From a virus: a stretch of 49,319 nucleotides of DNA. The notes under the pieces were generated by a model. That model saw nothing but the letters and a program-made list of their open reading frames with translations, was not told the DNA's origin and made no database searches. The position numbers and the translations under genes are program-made. Shown piece after piece: positions 1 to 49,319 of this stretch. The DNA lies in the IMG/VR virus record IMGVR_UViG_3300027290_000002, positions 1-49,319 of that record; one strand, given 5' to 3'. Numbering within the stretch: the stretch's first letter is position 1; each line of letters opens with the position of its first letter.

Positions 1-915
1 AGTATGCTTCTGTACAGATCTTTTTTCAAAAAGAATACCTGCATATTTTTCATAATCTCTCAGAGTTCTTGATTTGCCAAATCCGTATACACCATCATGA
101 CCTTCTTGCGTGATGCCGTCTATACCAAACAGTTTGCGATTGGTGGCATGTGATTTAATATTCTTTTCGGCCCATTTTTTATCATCGTCCCAATGCTTTG
201 TTCTTTCTTTTCTCGTATATTCGTGCCATATCAATACCCGATGTGGGTGAAACAAATCATACCCGTGAGTATACGCCCTTGCTGCTATTGAAATTTCTTC
301 TCCGTGAAAATAGTAATCGGGGTTATGTTGTACTACCTTTGCAAATTCGCCAGACGTGAAGCAAAAATGAGCGGAGTAAAATCTTGCGGGGACTGGTTCT
401 TTTAGTTTTTCCCAATCAGGCATCACCTCCGGCACGAAGAATACAACACCTTCTGGGGAAAATCTGTCAAATGACATTCGCCAAGGCACACGCACTCTTC
501 CCTCAGGGTCATTGGCGGGATTAAATGATGACGCATATGCGGTTAATAGAGGTTTTTTATATCCTCTTTTCTTTAAATCTTCTATCATTTCTATCATTTC
601 GAAATCCCAATTCTTTTCAAACCGCATATGAGAATCAATTTGCAAAGTATATTCTTCCGAATCATAAAGTTGCTGTACTGAATTGCGCGCCCAGCACACA
701 CCCTTTGATTGTTCATATGGAATATCTATAATTTTAAAGCGAGTATCGTTTTTATACTCACTCAAATCATCGAATTTGTCCGCAGGATGATATTGCCGTG
801 CGATTGCAAATACTAAATTTTCAGGAAATTTTGAATTGTCGATACACGATTTAAGGGTATGGCGCAATTGAGGGTCTCTATACGACGCTATCTGAATAAA
901 AATGCGACTAGACAT
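1..915 (-). CDS. GlcNAc-transferase-like glycosyltransferase, 3' end outside the window
   Basis: Starting from the ATG at 915 the frame stays open for 305 codons to the window edge, so the C-terminus is missing. The N-terminus (SSRIFIQIASYRDP) and the pieces CWARNSVQ, DSHMRF and FHGEEI match my memory of the GlcNAc-transferase family PF11397, related to enzymes that glycosylate hydroxyproline of Skp1 in eukaryotes. DSHMRF is the likely metal/nucleotide-sugar DxH site, near residue 100. It would transfer a sugar from a nucleotide donor in the infected cell; the acceptor is unknown. It lies just downstream of the tail-adhesin genes in the same direction, so glycosylation of virion fibres or of host surface glycan are both possible. 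No ribosome-binding site is visible. Confidence 0.75.
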   Translation of the reverse strand, partial: MSSRIFIQIASYRDPQLRHTLKSCIDNSKFPENLVFAIARQYHPADKFDDLSEYKNDTRFKIIDIPYEQSKGVCWARNSVQQLYDSEEYTLQIDSHMRFEKNWDFEMIEMIEDLKKRGYKKPLLTAYASSFNPANDPEGRVRVPWRMSFDRFSPEGVVFFVPEVMPDWEKLKEPVPARFYSAHFCFTSGEFAKVVQHNPDYYFHGEEISIAARAYTHGYDLFHPHRVLIWHEYTRKERTKHWDDDKKWAEKNIKSHATNRKLFGIDGITQEGHDGVYGFGKSRTLRDYEKYAGILFEKRSVQKHT

Positions 916-973
916 GATAGTATATTAAATTATATTCAATATATTCTATTTCACTCTAAATTATTCTGCTGAG

Positions 974-3589
974 TTACACGGGCGTCGGGGTAGGTGTCGG
1001 CGACGGTGATGTAGTTACTTCTACTGATGTGTATCCGCCAGGACCAACCTCATTTACTGCGCGGACGTAAATCGTGTATACACCATAGCTTCCTACATCA
1101 ATAAGTAGAGGAGGTTCAGTCTCCACTGCATCTGTCCAAATTGTATAAGGATCAAGTGGATCACTTAGTGTGTATTGGTATATTGTGATCGGCGATCCGC
1201 CATCATATGGTACTGTGAAGTAAAGTGCAGCTAAAGTATTGCTAGTATCGTATGTTATTGACGGTATCGTCGTTGGGATTGTAGGCACAATTGGTACAAT
1301 TGGTACAACTGGCGTGGCTGTTGGTGTGGCGGTTGGCGTAATCAAGACATCATTGCAATACGAGTTATATGTTGCGCTATCGATGATAGTAGTATTTCCT
1401 GTTGTCAGGGTTATGATGGTAGCGATATCTGAGCGCAATCCATATGTAACGGCGTAATATTCACCGTTATAAATAAGATACTGACCGCTGTATACAAATC
1501 CATCTGCTGCATCTACCCCGTATTTGATAGTAGAGCCGCACATTTGCATAACTAAAATTTCACCACAATCACCAAATCCAACACTAGCATTGGTTATAGT
1601 TGCTGGATATAATGTAACCGGACCGATATAAGCAATTGAATCTGTTTCTTCTCCGTATAATTGGTTTCTTGAACCTCTCAATGTTTTGCGATACCTTTTA
1701 AACTCGACTTCAATTTCAAAATAGAGATTATTTTCTTTTAGGTATGTATCGGTCTCTGATGCAGTTTTACCCATTACAATGGATGCTAATTCGTCTAATT
1801 GATCGTTTGCAAAATTAAACCACGAATCCCCTACATACCATTCATCTAATATTTTCGAATAATTTTCAACATAGTTAAAATTCCAGCTTCTTGATTTTTG
1901 GGCATCAGCGGCAAATGTTTGTGAGCTTAATACATTAGCAACGGCAATATTCCAAAATGAATATCTGCGCTTACATGTTTCTACTGGCTTATTAGTATAG
2001 TTGATATTAGGACGAACATAATACTCGGCACCTCTAACGCTGTAATCAGGCAGTGCAGATACAGAGAATAGAACAGTGGCTTGTTTTATTTTTTCGCCTG
2101 CTTGATATTCTGGTAATTCATATCCATATTGATATACATCTATTATGGTGACATTTTCAATCAACTGGGATGTTTGAGGAACTATCGACACATAATAGTA
2201 ATTTCGATTATCGAGATTGATATATACGACAGATCCTAGATATGGTTTGAGTAATGGATTCTTAGAATACAATACAGTCTTTGATGTATTAAAACACGAC
2301 GGTGTTAATTTGTAAAGCAGTGTATCTTTAGGTTTTGGGATTTCTTGTGAATTACAATCTTCATAAAGATCTACAACAGTATACTCTTCTGTTATCTGCT
2401 GATTATCGTAAACTACCTTTTCAATATACCATCTTACTCCTGGATACTCTGCAAGAGTAACAGCCTTGCCTGGGATTAAAATGCGTTTATTATCAATGAC
2501 AAATAATTCTTTTCGAAGAGTTCCGTTAACAACATCTGGGCATGGCTGATATTTCCAACAGCAATTTGTCAATTTGATTATAACGGGTGCTGCTCTATTG
2601 ATTCTATATTCACACCCACATTCGCAATCTTCAGATGATGCTACTACAGTCCAGTCACCAGCAAGACCATCTATTTGCACTGTAGTATCAGATCCAGCAT
2701 AAAATTGGAATTCATCATTTGTTGCTACGATTTTTTCCTGAGTAAACGTATTGGTTAGGATATAACAAGTATCACTACAACCTTTCTTTGTTGTGAAAAT
2801 AGGATTAAGATTTGTAGTGATTGCTTTATCTGCAACCGATACTTTACTTACTAAGAATCTTTGATCTGGGTATTTGTCCAGAACAACCCCAAGACCTACT
2901 AAATGGCTATAATCATTAGATGAATAAAAAGCAAGACCAGGAACTGAACAAGATGCAAATTTATAATAATAGCTAAAACCTTCTGGTTCTGGTTCACAAA
3001 CCTCAATGACGGACTCTGGGCAATAAAAAGGATTCATTGTAGGCCAGTATTCCCATTTGAGTATGGGGTATCCTGTCTTGATAAATCGACCCATTAAGAA
3101 TCTTTCGTTATTGTTAACCGCATTAAATTTGGATACAAAATACGGTGCCAGGATAGGATTCGGTCTATTTGTTTCATCTGCATATTGTCTTAATGCAAAT
3201 ACATATAAATCATTCAAACGGCAGTCTGCAGATTCTGCTGGAAACGTAGTTTCGAGCCATTTTGAAATAGTTGTTGCGAAGGTGGACCGGTCTGTTATTT
3301 TGATTGGGCAAAATACTGTTACAGGCTTTACTGCGAAACATGAAGTCGATCTGGTTATCGACACCATATCGTTTAACGATTTGTATTTTTCTTTACCTGT
3401 AGATGTATCAAGCAAATATGCAGTTGTTGCTACAATATCCTGCAGAATCGGAACAGCTTCAGATATTTTTTTTGTCTGTGTGTATATAACACCCGTTTGT
3501 TTATCTATCCACTTAAAATGATCATTGATAAGCACAATGGCCGAACCTGCGCTTTCAGTGTCTTTAATTTGTGGATACGAACATGACAT
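974..3589 (-). CDS. Large structural protein with C-terminal FN3-like domain (tail fibre/adhesin candidate)
   Basis: This 871-residue protein has no overall match that I recognise. Residues about 16-29 (INDHFKWID) and 91-133 (around WLETTFP) resemble the next gene upstream, suggesting a shared attachment domain. The middle is cysteine-rich, with clusters such as CECGC and NCCW near residues 330-355. Pro/Thr repeats (TPTATPTATP, then VPIVPIVP) lead into a fibronectin type III-like domain at about 779-862 (GGSPITIYQYTL, YVRAVNEVGPGGYTS), and the chain ends in another TPTPTP tail. FN3 modules and Pro/Thr linkers are common in phage tail and cell-surface binding proteins. A role in host adhesion is inferred from this and from the neighbouring fibre-like genes. 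It starts 2 bases after the upstream stop and has a late-promoter-like octamer at 3596-3603. Confidence 0.7.
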   Translation of the reverse strand: MSCSYPQIKDTESAGSAIVLINDHFKWIDKQTGVIYTQTKKISEAVPILQDIVATTAYLLDTSTGKEKYKSLNDMVSITRSTSCFAVKPVTVFCPIKITDRSTFATTISKWLETTFPAESADCRLNDLYVFALRQYADETNRPNPILAPYFVSKFNAVNNNERFLMGRFIKTGYPILKWEYWPTMNPFYCPESVIEVCEPEPEGFSYYYKFASCSVPGLAFYSSNDYSHLVGLGVVLDKYPDQRFLVSKVSVADKAITTNLNPIFTTKKGCSDTCYILTNTFTQEKIVATNDEFQFYAGSDTTVQIDGLAGDWTVVASSEDCECGCEYRINRAAPVIIKLTNCCWKYQPCPDVVNGTLRKELFVIDNKRILIPGKAVTLAEYPGVRWYIEKVVYDNQQITEEYTVVDLYEDCNSQEIPKPKDTLLYKLTPSCFNTSKTVLYSKNPLLKPYLGSVVYINLDNRNYYYVSIVPQTSQLIENVTIIDVYQYGYELPEYQAGEKIKQATVLFSVSALPDYSVRGAEYYVRPNINYTNKPVETCKRRYSFWNIAVANVLSSQTFAADAQKSRSWNFNYVENYSKILDEWYVGDSWFNFANDQLDELASIVMGKTASETDTYLKENNLYFEIEVEFKRYRKTLRGSRNQLYGEETDSIAYIGPVTLYPATITNASVGFGDCGEILVMQMCGSTIKYGVDAADGFVYSGQYLIYNGEYYAVTYGLRSDIATIITLTTGNTTIIDSATYNSYCNDVLITPTATPTATPVVPIVPIVPTIPTTIPSITYDTSNTLAALYFTVPYDGGSPITIYQYTLSDPLDPYTIWTDAVETEPPLLIDVGSYGVYTIYVRAVNEVGPGGYTSVEVTTSPSPTPTPTPV

Positions 3590-3590
3590 G

Positions 3591-4391
3591 TTAGCTACTT
3601 AAAGGAGTGGTCGTAACATACTGCCAGCGAGATCCGCTATTGTTTACAAATTTATAGTAATTTTGGTAAACGGCTGGAATGTAATTCACTATAGATGAAT
3701 TCAGATTTTCAAGACCTGCAATTTGCGCTAATAATGATACCGAGGTGCCTCCTGCTGCATCAAATCCTGTAGCTTTATTATCGCGTCTGCTTGCCACGTT
3801 ATTGCGGTCATGGCCGATTACTGTTCTTGTATTAGTTACGCAACGACCTCGAATACTGCAGCTACGATAGCTCCAGGTAACAGCAGCTCGGCACTTAGCT
3901 GTCAGGTATCTTGTATCTGGTGCGATTGTTTCTAGATCTTTATAGAACCCCAATGTAAAGACAAATATTTCTTGGCCTTTGCAATAATTCGTTACTGTAT
4001 TCGAATCAATAGTAGCCGTAACAGGGAAGTTAGAATTTAACCACGATGAAATGCTGTTAATGAATGTAGTTTGATTAATGGCATTATTATCTGGTGTCAA
4101 TGGGAAAATAAGAGATATTGGTCTTAACCAACAAGCACTATATGAAGATACGGTGGTATACGCATCGTTCCAATTTGCAGAGTTTGATTTTACAACAGTT
4201 GCAACATCCGCCCATGTGCTGGAAGTCTCTTTGGCTATTGTGTATAAAGCATTCCAATATAAATCAGCCGATAGAGAAATATTGGTTAGCTTGTAATCAA
4301 GCAACGCAAAATTTTGATTAATTGTCGACAGGGTATTGCCTGCACAGATGCGCGGGTCAATTGATGTAATAGATTCGCTAAATGTCGGCAT
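3591..4391 (-). CDS. Virion/tail structural protein sharing N-terminal features with the 871-aa adhesin
   Basis: This 266-residue protein begins with a segment (NTLSTINQNFALLD, residues 19-32) of the N.NF..LD type that I associate with attachment regions of phage fibre and collar proteins. Residues 91-150, including WLNSNFP (117-123), parallel residues 91-135 of the following gene product. The C-terminal half has a Cys/Arg-rich stretch (CRAAVTW, CSIRGRC) and then a short Gly/Ser part. It is probably a short structural partner or connector for the longer adhesin. The start is the only reasonable ATG. The region before it reads ATTATAATTTT rather than a Shine-Dalgarno sequence. Confidence 0.65.
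   Translation of the reverse strand: MPTFSESITSIDPRICAGNTLSTINQNFALLDYKLTNISLSADLYWNALYTIAKETSSTWADVATVVKSNSANWNDAYTTVSSYSACWLRPISLIFPLTPDNNAINQTTFINSISSWLNSNFPVTATIDSNTVTNYCKGQEIFVFTLGFYKDLETIAPDTRYLTAKCRAAVTWSYRSCSIRGRCVTNTRTVIGHDRNNVASRRDNKATGFDAAGGTSVSLLAQIAGLENLNSSIVNYIPAVYQNYYKFVNNSGSRWQYVTTTPLSS
3596..3603 (-). promoter_or_regulatory. T4-late-like octamer TTTAAGTA, 6 nt before the ATG at 3589
   Basis: It matches TATAAATA at six of eight positions and lies inside the end of the upstream gene. On the coding strand there is no purine-rich Shine-Dalgarno sequence; the nearby AGGAG is on the opposite strand. Confidence 0.35.
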
Positions 4392-4452
4392 AAAATTATA
4401 ATGGGGATTGTCGGGCGCTCGTGGATAGAGTATTGCTAAGTCGGCTCACCAT

Positions 4453-4650
4453 CTAGTCTCTGCACCTTTCTAATAATACTGGGACTTTTATTAGAGTTGG
4501 CTCAAGATTGACTCCGAAGAGTTGTCCCTTGAATTCACCCGATATGGGCCGTGATAACCCTGCGCAGCAGCAAGTATTGTTATCGCAAAGCCGTTTAAAC
4601 TTTGCTTCTACATGTCGCCATGCAGTTCGGACTATTTCTTCAATCCCCAT
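4453..4650 (-). CDS. Small Cys-rich hypothetical protein
   Basis: A 65-codon ORF fills most of the gap between the tailspike-like gene and the 266-aa gene, in the same direction. It contains a tight cysteine group (CDNNTCCCAG) at residues 22-31. It is supported by position and by the octamer GGTAAATA six bases before its ATG, the same arrangement seen before many late genes here. No function can be assigned. It could be a small virion protein, or a chance ORF in the spacer. Confidence 0.5.
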   Translation of the reverse strand: MGIEEIVRTAWRHVEAKFKRLCDNNTCCCAGLSRPISGEFKGQLFGVNLEPTLIKVPVLLERCRD

Positions 4651-4656
4651 ATAACC

Positions 4657-4664
4657 TATTTACC
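4657..4664 (-). promoter_or_regulatory. T4-late-like octamer GGTAAATA, 6 nt before the ATG at 4650
   Basis: It matches the TAAATA core of the T4 late element TATAAATA. By T4 spacing the transcript would start within a base or two of the ATG. Confidence 0.4.
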
Positions 4665-4692
4665 GGGTGTCTTTATTTTATTGCCACCTATA

Positions 4693-6879
4693 TTATAAAA
4701 TTAATTGGTAATATGTTTTCTCCCAAGAACCTACTGGTTTGGCGTTAGTAATCCATGTGCCTGAACTCGTTGATTGCCTATATCCATTGAAAACTTGACC
4801 GGATCCAGACGGAGGATACACCCCAGGTGCAGTAGAAGCAGGAACATATGCAATTCCTCTCGAATATCGACAAATTCGGCTGTTGTACTCCGCATAATTG
4901 CTGCCGCCACCCCCATACCCAGGGATATCAATGCCATATTGTAAATCTCTCAAAAGATATTGAGTATAGCCTGCTAGGTTAGTTATATCGATAGTCGAAA
5001 ACTGATTATTAGGATATGTACTGATAAATGCGGCATATTCAAATGAAGTACCGATTGTAACTAATGCACTATATCTAAATAGGTAAGAACCTAAATCAGA
5101 GAAAAATCCATTATTAACAGAAGATAAGTGATTAAGGTATCCAAAAGATTGCTGGGTCATTTGTGTAGCTAAAGGCACTATCTTGGATGACAGTGGAATT
5201 AAAGCTTGTCTGTCTGTATCAGTCACACCAAAGTCCATCAATCGTTCGCTCTCCAATGAAGCAAGTCTGGTCATTGAACCTCCATCGTTTGTTGTTCCTA
5301 TATGAATACCAGTGCCCATGCCCTCGAAATGGACGCTGTCCACAGACACCCCGTCACCTTGATAAATTAATATTCCAAATAATGGCCAAGTTCTTATGTA
5401 TGGGAAAGATGCAGTTAGCGCTGCTGATGTGGTAGAACAATCTATTGTCCCAGTTTTAATATTACAAACTGATGTATTTTTATTAATAAAGATAGGTATC
5501 GCTCCACGACGGGTTGCTTCTTTAATCCAGAAATTCTGAATTTGCAATCCATTGATAATACCACCATCTTGTTTCGTCGCGTCGCCAGCATTACGCCAAG
5601 TGTCATACATGCCGCCGCCAATTCCCATGCCGGAAAAATACTGAATATCCACATCACGGATAATAGTATTCTCTTCGACATTATGTTTCCATGAAATTCC
5701 GCTAATTCTTTTAGTTGGATTATTAATTGTAGCCTCCGCAGCAACGATGGTCATGCCTTCTACACCACTCCAGTATCGCGCCCCGCCCCCACCAGACATC
5801 GGAGCTACCCCAGACCAGTAGCTCCCGTTTCCACCCCCAATCCAAAATAGAGAAGAAGCACAGCTGGCTGTTTCCATTTCAGTATCTAATGTGATTGGTG
5901 TGGCGAATCCTGTAGTTGTACCTACAAATGTAGTCCCAGAAAGAACTATTGATGTTAATGCCACTGCTGCTGTTGTACCGCTAACTGTATGGGTGCCGTT
6001 ATACAGTGGCGAATTTGTTATGCGTGCCTGGCCGCCGCTTAAAAATTCAAATGAGCCACCGGTTGGGGTAATTAATTTAGTGCCACCAGGGACAGAACAT
6101 GCAGCAGTAAAGTTGGTAGTCCCGCTGTATTTCATGAAATTACTCCAAAATCTGAATCGGGTCGTTGGTTGCCAAGTATCAGATGTCCATAATTTGGATG
6201 CGATTATTTTAGTAGCATTAGAACCAGCACCCTTAAATCGAATTGCTAATTCTGTAGCATCTAGCGGCCTTCCGACATAATAAATACCAGCAGCAAAGCT
6301 GATAGTTCTGCCGATACTAAAGGACGGATCTGATGTACGAATAGCGCAATTTATTGCAATATCATGTCTACCGTCGTGCACTGTAGACCCCTGTAGACCC
6401 CACCACTCCGGAAATATTTCACTATTTCTCATTGTGCCTTTTATAGTACTAGCCGGCCAGTTGCTAAATATTTGCACCCGAGGGGCTACCACCTCGCCCT
6501 CGATAAACAAAATAGTTAAACCTGTTCTGATGAACTTATATCCATTAAAAATGATAGAACATCGCGCTGGAATTGAAAGATTGCCCGGCGCGCTAAAGGA
6601 AATATCTTTGCCTAGAATTATAGTCTGAATTGATGAGTTGTTTTTAGCTGCTATGAGTTCGTCATACGTCGTAACAAATGCCTGCGACCCGCCGGCCCAA
6701 AAGCTAGAATTAGAACTAACTAACGAAAATAGAGGCAGACTATTATTTAAATTCAACAATGTAACTCGACCAAATCCATCTGCCCCTGGCTGGCCATTAT
6801 CACGATAAATCAACATCTGGGCCGATGAGGACAAAGACGCTAACGAAGATAGATCCGTAAAATTAACAATACATGCCAT
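4693..6879 (-). CDS. Tailspike-like protein, pectate-lyase/beta-helix type
   Basis: I place the start at the ATG at 6879 (728 residues, MACIVNFTDL). Reading further upstream in this frame runs into the end of the preceding gene with a hydrophobic out-of-frame leader. After a short N-terminal domain, the segment FPEWWGLQG (about residue 160) followed by an AINCAI stretch and ISFAAGIYYVG looks like the start of a pectate-lyase-type right-handed beta-helix (PF12708-like), as in tailspikes and capsule depolymerases. The central part is rich in Gly, Ser and Asn (GGGGARYWSGVEGMTI, GIGGGMYDTW). The likely role is host-surface glycan binding or cleavage at the tail tip. Catalytic residues cannot be assigned. 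An octamer AGTAAATA lies 7 nt before the start. Confidence 0.7.
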   Translation of the reverse strand: MACIVNFTDLSSLASLSSSAQMLIYRDNGQPGADGFGRVTLLNLNNSLPLFSLVSSNSSFWAGGSQAFVTTYDELIAAKNNSSIQTIILGKDISFSAPGNLSIPARCSIIFNGYKFIRTGLTILFIEGEVVAPRVQIFSNWPASTIKGTMRNSEIFPEWWGLQGSTVHDGRHDIAINCAIRTSDPSFSIGRTISFAAGIYYVGRPLDATELAIRFKGAGSNATKIIASKLWTSDTWQPTTRFRFWSNFMKYSGTTNFTAACSVPGGTKLITPTGGSFEFLSGGQARITNSPLYNGTHTVSGTTAAVALTSIVLSGTTFVGTTTGFATPITLDTEMETASCASSLFWIGGGNGSYWSGVAPMSGGGGARYWSGVEGMTIVAAEATINNPTKRISGISWKHNVEENTIIRDVDIQYFSGMGIGGGMYDTWRNAGDATKQDGGIINGLQIQNFWIKEATRRGAIPIFINKNTSVCNIKTGTIDCSTTSAALTASFPYIRTWPLFGILIYQGDGVSVDSVHFEGMGTGIHIGTTNDGGSMTRLASLESERLMDFGVTDTDRQALIPLSSKIVPLATQMTQQSFGYLNHLSSVNNGFFSDLGSYLFRYSALVTIGTSFEYAAFISTYPNNQFSTIDITNLAGYTQYLLRDLQYGIDIPGYGGGGSNYAEYNSRICRYSRGIAYVPASTAPGVYPPSGSGQVFNGYRQSTSSGTWITNAKPVGSWEKTYYQLIL

Positions 6880-6886
6880 ATAATTG

Positions 6887-6894
6887 TATTTACT
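6887..6894 (-). promoter_or_regulatory. T4-late-like octamer AGTAAATA, 7 nt before the ATG at 6879
   Basis: This lies in the 22-base gap after the 2490-aa gene. The TAAATA core is intact and no Shine-Dalgarno sequence is present. Confidence 0.4.
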
Positions 6895-6901
6895 TAATGG
6901 A

Positions 6902-9900
6902 TTAGCTTGACAAAGAATAAAGTGACAAAATACTAGAATTACCACCCAAGGAAAGAACAGACCCATTCGGAGAAAGTGCCATATAACCTTGATGTATTTC
7001 TGGAATGCGTGTGCCGCTAAGTGTTACCACTTCGCAACAACCACTACCAACAGATGACATCTGTTCCCATGTTCTACCACCAATACCAGGACTATCTGAT
7101 CTCAATTCAATAAATGAGATTGGATTTACGATACAATTCTTTTTAACTGGATCATAAGATCCCATCGATGCCCAAGACCAGCACCAGCTATTTTTACACA
7201 TATCAGATCCAATGATTGTGTCAAGAGATACTCTTAGTTTATCAAGATTTGCATACAGATGCTTAATTACCCGATTGATAACGTCTGTAAATACAAGCTC
7301 ATTTTGTCCAATGAAACATTGGCTGAAATCGAATTGCGGTAGTTCTGCTGTCAACATCGGTTCCATATCAATAGATATATTACCAGCAAGATCGATGCTT
7401 CTCACATATTTGGAATGTATGTTTTTGGCGAGCAATTCGAAATTATCTTTGATTCTGTTAAATACGACATTATATACCCAGTCTTGAATCAAATCTTGTT
7501 CTTCGATCAAAATATCATCAGCTTTCCATAGTGCACCTTCAATATCATTTATAATGCTCTTGATTGAAACAAAATCTGTATTTTTATAGATTGATCGGGT
7601 GTCGATAATATAAACGCCTCTACCATACTGACAGATGCTATTGAGTTGAGTTACATATGGCGTATATAAAGGCATAAAATATCCGAGATAATACCCCTGA
7701 GACGTAATCTTGGATATGTGTGTATTATATACGATATAAATTATACCATCATCAATATTATTAGCATGTATTTTAACAGGAGTGCCTGCAAAAGGATTGG
7801 CGATGCCTGATATTGTGCTAACATATTCGCCTGTGTTATTGAATGTGTATATCTGGCCATCTGCTGTTAATACATATACATTCGCTGCAGTATCTGTAGT
7901 GATGGATACTAAATTATTCTTCATTACCCATTCCCCGTGAGAAATGTTATAGAAGTATTGCATCTTATCATTATAAACTTTAATGACATCATTATTCTTG
8001 TCAATCACGTATATCTTGCCTAGATTATAATGGATATCAGTCGGGGTGTTAAATCGATATGGGCGATGAGCATTGCCCAAACCACCGATTTTGTTTAAAA
8101 ATGTAAACGTTCCAGTACTATATTCGATGCTGTAGACATATACGCAATGATTCGCGGTGTCTGTTATGTATATTTCTCCATCGTCATTAATAGCAATGGA
8201 GTCTAGCTTCCCTACGTAATCTTTTTCTCCGACGAGATTAGTATCGTTTAATTTTCTCGAAAGTCGATCCAAATCATATATTTTAATACTATCCGTGATT
8301 GTATTATCTGTATTCCGATCAATTACAATTAATCTATCATTGTATATCTTGGCATCTTGTACGTCATGAAATTCAGTAGCGTCGAATTCTGGGAAAACAT
8401 TAACCCAATCTGATTCGGATACATCATTCCAACGATGGCCTTTGCTATTCTCCGCTCCTAACCATTTATTAAACAATACTGGCAACTTGGTATCATTAAG
8501 TTTTGATTTATTGATCAAATAATCAAAATTAGCAAGCAATTTCTTGAGTGAACTATTAATATTATTAGCATTGGCAATCTCGTTTGGTGCTACATAGATT
8601 TGATCCAAACTATAAGGGAATATTAATTGTTCGTTGTATGTTCGTGCATTTTTGTCAAACGTGTCAAATGCATTAACTACATTGATAGCTCTATCATATT
8701 TCGATTCAATTGTCGTTTGAATTGATGATAGGAGCCCGTATGTATTCGCAGATACGGAGATAGAATATACACCAATGTCATTAAGGTTGTTAAACGCAAA
8801 CGTTTCAGTTGATGCTGGATATACTTGTGTCTGGCCATTAAATGTTATTGATATCGAGCCCAATCCATAATCAGCACCACCACAGTTTGTATTTTTGTAA
8901 TAATTTTTGATTGTCAATGCAGACCCAATAGCATAATAATCTTCATCCCAGAATAGATTGAATGTTGGTATCTTAATCGCCGTAATTGTGTCTACTCTTG
9001 TAGATGTTGTTGTTTTACCAATTTCTACAGAATTGTACGCATTAGTTACTATTGTATCTGTAGATGTGATAGCCAAGACGGCACAGTTGTATGAGTCTGG
9101 ATCTGTGATGATATTATCAGGAATTGTAATGGTGTTATTGTTAAATCCAGAGACTAAGCTATACTCAATCGGTCCATATGTTATTGATTGTTGTGTATCC
9201 AGACTACGAATGTTTACATATGAGGTAGTAGTACCCCCAACAACATATTCGCCTTTATTATTTGAAGTAAATACAGCTGCATCATATAAACTACTAATTG
9301 AATCCGAATAAAAATATACATCTGCAGGCTCTGCTGATATCACAGGCGTTGCCAAATCGATAAATTGCAATGGCTTGAAATAATCAGACGTGACGCTAGA
9401 GTTTGCTGTATAAATTACATTATTGCGATCTTGTAGTAAGTTAATTGCATTTTTAACATTGACATATGCAGTTTTATTATCATCATAATCCGCTCTCGAT
9501 GTAAGAGCAGTTAATGAAGGGACTACATCTAGCTGTAGATAATACCCCTTGACAGATATAGCAGATAATGTACCCGCAGTTCCTTTGATTGTGGCTGATG
9601 CAATTGGTGAATTGGTTACATATTCCTTTTCGTTTCCAATGGTCCATGCATATGTTTTATATCGTGTTCCGAACGAGCTTAACACAAGTGTTTCTGTATG
9701 GCCATTTCCAACGGTTGTTAATTGTGTATTAACTGTTATTGAGTTTAGAGTGTTGACTGCTGACGGTCCTTGGTTGGTAAATGTATTAACCGTCCACACC
9801 TTTGCACTGAGCTCATTGACAGATGCTTGTGGTGATACATATACATAGAGTGGTTTTGACTTCAGAATAGCATACTCTCCATTTTGATATGTAAATTTTG

Positions 9901-12900
9901 ATGATAAATTAAACGTACCAATGCCGGCGGATAATCCAGATAGTGTAGAGGATGTAAATACCAATTTTTGCGTCGCAGATGCGACTGAGTATGTAGTAGA
10001 TAATGCAGATGTTGATATCCATCCATGTTCGACTTGTGGTACAGTCAACGGAGTTAATTCTGCTGTAAATGGTTGTGTTATTGAGCTCAATACGACAAGC
10101 GTATTAATTGTATCAATATTGCCAATATAGAATGCAGATCCGGCAGTACCTGCGATTGCAATATTAAATTTAGAATAGAATATATCTTGACTTGGGAAAT
10201 AATTAACTGGCAATTGTATTACTTGCGTTGGTGCAATACATGCTGGGGTGTGGAATGTTTGAATAGTAAGTCGATCTTTTTCTGGTGCAACTACATTGAG
10301 AGTTTTAGGCATCAATGTTTTGACTTTGTAATAGGCCGTGTTTCTATTGTCAACACCCAAAGGAATTTCTTGCTCATTATTTCCGTTATTGTCACATTTA
10401 AATAAAAGCGAAACACCTCGGATGCTGTCGACATTAAATGTGGTATTCTCGTATACTGGCGGATTATAGATTCTATTGTTTTTGATGAAGTAGTTTCTTA
10501 ATAGAAGACTATTATCAATATCACTATCATATGATACAACACTAAGTCTGCTAACAACAGTACTGCTGTAACTGTATTGAGGTGTTAATAGATTTGTTGT
10601 GTTGTCTTGACCTAAATCCGGGTAATATATCATTTGCCCTGTCAAGATATTATTAGTAACTCCATAGTTTGACAAGGAAGCTCCTGTAACAGAAACACTG
10701 ACAGTTATTGGATTAACTCCAATTTTATCAATTATAATTTCATTAGCATATGTTGCTTGTGTTTTGCTATGCGATGCAATTGTTTTTACAATTGGTGTTC
10801 TGGTGAATGTATTTGGTATTTCTGTAGGCTCGAGCGCATACTCTACAACATTAGTGTATAGAGGTAATGTTTGGAAACTTACATATGGCATCGCAGACAT
10901 ATTCACTACATTTGATGTGCCTGCTGCTGCGGTTATTGGTATAAATTTCGTTGTTGCATACGTTCCGTCAATATCTAAGAATTGAACATTCCAAATAATA
11001 GAGCACGCGCTCGCACTACTGGATGCAAGCATATCTTCGATCGCAGGTAATGCTTTAATTCTGACAGAGTCCGTAGCATCATCATCTGTTGTATGATAAA
11101 AATTCAACACCATTGAATTATATGCTGCTGTTGGATACACAGTAAACGGATCCGCTCTATATTGTAGCTGTCTGCCTAATTTAGGTGATTTATAGATATA
11201 TGTTTTTGATTCTTTGATTGGTGTGGTGATATCATCATATTGGCATCCAATAACTTGTGAGTACATCTTCAATTCATAATCAACTTCTACTGGCGAATCT
11301 GGTGGTGTGATGATGCAGAATTTAGATGATAGAGGGACAAGCGCGGAGGTGAATCGATGTGTTTGTGGGTTGAGTGTTAAAATTCTGCCGTCATATGGCT
11401 CAATAGTCGCGCCTATGGTTTTGTCGTAAATTGTATTGCCTGTCGAATAACGAATATTCAGCATACCGACTTTATTATCGATCAGGTTAAAATTGCGGAA
11501 AAAGTTATTAAATACAGTCTCATTCGCATTGGTGTTAAATGCATATACATACTCAAACAATGTGCCAAGTTCTTTTTCTGCAGTTGCAAGATAATACGCA
11601 ATCGATATGTAATTTGTGCTACTATAATTTGGATTCAACGTCCCTTTGATTAGCGTTGGATAATCAATCGCAGTTTTGATTAGCGATATCTCATAATTGA
11701 ATCTAGCGTAGTTTTGATCGGCGTAGTATTTAAGAATTTCGTCATATTTCGTTTGTGTTATGGCACCGCGGCGCAGTGTGTCTTTAAATGCCTTGACATA
11801 CAAATCAAATACAGTCTCAAGACCAAGACTGAATATCAATTTAACAATATTCAAATTGGTACCCAAATATGCAGGATTACTTAATGTTAATGACGAAGCA
11901 ACATCATATGCGGCAGGCCAGGCTGCAAAGACAAAGCTCTTGGTCAACAAATCTATGATAACGTTATATTCCTCTGCAGTAATACTTGTGCTTCCGATTA
12001 ATTTGCCAATACTGAATAAATCATTTGTCAATACAAAGCTGAGAGTATCATTTCCAGTAGACCCTGCAGCTGCTAGAGATGAGAGAACGGGGCTCAGTTC
12101 CGCACACAGACTTTCAATTGGAGTCTTAAATTCATTCGCAGTACTACTCGACGTCGACTGCAAGATATATGCACGACACTCTTCATTAAACGTGGTCTGT
12201 ACATTTTTGAAATAATTGCCTGTTGTGGTGAGCTTGTAGAATATTTCAGTATCGAAATCATCCAGGGATATGCTCGATCTCGATACTCCAGCCAATTCTT
12301 TTATTGTTTGCTGTATGAGATTAATGAATACTTTAGCACCGCCATTAATAAATGATATAGATTGATCAAATATAGATGTTTTAATTGCGGTATTTAATCC
12401 GTACAATTGTAATGCAATTTTATTATCATCGTATAAATCAGATGCATCTGTTTCATAGAACAATGCAACATCTCTTAATGACATTGACAGATCTCCTGAC
12501 AAGAATGCAGTTTGAGCTGAAATCGCACTAGTTTCGACTTGATATGTTTGGTTTGCAGATCTTCTTAGTTCGTATGGATATGTTATGTCATACACATTCA
12601 TAGACACTTCATATGGTGTTAATTGCCCGTTTGATTCAATTTTATATACAGATAGAGTCGGTGTTTGAGTTCTATTGTCTACTTTAGTAACCGCACCCAA
12701 GCAATTGAATTGCAAGTAGCCATAATATGCATCGCTTGAAGCGAATGGTAGTATTGTAGTGCCGTAATTGCTAACTATATGTGGTGTAATAAAAGCAGAA
12801 TTGCTTGTCACAGCTGTTCTAGCACTTAGGGTGTTAAACACCATTTGAAGCCCGTTGACTTTTGATGTATTGGTATTTGAAGTTATTGTACTTGTGTATG

Positions 12901-14374
12901 TGAATAGCCACAGTGGCGTATTTGTCGAGCTGAATGAAATCGACGAAACGGCATTAAATGAAGTTAATGCATTCAAACCAATTTGTATCGATGATGCGTA
13001 ATTATACGCCTTAATCGATGTGATTGTTGATGGATATGTTGGGTAGTCGTTTCTGTCTACAATCGATGACAAATTATATACGCTAACATCGTATCTTGCA
13101 AATACATTATTGCCTACAGTTCGTACACTTTTATCAATCAGGCTCAATTCATGATCGTTAGGAGATTGGCCAATTACTTGATACGTAGGATAGCCAGCAA
13201 AATCGTCATACTTGTTATCGTAAAATCCACGCAACAGCGCATTTCCTGTAAGTTTATATCCCGTGTTTAAGAAAAGAGCAAACGCACCAGTTTGATAATT
13301 AATAACACTTGTTGCGCTGTTAACAAAATATTCATTGAAAATTGGGTCCCTCCCTACAAGGTTACCAGAGACTGGATTAGCTCCCGTCATAGGAATGTCC
13401 CGCACAAATGCAGTTCCAGAGCTGATAACAGGGACTGTAACGGATGACAATTCTTTTAGCAATGTTTCGCGATATCCCGAACTATATCCATATGTTGCAG
13501 GTATTTCATCGAACGTATACTCACTATCTTTATAGAGAGGGCTGTCGTATGAAAATTCTAGAACAATGCTACCAGGCAGCAATTCTTCGCCTAGTGATTG
13601 TGACGCACCTGCTACTGATAATAAGTTATTCGAGAAAGACGACGCACCGTCTACTGTGGTTGCTACATTTACATCAACATGGCGATATACTTTTGGTGTG
13701 TTGATAATAGCACTTAACGCACTGATTTGATTCGTTGTAATTGGTGTATAAGATGCAGGCGAAACTGCATAATTCAAAAATGCAAAATTATATGGCGATG
13801 TATTTGCTTGGCCTGTTTCTAAAGTGCTACTTGTAAATAAGTCATATTCCCAATTTCTTAATCTCGCAGATAAATCGAGACGACCCGATGCAATAATTGC
13901 TGATGGTTCCCTATTGTCTGTATATGTTAAATGCGATGGTATAATGTAATATGCAGACCCTGCCGTTAGTGCCATAGATGCCAACTGATCTTGTTGCTGC
14001 CCTTCTGTTCCTGAAAATGTAAATATCGATTTATTAAATATTCTACTAGTAAAAGTCGAATGATCGTTAAACGGCAAATAAAGCCCGCTTGTTGTTGATT
14101 TGATTGTAAACGACGGCACCCCAGATAGTGTTGACTGTGCCAATTCTGTAATAACAGCTTCGACTGTTGCACCTGTTGTATATGTAAGTCGCGGCACAAT
14201 TACTGCATTTAAAGATGCGGAATTGTGTATTCCGTCAATATTAATCGCAATCGTAAGAGGCGTATATCCCGCAATTGAATAAATGGGGCCCGAACCAGTA
14301 GTCGATAGTGCTGAATGCGTTACTCTGAACGATTCATTTGGCCAAGCAGTTAATGTCGAAACTTCTACAAACAT
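6902..14374 (-). CDS. Giant 2490-residue structural protein with NHL-type beta-propeller
   Basis: This is the longest gene of the window. Residues 1 to about 600 are Thr/Ser/Tyr-rich beta-type sequence. Residues about 630-910 look helical and more charged (for example AFKDTLRRGAITQTKYDEIL). About 1000-1900 is again beta-rich, with Ig-like spacing. Near 1910-1960 there are conserved-looking NSSLKKLLANFDYL and KWLGAENSKGHRW pieces. Residues about 1990-2262 form NHL-like blades (AINDDGEIYITDTANHCVYVY, GKIYVIDKNNDVIKVYN, ANVYVLTADGQIYTFN). The C-terminus has a Trp/Cys motif (SWCWSWASMG) and a Gly/Ser end. NHL propellers bind proteins or glycans, so a fibre or adhesin role is inferred. The octamer TCTAAATA lies 6 nt before the ATG. 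Confidence 0.8.
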   Translation of the reverse strand: MFVEVSTLTAWPNESFRVTHSALSTTGSGPIYSIAGYTPLTIAINIDGIHNSASLNAVIVPRLTYTTGATVEAVITELAQSTLSGVPSFTIKSTTSGLYLPFNDHSTFTSRIFNKSIFTFSGTEGQQQDQLASMALTAGSAYYIIPSHLTYTDNREPSAIIASGRLDLSARLRNWEYDLFTSSTLETGQANTSPYNFAFLNYAVSPASYTPITTNQISALSAIINTPKVYRHVDVNVATTVDGASSFSNNLLSVAGASQSLGEELLPGSIVLEFSYDSPLYKDSEYTFDEIPATYGYSSGYRETLLKELSSVTVPVISSGTAFVRDIPMTGANPVSGNLVGRDPIFNEYFVNSATSVINYQTGAFALFLNTGYKLTGNALLRGFYDNKYDDFAGYPTYQVIGQSPNDHELSLIDKSVRTVGNNVFARYDVSVYNLSSIVDRNDYPTYPSTITSIKAYNYASSIQIGLNALTSFNAVSSISFSSTNTPLWLFTYTSTITSNTNTSKVNGLQMVFNTLSARTAVTSNSAFITPHIVSNYGTTILPFASSDAYYGYLQFNCLGAVTKVDNRTQTPTLSVYKIESNGQLTPYEVSMNVYDITYPYELRRSANQTYQVETSAISAQTAFLSGDLSMSLRDVALFYETDASDLYDDNKIALQLYGLNTAIKTSIFDQSISFINGGAKVFINLIQQTIKELAGVSRSSISLDDFDTEIFYKLTTTGNYFKNVQTTFNEECRAYILQSTSSSTANEFKTPIESLCAELSPVLSSLAAAGSTGNDTLSFVLTNDLFSIGKLIGSTSITAEEYNVIIDLLTKSFVFAAWPAAYDVASSLTLSNPAYLGTNLNIVKLIFSLGLETVFDLYVKAFKDTLRRGAITQTKYDEILKYYADQNYARFNYEISLIKTAIDYPTLIKGTLNPNYSSTNYISIAYYLATAEKELGTLFEYVYAFNTNANETVFNNFFRNFNLIDNKVGMLNIRYSTGNTIYDKTIGATIEPYDGRILTLNPQTHRFTSALVPLSSKFCIITPPDSPVEVDYELKMYSQVIGCQYDDITTPIKESKTYIYKSPKLGRQLQYRADPFTVYPTAAYNSMVLNFYHTTDDDATDSVRIKALPAIEDMLASSSASACSIIWNVQFLDIDGTYATTKFIPITAAAGTSNVVNMSAMPYVSFQTLPLYTNVVEYALEPTEIPNTFTRTPIVKTIASHSKTQATYANEIIIDKIGVNPITVSVSVTGASLSNYGVTNNILTGQMIYYPDLGQDNTTNLLTPQYSYSSTVVSRLSVVSYDSDIDNSLLLRNYFIKNNRIYNPPVYENTTFNVDSIRGVSLLFKCDNNGNNEQEIPLGVDNRNTAYYKVKTLMPKTLNVVAPEKDRLTIQTFHTPACIAPTQVIQLPVNYFPSQDIFYSKFNIAIAGTAGSAFYIGNIDTINTLVVLSSITQPFTAELTPLTVPQVEHGWISTSALSTTYSVASATQKLVFTSSTLSGLSAGIGTFNLSSKFTYQNGEYAILKSKPLYVYVSPQASVNELSAKVWTVNTFTNQGPSAVNTLNSITVNTQLTTVGNGHTETLVLSSFGTRYKTYAWTIGNEKEYVTNSPIASATIKGTAGTLSAISVKGYYLQLDVVPSLTALTSRADYDDNKTAYVNVKNAINLLQDRNNVIYTANSSVTSDYFKPLQFIDLATPVISAEPADVYFYSDSISSLYDAAVFTSNNKGEYVVGGTTTSYVNIRSLDTQQSITYGPIEYSLVSGFNNNTITIPDNIITDPDSYNCAVLAITSTDTIVTNAYNSVEIGKTTTSTRVDTITAIKIPTFNLFWDEDYYAIGSALTIKNYYKNTNCGGADYGLGSISITFNGQTQVYPASTETFAFNNLNDIGVYSISVSANTYGLLSSIQTTIESKYDRAINVVNAFDTFDKNARTYNEQLIFPYSLDQIYVAPNEIANANNINSSLKKLLANFDYLINKSKLNDTKLPVLFNKWLGAENSKGHRWNDVSESDWVNVFPEFDATEFHDVQDAKIYNDRLIVIDRNTDNTITDSIKIYDLDRLSRKLNDTNLVGEKDYVGKLDSIAINDDGEIYITDTANHCVYVYSIEYSTGTFTFLNKIGGLGNAHRPYRFNTPTDIHYNLGKIYVIDKNNDVIKVYNDKMQYFYNISHGEWVMKNNLVSITTDTAANVYVLTADGQIYTFNNTGEYVSTISGIANPFAGTPVKIHANNIDDGIIYIVYNTHISKITSQGYYLGYFMPLYTPYVTQLNSICQYGRGVYIIDTRSIYKNTDFVSIKSIINDIEGALWKADDILIEEQDLIQDWVYNVVFNRIKDNFELLAKNIHSKYVRSIDLAGNISIDMEPMLTAELPQFDFSQCFIGQNELVFTDVINRVIKHLYANLDKLRVSLDTIIGSDMCKNSWCWSWASMGSYDPVKKNCIVNPISFIELRSDSPGIGGRTWEQMSSVGSGCCEVVTLSGTRIPEIHQGYMALSPNGSVLSLGGNSSILSLYSLSS

Positions 14375-14380
14375 CTCTAA

Positions 14381-14388
14381 TATTTAGA
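14381..14388 (-). promoter_or_regulatory. T4-late-like octamer TCTAAATA, 6 nt before the ATG at 14374
   Basis: It matches TATAAATA at seven of eight positions. It sits in the 25-base gap between the 1090-aa and 2490-aa genes, which predicts a near-leaderless transcript for the giant gene. Confidence 0.5.
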
Positions 14389-14399
14389 TGACGTATTGT

Positions 14400-17300
14400 T
14401 TATTCCCACACGATTTTGTTTAGTTTAGCACCAACGGGTGTTATCTTCGTCAATGCCTTGCAAATAGCGTCCTCAATTGATTCTTTTAAATCTTCACTAT
14501 CCAAGTCGCTATTCAAAATGCGTATGTTGAAAATATTTGACTTAAACCCAGGAGTCCTGTGCGTATTGAACCTATCAATCGTCTCTATATATTGCCTTGT
14601 CGGTGCCGTGACGTTAAATTCGACTGGGGTGAATTTAAGTTTCTTTCTAGATAACACCAAGACATCTCTTTCAGATAGTGCGCAGGAATAAACTCTAATG
14701 TCATCGATCTTGCCCACCATAGTTGGTTTTTTATCTAAAAGCCATGTATATTCCTTTGTATCGTGACTATCGTTTGTGTTGCCAATATAAAATGTATTTT
14801 TATTAGTATAATCCAACATGTATTGGCCCTCCGCAAATGAAATACTATCTATTGTTTGCCCATCGACATATAGTCTGGCGACTCCATTAGCAGAATCAAA
14901 AGTAAGTGCTAAGTGGTGCCATCCTCTCGACAATGCGTTTGTAGGTGCTATAAGTTCTTTTGCCGATACGGATGTTCCGTTTGTAATTTTGAAATTGGCT
15001 GTAATATAATTTTTGTCATCCAAGCCAGGATTTAACAATTTGGCATCGCGATAAAAATTATATTTTGTGCAATATTTTGCGAAAGTCAAATTCAATTTGT
15101 TACGATCTCTGCCTGGATAATTGCCTGTGCTGAAATAATCGGTTGGTTTAATTATTTTCTCAAATCTGCCAGACGAAGAATATTTTATGATCGATTGTTT
15201 GTCCATAACCCAAATGAAATCCTTCCAACCAGAATTGGTGAGTTCACGAGTTATTGCTAATTTTTTAGGCCCGGAGGATATATACGGGTATGTTCTTTTT
15301 AGTAAAATACTACCGTCTTTGTCAAAATGGTAAAGTGTATCATCTTTGATCATCCACAAATTAAGATCACCATCTACTTTCAGATCGTCTGGTGATGTAA
15401 TATGCAAAATGTAATTAATGTTATTTTTGATCAGGTTGCTTCCAAAATGATGCCAGTAGTTCCCGCTTAAATCCTCAAATGCTGTAGTACCAATATATGG
15501 TTGTATATTTGATGCACTGTCTATAAAAAATCCAGTAATATCAAATCCCTGCAGTGTTGATAATGGCAAGAAAGTATTTGTGAGAAATGCTAAAGGTTTA
15601 GTAGTCAGAAGGTCGCCATTTCGGTCATATTTTTTAAATACCTTGTTACTGCTATACACGTAAAAATTGTTGTATTTGTCATGTCTGGCATATTTGTATG
15701 TCGTTGCCGGGAGGTCAATAATATTCTCAAATACATTATTAATTGGATTATAGACAAATATTTTATTCTGATTATCGTCCAATATCCAAGCACGTCCTTC
15801 GCCATCAACGCTCATATCTGTAACCGCTGCATTTGTGCCTGGAATTGCTTTATCAAAAAGATATCTTCCTTCTGTATTTGTTACGAAAATATGACCGTAT
15901 GTGCTATCAGTATAAATCAAGAAATCATCTTTAATTCCTGTGTGATATGATAAACCATAACCACCATTATAATAATTTCCAATTATTTGATCTGCTGCTG
16001 CATTTGACCAGTTGTCAAAATAAACCCACGCAGCCACGGTCAGGTTGTATTTTGCAAAGAATGATTCGCTTGCGGAATACGAAATATACTCACTGCCTGT
16101 AAATGTAAATTCCGAGTTATTAAACCTTGTATAGGTTATGTTATCTTCGGTACTATTTGTTGCGTTTTCAAGATTGGCTTTAGTCCAATTTTTAATTTCA
16201 AGGACCTTGTCACAATTATTGAAATCAGCATCTTCAATTAGCTTTAAGCTATACTCTGCGCCGATATGAAAATATTTGTACAAAACACCAGCCTCGAATG
16301 TCAATGTTGATGGCGCGTCTGAAATATACGGATTTGGTTCATCTGCAGTTAGTGCTAGCTTATATTCAATCTGTTGTGGATTATACCATCTATCAACCCA
16401 TATAGACTGACAATTATTGCCACTCAGCCAACTGCAAAGCCATGTGCCGTTTCGTGTTGTAGAATTGCCATTGTTTGTGCTCGTTTCGTATCCGAATTGT
16501 GATTTCCAAATACGATCTGCTTTTATAGGAGATAGGCCAGCTATAGCACCAGCTTCAATCAAACCAGATGACGAAATTGGTACCGTTGATGTACCATATG
16601 GATAATGGAAGTATGTCAGCTTATCTGGTTCTAAATTAAATTGTTTCGTTGATGCACTATATGATGTAGTGACTTTATTATAAGCGTCATCGACAATATT
16701 ATCACCTAGAGTAACTGTTTGGTAGTCCCGATTTAACACTACATCATTTCTTTTACTATATTTGTATTCTGGTGTGAAAAGATTCTTTAGAGATACCGCA
16801 TTTGATTTTAGCTGTCCTGTATAGTCTGTGGTTGGTGTGTATGTGCCACTATCTTTGAACGATGTGGCGATTAAATAGTTATTAGGAAACGATTGACTCG
16901 ATGCGATTTCCATGTCTCCGTAAATTGTGTCATTATTATCAATTACACTTTCATATTTTACATAGCGGCTCGAATTTAATGTATATGGCTTGATAGACAA
17001 ATCTACATTTTTAAGCTTGAACAAATATGAATAGCAGCTATTGGCAGATAATGGGTTGTAGGTTTCAAAGGTCACCAATGATGTTCCTGGTGTTGATTCG
17101 TCATATGAAACCACACGATACCCACTAGTGTCGCACGTGCTACAAAATAATACAAGAGTGTTTGTGTCTGTATTCAGAATATATTTGAATTTTTGAAGAT
17201 GTTCTATGTCGGAGTTATATACATCAAAATAAGCACATGCTCCAGTGGCGTCGACTGTTAGATATAAGCGCTGATTTAAATCTTCCGAAACAATGCTTAG

Positions 17301-17672
17301 TGCATCATCGTTTGTGTCAAACTCTAATTGGAATATATTATTCGTAGATTCCGCAGATGTTGCGATATTTGCAGAATCATACCGAGTTCTTGTTAAATAA
17401 TACCCACTCGCTGAGGTCATAATACAGTTGCGTATTAAATTGTTTTGGTATTTGACCTCATCTCTTTTTGTTTCAATGGTTGGTGCCTCTATAAGATCAG
17501 TTAAAAATACAAGACTATTTTCGTTAAAATCCAAACTACGAATACATGATGCAAGATTATTTTCTGAGAAAATTAACCCATCGCTGGTACCAATAACGGC
17601 ATCGCTTAAATCTAGCTTATTATTGATATAGCTAACGCTAACTGGTTTCCAGTCGATGTATTTTACTGCCAT
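14400..17672 (-). CDS. Adhesin-like structural protein: LamG fold apparently split by a beta-propeller
   Basis: This 1090-residue protein has a LamG/concanavalin A-like signature in two parts. The first, at about 521-579, contains FTGSEYISY, NLTVAAWVYFD and IIGNYYNGGYGLSYHTG. The second, at about 870-1005, contains GWHHLALTFD, ARLYVDGQ, NTFYIGNT and GKIDDIRVYSCALS. The roughly 300 residues between them read as NHL-like blades (MSVDGEGRAWILDDNQNKIF, FIWVMDKQSIIKYSSSGRFE). A Trp/Cys element (TWLCSWLSG, then CQSIWVDRWYNP) precedes the LamG part. LamG modules bind carbohydrate, so surface recognition is likely. The upstream gene is a PKD-like protein 22 bases away. The octamer CCTAAATA lies 5 nt before the ATG. 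Confidence 0.8.
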   Translation of the reverse strand: MAVKYIDWKPVSVSYINNKLDLSDAVIGTSDGLIFSENNLASCIRSLDFNENSLVFLTDLIEAPTIETKRDEVKYQNNLIRNCIMTSASGYYLTRTRYDSANIATSAESTNNIFQLEFDTNDDALSIVSEDLNQRLYLTVDATGACAYFDVYNSDIEHLQKFKYILNTDTNTLVLFCSTCDTSGYRVVSYDESTPGTSLVTFETYNPLSANSCYSYLFKLKNVDLSIKPYTLNSSRYVKYESVIDNNDTIYGDMEIASSQSFPNNYLIATSFKDSGTYTPTTDYTGQLKSNAVSLKNLFTPEYKYSKRNDVVLNRDYQTVTLGDNIVDDAYNKVTTSYSASTKQFNLEPDKLTYFHYPYGTSTVPISSSGLIEAGAIAGLSPIKADRIWKSQFGYETSTNNGNSTTRNGTWLCSWLSGNNCQSIWVDRWYNPQQIEYKLALTADEPNPYISDAPSTLTFEAGVLYKYFHIGAEYSLKLIEDADFNNCDKVLEIKNWTKANLENATNSTEDNITYTRFNNSEFTFTGSEYISYSASESFFAKYNLTVAAWVYFDNWSNAAADQIIGNYYNGGYGLSYHTGIKDDFLIYTDSTYGHIFVTNTEGRYLFDKAIPGTNAAVTDMSVDGEGRAWILDDNQNKIFVYNPINNVFENIIDLPATTYKYARHDKYNNFYVYSSNKVFKKYDRNGDLLTTKPLAFLTNTFLPLSTLQGFDITGFFIDSASNIQPYIGTTAFEDLSGNYWHHFGSNLIKNNINYILHITSPDDLKVDGDLNLWMIKDDTLYHFDKDGSILLKRTYPYISSGPKKLAITRELTNSGWKDFIWVMDKQSIIKYSSSGRFEKIIKPTDYFSTGNYPGRDRNKLNLTFAKYCTKYNFYRDAKLLNPGLDDKNYITANFKITNGTSVSAKELIAPTNALSRGWHHLALTFDSANGVARLYVDGQTIDSISFAEGQYMLDYTNKNTFYIGNTNDSHDTKEYTWLLDKKPTMVGKIDDIRVYSCALSERDVLVLSRKKLKFTPVEFNVTAPTRQYIETIDRFNTHRTPGFKSNIFNIRILNSDLDSEDLKESIEDAICKALTKITPVGAKLNKIVWE

Positions 17673-17677
17673 AGATT

Positions 17678-17685
17678 TATTTAGG
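17678..17685 (-). promoter_or_regulatory. T4-late-like octamer CCTAAATA, 5 nt before the ATG at 17672
   Basis: The TAAATA core lies exactly 5 bases before the start codon. With T4 late-promoter geometry the A of ATG would be +1. Confidence 0.45.
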
Positions 17686-17693
17686 GGTATAGT

Positions 17694-18245
17694 TTAATCA
17701 TTGAAATACTTTGCACATAAAGAGCGATATGTGCTGTCTGAAGTAATCGAACTGTCAAAATTTGGATCTGCTATTACTGTATATATTTTCCCTGTTGTTT
17801 GATTTTCAAAAACTAAGAGCATTTCATTTTTGTTGATGTACCTTGTTTTGATTAGTCTTGTTGTGCTTCCATTGATAGATGATGCTGAATCTAGACGTAT
17901 CGGGCCCACCGGCACGGCGTATGCGGTTGGTTGGAAAGTAGTGACGCTGTATGCAGAAATGCGGACCGTGAATGTTTTTTGATCTAATATGCTCTGTCTT
18001 GTATATGTTTTGGAAATATTATAATTACGCACATTCCCGGGATCTGCCGAAACTGGAAGTGCTGAGACGGCCGAAGCAGGTGCAGACGAAGCAAACCAAA
18101 AAACGGTCCTAGACGAACCATCCCCAAAATCAAAATATACCTTTGCAAGATTTGCGGGTGGAAGTGTGGACATTAAGAACGTTACAGTTATAGGCGACGT
18201 CCCACTGATTGCTGATATGCTTGTTAGATTGACATTTGCTGTCAT
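17694..18245 (-). CDS. PKD-like domain protein of the tail/adhesin cluster
   Basis: This 183-residue protein opens with a segment resembling the PKD beta-sandwich: SPITVTFLMS, then the hallmark VYFDFGDGSSR near residues 37-47, and KTYTRQ about 40 residues later. PKD domains occur in surface and polysaccharide-binding proteins and in phage structural proteins. The C-terminal part (TTRLIKTRYINKNEMLLVF) is unassigned. It is first in the minus-strand adhesion operon, upstream of the LamG and NHL proteins, and probably belongs to the same appendage. The octamer CGTAAATA lies 5 nt before the ATG. Confidence 0.65.
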   Translation of the reverse strand: MTANVNLTSISAISGTSPITVTFLMSTLPPANLAKVYFDFGDGSSRTVFWFASSAPASAVSALPVSADPGNVRNYNISKTYTRQSILDQKTFTVRISAYSVTTFQPTAYAVPVGPIRLDSASSINGSTTRLIKTRYINKNEMLLVFENQTTGKIYTVIADPNFDSSITSDSTYRSLCAKYFND

Positions 18246-18250
18246 ACAAA

Positions 18251-18258
18251 TATTTACG
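18251..18258 (-). promoter_or_regulatory. T4-late-like octamer CGTAAATA, 5 nt before the ATG at 18245
   Basis: Five-base spacing to the ATG predicts a leaderless transcript. It abuts the -35 element of the opposite-facing sigma70-like promoter. Confidence 0.45.
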
Positions 18259-18287
18259 TTGCAAATCTTTTAAACAAAGATTATAAT
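18259..18287 (+). promoter_or_regulatory. Sigma70-like promoter for the early-type plus-strand cluster
   Basis: TTGCAA at 18259-18264, a 17-base spacer, and a perfect TATAAT at 18282-18287. The ATG of the kinase gene is at 18293, only 5 bases after the -10 box, so the transcript would have essentially no leader. Confidence 0.65.
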
Positions 18288-18292
18288 ATTGC

Positions 18293-18967
18293 ATGAAATA
18301 TTTAATTTTAGGAATTGCGGGCAAAGCGACGTCAGGTAAAGATACTTTTTACGAAATATTGAAAAATTCTTTACCGGAATACCAAGTGCGGAGAGTCTCG
18401 ATTGGTGATTATATTCGTATCGACATAAATCATCTTGGGTACTTTGCTAGTAACAATCTTAATGTTTTTAACTTTACGCCTGCGGAAAAAGAGGAAATCC
18501 GGCCGCTAATGGTGGAATATGCCAACCTAGTTCGCAGCAAATCAAAGGGCACTTATTTCTTAGATATAATTGATAAACAAATCGAGCACACCGTCACTCA
18601 GTCTGTAAATCGTTCGAAATACTATGATTCGGAACGAATTATAGGGTCGCAAACGAATCCCATCGATTCGACAAAACCGTTAATTTTGTGTATTACAGAT
18701 ATTCGTTTTCAAGAATATGAAAATGACGAAGTTAATTGGTTGCAGCAGAGGCATAATGGTAAATTAATCTATATCGATCGATACGATCTTGTTGATGGAA
18801 ACAAAATGCCAATTTCCTTTATCAATGAGACTGAAAAGGAACAAATCCCTAAATTGATGAATCGAGCAGATATATGCATTAGCTGGCCAACCACTCCAGA
18901 TCTTAACCTTAAAAATTATGTCACACCAATCGCAGACGAAATCCGACAAAATTGGTTGCCTGTATAA
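18293..18967 (+). CDS. Deoxynucleoside monophosphate kinase (T4 gp1-like)
   Basis: This 224-residue P-loop kinase phosphorylates dNMPs to dNDPs to supply phage DNA synthesis in the cytoplasm. The Walker A loop is GKATSGKDTF at residues 10-19. The Lys-Asp after the glycine and the aromatic residue are typical of phage dNMP kinases and related nucleotide kinases. A second conserved-looking part is ILCITDIRFQEYENDE near residue 140, a DxRF element also seen in this family. The length is close to T4 gp1. It leads the plus-strand cluster and lies upstream of the RNase H gene, consistent with early nucleotide metabolism. Specificity (dTMP, dGMP or 5-hydroxymethyl-dCMP in T4) cannot be read from the sequence. 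Confidence 0.85.
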   Translation: MKYLILGIAGKATSGKDTFYEILKNSLPEYQVRRVSIGDYIRIDINHLGYFASNNLNVFNFTPAEKEEIRPLMVEYANLVRSKSKGTYFLDIIDKQIEHTVTQSVNRSKYYDSERIIGSQTNPIDSTKPLILCITDIRFQEYENDEVNWLQQRHNGKLIYIDRYDLVDGNKMPISFINETEKEQIPKLMNRADICISWPTTPDLNLKNYVTPIADEIRQNWLPV

Positions 18968-19250
18968 AGCAACCTACATAGAAAGATTCTTTATTATCCT
19001 TGATGAATCTGAGCTGAGTTTGACATTACTGATTTACCCAACCTATTCCAAAGCTGTTGTGTCTAAAACAGAATTTTTAGCTAGCATTGCACAAAAACAA
19101 GTTGAGTATATTGCAACCCTGCCGCAAAGTGATATCACAGATCTACAGAAGTCATATTCTGGTGACAAATTAGAACCATTCAAACAAGCATATGAAGATT
19201 ATCATCGACGGAAACAATCTATTATTTCGAGCGAGCTTTGCGATTCCTGA
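18918..19250 (+). CDS. Hypothetical protein overlapping both neighbours
   Basis: This 110-codon ORF fills the 224 bases between the kinase and RNase H genes. The part translated from the gap looks like real protein (RFFIILDESELSLTLLIYP, FKQAYEDYHRRK), while its ends overlap the kinase by 50 bases and RNase H by 59 bases. The true start may be later and non-ATG (a CTG at 18960 is in frame). No family is recognised. Co-directional placement in a tightly packed cluster favours a gene, but the double overlap is unusually large. Confidence 0.45.
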   Translation: MSHQSQTKSDKIGCLYKATYIERFFIILDESELSLTLLIYPTYSKAVVSKTEFLASIAQKQVEYIATLPQSDITDLQKSYSGDKLEPFKQAYEDYHRRKQSIISSELCDS

Positions 19251-20082
19251 ATTTCGGAATAGTGACGGCGTGAATATTGCTGCAATCGCACAGAGTTTGA
19301 AAATGATTCGGTCGTATGCTATTGGATATGATACCAAGGATGTCATCGTTACATGGGACCAGAAGCTTGATTATGATCCAGCAAGACCTTCGTTCCGCAG
19401 TGAGTTGAATGATAATTACAAGCAGAATCGAAGCGACAACACGGCAGTGTATCATACCGTTTCATATATTATTGAGTTTCTTAAATATATGGGCGTTCCT
19501 TCTATATATCCATATCGAATGGAGGCGGACGATGTTATTGCATGGCTTTGCCAAAAAGAATCTGGCGCGATCACAGTCATTTCCGGTGATAAAGATCTTT
19601 TGCAGTTAGTAAATGAACGGGTTAGTGTTTTTAATCCATACCAGAAGAAAACATACACACATTTGAATTTTGAAAATGAAGTAGGACTTCCTATCGAACA
19701 ATTTGTATTGTATAAATGTATTTTAGGGGATCCTTCCGATAACATCAAAGGGCTCGATAGGTATGGTGAAAAGAAATCAAAGAAATTAGCTGTGGAGATT
19801 GGTGGCTTTGATAATTTGAGTAGTGTTTGCGATGCTCATCAGATTGAAGTCATTCTCACTAATCGAAAAATCATGGATTTGGGTATGGGGTGGTCTTCAG
19901 AGCCAGACGAGATGAAATCGTATGAAGATCAATATGCTTGGTTAAATACTACACAGGATCCGGTGAAATTTGTCGAACTCGCGAATAAATTAGAAATGAC
20001 CAAACTTGCCAATGATAGTCACTACTGGCTTAATCCATTTACATCGAAATTGAGTGACGTCATGGCACAATGGTTTTCATAA
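19192..20082 (+). CDS. 5'-3' exonuclease / RNase H (FEN-like, T4 Rnh type)
   Basis: This 296-residue metal-dependent nuclease removes RNA primers from lagging-strand fragments. PIN/FEN signatures appear in order: IIIDGNNLLFR (Asp6), VTWD near 54-57, EADD (111-114), GDKDLL (132-137) and LGDPSDNIKGL near residue 180, the helix-hairpin DNA-binding start. These acidic residues form the two-metal site. The ATG at 19192 immediately gives the canonical N-terminus, which fixes the start despite overlap with the upstream ORF. The length fits T4 RNase H. It sits with dNMP kinase in the early-type cluster. Confidence 0.92.
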   Translation: MKIIIDGNNLLFRASFAIPEFRNSDGVNIAAIAQSLKMIRSYAIGYDTKDVIVTWDQKLDYDPARPSFRSELNDNYKQNRSDNTAVYHTVSYIIEFLKYMGVPSIYPYRMEADDVIAWLCQKESGAITVISGDKDLLQLVNERVSVFNPYQKKTYTHLNFENEVGLPIEQFVLYKCILGDPSDNIKGLDRYGEKKSKKLAVEIGGFDNLSSVCDAHQIEVILTNRKIMDLGMGWSSEPDEMKSYEDQYAWLNTTQDPVKFVELANKLEMTKLANDSHYWLNPFTSKLSDVMAQWFS

Positions 20083-20083
20083 T

Positions 20084-20272
20084 ATGGAAATACGTACGTA
20101 TCCAATTAACGATTATAATCTTTATGCCTGCAATTTAAAATTGCACATATCAGAGATTCTAGCGTTGCACTATGATAGTGAAGCACTATTTGAAAAACAA
20201 TTGATTCAGAAAATCAAAGAGCAAACTGCAGAAGTTGCTGAACGCATTAAAACCCAAAAAGAAAATGTTTAG
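20084..20272 (+). CDS. Small hypothetical protein with C-terminal coiled coil
   Basis: A 62-residue ORF starts one base after the RNase H stop (MEIRTYPIND). The second half is a charged helix (KIKEQTAEVAERIKTQKENV) likely to form a coiled coil. No family is recognised. It overlaps the next gene by 8 bases, consistent with translational coupling in the cluster. Confidence 0.6.
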   Translation: MEIRTYPINDYNLYACNLKLHISEILALHYDSEALFEKQLIQKIKEQTAEVAERIKTQKENV

Positions 20273-20675
20273 TTCATTTTTTGTACCTCTCTTTAAATCG
20301 ATTCTATTGCTGGTCGTAGTGGGGTCGAGTATATCTGGTGTATTCTCCTTATTCTTTGACTGGAGTCTGTTAAAATTCAGTATTGCGACGGCAATCGCGA
20401 TAGTCTTGCAGATCACTGTTAAATGGTATGCGGATCTCTTTCGTTCCTCAAGAATTCAAGAATTAGTTGATACAATGCCATCACCAACAATCAAAATGAA
20501 TATTGAGTGTGCGTTCTGCAAAAAGCCCAGTATCATTGATTATAATGTGTATGAAGAAGAATACGAATGTGTGCATTGCAAAAATATAAATGCCATTTAC
20601 GGTAAATTTTATGCTGCTCGCAAGATCGTACCAGTAGATACTTTATTGACTAATCATGAATCCTCAATACAGTAA
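20265..20675 (+). CDS. Membrane protein with zinc-ribbon-like C-terminal domain
   Basis: Using the ATG at 20265 (MFSSFFVPLF) gives 136 residues and only an 8-base overlap upstream. Two hydrophobic segments, about residues 5-27 and 32-52, predict a helical hairpin in the inner membrane. After it come two Cys pairs, CAFC near residue 85 and CVHC near residue 107, spaced like a zinc ribbon that would face the cytoplasm. The combination suggests a membrane-anchored regulator or host-takeover factor, but no family is recognised. Confidence 0.65.
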   Translation: MFSSFFVPLFKSILLLVVVGSSISGVFSLFFDWSLLKFSIATAIAIVLQITVKWYADLFRSSRIQELVDTMPSPTIKMNIECAFCKKPSIIDYNVYEEEYECVHCKNINAIYGKFYAARKIVPVDTLLTNHESSIQ

Positions 20676-21009
20676 CATCGATACATCAAAATATAGCGAA
20701 ATGCTTCGTTCAATGGATATTTTTAAATCTTCTTTGATCGACGAAACGCCTGCAGATAGAACCAAAAAACATCTAGTAGAGCTTACCTGCTTTGATAAAG
20801 ACTGCTATACTGTGGGTGAGATGTTGAGTAAGCAAATATTAGATGCGAGAGACCTTGGCTCGTCGTTAAAGACATTATTGCATTCGATGTTCACAAATGC
20901 AGATCCTATGGTTATTGATGAAATAGTATCCGCTGCAAAAATTGACGACCACAAAAAGAATCAAATAATCTCGTATATTGGAGGATTTATTTCTGGCTTA
21001 ATAAAATAA
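20656..21009 (+). CDS. Hypothetical early-cluster protein
   Basis: This 117-residue protein overlaps the preceding gene by 20 bases. It is mostly helical, with CFDKDCYTVGEM in the centre and a Gly-containing hydrophobic C-terminus (IISYIGGFISGLIK) that could be amphipathic or membrane-contacting. No function is recognised. It is in line with the other plus-strand small genes. Confidence 0.6.
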   Translation: MNPQYSNIDTSKYSEMLRSMDIFKSSLIDETPADRTKKHLVELTCFDKDCYTVGEMLSKQILDARDLGSSLKTLLHSMFTNADPMVIDEIVSAAKIDDHKKNQIISYIGGFISGLIK

Positions 21010-21012
21010 TAT

Positions 21013-21456
21013 ATGCTCACGTGCAAATGTATTAAATGCCACAAATACAAACAAAGATCGCAAATAAGCTGGAAACAGGCTACTATTGAGTATGGTGCTA
21101 GAGAGCTATTACGTGCAAATTTTATTTGCGGTGAATGTCAGAAAAATCAACGCCAGGAAAAATTCAAATACATGCTCGAGAGATCGAGTGATTATGTGCA
21201 GTTGATGCATAAAATCTCAAAAGAGAAACACAAATACGACACTACAAAATACGGATTGCCATTTCCTCAATGCATACAAAAATTTAAAGAAACCATCGAC
21301 AAATATCTTAGAGAATCGTATATACAAAATTATACTTTTATAGTTGAAAATAACAATTTAACAGGCATATTAGTTAACAACATTCCTTTTATCAAACAAA
21401 TAATTTTAAAAATCTATGAAAAAACTCCGCAAATACCAAAGGCCGAAACCGAATAA
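21013..21456 (+). CDS. Hypothetical protein with N-terminal Cys-pair zinc-finger-like motif
   Basis: This 147-residue protein starts 3 bases after the previous stop. It has CKCIKC at residues 4-9 and CGEC near residue 39, a spacing that suggests a small treble-clef or ribbon zinc finger. Basic helices follow (KFKYMLERSSDY, KEKHKYD). A nucleic-acid-binding regulator is possible but unproven. Confidence 0.6.
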   Translation: MLTCKCIKCHKYKQRSQISWKQATIEYGARELLRANFICGECQKNQRQEKFKYMLERSSDYVQLMHKISKEKHKYDTTKYGLPFPQCIQKFKETIDKYLRESYIQNYTFIVENNNLTGILVNNIPFIKQIILKIYEKTPQIPKAETE

Positions 21457-21688
21457 GTTTGAAGATCAAGATGTGCACGTCGTTTCACGATGGCTCGCGC
21501 TGATCCGTTCAGTAAATGTCATTTTTGATAAAGCCGATAAATTAGGAGTTCACGAAGATCTTGTTGATTTATCGCCAAACGACATTCAAGATTATATTGA
21601 TGATATAAGCGGGGATATTTATTTTGAAATTATGGGATCTGGCAACGCCAATAAAATCCGACCATACGCATCTCGTTTGACTGCATGA
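21416..21688 (+). CDS. Hypothetical protein, acidic, helical
   Basis: This 90-residue protein overlaps the preceding gene by 41 bases. It has a basic N-terminus (MKKLRKYQRPKP) and an acidic body with DLSPNDIQDYIDDIS. No family is recognised. The overlap with both neighbours (4 bases downstream) suggests coupled translation. Confidence 0.6.
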   Translation: MKKLRKYQRPKPNKFEDQDVHVVSRWLALIRSVNVIFDKADKLGVHEDLVDLSPNDIQDYIDDISGDIYFEIMGSGNANKIRPYASRLTA

Positions 21689-21930
21689 ATTATATTCCTG
21701 GTGAAAAGCTTGAAGTGTTGAACGAACGATATTCATCCTTGGGATTTTCGCCTGGGGTATTTATCATACAAAATATCCGTCTCGATAGAGAGACACAAGA
21801 AATTGTCTATCGATTTACGAACGGCAAAACCATCAAATTTAAATCCATCCAAGAGGCGGAGGCGATTTTTGATAGAATAAAGGGCGTAGTCCGTGAGATG
21901 ACTACGCCCTTAGGTGGTGACGGGTATTAA
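21685..21930 (+). CDS. Hypothetical protein, last gene of the plus-strand early-type cluster
   Basis: This 81-residue protein starts in an ATGA overlap with the previous stop. It contains VFIIQNIRLDRETQEIVYRF, a beta-hairpin-like stretch, and ends in TTPLGGDGY. Its last 17 codons contain a 12-bp hairpin that probably terminates transcription. No function is recognised. Confidence 0.6.
   Translation: MNYIPGEKLEVLNERYSSLGFSPGVFIIQNIRLDRETQEIVYRFTNGKTIKFKSIQEAEAIFDRIKGVVREMTTPLGGDGY
21880..21911. terminator. Hairpin between converging operons, embedded in a coding sequence
   Basis: A perfect 12-bp stem (AAGGGCGTAGTC with GACTACGCCCTT) encloses an 8-base loop at 21892-21899. It lies inside the end of the plus-strand 81-aa gene, just before the convergent tail-tube stop at 21944. 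A short T-rich stretch follows it on the minus strand; none follows on the plus strand. Confidence 0.55.
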
Positions 21931-21943
21931 TTGAGGTTGAGTA

Positions 21944-22585
21944 TTAGCAGGCGTTTCCAGCACCAAGAGCAGGTGTAAGGCCAGTCGTTCTGTCGAAATC
22001 TGTAATGACTTGTGCCCCAGGAACTTTGGATTTATTGATACGGTAGTATTGATATGCCAATGTTGCATTGAATGTCATGACTTCGGCATTGCCGGTCAAT
22101 TCAAATGACAATCCATTAAACGCTACTGGATATACACCAATCAAATCATAGTATCTTACTGCTTCTCCCTTAATGTTTAACAAGGCTAGCGTAATGATAT
22201 TTCTGCTATTAGGCACTCCATAGCAGCCCGTGGATGTTCCATCATCGAAGATATCGTAGCTCATTTGCTCGAATGCGTTTCGAATTGAAAGATCACCAGG
22301 CAATCTGAATGTAACTTGCCAGTTGTTGCTGTTATCATATTTGGCGTTGCCTGGTACATTAAAATCCAATCCCATAAATGGTGCGGTAACGTTTTGGATA
22401 GTCCGGCCTGGCACTGTGGCTGTCGTTAGATATGCGTTTGAAATGCCACCATCTAGAGACGTTAACTCTGCCGCCAGTTTAGATAAAATGCCATCTCCAT
22501 TGATCGCAGCAATGCGGAAGAGATTTCTTCGCTGAAATCCCTTTCTTTGGATTGTGTCGTAGTAGTCTTGAATACCTTGTGCCAT
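21944..22585 (-). CDS. Tail tube protein (T4 gp19-like)
   Basis: This 213-residue protein polymerises into the rigid inner tube of the contractile tail, through which DNA passes. The recognised family elements are FQRRNLFRIA, AYLTTATVPGRT, MGLDFNVPGNAKY, WQVTFRLP and a C-terminal TFNATLAYQYYRI strand. In T4 the gene follows gp18; here the order is kept but the sheath gene is separated by two ORFs. The octamer CATAAGTA lies 5 nt before the ATG, so transcription may begin at the start codon. The gene converges with the early-type cluster at a shared hairpin. Confidence 0.93.
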   Translation of the reverse strand: MAQGIQDYYDTIQRKGFQRRNLFRIAAINGDGILSKLAAELTSLDGGISNAYLTTATVPGRTIQNVTAPFMGLDFNVPGNAKYDNSNNWQVTFRLPGDLSIRNAFEQMSYDIFDDGTSTGCYGVPNSRNIITLALLNIKGEAVRYYDLIGVYPVAFNGLSFELTGNAEVMTFNATLAYQYYRINKSKVPGAQVITDFDRTTGLTPALGAGNAC

Positions 22586-22590
22586 AAAAA

Positions 22591-22598
22591 TACTTATG
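22591..22598 (-). promoter_or_regulatory. T4-late-like octamer CATAAGTA, 5 nt before the tail-tube ATG
   Basis: CATAAGTA-TTTTT-ATG matches the arrangement GATAAATA-TTTTT-ATG at 48947-48960. No Shine-Dalgarno sequence is present. Confidence 0.5.
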
Positions 22599-22600
22599 AT

Positions 22601-22951
22601 TTAACCTTGATTTTCTTTTAGGAACGCATACATATCTTCCAAAATCTCTTCGACTGCGTTGAATTGGTCCATTCTATTTGTTTTAAAATAGCCTTCAAGG
22701 AACATAATCATACTTGAGTCTGTATTTTGATTTTTTTGATACTTTTCTCTCAATGATGTTTTCTGTGAGGCTTGGGGGGTATTAGATGCTGTTTTGACAT
22801 GCATTCTCTCTGGCAAATATGTATTGATGACTGCTTCTCTCTCAGTCAGTTTTGCTGCTCTTGACGCTGGTGGTGCTTCAAACGGATCCATGTGAATAGA
22901 AGGTTTGCCAAATACTCTAGCGCCGTAAATTTCATCTAGTTTATTACTCAT
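22601..22951 (-). CDS. Hypothetical protein between tail tube and endonuclease-like gene
   Basis: This 116-residue hydrophilic protein begins MSNKLDEIYGARVFGKPS and is likely unstructured in the middle (KTASNTPQASQKTS). It ends in an acidic helix (VEEILEDMYAFLKENQG). It sits 15 bases upstream of the tail-tube start, and the octamer GATAAGTA lies 11 nt before its ATG. It may be a minor virion or assembly protein; no family is recognised. Confidence 0.6.
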   Translation of the reverse strand: MSNKLDEIYGARVFGKPSIHMDPFEAPPASRAAKLTEREAVINTYLPERMHVKTASNTPQASQKTSLREKYQKNQNTDSSMIMFLEGYFKTNRMDQFNAVEEILEDMYAFLKENQG

Positions 22952-22962
22952 AGGTTTGAATG

Positions 22963-22970
22963 TACTTATC
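22963..22970 (-). promoter_or_regulatory. T4-late-like octamer GATAAGTA, 11 nt before the ATG at 22951
   Basis: It overlaps the end of the endonuclease-like gene and would give a leader of about 6 bases. Confidence 0.35.
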
Positions 22971-24705
22971 TATCTTTGTATACAAAAACTGCATGACCAC
23001 AATCCCAAATTCTGTCAAATCCATTATTCAACATGTTTTGATACTCCGATAGATTCTCATCATATTCTTTTAAGACCTTGTGTAATCTATGTTTCATAAA
23101 TCCACTGCGGTGTTTGAGTGTATTGTTGATGACATACCAATAACCTGGTTTGCTGTCATGCTTATGTTTGAATCCTAATTTGTGGTATAGATCACCATTC
23201 GAATATCTCAAGTCGGCATAAGTGATGATGTTTTGTGGGTTGTGTGTATTAATGAAATATTTTAGAAGCCTCGAAGCACCACCAATGACAGTGTGGTTTA
23301 ATTTATTACAAAACCGAATCATCTCCCAATCACTGTAATCACCTTTGACAATTTTACGATGACCAAAAGTCATCATAGATACCAATTGACTGTCATGGTA
23401 TAGCCCATAAGAAATTTGGCTATTATCGTTTCCTTGTATATGGTTCTCGTCTAGGAATTTGACCTTCTCATGTCTATCAGTTATTTGGTGGATGGTGCAC
23501 TTTCTGCCAAATATCCTTTTCGAAATACCCAATTTACTATCTATAATAGATTTGACAATTTGTTGCTTTGTTTGCCATTCAGATTCCCATATCTGGATTA
23601 ATTGAATGTTTTTAGCTTTGCATTCCATATATTTATTACGATGGTAATTTTTGTCTTTTCCATTTGATTCATTGTGCCAATATATGCCATTGCATTCGAT
23701 TGCTATGTTTTTTGATGGAATAAATATGTCTATTTCTTTTGGTGGTATAACGTCTCTTGAATTATTAATACACTCCAACCCAAGGGTTTTTATGTATTGA
23801 TATACCTCTAATTCGAATGCACTTGATCGAGGATTGCATTGAGGGCATATAAGTGTGTTTTGCCACTGACCACTCGATATGGATCTGGTAAATTCGTGGC
23901 CACATGTCTGGTGCTTAATGTGATGTTTTCCTTCGTTTATGCCGTGGTTGGTAATCAATTCGTAGCCATTGTCTAAAAAATGTTCGGTCACTAATTTAAT
24001 GCGATTTTTCTTTTTGGACTCTGCTACAAGTTGCTGGGAGCATCTTTTTGCATGGCATGATGAATAGCCAAATTTGCTATTTCGGAAGTTAAGGTGATTA
24101 CCACATTTATGGCATTTTGGTGGTGTGTGTATGTTATGTATAAAGTTATAAAATACTTGTGACCATTTTATATCATCTCCATACTTAATATATCCGATTT
24201 TTAGCAGAGTAGATAGATGCGTACTATGTGTTCTTAGCAACGCTGTATTAAATGTTGAATTAGGTTGCTGAAGCCTTTCGAGGCAGAACGCCATTAAAGC
24301 ATCATGTGATACTAATTCATGATTTGAATTTAAAATTTCAACAAATCCATTTTTTTTATTCTTCTCTGTGTTAATCTTTCCGTCTTTGCATGATTTCCAT
24401 TTTGTAGATGCTCTCTTGCAAATGTTGTTTGAGCAAGTTTTTGAATATGGTTTGTTTTTATACCCCTTCCATTTTAATGGCTTATTGCAAGCTTTACATC
24501 TTTGCTGAGATGTGGTCTTATTGACGATACAGTAAATTCGTTCAGAACAGCATGCTTGCTCGTCTAGAAATTTGGTCTTTTCTTTTATACTTTGATACAA
24601 TTCACTAGAATCAAACCCGGGTTGTCTTAGCACAGCACTATTAATGTTACCTGTTTTGGTGTATAATTGTGCTTTTATCTGTTCTATGAGTAATTCATCG
24701 TCCAT
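22966..24705 (-). CDS. Putative homing endonuclease: zinc fingers plus Vsr-like nuclease domain
   Basis: This 579-residue protein begins with Cys-pair modules: CKACNKP with CSNNIC (about 70-96), CHKCGNH with CHAKRC (about 195-220), and a CGHEF..CPQC pair near 265-290. These suggest DNA-binding zinc fingers. Residues about 294-390 resemble very-short-patch-repair-type (PD-(D/E)XK) homing nucleases: EIDIFIPSKNIAIECNGIYWH, then YHRNKYMEC and IQIWESEW. A C-terminal part (about 400-575; ISYGLYHDSQLVSMMTFG, VIGGASRLL, YADLRYSNGDLYHKLGF) recurs in phage proteins with this nuclease. It lies between sheath and tube genes without interrupting either. It has its own TATAAT (24716-24721) and follows a terminator, indicating an autonomous mobile gene. 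Confidence 0.7.
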   Translation of the reverse strand: MDDELLIEQIKAQLYTKTGNINSAVLRQPGFDSSELYQSIKEKTKFLDEQACCSERIYCIVNKTTSQQRCKACNKPLKWKGYKNKPYSKTCSNNICKRASTKWKSCKDGKINTEKNKKNGFVEILNSNHELVSHDALMAFCLERLQQPNSTFNTALLRTHSTHLSTLLKIGYIKYGDDIKWSQVFYNFIHNIHTPPKCHKCGNHLNFRNSKFGYSSCHAKRCSQQLVAESKKKNRIKLVTEHFLDNGYELITNHGINEGKHHIKHQTCGHEFTRSISSGQWQNTLICPQCNPRSSAFELEVYQYIKTLGLECINNSRDVIPPKEIDIFIPSKNIAIECNGIYWHNESNGKDKNYHRNKYMECKAKNIQLIQIWESEWQTKQQIVKSIIDSKLGISKRIFGRKCTIHQITDRHEKVKFLDENHIQGNDNSQISYGLYHDSQLVSMMTFGHRKIVKGDYSDWEMIRFCNKLNHTVIGGASRLLKYFINTHNPQNIITYADLRYSNGDLYHKLGFKHKHDSKPGYWYVINNTLKHRSGFMKHRLHKVLKEYDENLSEYQNMLNNGFDRIWDCGHAVFVYKDR

Positions 24706-24715
24706 TATGAATATA

Positions 24716-24721
24716 ATTATA
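24716..24721 (-). promoter_or_regulatory. -10-like TATAAT upstream of the endonuclease-like gene
   Basis: A perfect TATAAT lies 10 bases before the ATG at 24705. I see no clear -35 box; the terminator hairpin occupies that region. Confidence 0.35.
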
Positions 24722-24731
24722 TCATCAACAT

Positions 24732-24766
24732 AAAATAAAAGCCAGTTTTTAGCTGGCTTTTATTTT
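24732..24766 (-). terminator. Strong hairpin terminator after the tail sheath gene
   Basis: A 14-bp perfect stem has arms AAAATAAAAGCCAG and CTGGCTTTTATTTT and a 7-base loop. The lower stem is T-rich on both strands. It lies 12 bases downstream of the sheath stop and separates sheath transcription from the endonuclease-like gene. Confidence 0.8.
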
Positions 24767-24778
24767 TGAATGTATTGA

Positions 24779-27109
24779 TTAGATCAATTCAGCGAAGTCT
24801 TGATTTGTTCTTGTTGCTACGAAGTTGACAAGGATGAACTCACTCGCTCTGACTGGCTTGAGATAAATGTCTACAACCATCTCATTTCGATCGATTACAG
24901 AACCGGTGTTATTCCGTTCATCGCACACGATCAGATAATCATACAGACCTTCATTGCGTTTTGCATTCTCAAACAGCGGTGTCAATACGTTGATTACTTG
25001 CGTTCTTGTGAATACTGTATTAGGCTCGAACACGAAGTATTTAAGAACTCTAGCAGTTGGCTTCTCAAGAGCTAAGAACAAGCGACGCACATTAATACGA
25101 TCGAATGCACTTGGTTTTCTGAATAGAGTCTTCTGGCCCCAGATTACGTACCCATCGTTAGGGAAGTAGCACACAGGATTTTGTCCGATGCGATAGAGAA
25201 GATCGCGTTCTTTTTGGTTAGGATTGATTGCAAGATCTACCACATTGCGTACAATGCCTCTTGTCAATCCAGCCGGTGCAATCCATGGGAAACGATCTCT
25301 ATCAGTTTCAGCCAATGCGCGCCCTGCCCACCCAGAGAATGGAACCCAGCAATAACCATCAGCGGCGCTGTCGTATACTCTCACCCAGTTTGCATATGAT
25401 ACTGAATATGATGTATTTGCAGCTTGATACAGATTGCGTAGCGGCCAGTATACTACTTTAGAGAATGGATTGGTTACGCGATCGCATTTGGATTCAAATA
25501 CTTTGTAGTTGGTACCATTAACAAGGAGCTGGCGGAGTGGATCACTAATATGGATGTGGTCTTTGCGTGTTGATTCTGCGAAGTTGTTGAACAGATTGAA
25601 GATTGTTTTGTGAGCATCGCCAATACCATTGTCCCCAGTGAAGCTACCGTCAAATGAAGCCAATTGGGTAAGTGCTGCATTCGGTACAAATACAGTATCG
25701 TCAAAGATTTCAGACCCTAATGTGGCAGATGTTGTTCTTGTCGTAGCCCAGATAGTGCTCAGCCCGCCATCGAGAGTTATGTCGATAGGAATCAAATCTG
25801 GATTCGATACACATGCAAAAATACGAGCCAATTTATCTGGAAGATTACCGATTAATTTATTTGCATCTGTAGTTGTCGCAAATGTGCTAGCTTCATAAAG
25901 ACTTCTTGATTCTGAGATGTTAGTGGACGCAATTGTTTTGCCGTCTGGCAGAACGATAAATCCTGTGCCTGATACACCAGTTGTTTTCCAGAAGCGAACC
26001 TTATTAGCTGGCTGACCGCTAGCGTCTGACCATGTAGTAGATTTCGAAATATATGGATTTACAAGTACTTTCAAATTAGAAGATGAATTATTTACAACAT
26101 CTTCGATGAAGAATGATTTTGGTGGTCCTCCAAGCGGATCTGCAACTCTGCGTGACGAATCGAGCGAGCCGATATATGTCTCTACTAGAACTTTGTCGAG
26201 TGTACTATTACTCGCCCCAGCATAAATGGATTTGCGTACTTTAAAGAGACCCAAGACAATTGTATCGTTGTATGATGTTGTGTCATATACAAAATTCGGT
26301 ACAGTTTCAAGAATTTCTGAAACAGAACCGGCTACACCGGCGTAGGATGCACTTAGCGCAAACCCAACTCTGCTTGAATCGACAGTGGCATATGTATTCG
26401 CACTGTTCACTGCTTTCAGATTCAGAATGTCTGTAAAATCTTGTGTAGGATTTGCTAATGCATTGTCTATAATCCCGACATAATATCCTTCTTGGATGTT
26501 ATTGGACATCGACTTTGTGGTATCAATCACAATCATACCTGCGGAACTTAGTTTATTAACTCCCGTGCCGGTCGCAAATCTTGTTGCATTTGTTGCAGAT
26601 AGTGCAGCAGCCGTAGCGCTCGCAGCCCATGAAATATTGTTGTTAATCAAGTCATAATACTCATCTTGTGTTAGTTCGACGTGATATGGTTCACCAAACA
26701 CCAATGTATTAGAAATCAAGCTAAACGATGAAGTTGCTCCTGTTGCTGTTCCTACTGCTGCTGCACTATATGTCGACGACGCAGGAATTACAGGATACAC
26801 CAGTGCACCAAATTTTTCACCATAGCTGCTGCCAGTACCACTACCATATGGAATTCTTGTAGCGATAAGATTACCACCGGAATTCAAATACTCGCGGCAT
26901 GTGTGATAAAAATATCTTTCAGCTGCATTTGCCGGAGTACCATAAACAGATTCAAATTCTGAAAAACTTGTAACTGTAATTGGTTCTTCTGTAGGTCCTT
27001 GGCTTGCATATCCAAGAACCCATGTATTAGTGCCAACTGTTGGTTCAACGCGTAGGGTTAGATCGCGTTCTCTGATTTCTACGCCTGGTGATTCGATTGT
27101 ACGTGCCAT
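24779..27109 (-). CDS. Contractile tail sheath protein (T4 gp18-like)
   Basis: This 776-residue protein forms the outer contractile sheath that drives the tube into the host envelope. The N-terminus (SPGVEIRERDLT, TWVLGYASQGP, FEEFESVYG-type segment and YFYHTCREYLNSGG) and the C-terminal half (YDSAADGYCWVPFSGW, DLLYRIGQNPVCYFPNDGYVIWGQKTL) are characteristic of the family. The C-terminal ERNNTGSVIDRNEMVVDIYLKP segment is the conserved oligomerisation region. It is longer than T4 gp18 (659 residues), the extra length probably lying in the surface domains. The octamer TGTAAGTA lies 10 nt upstream, and a strong terminator follows. Confidence 0.95.
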   Translation of the reverse strand: MARTIESPGVEIRERDLTLRVEPTVGTNTWVLGYASQGPTEEPITVTSFSEFESVYGTPANAAERYFYHTCREYLNSGGNLIATRIPYGSGTGSSYGEKFGALVYPVIPASSTYSAAAVGTATGATSSFSLISNTLVFGEPYHVELTQDEYYDLINNNISWAASATAAALSATNATRFATGTGVNKLSSAGMIVIDTTKSMSNNIQEGYYVGIIDNALANPTQDFTDILNLKAVNSANTYATVDSSRVGFALSASYAGVAGSVSEILETVPNFVYDTTSYNDTIVLGLFKVRKSIYAGASNSTLDKVLVETYIGSLDSSRRVADPLGGPPKSFFIEDVVNNSSSNLKVLVNPYISKSTTWSDASGQPANKVRFWKTTGVSGTGFIVLPDGKTIASTNISESRSLYEASTFATTTDANKLIGNLPDKLARIFACVSNPDLIPIDITLDGGLSTIWATTRTTSATLGSEIFDDTVFVPNAALTQLASFDGSFTGDNGIGDAHKTIFNLFNNFAESTRKDHIHISDPLRQLLVNGTNYKVFESKCDRVTNPFSKVVYWPLRNLYQAANTSYSVSYANWVRVYDSAADGYCWVPFSGWAGRALAETDRDRFPWIAPAGLTRGIVRNVVDLAINPNQKERDLLYRIGQNPVCYFPNDGYVIWGQKTLFRKPSAFDRINVRRLFLALEKPTARVLKYFVFEPNTVFTRTQVINVLTPLFENAKRNEGLYDYLIVCDERNNTGSVIDRNEMVVDIYLKPVRASEFILVNFVATRTNQDFAELI

Positions 27110-27119
27110 AATTACAATC

Positions 27120-27127
27120 TACTTACA
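27120..27127 (-). promoter_or_regulatory. T4-late-like octamer TGTAAGTA, 10 nt before the tail sheath ATG
   Basis: It sits in the 42-base gap between the tube-like gene and the sheath gene. Predicted leader length is about 5 bases. Confidence 0.4.
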
Positions 27128-27151
27128 TTTTATCTTATGGCCGTTTTTGAT

Positions 27152-27784
27152 TTAACTACAAATTTGTACTGAATTATTCGATGTTGGGTCTAATACGGAT
27201 TCGAATTCTGTATCGCATAAAAGCTCTGCTCTGAATTGTGAATACATGAAACGAAACTCTCCGGCCATCGCTTTGCTGTCTTGATATGACCAATCAATAC
27301 CACTTAGATAGACTGGGAATGCATTTGTATACGTAAATTTTATAGTCTTTGCTTTTTGGTATTCATCCAGAGCATAAACTGTCAGATTTGTTTGATATCC
27401 AATTCCTGGCATCCCTGCAACTCCTCGTGAAATATTTTTACCATCATAAATGCCATGAACATCATCAGAAATGAAGTCAAGCCATTTATATATGAACCAA
27501 TAATTGTTAAAATTATTATCTACATTAAATCTTACCGAAATTGGGTCGGGTGCTTGTTTATTATGTGTTGACACCGATATTGATTGCCCTGCTAATCTTT
27601 CTGTCAGATATGGCACTGTGATTGACGGTATAACAGAGCCATATACAGTGAATTGCATCGAGTTCGAATTTAACAATTGATTCGTCCGTGCATTTTTGGT
27701 TTTTAAATGCCTTAATGCTGGTGGCGTGTCGAGTACAAGTAAAAACCTATCGACTGTTTGTTTATTGAGTGGACTAGAAAGCAT
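27152..27784 (-). CDS. Tail-tube-fold protein (gp19-related, tail completion candidate)
   Basis: The start at 27784 (MLSSPLNKQTVDRF, 210 residues) overlaps the terminase stop by 11 bases; a longer frame reading adds an unlikely hydrophobic leader. The pattern QFTVYGSVIPSITVP, SVRFNVDNNFNNYWFIYKWLDFI, YALDEYQKAKTIKFTYTNAFPVYLSGIDWSY and a terminal FRFMYSQFRAEL stretch resembles the tube fold of gp19-like proteins. Position between terminase and sheath suggests a tail terminator or specialised tube ring. The exact T4 counterpart is uncertain. Confidence 0.6.
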   Translation of the reverse strand: MLSSPLNKQTVDRFLLVLDTPPALRHLKTKNARTNQLLNSNSMQFTVYGSVIPSITVPYLTERLAGQSISVSTHNKQAPDPISVRFNVDNNFNNYWFIYKWLDFISDDVHGIYDGKNISRGVAGMPGIGYQTNLTVYALDEYQKAKTIKFTYTNAFPVYLSGIDWSYQDSKAMAGEFRFMYSQFRAELLCDTEFESVLDPTSNNSVQICS

Positions 27785-29462
27785 ATAGATAATTAATATC
27801 CTCTTGGCTGAATTCTGCTGCGCTTGGATCAAAATACACCGGCATCTGGCCTCTGAATATAGGCTCGACTGCCAATGTCAATTCACTGATCGGTGCATAT
27901 TCATAAAACCCATACGGATCTACTAACTTAGAAACTTTACCATTGCGATCTCTTTCGTATACATCATAATATTTTTCAACGATGCCGTTTTCTAGTATAA
28001 AAAGAGCCCACACTGTTGCCATGACCCGATCATCCCATGTATTTCTCGAACCATTCTTTTTCCAAATGCCGTTTGAGTGTTTTACAAATGTACGAAATTC
28101 ATCGATCAAGCCACCGCTTCTGACATCAACACATCTTAAGTGATTGACCCAATAACGCATATTTAATACACTATCATGTCGAACATTAGTATGGCTGAAG
28201 ATTCCTCTTTTGTTTCTATCACTTTGTTTAGACGGCAGGAAGTCTAATAATCTTGTATAATGATATGATGTAACTAAGGTATCGACAACAGTGCCGCCCA
28301 TGTTATTTCTTTCGATTGCAAGCATTGGCGAGCCCCACTGTAGAGCTATTTGGTATAATTTTCTAGTAAATGTCAACGGTTCAATTTGCCTATCATGGTA
28401 TTCGGCGACTTGCTTAATGTTGCCAAGATCTGTAATGTCGTATATTTCCACAACTGACGCGGCTTCTCCTATGCCGTCAGATACATCGACTCCGATTGTA
28501 TATACATGCGTTTTATCAGGCAAATCAAAGATCTTATAATGCCCATCGTCTAATTGCAATATAGGTTCGCGTGCTTTTTGACGCATATCATCAATGAATG
28601 CCTCATCGACAGATCCGCTACCAGTGCTGATAAATTTGTTGTCATATTCTTGAGCAAATGCTTCTTCGTCGCCGTTTAGGCTTGCAAGCATTGATTCTTT
28701 CCATTTTTTGCCTCTGCCCGGAACATCCGACCAGTGAATGGTCTCTGCGTGCCATTGATCCAAACCCTCTGTCGGGGCCACCGACGTTGCATTCTTATAT
28801 ATTTCATAAAACATATTGTCAGTACCATTTGCGGTACTAACTACAAATATCTGGGCCGTTTTAGAAGATGAAATTGTAGCTGACACGGATTTCCAAAATT
28901 GCGCCATGATGTTAGGTGCGATGAACGCCATCTCATCGACGATGATTAAGTTGGTTGCCTTACCACGGCCCGTATTCGGTGATGTGGTTTCGACTGATAG
29001 ATATGATCCATTTTCTAGCTTCATCCCTGTTTCACCCCATTTCTCTACACCAGGCTTGAGCCAATTTGGTAATTGCTCATACGCCATTTTAACGCGGCTA
29101 AAAATTTCAATTGCGGTGTCTTCTCTGTTTGCAGCAATAACGATTCTTTGGTGTTTAATGAAACATGCTTTCCATAATGAATAAACACACATCAAAGTAC
29201 TTTTACCAACCTGTCTAGATGCTAGAGTCACTACGAAACGGTTTTTGCACAGTGACTTTAAAACGCGCTTCTGTGCGGGGTATAATTCTATCTTTTTTTC
29301 TCCATCATCAATGTTAATAATAGTAAAATAAGATTGTGCGAAATAAATGAGATCTTTTTTGCATTTCGCAATTTCCTCAATCATTTCCGATGTATAGTTG
29401 TGCTTTGTTGCCGGTAATGGTAGATTTTCGTTATTGAGATAATGCGTTCGTTTTGACTGCAT
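27774..29462 (-). CDS. Terminase large subunit (T4 gp17-like)
   Basis: This 562-residue protein is the packaging motor ATPase and headful nuclease. Walker A is ASRQVGKST near residues 79-87, and Walker B is LIIVDEMAF near 170-178, followed by the coupling segment VVSTANGTDNMFYEIYK. The RNase H-like nuclease part begins at IGVDVSDGIGEAASVVEI near residue 320, and DDRVMATVWALF near the end supplies the last acidic residues. The length is close to T4 gp17 (610). No intron or intein is visible. The small terminase is not next to it. The octamer TATAAGTA lies 11 nt upstream. Confidence 0.95.
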   Translation of the reverse strand: MQSKRTHYLNNENLPLPATKHNYTSEMIEEIAKCKKDLIYFAQSYFTIINIDDGEKKIELYPAQKRVLKSLCKNRFVVTLASRQVGKSTLMCVYSLWKACFIKHQRIVIAANREDTAIEIFSRVKMAYEQLPNWLKPGVEKWGETGMKLENGSYLSVETTSPNTGRGKATNLIIVDEMAFIAPNIMAQFWKSVSATISSSKTAQIFVVSTANGTDNMFYEIYKNATSVAPTEGLDQWHAETIHWSDVPGRGKKWKESMLASLNGDEEAFAQEYDNKFISTGSGSVDEAFIDDMRQKAREPILQLDDGHYKIFDLPDKTHVYTIGVDVSDGIGEAASVVEIYDITDLGNIKQVAEYHDRQIEPLTFTRKLYQIALQWGSPMLAIERNNMGGTVVDTLVTSYHYTRLLDFLPSKQSDRNKRGIFSHTNVRHDSVLNMRYWVNHLRCVDVRSGGLIDEFRTFVKHSNGIWKKNGSRNTWDDRVMATVWALFILENGIVEKYYDVYERDRNGKVSKLVDPYGFYEYAPISELTLAVEPIFRGQMPVYFDPSAAEFSQEDINYLYAF

Positions 29463-29473
29463 ATAATTTTATA

Positions 29474-29481
29474 TACTTATA
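29474..29481 (-). promoter_or_regulatory. T4-late-like octamer TATAAGTA before the terminase gene
   Basis: It matches TATAAATA at seven of eight positions, 11 nt before the ATG at 29462. The same octamer occurs divergently at 29528-29535. Confidence 0.5.
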
Positions 29482-29527
29482 TGCATTATCAATTTTTATT
29501 GTTGTGTGCGAAAATGGGGCTATTCTA

Positions 29528-29535
29528 TATAAGTA
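29528..29535 (+). promoter_or_regulatory. T4-late-like octamer TATAAGTA before the acidic head-type gene
   Basis: It is identical to the divergent terminase element and lies 13 nt before the ATG at 29549. TATAAT at 29541-29546 is an alternative -10. Confidence 0.45.
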
Positions 29536-29548
29536 CAATCTATAATCT

Positions 29549-30286
29549 ATGAATGTCAAATTAAAACAACTTTTAGAGGCACGCAAGAAAGCAAAAGGCG
29601 CGAAGTTCAAACAAACGTCAGCTACTAAAGCTCCTGGCGATGCATTTAATGCGCCTAAAAAAGGGCTATCCGGTGCAGGCCCTGAGGGAGCAAAAACCCC
29701 AGTCAAACCAAAAAGTACCGTTAAAGAATCAAGAGTGCCTGCATTTGGTGCTAGATTCAATCGTCTATTCGAGCAAACACTTACTGAGCATGAAAATATG
29801 CTCGCAGAAGAAGATGGTGAACTATACGCTGAATATGATATGATGTCAGACGACGATCAAGTCGATTCCGATCTTATTGGTGCTGAAGGAGAAGATGTGA
29901 CAATTACCCTTGATAAAGAGACGGCTAAAAAGCTTCATGCATTGCTGGCTGCAGTCATTGGTGGTGAAGAAGATGGCGGAGAGGGTGAAGAAGAAGGGGG
30001 AGAAGATTATGGATTAGGTGAGAGCAAAGATGAGGAAGAAGAAGACGATGAAGAAGTCGTTGAAGAAGAAGGTCATTATAGCATGGGAGCTGCTAATCTC
30101 GCAGCCGGTGCTAAGCTTGCACAAACAAGTACAGACAAAGTTAAGTGCAAACAGGTGGCACGCCCAGGCAAAGCAAGCCCGACAAAATCATACGACAGTA
30201 GCGGCAAGCTTAGCGCCGTTGGTGCTGCTAAACCACAACCGTTTCAAGTGAAAAGCAGTGTTGCCGCTGGTAAGGATCTTTTCTAA
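29549..30286 (+). CDS. Acidic low-complexity protein, prohead core/scaffold candidate
   Basis: This 245-residue protein has a basic N-terminal third (KLKQLLEARKKAKGAKFKQ) and an extremely acidic centre at about 133-180 (runs of Glu, Gly and Asp such as EEGGEDYGLGESKDEEEEDDEE). It ends in a basic Ala/Ser/Lys-rich tail. This charge pattern is typical of T4-type prohead core and internal proteins. LLEA at residues 8-11 fits the T4 prohead-protease rule (L/I)-X-E followed by A/G, as known for T4 gp21 substrates. It is divergent from the terminase gene and ends at a strong hairpin. The function is inferred from composition and context only. Confidence 0.55.
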   Translation: MNVKLKQLLEARKKAKGAKFKQTSATKAPGDAFNAPKKGLSGAGPEGAKTPVKPKSTVKESRVPAFGARFNRLFEQTLTEHENMLAEEDGELYAEYDMMSDDDQVDSDLIGAEGEDVTITLDKETAKKLHALLAAVIGGEEDGGEGEEEGGEDYGLGESKDEEEEDDEEVVEEEGHYSMGAANLAAGAKLAQTSTDKVKCKQVARPGKASPTKSYDSSGKLSAVGAAKPQPFQVKSSVAAGKDLF

Positions 30287-30308
30287 TAGGCAGTCATATT
30301 GATAAACT

Positions 30309-30339
30309 AAAAAAGGAGAGCGTAAAGCTCTCCTTTTTT
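30309..30339. terminator. Bidirectional hairpin terminator
   Basis: A perfect 12-bp stem (AAAAAGGAGAGC with GCTCTCCTTTTTT) has a 5-base loop GTAAA and T-tracts on both strands. It separates the converging acidic-protein gene (stop 30286) and the minus-strand operon (last stop 30338). Confidence 0.85.
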
Positions 30340-30682
30340 ATTCGAATGAAATCACCAATTTCTCGTTTAAGTATTTGCTTGTTTTATTCTTGCCAATATA
30401 AAACATTAGCTCTTGATATGGTTGCGTGTTTTTGACTGCTATCTTGTCTACGCTATAATCAAAAATTATCCCATTATCTGTAATGAATATATCAAACGGA
30501 ATAGGTATCGGCAGAATCTCAATAGATGGTTTGGATGTCTTGATGTAGAGGTCAAACGAAAACGCATTTATCTTTGACAGCACAAATCTGCCTGTTTTGA
30601 ATACGTTGGTTCCATTAATTGATAGCTTAATGGTTTTTTGGAAGTGCTGCTTTAACGCATTTTCGATTTTGTCTATTATCAT
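30338..30682 (-). CDS. Hypothetical protein, last gene of the queC operon
   Basis: This 114-residue beta-rich protein includes FVLSKINAFSFDLYI and ILPIPIPFDIFITDNGIIFDYSV. It starts in an ATGA overlap with the upstream gene and ends just before the bidirectional terminator. No family is recognised. Strand alternation suggests a small beta-barrel or sandwich. Confidence 0.6.
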   Translation of the reverse strand: MIIDKIENALKQHFQKTIKLSINGTNVFKTGRFVLSKINAFSFDLYIKTSKPSIEILPIPIPFDIFITDNGIIFDYSVDKIAVKNTQPYQELMFYIGKNKTSKYLNEKLVISFE

Positions 30683-31071
30683 GAGTTCATGAATCTTAAT
30701 TTATCTTCAGGGCTTAGCGGCAACATATTTGAGTCAAAATAGTCCCAAAATTTTGCAACTTCGTCTTCTGTCGTTACTGGAATTTGTGTAATGATCGAAG
30801 ATCCCTCTGCACCAAACAATCTATATTCTTGCCAGAGAATATCCCATGCAAGAATTAGATTGCGGGCTGCTGGTGTGAATTTTAATCCACCCCCACCACC
30901 ACCTTCATATCGTAGTGTAATTTTACCTCGAGGGCTATTGAGTAGACTATTACTTGTTGTTATGAATGCTCTTCTAGTTGATGCTGCCCCTGGCTTTGGA
31001 TTGCGCCTAATGAATTTGACCTCAAGTACATTAGTTTCCAGCAGATTGCTTAGTTCAGTGAGTGATGCCAT
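30679..31071 (-). CDS. Hypothetical protein, possibly with a small SH3-like beta-barrel
   Basis: This 130-residue protein has an N-terminal segment (LLETNVLEVKFIRRN, then STRRAFITT) resembling small SH3-like barrel proteins annotated in phages, which typically show VxFxK..G..R.m.cT. A glycine run (YEGGGGGGLKF) and a Trp-rich helical part (ILAWDILWQEYRLFG) follow. The assignment is weak. It sits 3 bases after the co-chaperonin stop in a compact operon. Confidence 0.5.
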   Translation of the reverse strand: MASLTELSNLLETNVLEVKFIRRNPKPGAASTRRAFITTSNSLLNSPRGKITLRYEGGGGGGLKFTPAARNLILAWDILWQEYRLFGAEGSSIITQIPVTTEDEVAKFWDYFDSNMLPLSPEDKLRFMNS

Positions 31072-31074
31072 ATT

Positions 31075-31416
31075 TTATTGTTCCTCTTTGAGGCTTACTT
31101 TGCCGAATAGTCTATCCTCGTTAATATATCGAACTTCGACCCCCTTATGTTTGATGCCCGGAATCCCTCGATCATTAGGAAATAGAACCATATCTCCTAC
31201 TTTGACATTGTCGCTGCATTTGGGTCCCTTGAGAATAATTTCTCCTACTCTCCACATGTTATAGGTAACACCTGGGTCTACCCACAGAGAGCCTCGCTTG
31301 ACAAGACCTTCACCGTTATTATCTTTATAAGCAATTGCTAGTGTATCACCAAACAATTCACTGATTTCATAGTCTTCAGGAAGTGCGGAGCTACTGTATT
31401 TTTCTAAATTTTCCAT
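31075..31416 (-). CDS. GroES-like co-chaperonin (T4 gp31 analogue)
   Basis: This 113-residue protein has the GroES-type beta-barrel plan: GDTLAIAYKD near the start, a mobile-loop region (EGLVKRGSLWVDPG), then RVGEIILKGPKCSDNVKVGDMVLFPNDRG and a closing segment INEDRLFGKV. A phage co-chaperonin replaces or helps host GroES to fold the major capsid protein with GroEL. The length is very close to T4 gp31 (111). In the mobile loop I cannot identify the usual hydrophobic GroEL-binding triad with confidence. Confidence 0.75.
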   Translation of the reverse strand: MENLEKYSSSALPEDYEISELFGDTLAIAYKDNNGEGLVKRGSLWVDPGVTYNMWRVGEIILKGPKCSDNVKVGDMVLFPNDRGIPGIKHKGVEVRYINEDRLFGKVSLKEEQ

Positions 31417-31430
31417 ATGGGTGATTTATG

Positions 31431-31814
31431 TTACTTTTTGTAGATGTCAAGATCTTTTACCTTAAAATCAATTCTTTCCAAATACAACCGAACTTCTCTT
31501 TCAGAAATTTCCATATTTTTGGCAATTAATTTTACAGTATCGTCGTCTTTGCTATTTTCCGCTTTTGCTTTCTTGATGTAGTTTAATTTACGAAATTTTA
31601 CTCTCGGCAATGAGGTCATAAACGCATTATACCAATCTTGCTTATCAGCCAATGCCATCCAATATCTATTGGTAGTTTCGTTCAGAATGTATGTAACTTC
31701 TGGCGAATGCATTGATAGCCATCTTTGAATGAGAAACGGCACAAAGTCATTTTCTTCTTCGAGCAACTCTGGTTGTTTCGAATAAAGGATATTTTTAAGA
31801 TAATCAAATAGCAT
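31431..31814 (-). CDS. Clamp-loader small-subunit-like protein (T4 gp62 family candidate)
   Basis: This 127-residue protein starts MLFDYLKNILYSK and continues DFVPFLIQRWLSM, ILNETTNRYW, DKQDWYNAF and KFRKLNYIKKAK. This order (F-x-x-L near the start, PF..NR.LS-like, N..N, Q..., and a final basic K.RK segment) resembles the phage clamp loader A family (PF16790) as I remember it. Gp62-type proteins join gp44 ATPase to load the sliding clamp on DNA. It is shorter than T4 gp62 (187), and no gp44 is in the window. Its ATG overlaps the upstream stop. Confidence 0.45.
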   Translation of the reverse strand: MLFDYLKNILYSKQPELLEEENDFVPFLIQRWLSMHSPEVTYILNETTNRYWMALADKQDWYNAFMTSLPRVKFRKLNYIKKAKAENSKDDDTVKLIAKNMEISEREVRLYLERIDFKVKDLDIYKK

Positions 31815-32413
31815 TAGAGAATTGCCGTCTTTGAGGTTGCGACAAAAATGTCATCAATCATAACATAAAACTCATTAATGACATTATTTGTAAATTTCGT
31901 TAATTTATCACTATCTCCTAATACATCTCGTGTCGAGTAAGCGAATGCTGGTGCCTTTGCTCCTGCACTGATATTCACTGCTAAGTGTCCAAGACTTGCA
32001 CCATTTACTTCATGACAAATAGAAACACTAGCCTTTCCTTTTGGAAGAACCAATGAATGATGGTCTGATACAAATTCGTTGTTAACCATAATGTCGTCTC
32101 CTTCGATAGATACTCCTGGCACTCCTTCTTCCCATAGAAGCTGTGCAACTTTCGCTGCGAACAATCGTTGGAAACTTACTCCACCAAACCTGCAGACGTT
32201 TGGAAGTTCCCAAACAAACTGAATGGCGTCCTCACTGTAAATGTAATCATTCTTGAGAGCATCTTCAAGGTCAACGAGATTATCTGTTACTTCCATTGAT
32301 CCTCGAAATGCCATGATATTGCCAAGCGGATGTACATTCTTGCCAAAATATCTATAAGCAAATCTTTGATGAATCAGCGAGCCGTCGTATTGTGTAATTT
32401 CTTTGTTAAACAT
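31814..32413 (-). CDS. DUF366-like protein
   Basis: This 199-residue protein carries the pattern I associate with DUF366 (COG2029): FAYRYFGKNVHPLGNIMAFRG, LVDLEDALKNDYIYS, GGVSFQRLF, IEGDDIMV and a C-terminal DDIFVATSK. The biochemical function of that family is not established to my knowledge. It occurs in archaea, bacteria and phages. Position within an operon headed by queC invites the guess of a nucleotide or base-modification role, which is inference only. Its ATG overlaps the upstream gene by 8 bases. Confidence 0.65.
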   Translation of the reverse strand: MFNKEITQYDGSLIHQRFAYRYFGKNVHPLGNIMAFRGSMEVTDNLVDLEDALKNDYIYSEDAIQFVWELPNVCRFGGVSFQRLFAAKVAQLLWEEGVPGVSIEGDDIMVNNEFVSDHHSLVLPKGKASVSICHEVNGASLGHLAVNISAGAKAPAFAYSTRDVLGDSDKLTKFTNNVINEFYVMIDDIFVATSKTAIL

Positions 32414-32867
32414 AATATAGTGGTGATGTTGTTAATTTGTTAATATATAGCGGGATGTCTTTAGAATCAATATATAATCCTTGATAGCGCCAAAATATTT
32501 TATCTCCTTTTGCCAAAATCTTTTCAGCAATTCGATTTTTGATTATTTCGACTGCATTATTGTGGGGTCTCCAATCGTTGAGCAATTCATCTGGATAGTC
32601 GTCGAGGATAAACTTCTTGTCTGTTACCTTATATCCCCTGCGAATAATTTCATCTTTTATTTCGACATGTCGCTTGTGCAGGTATAAAATCTTATCAGTC
32701 CAAAATAAAATATGTCCTTTCCCAAGCGTAAATTCGTTGGGTACTTTTGATTTCATTTTGAATTTATTTTTTCTCAACATGCCATCCACAATAAGCAATT
32801 CAGATTGCTCTGCGATTAAATGCTGATCTAATAGCATATTAGGCTCAATGCCAGCATTGCATCTCAT
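32406..32867 (-). CDS. Pyrimidine-dimer DNA glycosylase/endonuclease V-like (DenV family)
   Basis: This 153-residue protein aligns without gaps over its first 24 residues with T4 DenV as I recall it: LLDQHLIAEQSEL here against LADQHLMAEYREL. Asp14-Gln15-His16 and Glu23 are kept. LGKGHILFWTDKILYLHKRHVEI matches the central DenV helix region. DenV excises one base of UV-induced pyrimidine dimers and nicks the site. T4 DenV uses the alpha-amino group of Thr2 as nucleophile; here residue 2 is Arg and residue 3 Cys, so the mechanism may differ or be lost. The start is fixed by a 4-base overlap with the upstream stop. Confidence 0.7.
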   Translation of the reverse strand: MRCNAGIEPNMLLDQHLIAEQSELLIVDGMLRKNKFKMKSKVPNEFTLGKGHILFWTDKILYLHKRHVEIKDEIIRRGYKVTDKKFILDDYPDELLNDWRPHNNAVEIIKNRIAEKILAKGDKIFWRYQGLYIDSKDIPLYINKLTTSPLYYV

Positions 32868-33484
32868 GGAATAAAATAAAGAGGCTTGGTTTGATAACTG
32901 TGGACTTCGATGAATTCATTATCTTTAATTTCGTATACTACTCTAGGGTTGATGCTCTGACTACATCTATTTGTAGCTGTTGAAGAAAAATCCCCAGTCT
33001 CTGGATCCATGAATAGAGTATTATCCGAACGTGTAACAAAAAGCTGATTGGTTAAAATATTATACATCCAACAAGCCCACGTTCCTTTAAATTTTTCAAA
33101 ACATTGAAAGCCATGGATATGCAATTGAAACGGGATTACACTACTATCTATTTCATATGTATGATTGTCTCGAATGTGTTCGGGAATAAGCTCTTTGTGG
33201 TTTGTTAGGATGCCGTTGTGAGCAACCAACCAATTCCGATATTCAAAAGGATGGCATCTTATTGGTGTAAATGTATGACCAATCCCAGTAGGCGCTCGCA
33301 GATGACCAAGATAAAGAGATGCATCATTCGCATTGAATCTGATATCCATGTCATCACTTTTGTATATAGTGTGTTTATTATTTCTCCGAAATACTCCGCC
33401 AAAACTACTAAACCCTCTAACGGTATTTGCGTCGTATAATTCATTGAATCTTTCCAATTTAGTTGATTTAAAAATTCCGCACAT
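32864..33484 (-). CDS. Class II glutamine amidotransferase (Ntn hydrolase)
   Basis: This 206-residue single-domain protein begins MCGIF, exposing Cys2 as the catalytic nucleophile after Met removal. Family landmarks are GHLRAPTG, CHPFEYRNWLVAHNGILTNH (the NG oxyanion element) and the later Asp of EIDSSV. It hydrolyses glutamine to deliver ammonia to a partner. No synthetase or isomerase domain is attached, so a separate acceptor enzyme is needed. QueC, two genes upstream, is a candidate by analogy with fused Gat-QueC proteins. A sugar-aminating partner is the alternative, given the glycosyltransferase next door. Confidence 0.85.
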   Translation of the reverse strand: MCGIFKSTKLERFNELYDANTVRGFSSFGGVFRRNNKHTIYKSDDMDIRFNANDASLYLGHLRAPTGIGHTFTPIRCHPFEYRNWLVAHNGILTNHKELIPEHIRDNHTYEIDSSVIPFQLHIHGFQCFEKFKGTWACWMYNILTNQLFVTRSDNTLFMDPETGDFSSTATNRCSQSINPRVVYEIKDNEFIEVHSYQTKPLYFIP

Positions 33485-33488
33485 ATGA

Positions 33489-34169
33489 TTAACTATACTT
33501 TGCTAAAAACCTCTTTTCACTATTTTTCCATCTTTCATTATCTGTAGAACTCAGTCCGCCTGATGCGTGTGTGACATGGATAGGAACTGTTGACATTTTC
33601 AACCCTGCTTTATTTGCGCGAAGACAAAAATCAATATCATAATGATGGAAATCGAATTGAGGATCAAAAAGCACACCATTATCCATAAGTGCCTTTCTAT
33701 TAGCAGCTAAAAACAGCCCATCCATAACGATGCATCTAGATGGGGAAGGTCCAAAAGATGTTGCGAAAGATTGGTTTGTATTTGGAATATAATGATTCAC
33801 AAATCCCATCCATTGTTCTCTAGGTGACATTAAATGCCAAAGTGCCGGTGATTTGATTTCTGTATTAGAACTACCAGCAAGACCCAAGATGTCGTAATTT
33901 TCAAATCCTTCTTTCAATTTTTCAAACCAAAAAATATCTTCAATTACGACATCATCATGAACACACACTACATAATCATGCTCACATTCCAAAATTGCAT
34001 GGTTGTAAATTTCGGATAGGCCTTGCTTATTGTTATAAGCAACATATGTCTGGTCCGAGACTTTAGCCTTTCTCAAGAACTTTCCAAGATGGGAATTACA
34101 CCAAAAATCGTAATGGTGCATTTTTGTCGCTGTGATGAAATAAATATCAGTACTTTTCATAATTCTCAT
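33489..34169 (-). CDS. Glycosyltransferase family 2-like protein
   Basis: This 226-residue protein has a GT-A type nucleotide-sugar fold pattern: VAYNNKQGLSEIYNHAI, then VCVHDDVVIED with the HDD metal-binding site at residues 71-73, LGLAGSSN and VMDGLFLAANRKAL. It ends FDFHHYDIDFCLRANKAG and HVTHASGG. These match GT2-like transferases that recognise a local Asp-x-Asp. The acceptor could be DNA, protein or surface glycan. It overlaps queC by ATGA and precedes the amidotransferase, so the three are probably translated together. An internal ATG at codon 4 is an alternative start. Confidence 0.75.
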   Translation of the reverse strand: MRIMKSTDIYFITATKMHHYDFWCNSHLGKFLRKAKVSDQTYVAYNNKQGLSEIYNHAILECEHDYVVCVHDDVVIEDIFWFEKLKEGFENYDILGLAGSSNTEIKSPALWHLMSPREQWMGFVNHYIPNTNQSFATSFGPSPSRCIVMDGLFLAANRKALMDNGVLFDPQFDFHHYDIDFCLRANKAGLKMSTVPIHVTHASGGLSSTDNERWKNSEKRFLAKYS

Positions 34170-34903
34170 TGAATGCCGTATTTCTCATAGTCAATGGAAA
34201 TTGCATATTCCATGGAATCTTTTAACCCGGCATTAATAAATCCTTGTAATCTATTGGCGCATGCGACACATTCGCCGCATGAAAGTGTTTTAACACCCGG
34301 AATATAAACCGGGTCGTAGCATGTCCATGTCAGTTCGAATGGTACGTTTAATTCTGCACCTCTTCTAATGATTTCTTCTTTATTCATCGTCATTAGAGGT
34401 GCTTTAATTTCAATGCTATTTTTACGATTAAGGCAAATAACTCTATTAATTGCTTCCAAAAACTCTGCAGAAGCGTCCCAATAACCCGACAGAGTATCTG
34501 CTTGTTGTGCTCCATAATATACTTCATTTGATTCTGTGCTTTCAGCGAAACCTACCGCAGTGCTCAGCATAATCATATTACGATTAGGCACGTAACTTAG
34601 TGGCTGCGGATCTCCAAGAACATCTTTTGCTTTTGGTATGTCATATTCTCCGTTGAGCAATGCAGATGTTTGCAAGTAGTCAAAAACATGCTTCAACGAA
34701 ATTTCATGTAAAATTACTTTGTTGTTCGAAAGCGCCGCCAAATGATCTACTACTGCAGCTGCTCTGGCACATTCAATGGAATGCTTTTGGCCATAGAAGA
34801 AATTCAAACAATATAAAACTTCACCTTCTTCTAATTTTGAAGCGACGTCATACAACAGCACTGTGGAATCTAAGCCGCCGCTAAAGATAATAACCTTATT
34901 CAT
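34166..34903 (-). CDS. queC: 7-cyano-7-deazaguanine (preQ0) synthase QueC
   Basis: The start at 34903 (MNKVIIFSGGLDST, 245 residues) matches the family; a longer frame reading adds an unrelated leader over the divergent promoter region. QueC converts 7-carboxy-7-deazaguanine to preQ0 using ATP and ammonia. The PP-loop SGGLDST is at residues 8-14, FFYGQKHSIE and VPNRNMIMLS follow, and the zinc ligands are in TCYDP and CGECVACANR near the C-terminus. In phages this pathway supplies 7-deazaguanine for DNA modification or redirects host tRNA queuosine. The other pathway genes (folE, queD, queE) and a transglycosylase are not in the window. Confidence 0.93.
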   Translation of the reverse strand: MNKVIIFSGGLDSTVLLYDVASKLEEGEVLYCLNFFYGQKHSIECARAAAVVDHLAALSNNKVILHEISLKHVFDYLQTSALLNGEYDIPKAKDVLGDPQPLSYVPNRNMIMLSTAVGFAESTESNEVYYGAQQADTLSGYWDASAEFLEAINRVICLNRKNSIEIKAPLMTMNKEEIIRRGAELNVPFELTWTCYDPVYIPGVKTLSCGECVACANRLQGFINAGLKDSMEYAISIDYEKYGIQ

Positions 34904-34943
34904 AAATAAATATAACATACGGAAATGATGGTTGCAACTAATA

Positions 34944-34951
34944 AATAAATA
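34944..34951 (+). promoter_or_regulatory. T4-late-like octamer AATAAATA, 4 nt before the ATG at 34956
   Basis: Two overlapping copies of AATAAATA are present (34940-34947 and 34944-34951). Either would place the transcription start within about 3 bases of the ATG. The region is also the divergent queC upstream region. Confidence 0.45.
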
Positions 34952-34955
34952 TTGT

Positions 34956-35801
34956 ATGGCAAACCTCAAACAAATTTTCCTAAACACATTACTCGAACAG
35001 GAAGCTCCTGAATCTGAAACCAATTATGATGCACAACAAGATGAGGCACCTCTTCGTGATCGTCTTGCAAAAAATGATGTGCCTGAAGATGCATTAGACG
35101 TAGAGCCTGGACCCCCTAACACTGGATACAAAGCCGAAGTTGCCGCAGCAGAGGATTGGATTCAAAATATTGATGAGTTTGTCAAATACCTAAATGATAC
35201 TGCGACTGGATCTATTAACCGACAAGTCAACGTATTAGATAGAGATAATAGTGTGTTTAAGGGAATTGCATCACGTATTTCGGATAAGGTTGCGCGTGTT
35301 TCAAGCGACTTAGCTGAACTTAAAGAAATTATTGCTGGGTTTGTTATCGCATCGGATCGCAAGGCTAAGAACATTAGAATGGCTGATTCTTTTGAAAGTG
35401 AATTAACTCCGTCTGAAATCGTGATTGAGAGATTATCACGTTGCGGGTTTGAGTATAAATCGTCATCGCCAGCATCGCATAGAATGGTGCTTGAAACAGC
35501 AGACGGTGAGTTATTTGCTGAAATCAATCAAGAAGGTCTCGTCAATGGCGAGAGCATTGATGAGTACATGGAACGTCTTAATGCAGAATACAACATCACT
35601 GAACTAATCGATGATGCCGATGAAACCATTATCGGTGAAGATGTTATCATGGATGAAAAAATCGTCAAGCAAATTAAAGAAATCGATGTAAAATTGGCTA
35701 CAAAGTGGGACTACGATTTATACATCAAACGCCGCGAGCTTTTGTCTAAGATGGAAACTAACTACATTGATGTCGCCAAAAGCTTAGTCGAGGGTGATTA
35801 A
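34956..35801 (+). CDS. Hypothetical, possibly head-associated protein
   Basis: The start at 34956 (MANLKQIFLNTLLEQE) gives 281 residues. An acidic Pro-rich segment (residues 15-55) follows the N-terminal helix. The middle (AAEDWIQNIDEFVKYLND, KVARVSSDLAELKEIIAG) is helical, and the C-terminus is mixed. The short amphipathic N-terminal helix followed by acidic sequence resembles the other small head-type genes of this window (29549, 48718, 48947). No family is recognised. It converges on primase with a 4-base TTAA overlap of stops. Confidence 0.55.
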   Translation: MANLKQIFLNTLLEQEAPESETNYDAQQDEAPLRDRLAKNDVPEDALDVEPGPPNTGYKAEVAAAEDWIQNIDEFVKYLNDTATGSINRQVNVLDRDNSVFKGIASRISDKVARVSSDLAELKEIIAGFVIASDRKAKNIRMADSFESELTPSEIVIERLSRCGFEYKSSSPASHRMVLETADGELFAEINQEGLVNGESIDEYMERLNAEYNITELIDDADETIIGEDVIMDEKIVKQIKEIDVKLATKWDYDLYIKRRELLSKMETNYIDVAKSLVEGD

Positions 35802-36832
35802 TTTATTTGCATGTATGATGCTTTTGCAGCAATGCCGTTCTTAGCATGCTTTAGTAGAATTTGATAAGGAAATTCATTTATTTTCTTATCAATGCAAATA
35901 TCATTGATATCTTTATATATAGATAACGCAGCCGGCCATACAAATACGGTTTCCCCTTTGTCTACTAATTCAATAAATTTATCAGTAACATCTTCATTGC
36001 GATCTTGATATGGATTGTCCAAAACCCATACAATTTTATAAAACGCCTTTAGTGTTTCTAATTGGCTCTCTTGTTTTGGAGTGCATGCAATTCCCGCAAC
36101 TGCTACTCCATTTTTGACAAAGCATGCGTCTACAGGGCCTTCAAAAATAAAGCAATAGTCAATGTCGTTATTTACATTATTCAAATTGAATATGCTTTTG
36201 TCTGAATTGATTTTTGACAAATATTTTGGGCCATCGTCATTGTCATTTATTTTTCTAGATTGGTAAAAGCAGATTTTATTACCAATATCGTAAAATGGGA
36301 TGATAATACGATCTCCGTGGTATTTGTCCTTGTGTGAAAAATAAATCGCCTTTGGTCTGTTTATGGCAGTATCTAATTTTCTCATTTTAAGATACTTAAC
36401 TGCTTTCGTTACAGCAGGGTCACTTTTATAAAAATCGATTACATTATCATCTAGCAGATTGATTGCATCGGTGGGTAGGTCCGGAATTGTGTATGTCTGT
36501 GATGATGCCTCTAATTTCTTAAAAAATTTGCCACCGGTGCCCATATCAAATCCATAATTTTTCATGGCATCATTAACAATTTGAGACGGGCTTTGTCCTG
36601 TGACCTCTTTAATCCACCACAGCGCCGTCCATGAGTTTTGACAATTATGGCAAAACATTGAATTTGAACCTGGGTAATAGTAAAGCCTTTTTTTCTTTAA
36701 CCAACTTTTACCTTCTCTGCATATTGGGCATGATGCGTTATATTTGTCCCCAACTCGCCGAGCTTTGCCTGCATGAAGGTAAAACTTCTCAAGCACATAA
36801 TCAGCTGGTAAATTATTGTCAAATTCGCTCAT
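35798..36832 (-). CDS. DNA primase (T4 gp61-like)
   Basis: This 344-residue protein has an N-terminal zinc-binding domain (CPICREGKSW and CHNCQNSW, residues 35-66) and a Toprim-type catalytic core. The core includes RIIIPFYD, CFIFEGPVDACF with the conserved Glu, and VVWVLDNPYQDRN supplying acidic metal ligands. It synthesises RNA primers for lagging-strand DNA with a replicative helicase that lies outside the window. The length matches T4 gp61 (342). It is transcribed away from the baseplate block from a 25-base shared upstream region containing TATACT. Confidence 0.88.
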   Translation of the reverse strand: MSEFDNNLPADYVLEKFYLHAGKARRVGDKYNASCPICREGKSWLKKKRLYYYPGSNSMFCHNCQNSWTALWWIKEVTGQSPSQIVNDAMKNYGFDMGTGGKFFKKLEASSQTYTIPDLPTDAINLLDDNVIDFYKSDPAVTKAVKYLKMRKLDTAINRPKAIYFSHKDKYHGDRIIIPFYDIGNKICFYQSRKINDNDDGPKYLSKINSDKSIFNLNNVNNDIDYCFIFEGPVDACFVKNGVAVAGIACTPKQESQLETLKAFYKIVWVLDNPYQDRNEDVTDKFIELVDKGETVFVWPAALSIYKDINDICIDKKINEFPYQILLKHAKNGIAAKASYMQIN

Positions 36833-36839
36833 CTCTCTA

Positions 36840-36849
36840 AGTATAAATA
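36840..36849. promoter_or_regulatory. Overlapping divergent promoters: late TATAAATA (+) and -10-like TATACT (-)
   Basis: A perfect T4 late element TATAAATA occupies 36842-36849 on the plus strand, 8 nt before the ATG at 36858. TATACT occupies 36845-36840 on the minus strand, 7 nt before the primase ATG. The two elements share four bases. Confidence 0.6.
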
Positions 36850-36857
36850 AGGACTAT

Positions 36858-37223
36858 ATGAATTATAACGAATTGGTTGCATATTATCAAGTGAAATTAT
36901 TAGGTGAAAAGGATTATCGTGGGTACAATCCTGATAATTTCGACCGTAAACATCAGAACATCACTACAACCAAGGACAAAAATCAATTTCGTCCTTACAA
37001 CAAGGTATCACAGACACTAACGACATCTGCCGACCAAATGCTAAAGAATATAGATAAATCTGCTCCTGGCTCGATTATGAAAGTAACAGACCCAATAGCA
37101 CAAGAAATAATGACATTCTATAACGTACGGCCTACCGAAAAAGAACCCGAAAAGAGATTGAACTCTGCTAATGGGTTAATGCTCATTCTCATAAATGGTG
37201 CATACTCATTGAAAAAAGAATAA
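36858..37223 (+). CDS. Hypothetical protein, first gene of the baseplate block
   Basis: Using the ATG at 36858 (MNYNELVAYYQVKLLG) gives 121 residues; the reading frame extends upstream into the primase gene. The middle is polar (NFDRKHQNITTTKDKNQF), and the C-terminal half contains SAPGSIMKVTDPIAQEIMTFYNV. AAGGA at 36849-36853 before the ATG is the nearest thing to a Shine-Dalgarno sequence in the window. Position suggests a baseplate or tail assembly role; no family is recognised. Confidence 0.6.
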   Translation: MNYNELVAYYQVKLLGEKDYRGYNPDNFDRKHQNITTTKDKNQFRPYNKVSQTLTTSADQMLKNIDKSAPGSIMKVTDPIAQEIMTFYNVRPTEKEPEKRLNSANGLMLILINGAYSLKKE

Positions 37224-37231
37224 ACTCAATT

Positions 37232-37996
37232 ATGTATTGCCCAGAACCTCAACCATATAAATTTAATCTAGCAGCTGGTGCCGACGCCGACAAAGGACCA
37301 ATACCTGCTTTTTTGGATTTGTTAGGAAAATGGCCTACGTCAATTCCTCTCAAGACTATGTGGTCTGTAGAACTGACAGTGCCTCGAGTGATGAATACAT
37401 ATTTGTCTGAGCCTTTATCAAATCCATCAATATCATATGGCGTGAAGGGGGCCGACGCTGCAAAATCATGGGATGTAGATGATCAGCGTCAAGAGATTGT
37501 GACAGCAACTACAAAAGAAATAAATGGGTGGTATTTGGGAAATATGTTGGCTACGGGTGTTGATTTTATATCTGACGGGATTACAACTAAAAGGGCTGCT
37601 GTAGAAAAATCTGCTGGTTACTTGGGTGGTATCCTTACTGAGGGTCGTAATGAATTAGATGCGTTGCGTATATCTTTTCTCGAGACTAATATATCATATG
37701 TGGATACTGCAATTCGCCCATGGATGATCAATGTTGCTGCCGATAGTTTGGTTGCTTATAATCGCCGCGACAATTTGAAATTGCGGAGCGATATTATATG
37801 CAGCTTATATGCACTAACTGGCCCGGGTAAAGCACCTATCAAAAGAAAGACGTATTATTTTTATAATGCTTTTCCTTCAAGTATAGCCGGCGAAAAATAT
37901 GCATCTGTGGGGGATTCGTCTATAATATCAACCACTGTTAATTTTTCCTATTCTCATTATTCGATTATATCTGGGAAAACATTTAGTGGATCTTGA
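37232..37996 (+). CDS. Tail-tube-fold baseplate protein (gp54-like tube initiator candidate)
   Basis: This 254-residue protein contains TMWSVELTVPRV near the start, a glycine/alanine-rich insertion, then ALRISFLETNISYVDTAIRPWMI, RRDNLKLRSDIICSLYAL and TYYFYNAFPSSIAGE, ending SSIISTTVNFSYSHYSI. This is the strand order of tube-type proteins (gp19/gp48/gp54). In T4, gp54 starts tube assembly on the baseplate. Being next to gp26-, gp29- and gp48-like genes supports that role, though the family member cannot be fixed by eye. Confidence 0.6.
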   Translation: MYCPEPQPYKFNLAAGADADKGPIPAFLDLLGKWPTSIPLKTMWSVELTVPRVMNTYLSEPLSNPSISYGVKGADAAKSWDVDDQRQEIVTATTKEINGWYLGNMLATGVDFISDGITTKRAAVEKSAGYLGGILTEGRNELDALRISFLETNISYVDTAIRPWMINVAADSLVAYNRRDNLKLRSDIICSLYALTGPGKAPIKRKTYYFYNAFPSSIAGEKYASVGDSSIISTTVNFSYSHYSIISGKTFSGS

Positions 37997-38022
37997 AACC
38001 CGTTCATAGTAATTAACTTTTA

Positions 38023-38928
38023 ATGATATTGCGGTCGTTTAATAAGATTTGGATACCAAGTGCTGAGAAAGAATTATTCTTCGCTGAGATAACGCACGAC
38101 CAAGAAAAAATTCTTGCAAAGGCTGCGAAGCAGACAACGCTAAATTCTTCGTCATTTTGTTTTGCTATTGACAAAATCATGCAAGAAAATTGCATGGAAT
38201 CTTATAATGATTTTAATATCATTGATCGATTATATTATGCCATATACACCCGAGGGTATTGCTTCGATAAAGAGTTAAAGTATTCCGTTGAATGTGATTG
38301 TGGTGATACTATGTCTTTTAATTTGGAGATTGATGAGGTACTCAGCAAAATTAAATATGCAGACACACATCTTAGTATTGATTTTGGTAATGTATTGCGA
38401 TATACTATCGGTTGGCCCCGGATTGTAAATGATCTTGAGTATAGAAGACTGTCAGACAAAAAAGGAACGCTAGATCACAATTTATGGAGATCGTCGTTCA
38501 TAAAAGAGATGTCTATTGAAGGTAATAATGTCCCTTCACATTTTCTTACCGTTGAAAATAATTTCAAGTTGTTAACTGAGTTGGGTGTGTCTGTAACGTC
38601 TAATTTTTATAAGACTATTGATGCTTTTATTGAGAAGGAAACCTATAAAGAAATCGCGTATTCTTATCGATGTTTCAATTGTGGATCGTTGCTGTATCAT
38701 CTCGATACATCTCTAGACTCATTGTTTAATTTTGTGATATCTATATACAATGCAAATCTCCAAGATTTATATACAAAGGAAATGAATTTCATGACTCTTT
38801 TCCCTGGGCAACCAATCAATCAATTAATTCCAATTGAAAGAGACCATCTCATTTCTCTGAAAATCAATTCGACACAACAACAACGTGAGACATCGGATTA
38901 TGAAGATCAATTTCTTGATATAATGTAA
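38023..38928 (+). CDS. Baseplate hub protein, T4 gp26-like (PF12322 type)
   Basis: This 301-residue protein follows the plan of T4_baseplate proteins: FAIDKIMQENCM, then NIIDRLYYAIYTRGYCFDKE, a Cys pair in VECDCGD (about residue 90) and a second pair in CFNCGS (about residue 222), ending in a helical tail. In T4 these proteins belong to the central hub of the baseplate or assist its assembly. The two Cys pairs may bind zinc. The next gene is a probable paralogue lacking these cysteines. It lies 26 bases after the tube-fold gene. Confidence 0.65.
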   Translation: MILRSFNKIWIPSAEKELFFAEITHDQEKILAKAAKQTTLNSSSFCFAIDKIMQENCMESYNDFNIIDRLYYAIYTRGYCFDKELKYSVECDCGDTMSFNLEIDEVLSKIKYADTHLSIDFGNVLRYTIGWPRIVNDLEYRRLSDKKGTLDHNLWRSSFIKEMSIEGNNVPSHFLTVENNFKLLTELGVSVTSNFYKTIDAFIEKETYKEIAYSYRCFNCGSLLYHLDTSLDSLFNFVISIYNANLQDLYTKEMNFMTLFPGQPINQLIPIERDHLISLKINSTQQQRETSDYEDQFLDIM

Positions 38929-38947
38929 TTTGGACATAATTAAATGC

Positions 38948-39781
38948 ATGCCAGAATCAATAAAAATCCTCGACTTTAATGACGCGTTAAATCTTATTAA
39001 GAAAAATACAATGTCTGCGGCAACTGCTGTATGGATTCCATCTCTATCTCGTTCGTTTAAATTCAGACAACTCACAACACAGCAGCACAAAGAACTTTTA
39101 AAATGTGCCATTAATGCGTCTGTTTTGAAGTCCGAGATGAATATTGTTCTGTATAATATTTTGAAAGACTGCCTAGTTGACGATGCTAATGTGGATCAAT
39201 TTACTATTTTGGATAAAATAGCCATATGCTATCAATTGCGTCGATTTAATTCTGGTAATTTTGTCAAATGCGAATTTAATGTTGATGGTGTCAAGCATTA
39301 TAATAATTTTGATATTGATATTGCTATTGACAATTTTGAACAAAACTACTCATCAGTTGTATTAGATTCCGTTATCAATTCAAGCAATCTTCAAGTACGA
39401 GTTAGCATCCCGACTCTAAAAACACAAAAGGAAATTGATGAATATGTGGTTAATAATCATATAGCAGATCTTCATACTATATCAGATGAGGAGCCAAATT
39501 CTTTAAATAATTTCTTGGCTGAGATTATTATCTACAACATTATCCAATTCATTGATGAAATTGATATTAATGGCAGTACTATTGCCTTTAATAAACTAAC
39601 AGTAGATGAACGCATTCAATTAGTCAATCAGCTTGATAAGTCTACATTTGATAAAATTTCTAAATTCGTATCAGAATTTAATCAATTAAAGGAAACACTC
39701 ATCAATAATAAATTTGAATACAACGGCACCACTATTAATTTTCCATTAGATCTTAACTCGAATTTCTTTGTGACCGAATAA
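38948..39781 (+). CDS. Second gp26-like baseplate protein (paralogue without Cys pairs)
   Basis: The ATG at 38948 (MPESIKILDFNDAL) gives 277 residues; a TTG at 38930 is in frame but less likely. FKFRQLTTQQHKELLKCAI, IVLYNILKDCL and FTILDKIAICYQLRRFNSG match the N-terminal layout of the gp26-like family. The C-terminal half (LAEIIIYNIIQFIDEI, LTVDERIQLVNQL) is helical. Adjacent duplication suggests hetero-oligomeric hub parts. CATAATTAAATGCATG just before the start nearly repeats the sequence before the gene at 44827. Confidence 0.55.
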   Translation: MPESIKILDFNDALNLIKKNTMSAATAVWIPSLSRSFKFRQLTTQQHKELLKCAINASVLKSEMNIVLYNILKDCLVDDANVDQFTILDKIAICYQLRRFNSGNFVKCEFNVDGVKHYNNFDIDIAIDNFEQNYSSVVLDSVINSSNLQVRVSIPTLKTQKEIDEYVVNNHIADLHTISDEEPNSLNNFLAEIIIYNIIQFIDEIDINGSTIAFNKLTVDERIQLVNQLDKSTFDKISKFVSEFNQLKETLINNKFEYNGTTINFPLDLNSNFFVTE

Positions 39782-39795
39782 TAAGACACGTCGGC

Positions 39796-39803
39796 TGTAA
39801 ATA
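39796..39803 (+). promoter_or_regulatory. T4-late-like octamer TGTAAATA, 5 nt before the ATG at 39809
   Basis: It matches TATAAATA at seven of eight positions. The 5-base spacing would put +1 on the A of the start codon. Confidence 0.5.
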
Positions 39804-39808
39804 ATAAT

Positions 39809-41842
39809 ATGGCCGATGAATCCACACGCATTAATCTATCTGACGTACGTATCAATATGTCAGATCTGCAAGATTTGATCGGAAGGCGTGAGACTGAAGA
39901 AATTTCGTATGCGCTAGCACGTGCAATTAAAGAAAAGGTATCAGCATCGATAACTAAATCTGATTTATTAATTGATCTAGGAGATAGGGTCAATAAAATT
40001 TTAGATTCTACAATGGATGATTCATTGGCAAATGCAATTCGCCCATCGATAATAGAATCTCTGAAGCTTAATTTATCTGACAATATCAAGAATACTAATT
40101 TCATTGATACTTCAAAGTCAGTCAATATATTCGACGAATTAAAAATACCTCTAGCTGAACAATATAGTACATTCGCTGCAGAATTATTTCAGCGCGCCTC
40201 ATCTCAAACGTCAAATATAGATTTCAAAGCGTTAATTGAGGCTGGGTTTAATAATTCATTATTTGCACCTCAAAGTATTCCTCAGATAAATATCGAGAGC
40301 ATTAAAGCTGATTTATCAAAATTGGCTTCAAACAATGCTCAGCCCTCGGCGCCTACTGTGAATTATGCATCTAATGATATGCTAAATGCATTGAAGGTGC
40401 AGAATACAACACAACAACAAAATGCAATATTTGATGCAGAGGTGACTGCTACTCCTGTTGTTCTTCAAGATGTCGGAGATAATGCTGTTAGTAAATTGAA
40501 GGGATTGTTCGCAGCTTCTGATCAAATTAGTGCAGGCAAACGGAATGAAGTATCTTCTGAAGAAATGGGAGGCGGGGGTCTATTAGGTGGCTTGGTAGAT
40601 TCAGTTTCTGAATTATTTGGAGGGGGCGGATCTGCCAGATCTAGAAAACCATCTGGCGGGGGATCTCGTTCGGGTTCCGGCGGCGCGACCGGTTCTGGTT
40701 CCAGACCAAGAGGTTCGCGTGCAGCAAGAGCACCCAAACCCTCAAGAGGGGTTGTTTCGAGAGGAGCAGGTGCTGTTAGACGTGCTGCCACGAGAAGCGC
40801 TAAGACCGTTGCCAAAATAGGAGGCAAAGCGTTGCGAGCTGCCGGGGGTATTGCAAAGGGTGCTGGCGCAATGGCTTCATCAGCAGGTAAAATGCTAGGC
40901 CCTCTCGCACTTGCCGTAACTGCGGGGCAGGCTGTCGGGACTGTTCAAGACTTATTATCTGATGAAGGCAAGGAGCGTCTATTAATGGAATCTGAGCAAA
41001 TGAGAAAGCGAAGTGGTGTTGGTGGATTCCTAGAAAATACTTTGGATTTAGTTTCGAACCCATCTGATTATCTTGCAAAGACTGGCATGGTTGCTGGTGG
41101 TGATATCGCCAAAAAAATCTACGGATCTGATCAGATAGATGCTAATTTAGTGGCAAGCAATAAGCAAAATACAGATTTAGCTCAAAGTGCACGTGCGTCT
41201 ATTGAGAAAAGAAATGAGTTATTGGGTGCAACTAATGAAGGTAAAGAATTGCTACAAAATTTGAATATCGGAGCTTCGTTAATTAAAAGCAATGCTGCTG
41301 CTGTTAAAACAGATGCAGGTGAAATTCAGCGAATAAATCCTGGCATGGCTGCTGTTATTCTTGACAAGTATCAGGGAGACACACAAAAAACAATCGACGA
41401 GATGAGACGAATCAATTCGTTGCCTGGTGCTGATGCTGTTAAAGAAATTGAATTATTAAAGCAACAATTTAATAAACTACAACAAAGTTCTTCTGAAAGA
41501 ACAACACCAGTGCAAAGCACCCCAATAGTAAATCCGTCACCAATGCTCGCACCCCCACAGGACTATAGCACTCCGGCTGTTACTCGGAATACCGAAAGCA
41601 TAACGCCTCTGGTTGCATCGAGCAGTGATATCAAGAACATGACATCAGTCATTTCGTCAAAATTAGACACACTAAACAATATGATCCCACAACTTGCACC
41701 ACCAGATAGCGGCAGTGATACATCTGTTGTTGTTAGTACCGGTGGTGAATCTGGTGGTGGATTTGGGGGATCTAGAGATCCAGCATATGAATTTAGAATT
41801 TCATCATGGAATCGTATTCGAGGCAATTCAATCGTACATTAA
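39809..41842 (+). CDS. Tape-measure/hub protein candidate (T4 gp29-like position)
   Basis: This 677-residue protein lies between gp26-like and gp48-like genes, where T4 has gp29. The N-terminal 240 residues are helical and acidic. Residues about 252-350 form an unusual Gly/Ser/Arg-rich region (GGGGSARSRKPSGGGSRSGSG, abbreviated) followed by Ala/Gly-rich, partly hydrophobic helices (AAGGIAKGAGAMASS, GPLALAVTAGQAVG). The last 300 residues are helical, then Pro/Ser-rich, ending in glycine repeats. A hydrophobic glycine-rich stretch in a long helical protein fits tape-measure proteins that enter the membrane at ejection. The length is similar to T4 gp29 (590). Sequence similarity itself is not visible to me. 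Confidence 0.55.
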   Translation: MADESTRINLSDVRINMSDLQDLIGRRETEEISYALARAIKEKVSASITKSDLLIDLGDRVNKILDSTMDDSLANAIRPSIIESLKLNLSDNIKNTNFIDTSKSVNIFDELKIPLAEQYSTFAAELFQRASSQTSNIDFKALIEAGFNNSLFAPQSIPQINIESIKADLSKLASNNAQPSAPTVNYASNDMLNALKVQNTTQQQNAIFDAEVTATPVVLQDVGDNAVSKLKGLFAASDQISAGKRNEVSSEEMGGGGLLGGLVDSVSELFGGGGSARSRKPSGGGSRSGSGGATGSGSRPRGSRAARAPKPSRGVVSRGAGAVRRAATRSAKTVAKIGGKALRAAGGIAKGAGAMASSAGKMLGPLALAVTAGQAVGTVQDLLSDEGKERLLMESEQMRKRSGVGGFLENTLDLVSNPSDYLAKTGMVAGGDIAKKIYGSDQIDANLVASNKQNTDLAQSARASIEKRNELLGATNEGKELLQNLNIGASLIKSNAAAVKTDAGEIQRINPGMAAVILDKYQGDTQKTIDEMRRINSLPGADAVKEIELLKQQFNKLQQSSSERTTPVQSTPIVNPSPMLAPPQDYSTPAVTRNTESITPLVASSSDIKNMTSVISSKLDTLNNMIPQLAPPDSGSDTSVVVSTGGESGGGFGGSRDPAYEFRISSWNRIRGNSIVH

Positions 41843-41845
41843 TAT

Positions 41846-42919
41846 ATGCAAAATAAATCATTACACAATAGAATTCTAAGCCAATTAAGAACTCCATCTG
41901 ATTCTGTTTATCAATATATGGGCGAATTGGGTGAAATTGATGTAGTCAAAGACTTTCATTGGGCTGTATTTGATGGTTCAAAAGAAATCCCGCGCAATAG
42001 GGTGCCAAGTATACGACTAACTGAATATCAGCCAACTGGAAGTCAAACTATAGCAGGCATTGAAAAACTAATTGCAAATGCATTTGGCTCATTTAGGTCT
42101 ATTGGTGAGTCACTTGATTACTATAAATCTTTATACAACGCAAAGCCAACAGGTAATACATATATCCTACCATATTTTACATCTTCATTGCGAACTAAAT
42201 CTAACAATTGGCAAGTTAATAATTTGAATAATAAGGCAAAACAACTATCTGATTTTTTTACTTCAAGTAAAGGCCAGGGGGCTGATGTTAATAAGAAGCA
42301 AACCAATAAAATCAAGCAAATCGGCGCGGCTTCAAAAGTAGTTGGTGTCGCTGCTGGTATTTTTACTGGCAGTCAATTGGGAGTAGAGTATCCAAAACAA
42401 TGGGACGGTTCCCATGGTGTTGCGGAGTACTCATTTAGTATTATACTTCATAATACAATGAGCCTGCAGAGTACTCAACAAAATTGGGCACTTGTTACTT
42501 TACTAACTTATAATAATTCTTATAATCGACGAAATCTCGCCCTTCAAGATGCTCCCGTTCTTTATAAAGTTGAAATACCTGGTGTTAGATACTCCCCCGC
42601 ATCTTTCATGAAAAAAATCGACATTAGAATGCTAGGGCAAATGCGTAAATATTCGCCTCAAGAGCTTTTGGGGTCATCTGGTGGGCAAATAATAATGCCA
42701 GAAGCTTATCAAATAGATATCACGATGCAAGATCTATTTGCCGAGTCAAGACAATTATTGTCTTGGATTACAGAGGCAGATAAAAGAGTTGAGGTTTTTT
42801 CAAAAAACACCCGCGAAATCGTTAATGAAAATCTTCAAAATGGTGCTAGAGCAAACGACGGCAGTGCTGGTGCTCGTGGCGTCCCAAATCAATATATCAG
42901 AGACTATGGTGGTTTTTAA
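41846..42919 (+). CDS. Baseplate tail-tube cap protein (T4 gp48-like)
   Basis: This 357-residue protein is close to T4 gp48 (364). It has an N-terminal baseplate-binding part (IPRNRVPSIRLTEYQPTG), a polar basic middle, and a C-terminal tube-like domain: YSFSIILHNTM, QNWALVTLLTYNNSYNRRN, APVLYKVEIPGVRYSPASFMKKIDI and IIMPEAYQIDITMQDLF. Gp48 caps the hub and starts the tube with gp54. It starts 3 bases after the tape-measure-like gene, the same order as in T4 (29-48). Confidence 0.7.
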   Translation: MQNKSLHNRILSQLRTPSDSVYQYMGELGEIDVVKDFHWAVFDGSKEIPRNRVPSIRLTEYQPTGSQTIAGIEKLIANAFGSFRSIGESLDYYKSLYNAKPTGNTYILPYFTSSLRTKSNNWQVNNLNNKAKQLSDFFTSSKGQGADVNKKQTNKIKQIGAASKVVGVAAGIFTGSQLGVEYPKQWDGSHGVAEYSFSIILHNTMSLQSTQQNWALVTLLTYNNSYNRRNLALQDAPVLYKVEIPGVRYSPASFMKKIDIRMLGQMRKYSPQELLGSSGGQIIMPEAYQIDITMQDLFAESRQLLSWITEADKRVEVFSKNTREIVNENLQNGARANDGSAGARGVPNQYIRDYGGF

Positions 42920-42972
42920 AATATATTTGTACAATGAAAAAATTAACCAAAACAAATATTGATATATACAAA

Positions 42973-43284
42973 ATGTCTTCCTTGTTCAACAAGTATGAAG
43001 ATAATGATGGTTTTGTGTTTTTTAATATTCTTAAAAGAATCAATCTCAATGCTGATAATCTAAATGACTTTGAAATATTTGAGCCATATGTAATAAAGCC
43101 AGGAGATTCGTATACAAATATTGCATATAAATATTATGGCAATCTTAATGTGTGGTGGGTTATATGCACATTAAATAAAATTGACAATCCCTTTATTAAA
43201 CCTGCAATAGGCGCTCGCATATATTTGTTGCGGCTCAATTATATGTCTCAGCTATTAGATCAATTATCATTTGCCAATGGATAA
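42973..43284 (+). CDS. Baseplate wedge protein gp53-like (LysM-like)
   Basis: From the ATG at 42973 (MSSLFNKYEDND) it has 103 residues; an in-frame ATG at 42934 would add 13 residues. YVIKPGDSYTNIAYKYYGNLNVWWVICTLN corresponds to the LysM-like core shared with T4 gp53 (a KGSPRPEELANIIYGNPQLYWVLL-type segment). Gp53 joins baseplate wedges around the hub. The gene overlaps the next one by 8 bases. Confidence 0.75.
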   Translation: MSSLFNKYEDNDGFVFFNILKRINLNADNLNDFEIFEPYVIKPGDSYTNIAYKYYGNLNVWWVICTLNKIDNPFIKPAIGARIYLLRLNYMSQLLDQLSFANG

Positions 43285-44818
43285 TAAATATTATAACAAA
43301 GGGGGCAAGGAGTATACCTTCAGGGTCATTTTATTGAATAAAAATGATTCAGAAACTATTGTCCATGAATTTAATCCTAATTTAATCGAAGAGCTTGTCA
43401 TTGAGGATAATTTCTTTCAATGGTATTCTAACGGATATCTCGTGTATGCTAACCACGATGAAGTATTTGAAAGAGGCTCTGCCCCCGCCGATGGAAGAGG
43501 CAATCCTATTGATCCTGTATTCTTTTACAAATATCGTTTTGATTGCTACGACCAGCTTGTTGTTTCCATCAAGCCTAAAGATACTTCTGATGACTTTCTA
43601 ATCGAGCATAAGTTTGTTGTGTATGATGTTGAAGACATTGCGTCTAATAACAATCAGCTCAAAGTTAAAAAATTGTATTTCTGGGATCTCGAATATCAAA
43701 TGATGCTTGATAAAAATTTAGCGTGGTCAAGTGGAATGCATTCTAAATTTACTGGAATGACTAAAGAGCAAAAGTTCAAATTGACCAATTATGAAAGATC
43801 TTTAAGAGCAGATGAAAATCTTGAATTGTTTTTAGAAGATCCAAATATATGTAACTTCGCAGGTCGTATTGATCGTGATCTGTGGAGACAGACCAGTAAA
43901 GAACATCTATTCTTTTACACTTCTCCTAGTCAAAACTTTTTAGCAGATGATTTGGAGTATCTGATCAGTAATTCTGTAGGCGATGAAGATACAGATTTTT
44001 CTCCAATGATTTTTCGCAAAGAAGGTGTCTTGGGGTCTAAGCAAAATGGCAAATTTAGTTTCCTACCTTTGTCTGAATATTACGAAAAAGCACAAACCGA
44101 TTTCTTCATGGAGAACTTTTTCCTGCAATACAAAGGACACCAGGATAAACAAATGCTCACACTGAAGTCTCCTGATTATTTTAATACCAAGTCATATACC
44201 GAAAGTGTGATCTTTAATTATCAATATTCACAATCTAGTGGTATTGATAACTCTCGTGCATATCTAATCAAGCCACAGCTGTATTACAGTCATGGGTCTG
44301 GTCAATTCAATTGGGATATTACGTGGAACACACCATCGGTTGCTAAAAAATATGTTGCTAGTAAAATGACTAAGCATCTGAAGCAATTGGGTGACACCGA
44401 AACCAATACATTAGTGTTGCTTAACAAATATAAGAAGTCAAAATCATATACAGTAGAGCCTGAGTATAATATGAACCCTACCCGAAATGGCCGGCTTATT
44501 TCGGGTAGGAATAAGCTAGTAGAGTCGATGATTCAATTGAACGATAGTATTACGTTTACTGCAAGAGGTCTGACTTCGAGAGGATCTGGGCGATTTATTG
44601 GTATTGATTTAATGGCTGGATTTCCTAATATAGACTTTGATAATCGTTTGCTTGGACAATGGTTTGTGGTTAAAATTAGCCATATCTTTTTCAAGACTGG
44701 TTATATGAATGAGCTGACATGTGTCAAGACACACTCATATCAGAATTTAAAACCACTTGCACAAGATTTTGATCCTGATGAATTAAATACAGAGGGTTGG
44801 CCAGAGCCTACGCCATAA
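43277..44818 (+). CDS. Baseplate hub protein (T4 gp27-like candidate)
   Basis: I start at ATG 43277 (513 residues). The N-terminal part (RVILLNKNDSETIVHEFNPNLIEELVIED, YRFDCYDQLVVSIKP, KKLYFWDLEYQMML) has the look of the VgrG/gp27 barrel domains. Later parts (SVIFNYQYSQSSGID, SITFTARGL, LLGQWFVVKISHIFFKTGYMNEL) fit the second barrel and closing strands. Gp27 forms the trimeric hub holding gp5. It lies two genes upstream of the spike. The coding sequence contains a perfect 12-bp inverted repeat at 44477-44509. Confidence 0.6.
   Translation: MDNKYYNKGGKEYTFRVILLNKNDSETIVHEFNPNLIEELVIEDNFFQWYSNGYLVYANHDEVFERGSAPADGRGNPIDPVFFYKYRFDCYDQLVVSIKPKDTSDDFLIEHKFVVYDVEDIASNNNQLKVKKLYFWDLEYQMMLDKNLAWSSGMHSKFTGMTKEQKFKLTNYERSLRADENLELFLEDPNICNFAGRIDRDLWRQTSKEHLFFYTSPSQNFLADDLEYLISNSVGDEDTDFSPMIFRKEGVLGSKQNGKFSFLPLSEYYEKAQTDFFMENFFLQYKGHQDKQMLTLKSPDYFNTKSYTESVIFNYQYSQSSGIDNSRAYLIKPQLYYSHGSGQFNWDITWNTPSVAKKYVASKMTKHLKQLGDTETNTLVLLNKYKKSKSYTVEPEYNMNPTRNGRLISGRNKLVESMIQLNDSITFTARGLTSRGSGRFIGIDLMAGFPNIDFDNRLLGQWFVVKISHIFFKTGYMNELTCVKTHSYQNLKPLAQDFDPDELNTEGWPEPTP
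44477..44509. repeat. Intragenic 12-bp perfect inverted repeat
   Basis: CCTACCCGAAAT and ATTTCGGGTAGG flank a 9-base GC-rich loop (GGCCGGCTT). It lies in the middle of the gp27-like coding frame and stands out as GC-rich against AT-rich surroundings. Confidence 0.8.
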
Positions 44819-44826
44819 TTAAATGT

Positions 44827-45798
44827 ATGGCATTTACGGTTGCATCCACATATGATGGCGAATATCTACAAGACGAAGAATTTTACGTCTATGTAAGCTC
44901 TGATCCTAATATCACACGTCAAGAAGCTCGAGTCATTGATGAGATACGATGGTTCCTACAGACACAAAATAGTATTGATCTAATTGCATGCTATGACAAA
45001 AAGCTGCATACGGAAGAGGGCAATCCAGATGCAAACGAAAGATACTGCGAAAATGTGAGAGCCAATACAAGACCTTGCAAACTTATCTACCCAAAAATGT
45101 CGGCAGCACAGCTGCGTTACTTTGTACGCAAAATTGAGAACATTCATCCGGAGATAGCAAGCTTGGTGTCTGTCAATGAAATGCATCAACCTATTTCCCC
45201 CTCTGTGGCAACCATTGCAATGTTCTCATCAGATGCGTCTTCTACTGAGTTACAAAATCAATCCAAGACTCATACTTTTACTACTCGGGAGCAATTCAAT
45301 GGATTAGTATACGGCACAGATCCAACTATACCGGCAGTTATGCCCTTGAATGTAATCCAGCAACAATTACCACAGGTTAATGAGTGGGTCGATAAATTAA
45401 ATGCTTCTGTTAATGCTTTGTTCATCGAGACTCTGCCAGAAAAAACATACGGCAAGGTTAAATCTTCTTATAATCCCGGTGACGCACATGGGTTGGTGTT
45501 GAACAACGATGCACTAAAAGCAACTCGAGTGTCTGCTGCTATAAGCAGTATTCTTAGTAATACTAAAAAACGATATAAAAATCGATTTAAGATGATGGAT
45601 CATTTGACACCATTGGTATCTCGTATGGATCAAAGTAAAGTGACTCTTCTTTATAAATTCGATATTGAAGGAATTTTAACTGAAGTCGATCCTAATGGAT
45701 CCAAAAAAGGAAGTAATTTGGTTAGCAATAAAATATTATACGCATATTTGGAGCGATTTAATGATGACAACGTAAGTGGTAAATATATTCAATCATAA
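44827..45798 (+). CDS. Hypothetical protein between hub and spike genes
   Basis: The ATG at 44827 (MAFTVASTYDGEY) gives 323 residues. The N-terminal 130 residues are acidic and mixed. The centre (LNVIQQQLPQVNEWVDKLNASV) is helical, and the C-terminus (KKRYKNRFKMMDHLTPLVS) is basic. No family is recognised. It overlaps the spike start by one base (TAATG-type junction), so it is probably made together with the gp5-like protein and may be a hub accessory or spike chaperone. Confidence 0.6.
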   Translation: MAFTVASTYDGEYLQDEEFYVYVSSDPNITRQEARVIDEIRWFLQTQNSIDLIACYDKKLHTEEGNPDANERYCENVRANTRPCKLIYPKMSAAQLRYFVRKIENIHPEIASLVSVNEMHQPISPSVATIAMFSSDASSTELQNQSKTHTFTTREQFNGLVYGTDPTIPAVMPLNVIQQQLPQVNEWVDKLNASVNALFIETLPEKTYGKVKSSYNPGDAHGLVLNNDALKATRVSAAISSILSNTKKRYKNRFKMMDHLTPLVSRMDQSKVTLLYKFDIEGILTEVDPNGSKKGSNLVSNKILYAYLERFNDDNVSGKYIQS

Positions 45799-48407
45799 TG
45801 AAAAAACAGTATATTAGAAACTATCTTGGAATAGTCGTACAAAACAATGACCCACTTAAAAGAGGTCGTGTTAAGGTATGGGTTCCTCATGTTGATATGA
45901 CTGTATATGATGGTTGGAATAATAGCCAGAAGAATAAGCAGTTTAATTTTGTTGGTAAAAATACTTTTACGGATCTCAATGCAAATATTATAGAACAATT
46001 AAGATTATTTTTACCGTGGGCTGAAATGGCCATGCCAGTAGTTGGTTCTGGTAATACATCTGGTGTCTACAATTCTGTGCTTGATCGTGGATCTATATCT
46101 GATAAATCTGAATATTTGTCAGAAGGATTAGATTTTGTTAGTGACCGAAGCGCTGAGGAACAAAATGATGCTCGCAAAGAAGTTGGTGAATGGAAAGACA
46201 TCTTGCCGACAACACTTGACAACTTATCAAGAACGGACGGATTGCCTAAAACTAAAGGCAAATCATATCCGACGTTGGTAGATGACAAATATGTTCTTGG
46301 GAATAAGCCTGCCAAGTTATACCAAGACAAACCCATTTTCGATGCCTTTGCAACGAGTGGTCCTACTCAATTAAATCGATATACAAATCCTTATAGCAAT
46401 TCGTATAGACCGATGCCATATTCCAATACTGCTGCTGGGTCGTTTGCCATTCCTAATGTGGGTGCTCACGTATGGGTTTTCTTTGAAAATGGCGATCCTA
46501 TGAAGCCGGTGATCTTTGCTGTATCATATGGTCAAGAAGACTGGAAGGGCATATATGATAGTCATAACGATACTACTTCTGTCGGTGCGTCACCTGATTA
46601 TCCTGGTAAATTTGAGAATGGAATAGGCAGAGAGGATAAAGAATACGCAGCAAGCAAGGATGATATGATTTATCGAAGCAAGTACTCTTTAGTGCAAAGA
46701 GGAGGTGCACTGACATTCGTCAATACAGTTGAACGAGAGATCCTCAATTTAACGCATTTTAGCGGTTCATATAAAGAATTCAATAACTACACTACTGTTG
46801 AGTTTGCTGCGAATAACGATCAGCGTCTTGTGTTAAATGACGCGTTCTATACAGTCAATGGCCATCGCTCTGAGTATGTCGGTGGTGATTACGATTTAAT
46901 TATCAAAGGAGCTTATAGGGTTACGTTTGGTGATCCCAAAAATCACAAAGCCCCTGCTGCGTCTATCAAGAGATTGATGGAAGAATTCCATAAAAAGTAT
47001 AATCTCCCTTTTGAAATACAGCGTTCAATTATTGATAGTGCCGGAGGGCAATCCGGCACATTTGCTGCATGTCCTACTTGTAATCTAGCAGCATACGCAG
47101 CTCTTGAAAATGTTGCAGATGAAGTGGCCCAATCGATGTTCGATATCAAGTGTCCAACAGAGACTAGCCTAAAATCATTTCCAAAAGGATATGGCGTTGC
47201 TACTATACCAACAGAGATCTGTTTAACTTGTGGTGGTACGGGCAAGAGCCCTTCGACACAAGATGGTTCATGGGCAAGAAATTCTGATAAAGCAGATATG
47301 ACGAGTGCGTTAGTTTCGCTCCAGACCCAAATGTATCCATATGAAGAGCAATTAGGAAATACTGCAGACGCCGTTATCAACTATGGAAAGAATCATGCTG
47401 TTGTCGTTGGTTCTGAGATGCATGATTTCCAATCATATCGAGTAGATCCTATTGGTAAGTTATCTCCGGCTGGTGTCAAAATTTCCCCTGGCACTGCTTA
47501 CCAAAGATTAGCAGCTACTCCATTGGTAGAAAAAGTTCATGTAGATGCGCCTCCTACTGGATCATTCAATTTAACCTGTGGCTATAAATGTTCCATGCTT
47601 GTGGGATCTGGTGGTGTTTCCATTAAGACTACAGGTGCTGTCGATATCGGTGGTTCTGTCACAACTATAACCGGCAAGCAATTGGTTCTGTCTTCTGATA
47701 ATGAAGTATATGTTGATGGTGGACGCCGCGCACATATTACTGCAGACAACATTAGCCTGGTTCCTAAAGGCAAAGATGGTGTTGCTGCTGTTTATGTGGG
47801 TGGGAACTTAGAGGTAGATAAAAATATCATCACCAAAGGTGGTGCGTACGTAGAAGGTGAATTATATGTCCAACACATTAGTGCTCCTATCGAATATCAA
47901 TCGACTGAAACAGAGGTGACCGCTGCACATATTGTTCCTGAAATTGAAATTGGTTACATTCGAAAGGGTACAAAATTTGGTTATGATCTATTTGGTGTAG
48001 AGATTGTTACTGAAGAAGATATTCCTATCTATGGTAAAACCTCAGAAGAACCTCAAGTCTACACAAGACCTCACTTCCACTTATTCAAAAACGTACCATT
48101 GCAGCTTTATGGTACTAGCGCAGAGATGAGAACAGATGCAGTTGGAATGAATGCTTCCCAAGCAAAGCTAGCTAAACCTGCAGCGTATGTTCCTGACATT
48201 ACCAAAAAGTTCAAAGGGGTTGATTTTAGTTCTTTGACTGTAGGAGATCCAGTTCTATCCACAGCAAACTCTGATGTGTCACTTGATGCTGTACTATCGC
48301 TTGGTGATATCGTTGCACCCGATATCGTTATGGAGTCTGTAGAAAAATTACCACTATGTCCTGCTGAACACGATCTCAAGACTGGATTGACTCCAGTAAT
48401 GGATTAA
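45798..48407 (+). CDS. Central spike/baseplate hub protein (T4 gp5-like), no lysozyme domain seen
   Basis: In this 869-residue protein, residues 1-250 contain an OB-fold typical of gp5/VgrG (YLGIVVQNNDPLKRGRVKVWVP, IPNVGAHVWVFFENGDPMKPV) split by a polar insertion. A second conserved part runs EREILNLTHFSGSYKEFNN. Cys425-x2-Cys428, Cys452 and Cys475-x2-Cys478-GGTG form a DnaJ-like zinc-type module. Residues about 588-696 are repetitive beta sequence (GSGGVSIKTTGAVDIGGSVTTI, VYVGGNLEVDKNIITKGGAYVEG) that likely forms the trimeric spike helix. I see no T4-like lysozyme segment, so peptidoglycan cleavage, if present in the tail, is encoded elsewhere. Confidence 0.85.
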   Translation: MKKQYIRNYLGIVVQNNDPLKRGRVKVWVPHVDMTVYDGWNNSQKNKQFNFVGKNTFTDLNANIIEQLRLFLPWAEMAMPVVGSGNTSGVYNSVLDRGSISDKSEYLSEGLDFVSDRSAEEQNDARKEVGEWKDILPTTLDNLSRTDGLPKTKGKSYPTLVDDKYVLGNKPAKLYQDKPIFDAFATSGPTQLNRYTNPYSNSYRPMPYSNTAAGSFAIPNVGAHVWVFFENGDPMKPVIFAVSYGQEDWKGIYDSHNDTTSVGASPDYPGKFENGIGREDKEYAASKDDMIYRSKYSLVQRGGALTFVNTVEREILNLTHFSGSYKEFNNYTTVEFAANNDQRLVLNDAFYTVNGHRSEYVGGDYDLIIKGAYRVTFGDPKNHKAPAASIKRLMEEFHKKYNLPFEIQRSIIDSAGGQSGTFAACPTCNLAAYAALENVADEVAQSMFDIKCPTETSLKSFPKGYGVATIPTEICLTCGGTGKSPSTQDGSWARNSDKADMTSALVSLQTQMYPYEEQLGNTADAVINYGKNHAVVVGSEMHDFQSYRVDPIGKLSPAGVKISPGTAYQRLAATPLVEKVHVDAPPTGSFNLTCGYKCSMLVGSGGVSIKTTGAVDIGGSVTTITGKQLVLSSDNEVYVDGGRRAHITADNISLVPKGKDGVAAVYVGGNLEVDKNIITKGGAYVEGELYVQHISAPIEYQSTETEVTAAHIVPEIEIGYIRKGTKFGYDLFGVEIVTEEDIPIYGKTSEEPQVYTRPHFHLFKNVPLQLYGTSAEMRTDAVGMNASQAKLAKPAAYVPDITKKFKGVDFSSLTVGDPVLSTANSDVSLDAVLSLGDIVAPDIVMESVEKLPLCPAEHDLKTGLTPVMD

Positions 48408-48718
48408 TCGAGGTAACTATTCAGAATACCTTCAATGGTTCTATAATTGGAATCACTAAAAGGTTCTTCTGCCAAACGAGATAGTGTAGCCTTGTCTGTT
48501 TCTGATACATGTGTAGGATCAAATAAAAGACCCATTGCTGCTACTTGCAAAGCATTGTATACTCCTCTCTTTTCTTGATCTGCTGTGTCTGGAGGTAATT
48601 CAACTCCTTGTGTTGTTCCAGGAGGCATTCCAGGCAATGCAGTGTCTTCCTGTTCTGCGTAAATCTTGTTTACATTTTCAATGCAAAGTTGTCTTAGAGT
48701 TTTGTAGAAAGTAGACAT
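48404..48718 (-). CDS. Small hypothetical, possibly head-associated protein
   Basis: This 104-residue protein begins with an amphipathic helix (MSTFYKTLRQLCIENVNKIYAEQE), then a Pro/Gly-rich acidic linker (LPGMPPGTTQGVELPPD) and a helical C-terminus. The layout resembles other head-type small genes in the window and capsid-targeted proteins of T4-like phages. Its stop overlaps the spike stop by TTAA. It is probably co-transcribed with the 74-aa gene. Confidence 0.55.
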   Translation of the reverse strand: MSTFYKTLRQLCIENVNKIYAEQEDTALPGMPPGTTQGVELPPDTADQEKRGVYNALQVAAMGLLFDPTHVSETDKATLSRLAEEPFSDSNYRTIEGILNSYLD

Positions 48719-48722
48719 GATG

Positions 48723-48947
48723 TTATATTGGTGTGCTGCTTAGCTTCTGTTTAACAATTTCTGCTTTCTTTTTAGCATCTGCTGCTTCTAGTTCCTTTTG
48801 TTTTACCTTTGCATCGGCTGCTGCTGCTTCGAGCTCTGAAGCTTTTTTCTTCGCAGACGTCACTTCTGGGGATTCAAGTGCGGAACCTAGTTCTTCATTA
48901 AGGGTATTTAAAATTTCCTCTATAAGAGAATTGAATTTGAAACTCAT
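48723..48947 (-). CDS. Small Ala/Lys/Glu coiled-coil protein
   Basis: This 74-residue protein starts MSFKFNSLIEEILNTLNEELG and then has a long charged helix (KKKASELEAAAADAKVKQKE, abbreviated) with heptad-like spacing. It could be a scaffold or core component. The opposite strand also stays open, but its Ser/Ala/Phe composition is that of a shadow frame. GATAAATA lies 5 nt before the ATG, the best example of the promoter-start arrangement. Confidence 0.6.
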   Translation of the reverse strand: MSFKFNSLIEEILNTLNEELGSALESPEVTSAKKKASELEAAAADAKVKQKELEAADAKKKAEIVKQKLSSTPI

Positions 48948-48952
48948 AAAAA

Positions 48953-48960
48953 TATTTATC
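48953..48960 (-). promoter_or_regulatory. T4-late-like octamer GATAAATA, 5 nt before the ATG at 48947
   Basis: It matches TATAAATA at seven of eight positions. GATAAATA-TTTTT-ATG predicts a leaderless mRNA, and the octamer overlaps the stop codon of the coding remnant upstream. Confidence 0.5.
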
Positions 48961-49030
48961 CAAATTGAGCAGAGTATGCCTTAAATGCTTTGAAATCTTT
49001 TTTGGCTCTCTTTTCTTTGTCTCTTTTTTA
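48956..49030 (-). pseudogene. C-terminal coding remnant (23 codons), upstream part missing
   Basis: Between an in-frame stop at 49028-49030 and a stop at 48956-48958, the minus strand reads KRDKEKRAKKDFKAFKAYSAQFG. The peptide looks like a real basic C-terminus, and its stop overlaps the next gene's promoter as usual in this genome. There is no start codon, and upstream sequence is stop-rich in all three frames. It is either a truncated gene or a sign that the sequence beyond about 49030 is not its natural neighbour. Confidence 0.4.
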
Positions 49031-49319
49031 AATCCTATTTTTCAATTTAATCCAGATAAGCACTTATCCATTAGCTATTTCTAACTACGCAAGCGCGTTT
49101 TTAAATGCAAGGTAATTTTAAAAAATAAATTTTAAAAAATAAAAATAATTGCAAAGAGAGCACAATTTCACAAACTTTTAATGAATACTTCATTATTATT
49201 TACTAAATGATGTGGACAGGGAACATCTCACACTCAAATTGTCGTTCACCTTTCGCTTTAGGCCAGAAAGGGAAAGACTATCAAAAAATTCAATTAATAT
49301 TTTGAAATTAAATTTTTTA
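49031..49319. other. AT-rich stretch without genes at the window end
   Basis: No ORF of useful length is visible on either strand. It contains a palindrome GATAAG-CA-CTTATC (49055-49068), a small ACGC/GCGT hairpin followed by T5 (49087-49102), and a 14-base unit ATTTTAAAAAATAA repeated directly at 49115-49128 and 49129-49142. It may be a regulatory or terminal region, or low-quality contig end. Confidence 0.5.
49115..49142. repeat. Tandem duplication of a 14-base AT unit
   Basis: ATTTTAAAAAATAA occurs twice head to tail with no mismatch. The meaning is unknown. Confidence 0.7.

Follow-up and report, generated by a model that had tools for sequence, protein, structure and literature searches.

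Promoters that abut start codons point to leaderless or nearly leaderless mRNAs in a group of uncultured T4-type phages

INTRODUCTION

How does a phage begin translation if its promoters stand directly before its start codons? The question is raised by a stretch of 49,319 nucleotides of viral DNA (IMG/VR record IMGVR_UViG_3300027290_000002; here, the window), in which octamers resembling the late promoters of T4 were noticed 4 to 8 nucleotides (nt) before 11 ATG codons, a layout from which the original prediction was that late mRNAs are leaderless and are translated without Shine-Dalgarno (SD) pairing. Late transcription in phages is usually referred to that of T4, whose promoters, in the region of its genome examined, lie well upstream of SD-bearing starts. 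The reading favored here, at a probability of about 0.87, is that the window belongs to a group of uncultured T4-type phages in which many promoters abut the start codon, with mRNAs that would be leaderless or nearly so and with initiation that would be free of SD pairing. It draws on features read directly from the DNA, namely the motif and its position, SD depletion, an initiator signature, the distribution of these traits among relatives, and a gp55 homologue. For annotation, gene finders that expect SD sequences may misplace such starts, and in promoter calling, -10 boxes adjoining start codons are easily missed. Leaderless phage mRNAs are already known, as a review reports for Thermus phage phiYS40 (PMC3594737).

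RESULTS AND DISCUSSION

Late-type promoters in the window

All 11 octamers of the original prediction were found with the gaps that it gave when the window was checked at the corresponding starts (Table 1). The core hexamer, TAA[AG]TA, also lies 10 to 13 nt before the ATG of five further genes (22951-, 27109-, 29462-, 29549+, and 45798+), so that gaps in the window range from about 4 to 13 nt with a sharp mode at 5. Enrichment concerns the hexamer at a fixed distance rather than the full octamer TATAAATA, of which the window has 3 copies against an expected 7.4. SD sequences had been said to be missing from these starts, and the sole detail that failed was at 36858+, where an AAGGA ends 4 nt before the ATG. 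This AAGGA lies upstream of the RNA start predicted from the hexamer at 36844 and would be inside the RNA if a second hexamer (TAAGTA at 36838, gap 14) drives transcription. The 47-bp divergent gap between two genes holds both a late-type octamer and an early-type promoter on opposite strands (18251..18258 and 18259..18287). The hexamer of the tail sheath gene and its gap of 10 nt are identical in two relatives (G004 and L021). The window also contains a clamp-loader match (31431-31814, phrog_225).

TABLE 1 Predicted promoters of the window and their distance from the ATG
Feature	Position	Strand	Gap (nt)	Start codon or gene
Late-type promoter octamer TTTAAGTA	3596..3603	-	6	974-3589
Late-type octamer GGTAAATA	4657..4664	-	6	4453-4650
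Late-type octamer AGTAAATA	6887..6894	-	7	ATG at 6879
Late-type octamer TCTAAATA	14381..14388	-	6	6902-14374 (2490 aa)
Late-type octamer CCTAAATA	17678..17685	-	5	14400-17672
Late-type octamer CGTAAATA	18251..18258	-	5	17694-18245
Early-type sigma70-like promoter TTGCAA-N17-TATAAT	18259..18287	+	5	ATG at 18293
Late-type octamer CATAAGTA	22591..22598	-	5	Tail tube gene 21944-22585 (phrog_45)
Late-type octamer GATAAGTA	22963..22970	-	11	22601-22951
Late-type octamer TGTAAGTA	27120..27127	-	10	Tail sheath gene 24779-27109 (phrog_23)
Late-type octamer TATAAGTA	29474..29481	-	11	Terminase large subunit gene 27774-29462
Late-type octamer TATAAGTA	29528..29535	+	13	29549-30286
Late-type octamer AATAAATA	34944..34951	+	4	ATG at 34956 (gap 8 from another hexamer at 34942)
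Perfect TATAAATA	36842..36849	+	8	ATG at 36858; AGGA in between
Late-type octamer TGTAAATA	39796..39803	+	5	39809-41842
Late-type octamer GGTAAATA	45778..45785	+	12	45798-48407
Late-type octamer GATAAATA	48953..48960	-	5	48723-48947

Positional enrichment across the genome and the clade

The expected enrichment in position was borne out genome-wide in G001, a 195.9-kb record that is near-identical to the window and has 61% A+T. Of its 243 genes, 27 have TAA[AG]TA at a gap of 5 or 6 nt from the first ATG, against a background of 0.40 hexamer per position further upstream (Poisson P of about 1e-31), and in its 225 nonredundant upstream regions TAAATA gives 19 matches at gaps 5 and 6, compared with 6 for the best of 14 other permutations. 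The hexamer in G001 most often starts at -11 or -12. The peak is repeated in four relatives, with gap-5 hexamers in 6 of 85 genes in G004, 13 of 51 in G006, 15 of 54 in G007, and 7 of 30 in G008, and it is less sharp in G009 (3 of 36). Gene starts in these counts were taken as the first ATG of the longest nonoverlapping open reading frames, not from annotation, so that genes with GTG or TTG starts are misplaced or missed.

Pooling of 639 genes from 27 contigs of the clade gave 91 hexamers at gap 5, 35 at gap 6, and 29 at gap 7, with 0 to 4 per position beyond 20 nt; the corresponding numbers for 566 nonredundant upstream regions were 75, 32, and 22, against a mean of 1.24. Among 1,296 hexamers, the codon at gap 5 was ATG in 133 cases, GTG in 17, TTG in 16, and CTG in 11, whereas the same codons at gap 20 numbered 24, 7, 25, and 16, and only ATG is clearly raised at gap 5. 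The 27 contigs were picked by tree position, not by trait, and take in three that are SD users by threshold (L034, L071, and L073) and one that is mixed (L038). Contigs with fewer than four called genes and most near-duplicates were left out, including L014, a near-twin of the window, and L039, which closely matches L037 and whose 8 genes have 4 near hexamers and 2 SD words. Some close relatives stay among the 27 contigs, and the counts were redone both on nonredundant upstream regions and on 18 contigs, with an unchanged outcome (68 gap-5 sites, 67 of them with C or T at -1).

Initiator signature and SD depletion

The original prediction had reckoned that a 5-nt gap would make the A of the ATG the first transcribed base, and this arithmetic is right, as the T4 octamer spans -13 to -6 according to the notes on positions -13 and -12 in a review (PMC2988020). 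A pyrimidine (C or T) occupies -1 in 90 of the 91 gap-5 sites (74 of 75 nonredundant), compared with 228 of 372 genes without the signal (211 of 350 nonredundant; P of 1e-13). A pyrimidine before the A of the ATG at 74 of 75 sites is read as the mark of a transcription start on that A. At gap 7 the purine shifts with the hexamer, the base at hexamer +6 being A or G in 26 of 29 sites (20 of 22 nonredundant); gap-6 sites lack the signature (16 of 32 and 13 of 32). Gaps of 6 to 13 nt would leave leaders of 1 to 8 nt, and thus some genes would not be strictly leaderless. The signal found here is TA-like, lies about 10 bp upstream, and is aggregated in position, and one study holds that a gene preceded by such a signal is most probably leaderless (PMC3160421).

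SD words are at background in the clade, being found in 26 of 566 nonredundant upstream regions where 29 represent the background, whereas ten sister contigs of the SD type (a set that leaves out L063 and L083) have them in 106 of 202. Among 171 genes with a hexamer 4 to 8 nt from the ATG, 5 also have an SD word. Where the upstream gene is on the same strand, 179 of 340 genes without the signal overlap it or sit no more than 5 nt from it, compared with 8 of 157 for genes with the late signal. Translation of these operon-internal genes, which mostly lack an SD sequence and about half of which overlap or abut the preceding gene, is probably passed on from the upstream gene.

Early-type promoters in the same register

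Other genes of G001 have sigma70-type promoters in the same register, so that two promoter classes look leaderless. The -35 sequence TTG[AC] starts at -34 in 32 of the 243 genes (20 of 225 nonredundant, where the next highest position has 8), and a -10 box stands at gap 5 in 31 genes (17 nonredundant); these -10 boxes start at -11. The combined pattern TTG-N12-CC-N6-TATANT-N5-ATG has 36 matches in G001, and the reversed pattern has 0. The early-type signal is clear in G001 only, as the counts at -34 and at -10 gap 5 are 2 and 5 in G004, 2 and 2 in both G006 and G007, 0 and 0 in G008, and 3 and 0 in G009. Given these promoters of G001, the layout is not a trait of late genes alone, and the original prediction was framed too narrowly.

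Sheath orthologues with and without an SD sequence

Sister SD-type contigs in IMG/VR (G005, L025, L045, L049, L055, and others) share the sheath family of the window and retain a short SD-bearing leader. In the window clade, TAA[AG]TA lies 5 to 13 nt from the sheath ATG, whereas the sister contigs have AAAAGGAG or a similar sequence upstream; L045 and L049 carry an identical TAAATA hexamer 17 nt before the ATG. To within 2 residues, the sheath start codon is conserved in 22 of the 23 rows of an N-terminus table from which phage phiM12 was left out, although it is part of the comparator counts, and in which no N-terminal ATG was found for row L075. The sheath tree comprised 59 of 82 sequences, near-duplicates and short ones having been removed by hand. 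Against the favored reading, a few near sites also occur in two SD-using comparators (1 in Mosig and 2 in HTVC008M), and 5 hexamers stand at gap 6 in G005, which is of the SD type. Searches by tblastn with the sheaths of the window, L041, L028, and L049 found no named close relative; no record had a place covering 80% of the query, and all were below 60% identity.

Taken with the positional peak, the pyrimidine at -1, and the enrichment of ATG, these SD-bearing orthologues support the prediction that late mRNAs of the window clade are leaderless. Sister phages keep a leader that seems to have been lost from many genes of this diverse clade, and the same sheath protein with the same start codon, with or apparently without a leader, offers a natural paired comparison that bears on what in the host or the phage permits a lytic program without SD pairing.

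Alternative explanations

An artifact of A/T richness and of the TAA stop codons of upstream genes might be suspected in a genome with the base composition of G001, since TAA is both a stop codon and part of the hexamer. The hexamer TAA is, however, the stop of the upstream gene in only 8 of 95 gap-5 sites, permuted hexamers give no comparable peak, and comparator phages of similar G+C lack it; these counts refute an origin by chance or from stop codons, for which we leave a vanishingly small probability. It is very improbable, though less so, that an SD-poor host reads the hexamer as a non-SD signal for translation, comparable to the A/T-rich initiation regions of Bacteroidetes, with transcription starting elsewhere. 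The near-background level of SD words in all genes, promoter proximal or not, and the A/T-rich region preceding the ATG would fit such a signal. Yet a Flavobacterium phage with a sheath that is a distant relative of the L028 sheath shows no gap-5 hexamer, although SD words precede just 1 of its 23 genes; the signal in the clade is an exact hexamer in one register rather than A/T content, and the -35 and -10 boxes of early-type genes, together with the pyrimidine-purine step at -1/+1, are signals of transcription, not of translation.

A closer competitor, unlikely on balance but deserving of weight, is that the hexamer does set the transcription start but that many mRNAs keep leaders of a few nucleotides that matter, such that "very-short-leader" would be the better name. 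Of the 171 genes whose hexamer lies at 4 to 8 nt, 80 have it at a gap other than 5, and the five window genes at 10 to 13 nt can be read in this way; against this, the mode falls sharply at 5. A leader of 1 to 8 nt cannot accommodate both an SD helix and a spacer, so that the consequence for initiation would be nearly the same as under the favored reading of leaderless or nearly leaderless mRNAs.

Comparison with known systems

A gp55 homologue is encoded at 97482-98117 of G001, outside the window (hmmsearch E value of 2.9e-19 with a profile of six gp55 proteins). The logo of the 91 gap-5 sites has no conserved -35 box and only A/T richness around -28, and the T and A that open the T4 octamer are only partly kept, the first base being mixed and the second A in 0.58 of sites. 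The clade thus resembles the T4 late system (TATAAATA, gp55/gp33/gp45), as described in a review (PMC2988020), in lacking a -35 box, in having a TAAATA core one helical turn ahead of the start, and in encoding a gp55 homologue. In contrast to the clade peak at 5 nt, the hexamer in the region of T4 examined is commonest 27 to 28 nt before the ATG, with 7 hexamers among 47 genes, 26 of which are preceded by SD words.

Phage phiYS40 is similar in that its middle and late transcripts are mostly leaderless according to the review, which credits raised IF2 and lowered IF3 (PMC3594737); a crude -10 search of a 40-kb stretch of phiYS40 peaked only weakly, with 4 boxes at gap 6 among 46 genes. Leaderless genes of Deinococcus-Thermus and Actinobacteria likewise have a -10 box adjoining the open reading frame and an mRNA that starts at or beside the start codon, according to two studies (PMC3160421 and PMC12340547), but these are promoters for cellular sigma factors, whereas the clade has two classes in one register, one of them of the phage gp55 type. 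The lambda cI mRNA, described as leaderless in PMC9031893, concerns one gene rather than a genome-wide layout. The AR9 paper states that phage transcripts are often leaderless, yet the untranslated regions of AR9 are 26 to 491 nt long (PMC5312081). In passages of two further papers, "leaderless" occurs solely in a reference title (a methylophage paper, PMC9004378) and leaders are not mentioned (PMC3037559). No report of leaderless late genes in a T4-type phage was among the matches listed, which comprised titles and the starts of abstracts, most subscription journals being outside the search.

Proposed mechanism, translation factors, and host

The RNA 5' ends, the early or late timing of the two promoter classes, the ribosome route, and the host are matters that we infer. 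Late genes would use T4-type promoters of the gp55 class and early-type genes would use sigma70-type promoters, both placed such that the first RNA base would most likely be the A of the first ATG or lie a few bases upstream of that A. Ribosomes, probably in the 70S form, would then bind the AUG of these leaderless or nearly leaderless mRNAs without SD pairing. Either an adapted host ribosome or a dedicated factor, as the original prediction proposed, may make such initiation possible.

Two routes to the host were followed and rejected. The best 80 matches of the phage GDP-mannose dehydratase-like protein in bacterial genomes are scattered over phyla at 54% identity or less, and this search therefore gives no host. 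The early-promoter pattern of G001 occurs in 9 of 198 genomes of the phylum of an Actinomycetota record and in 9 of 299 of that of a Legionellales record, with one match each, and the reversed pattern gives 4 and 11 genomes, respectively; we propose no host.

A dedicated ribosomal protein was looked for and rejected as a candidate: domains of bS21 (PF01165) and S1 (PF00575) were found in 0 of 12 and 0 of 7 records, respectively, most of them fragments and G001 the largest, and no initiation factor was among the Pfam families listed (25 of 28 and 25 of 44) for 113 G001 proteins, about half of those called. One initiator-like tRNA, a CAT tRNA, is encoded by G001 at 23971-24045, which corresponds to 3971-4045 of L092. 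More speculatively, the clade may have rewired its expression for SD-free 70S initiation and supply its own initiator tRNA, with phage messages outcompeting leadered host messages during infection, a scenario that we regard as distinctly unlikely.

Late-type promoters at start codons

All 11 late-promoter octamers that the original prediction placed directly before start codons were found in the window, with gaps (nucleotides between promoter hexamer and first ATG) as claimed. TATAAATA occurs there 3 times against 7.4 expected, i.e., more rarely than expected, so the finding concerns placement. The positional enrichment was also seen genome-wide in G001, a 195,888-base record nearly identical to the window, where the hexamer TAA[AG]TA stood at gap 5 in 16/243 genes and at gap 6 in 11/243, against a background mean of 0.40 per position over gaps 20 to 54 (Poisson P about 1e-31). 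Among 225 nonredundant G001 upstream regions, TAAATA occupied gap 5 or 6 in 19, and the best of 14 other permutations reached 6. Of the 255 hexamers on both strands of G001, 27 were followed by ATG at offset 5 and 17 at offset 6, with 0 to 11 at other offsets up to 39. The pattern was repeated in the IMG/VR contigs G004 and G006 to G009; the octamer observation is real and genome-wide. Gap 5 after 1,296 hexamers held 133 ATG, 17 GTG, 16 TTG, and 11 CTG codons, compared with 24, 7, 25, and 16, respectively, at gap 20, and among these four codons only ATG was clearly enriched at gap 5.

Bacterial transcription tends to begin on a purine (+1) preceded by a pyrimidine (-1). At 91 gap-5 sites pooled from the 27 contigs of the window's clade, the -1 base was a pyrimidine in 90 (73 T and 17 C), with a single A and no G, whereas it was C or T in 228/372 genes of the same contigs with no promoter signal (Fisher P 1e-15); with nonredundant upstream regions the counts were 74/75 and 211/350 (P 1e-13). 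This pyrimidine agrees with a start on the A of ATG, of which it would be an independent sign. At gap 7, where the start is expected 2 nt before the ATG, hexamer+5 was C or T in 22/29 sites and hexamer+6 was A or G in 26/29, which argues that the initiator tracks the promoter and not the ATG; the corresponding counts were 9/12 and 8/12 at gap 8 and 8/13 and 11/13 at gap 9. Gap-6 sites had no initiator signature at these positions (16/32 and 13/32), perhaps because the start can shift to the A of ATG. The T4 octamer lies at -13 to -6, judging from remarks on positions -13 and -12 in a review (PMC2988020), and a gap of 5 would then make the A of ATG position +1. The claim that the first transcribed base falls on this A is thus consistent with both the T4 octamer position and the pyrimidine at -1, and these sequence patterns are best read as leaderless or near-leaderless transcription.

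Shine-Dalgarno content

Shine-Dalgarno (SD) words, defined as GGAG, GAGG, or AGGA within -18 to -4, preceded 28/639 genes of the 27 contigs (29 in a background stretch), 112/212 genes of ten sister contigs, and 109/245 genes of eight named phages (T4, Mosig, HTVC008M, S-T4, Ochrobactrum OC, phiM12, DLP6, and P-SSM2), in which a hexamer stood 4 to 8 nt from the ATG in 3/245 genes. SD words are at background level in the 27 contigs. The stated lack of SD sequences at the 11 starts fails at 36858+, which has AAGGA; RNA would begin downstream of AAGGA from the hexamer at 36844 and upstream of it from that at 36838. Absence of SD sequences alone is insufficient for the pattern, since a Flavobacterium phage had an SD word in 1/23 genes and no hexamer at gap 5. 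The control phage phiYS40, reviewed as leaderless, gave a weak peak (among 46 genes, a gap-6 count of 4 versus 0.64 per position), with SD words before 13; either the search was not tuned to phiYS40 or the stretch was ill chosen.

Neither promoter signal was present at 401/635 genes with a scorable neighbor. Genes without a signal overlapped or began within 5 nt of the same-strand upstream gene in 179/340 cases (median gap, 3 nt), compared with 8/157 for late-signal genes (median gap, 28 nt), a contrast that would fit operons headed by a leaderless gene.

Early-type promoters

"Early" and "late" denote promoter types here, not timings. Other G001 genes carried a second layout, with TTG[AC] beginning exactly at -34 in 32/243 (20/225 nonredundant, against 8 at the runner-up position) and, in 31 (17 nonredundant), a TATAAT, TATATT, or TATAGT box at gap 5. 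The two elements correspond to the -35 and -10 boxes of sigma70-type promoters, are separated by a 17-nt spacer, and share the register of the late hexamer. The -1 base was C or T at 13 of 14 nonredundant early-type promoters. TTG-N12-CC-N6-TATANT-N5-ATG occurred 36 times in G001, mostly within gene arrays close to its ends, and the reverse pattern 0 times. Among genes whose TA...T box stands at gap 5, the spacer CC was present in 29/44, versus 10/208 others; scans of two bacterial phyla showed it to be rare there. The early-type pattern was clear in G001 only, compared with G004 and G006 to G009. In the window, 18293+ (TTGCAA-N17-TATAAT-N5-ATG) lies opposite the late-type 18245-, and the 47 bp between them contain both promoters.

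At the G001 ends (loci L100 and L091), early-type promoters have a fixed CC(C) in the 17-nt spacer, -19 to -17 from the ATG. The repeated early-type genes there, whose near-identical upstream regions begin AGTTTATATC, probably encode a family of small paralogous proteins.

Leaderless mRNAs and T4-type late promoters are already known in kind; the literature matches listed included no report of their combination in a T4-type clade or in both G001 promoter classes.

Sheath orthologues

The sheath N terminus M(A)RxIxSPG is common to hexamer-type and SD-type contigs. Within the window's clade, sheath genes are preceded by CACTAAATATTAAC (G008), GCCATAAATAATATT (G006), and TGTAAGTAGATTGTAATT (window), with gaps of 5 to 13 nt. 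Loci L045 and L049 have a hexamer followed by a AAAAGGAG leader (gap 17), L025 has a hexamer 36 nt from the ATG plus an SD sequence, and L055 and G005 have an SD sequence but lack the hexamer within the 42 nt displayed. The ATG used and the alignment differed by at most 2 residues in 22/23 rows, the exception being L075; alignments of the tail tube (offsets of up to 16 residues) and the terminase (far larger offsets) were of lower quality and were not relied on.

In a rapidly built tree with 59 sheath sequences, the window belonged to a group of 39 rows (SH-aLRT 91, not starred). The larger contigs in this group show the near-ATG layout; two SD-type groups (5 and 6 rows) adjoin it, and the named phages lie outside on long branches. 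The program counted 7 state changes. Odd rows in the group included L034, L039, L071, and L073, with 4 to 8 called genes each, and L014 and L038, "mixed" by threshold. A single gain or loss of the near-ATG layout is likely, though not proven.

Identity of the phage

The 49,319-base window is from a tailed phage with PHROG family matches. Its sheath matched 2,606 of 50,697 named phage records (tblastn), with identity below 60% throughout and no match spanning more than 80% of the query, so the phage is T4-like yet distant from cultured phages. Sheath and tube genes are adjacent in T4, whereas a 579-amino-acid gene separates them here.

Features of the window
Feature	Position	Basis
Tail tube	21944-22585	PHROG match
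579-aa gene between sheath and tube	22966-24705	PHROG match labelled HNH or homing endonuclease, 372 bits
Tail sheath	24779-27109	PHROG match
Terminase large subunit	27774-29462	PHROG match
GroES-like co-chaperonin	31075-31416	phrog_3188, E 9e-7
Clamp-loader subunit	31431-31814	PHROG match
Primase	35798-36832	PHROG match
254-aa protein	37232-37996	Weak tail-tube match (phrog_45), C terminus only
Baseplate wedge subunit	42934-43284	PHROG match

Transcription and translation factors

According to a review on leaderless mRNA (PMC9031893), 70S ribosomes bind leaderless mRNA at an AUG at or close to the 5' end, and extra initiator tRNA strongly favors such mRNAs. G001 encodes a gp55-type sigma factor (97482-98117, E 2.9e-19) and 29 tRNA genes. 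One of these, with a CAT anticodon (3971-4045 of locus L092, in a stretch holding 28 tRNA genes), shares 79% identity, across 99% of its length, with an E. coli tRNA-Met bearing the initiator hallmarks of a mismatched first pair and a GGG/CCC anticodon stem. The phage tRNA has U1-A72 as its first pair and U-A as the third anticodon-stem pair, so it is initiator-like and not a proven initiator. Something similar occurs in 363 named phage records, so this tRNA is not special to the clade. Searches for bS21 (12 records) and S1 domains (7 records), with most of the records being fragments, found none. Among 130 loci scanned, most of them fragments, tRNA genes were present in L091 and L092 (both G001) and L115 only; the last, a 10.5-kb piece of G006, has seven, including a tRNA-Tyr with the anticodon ATA as called by ARAGORN.
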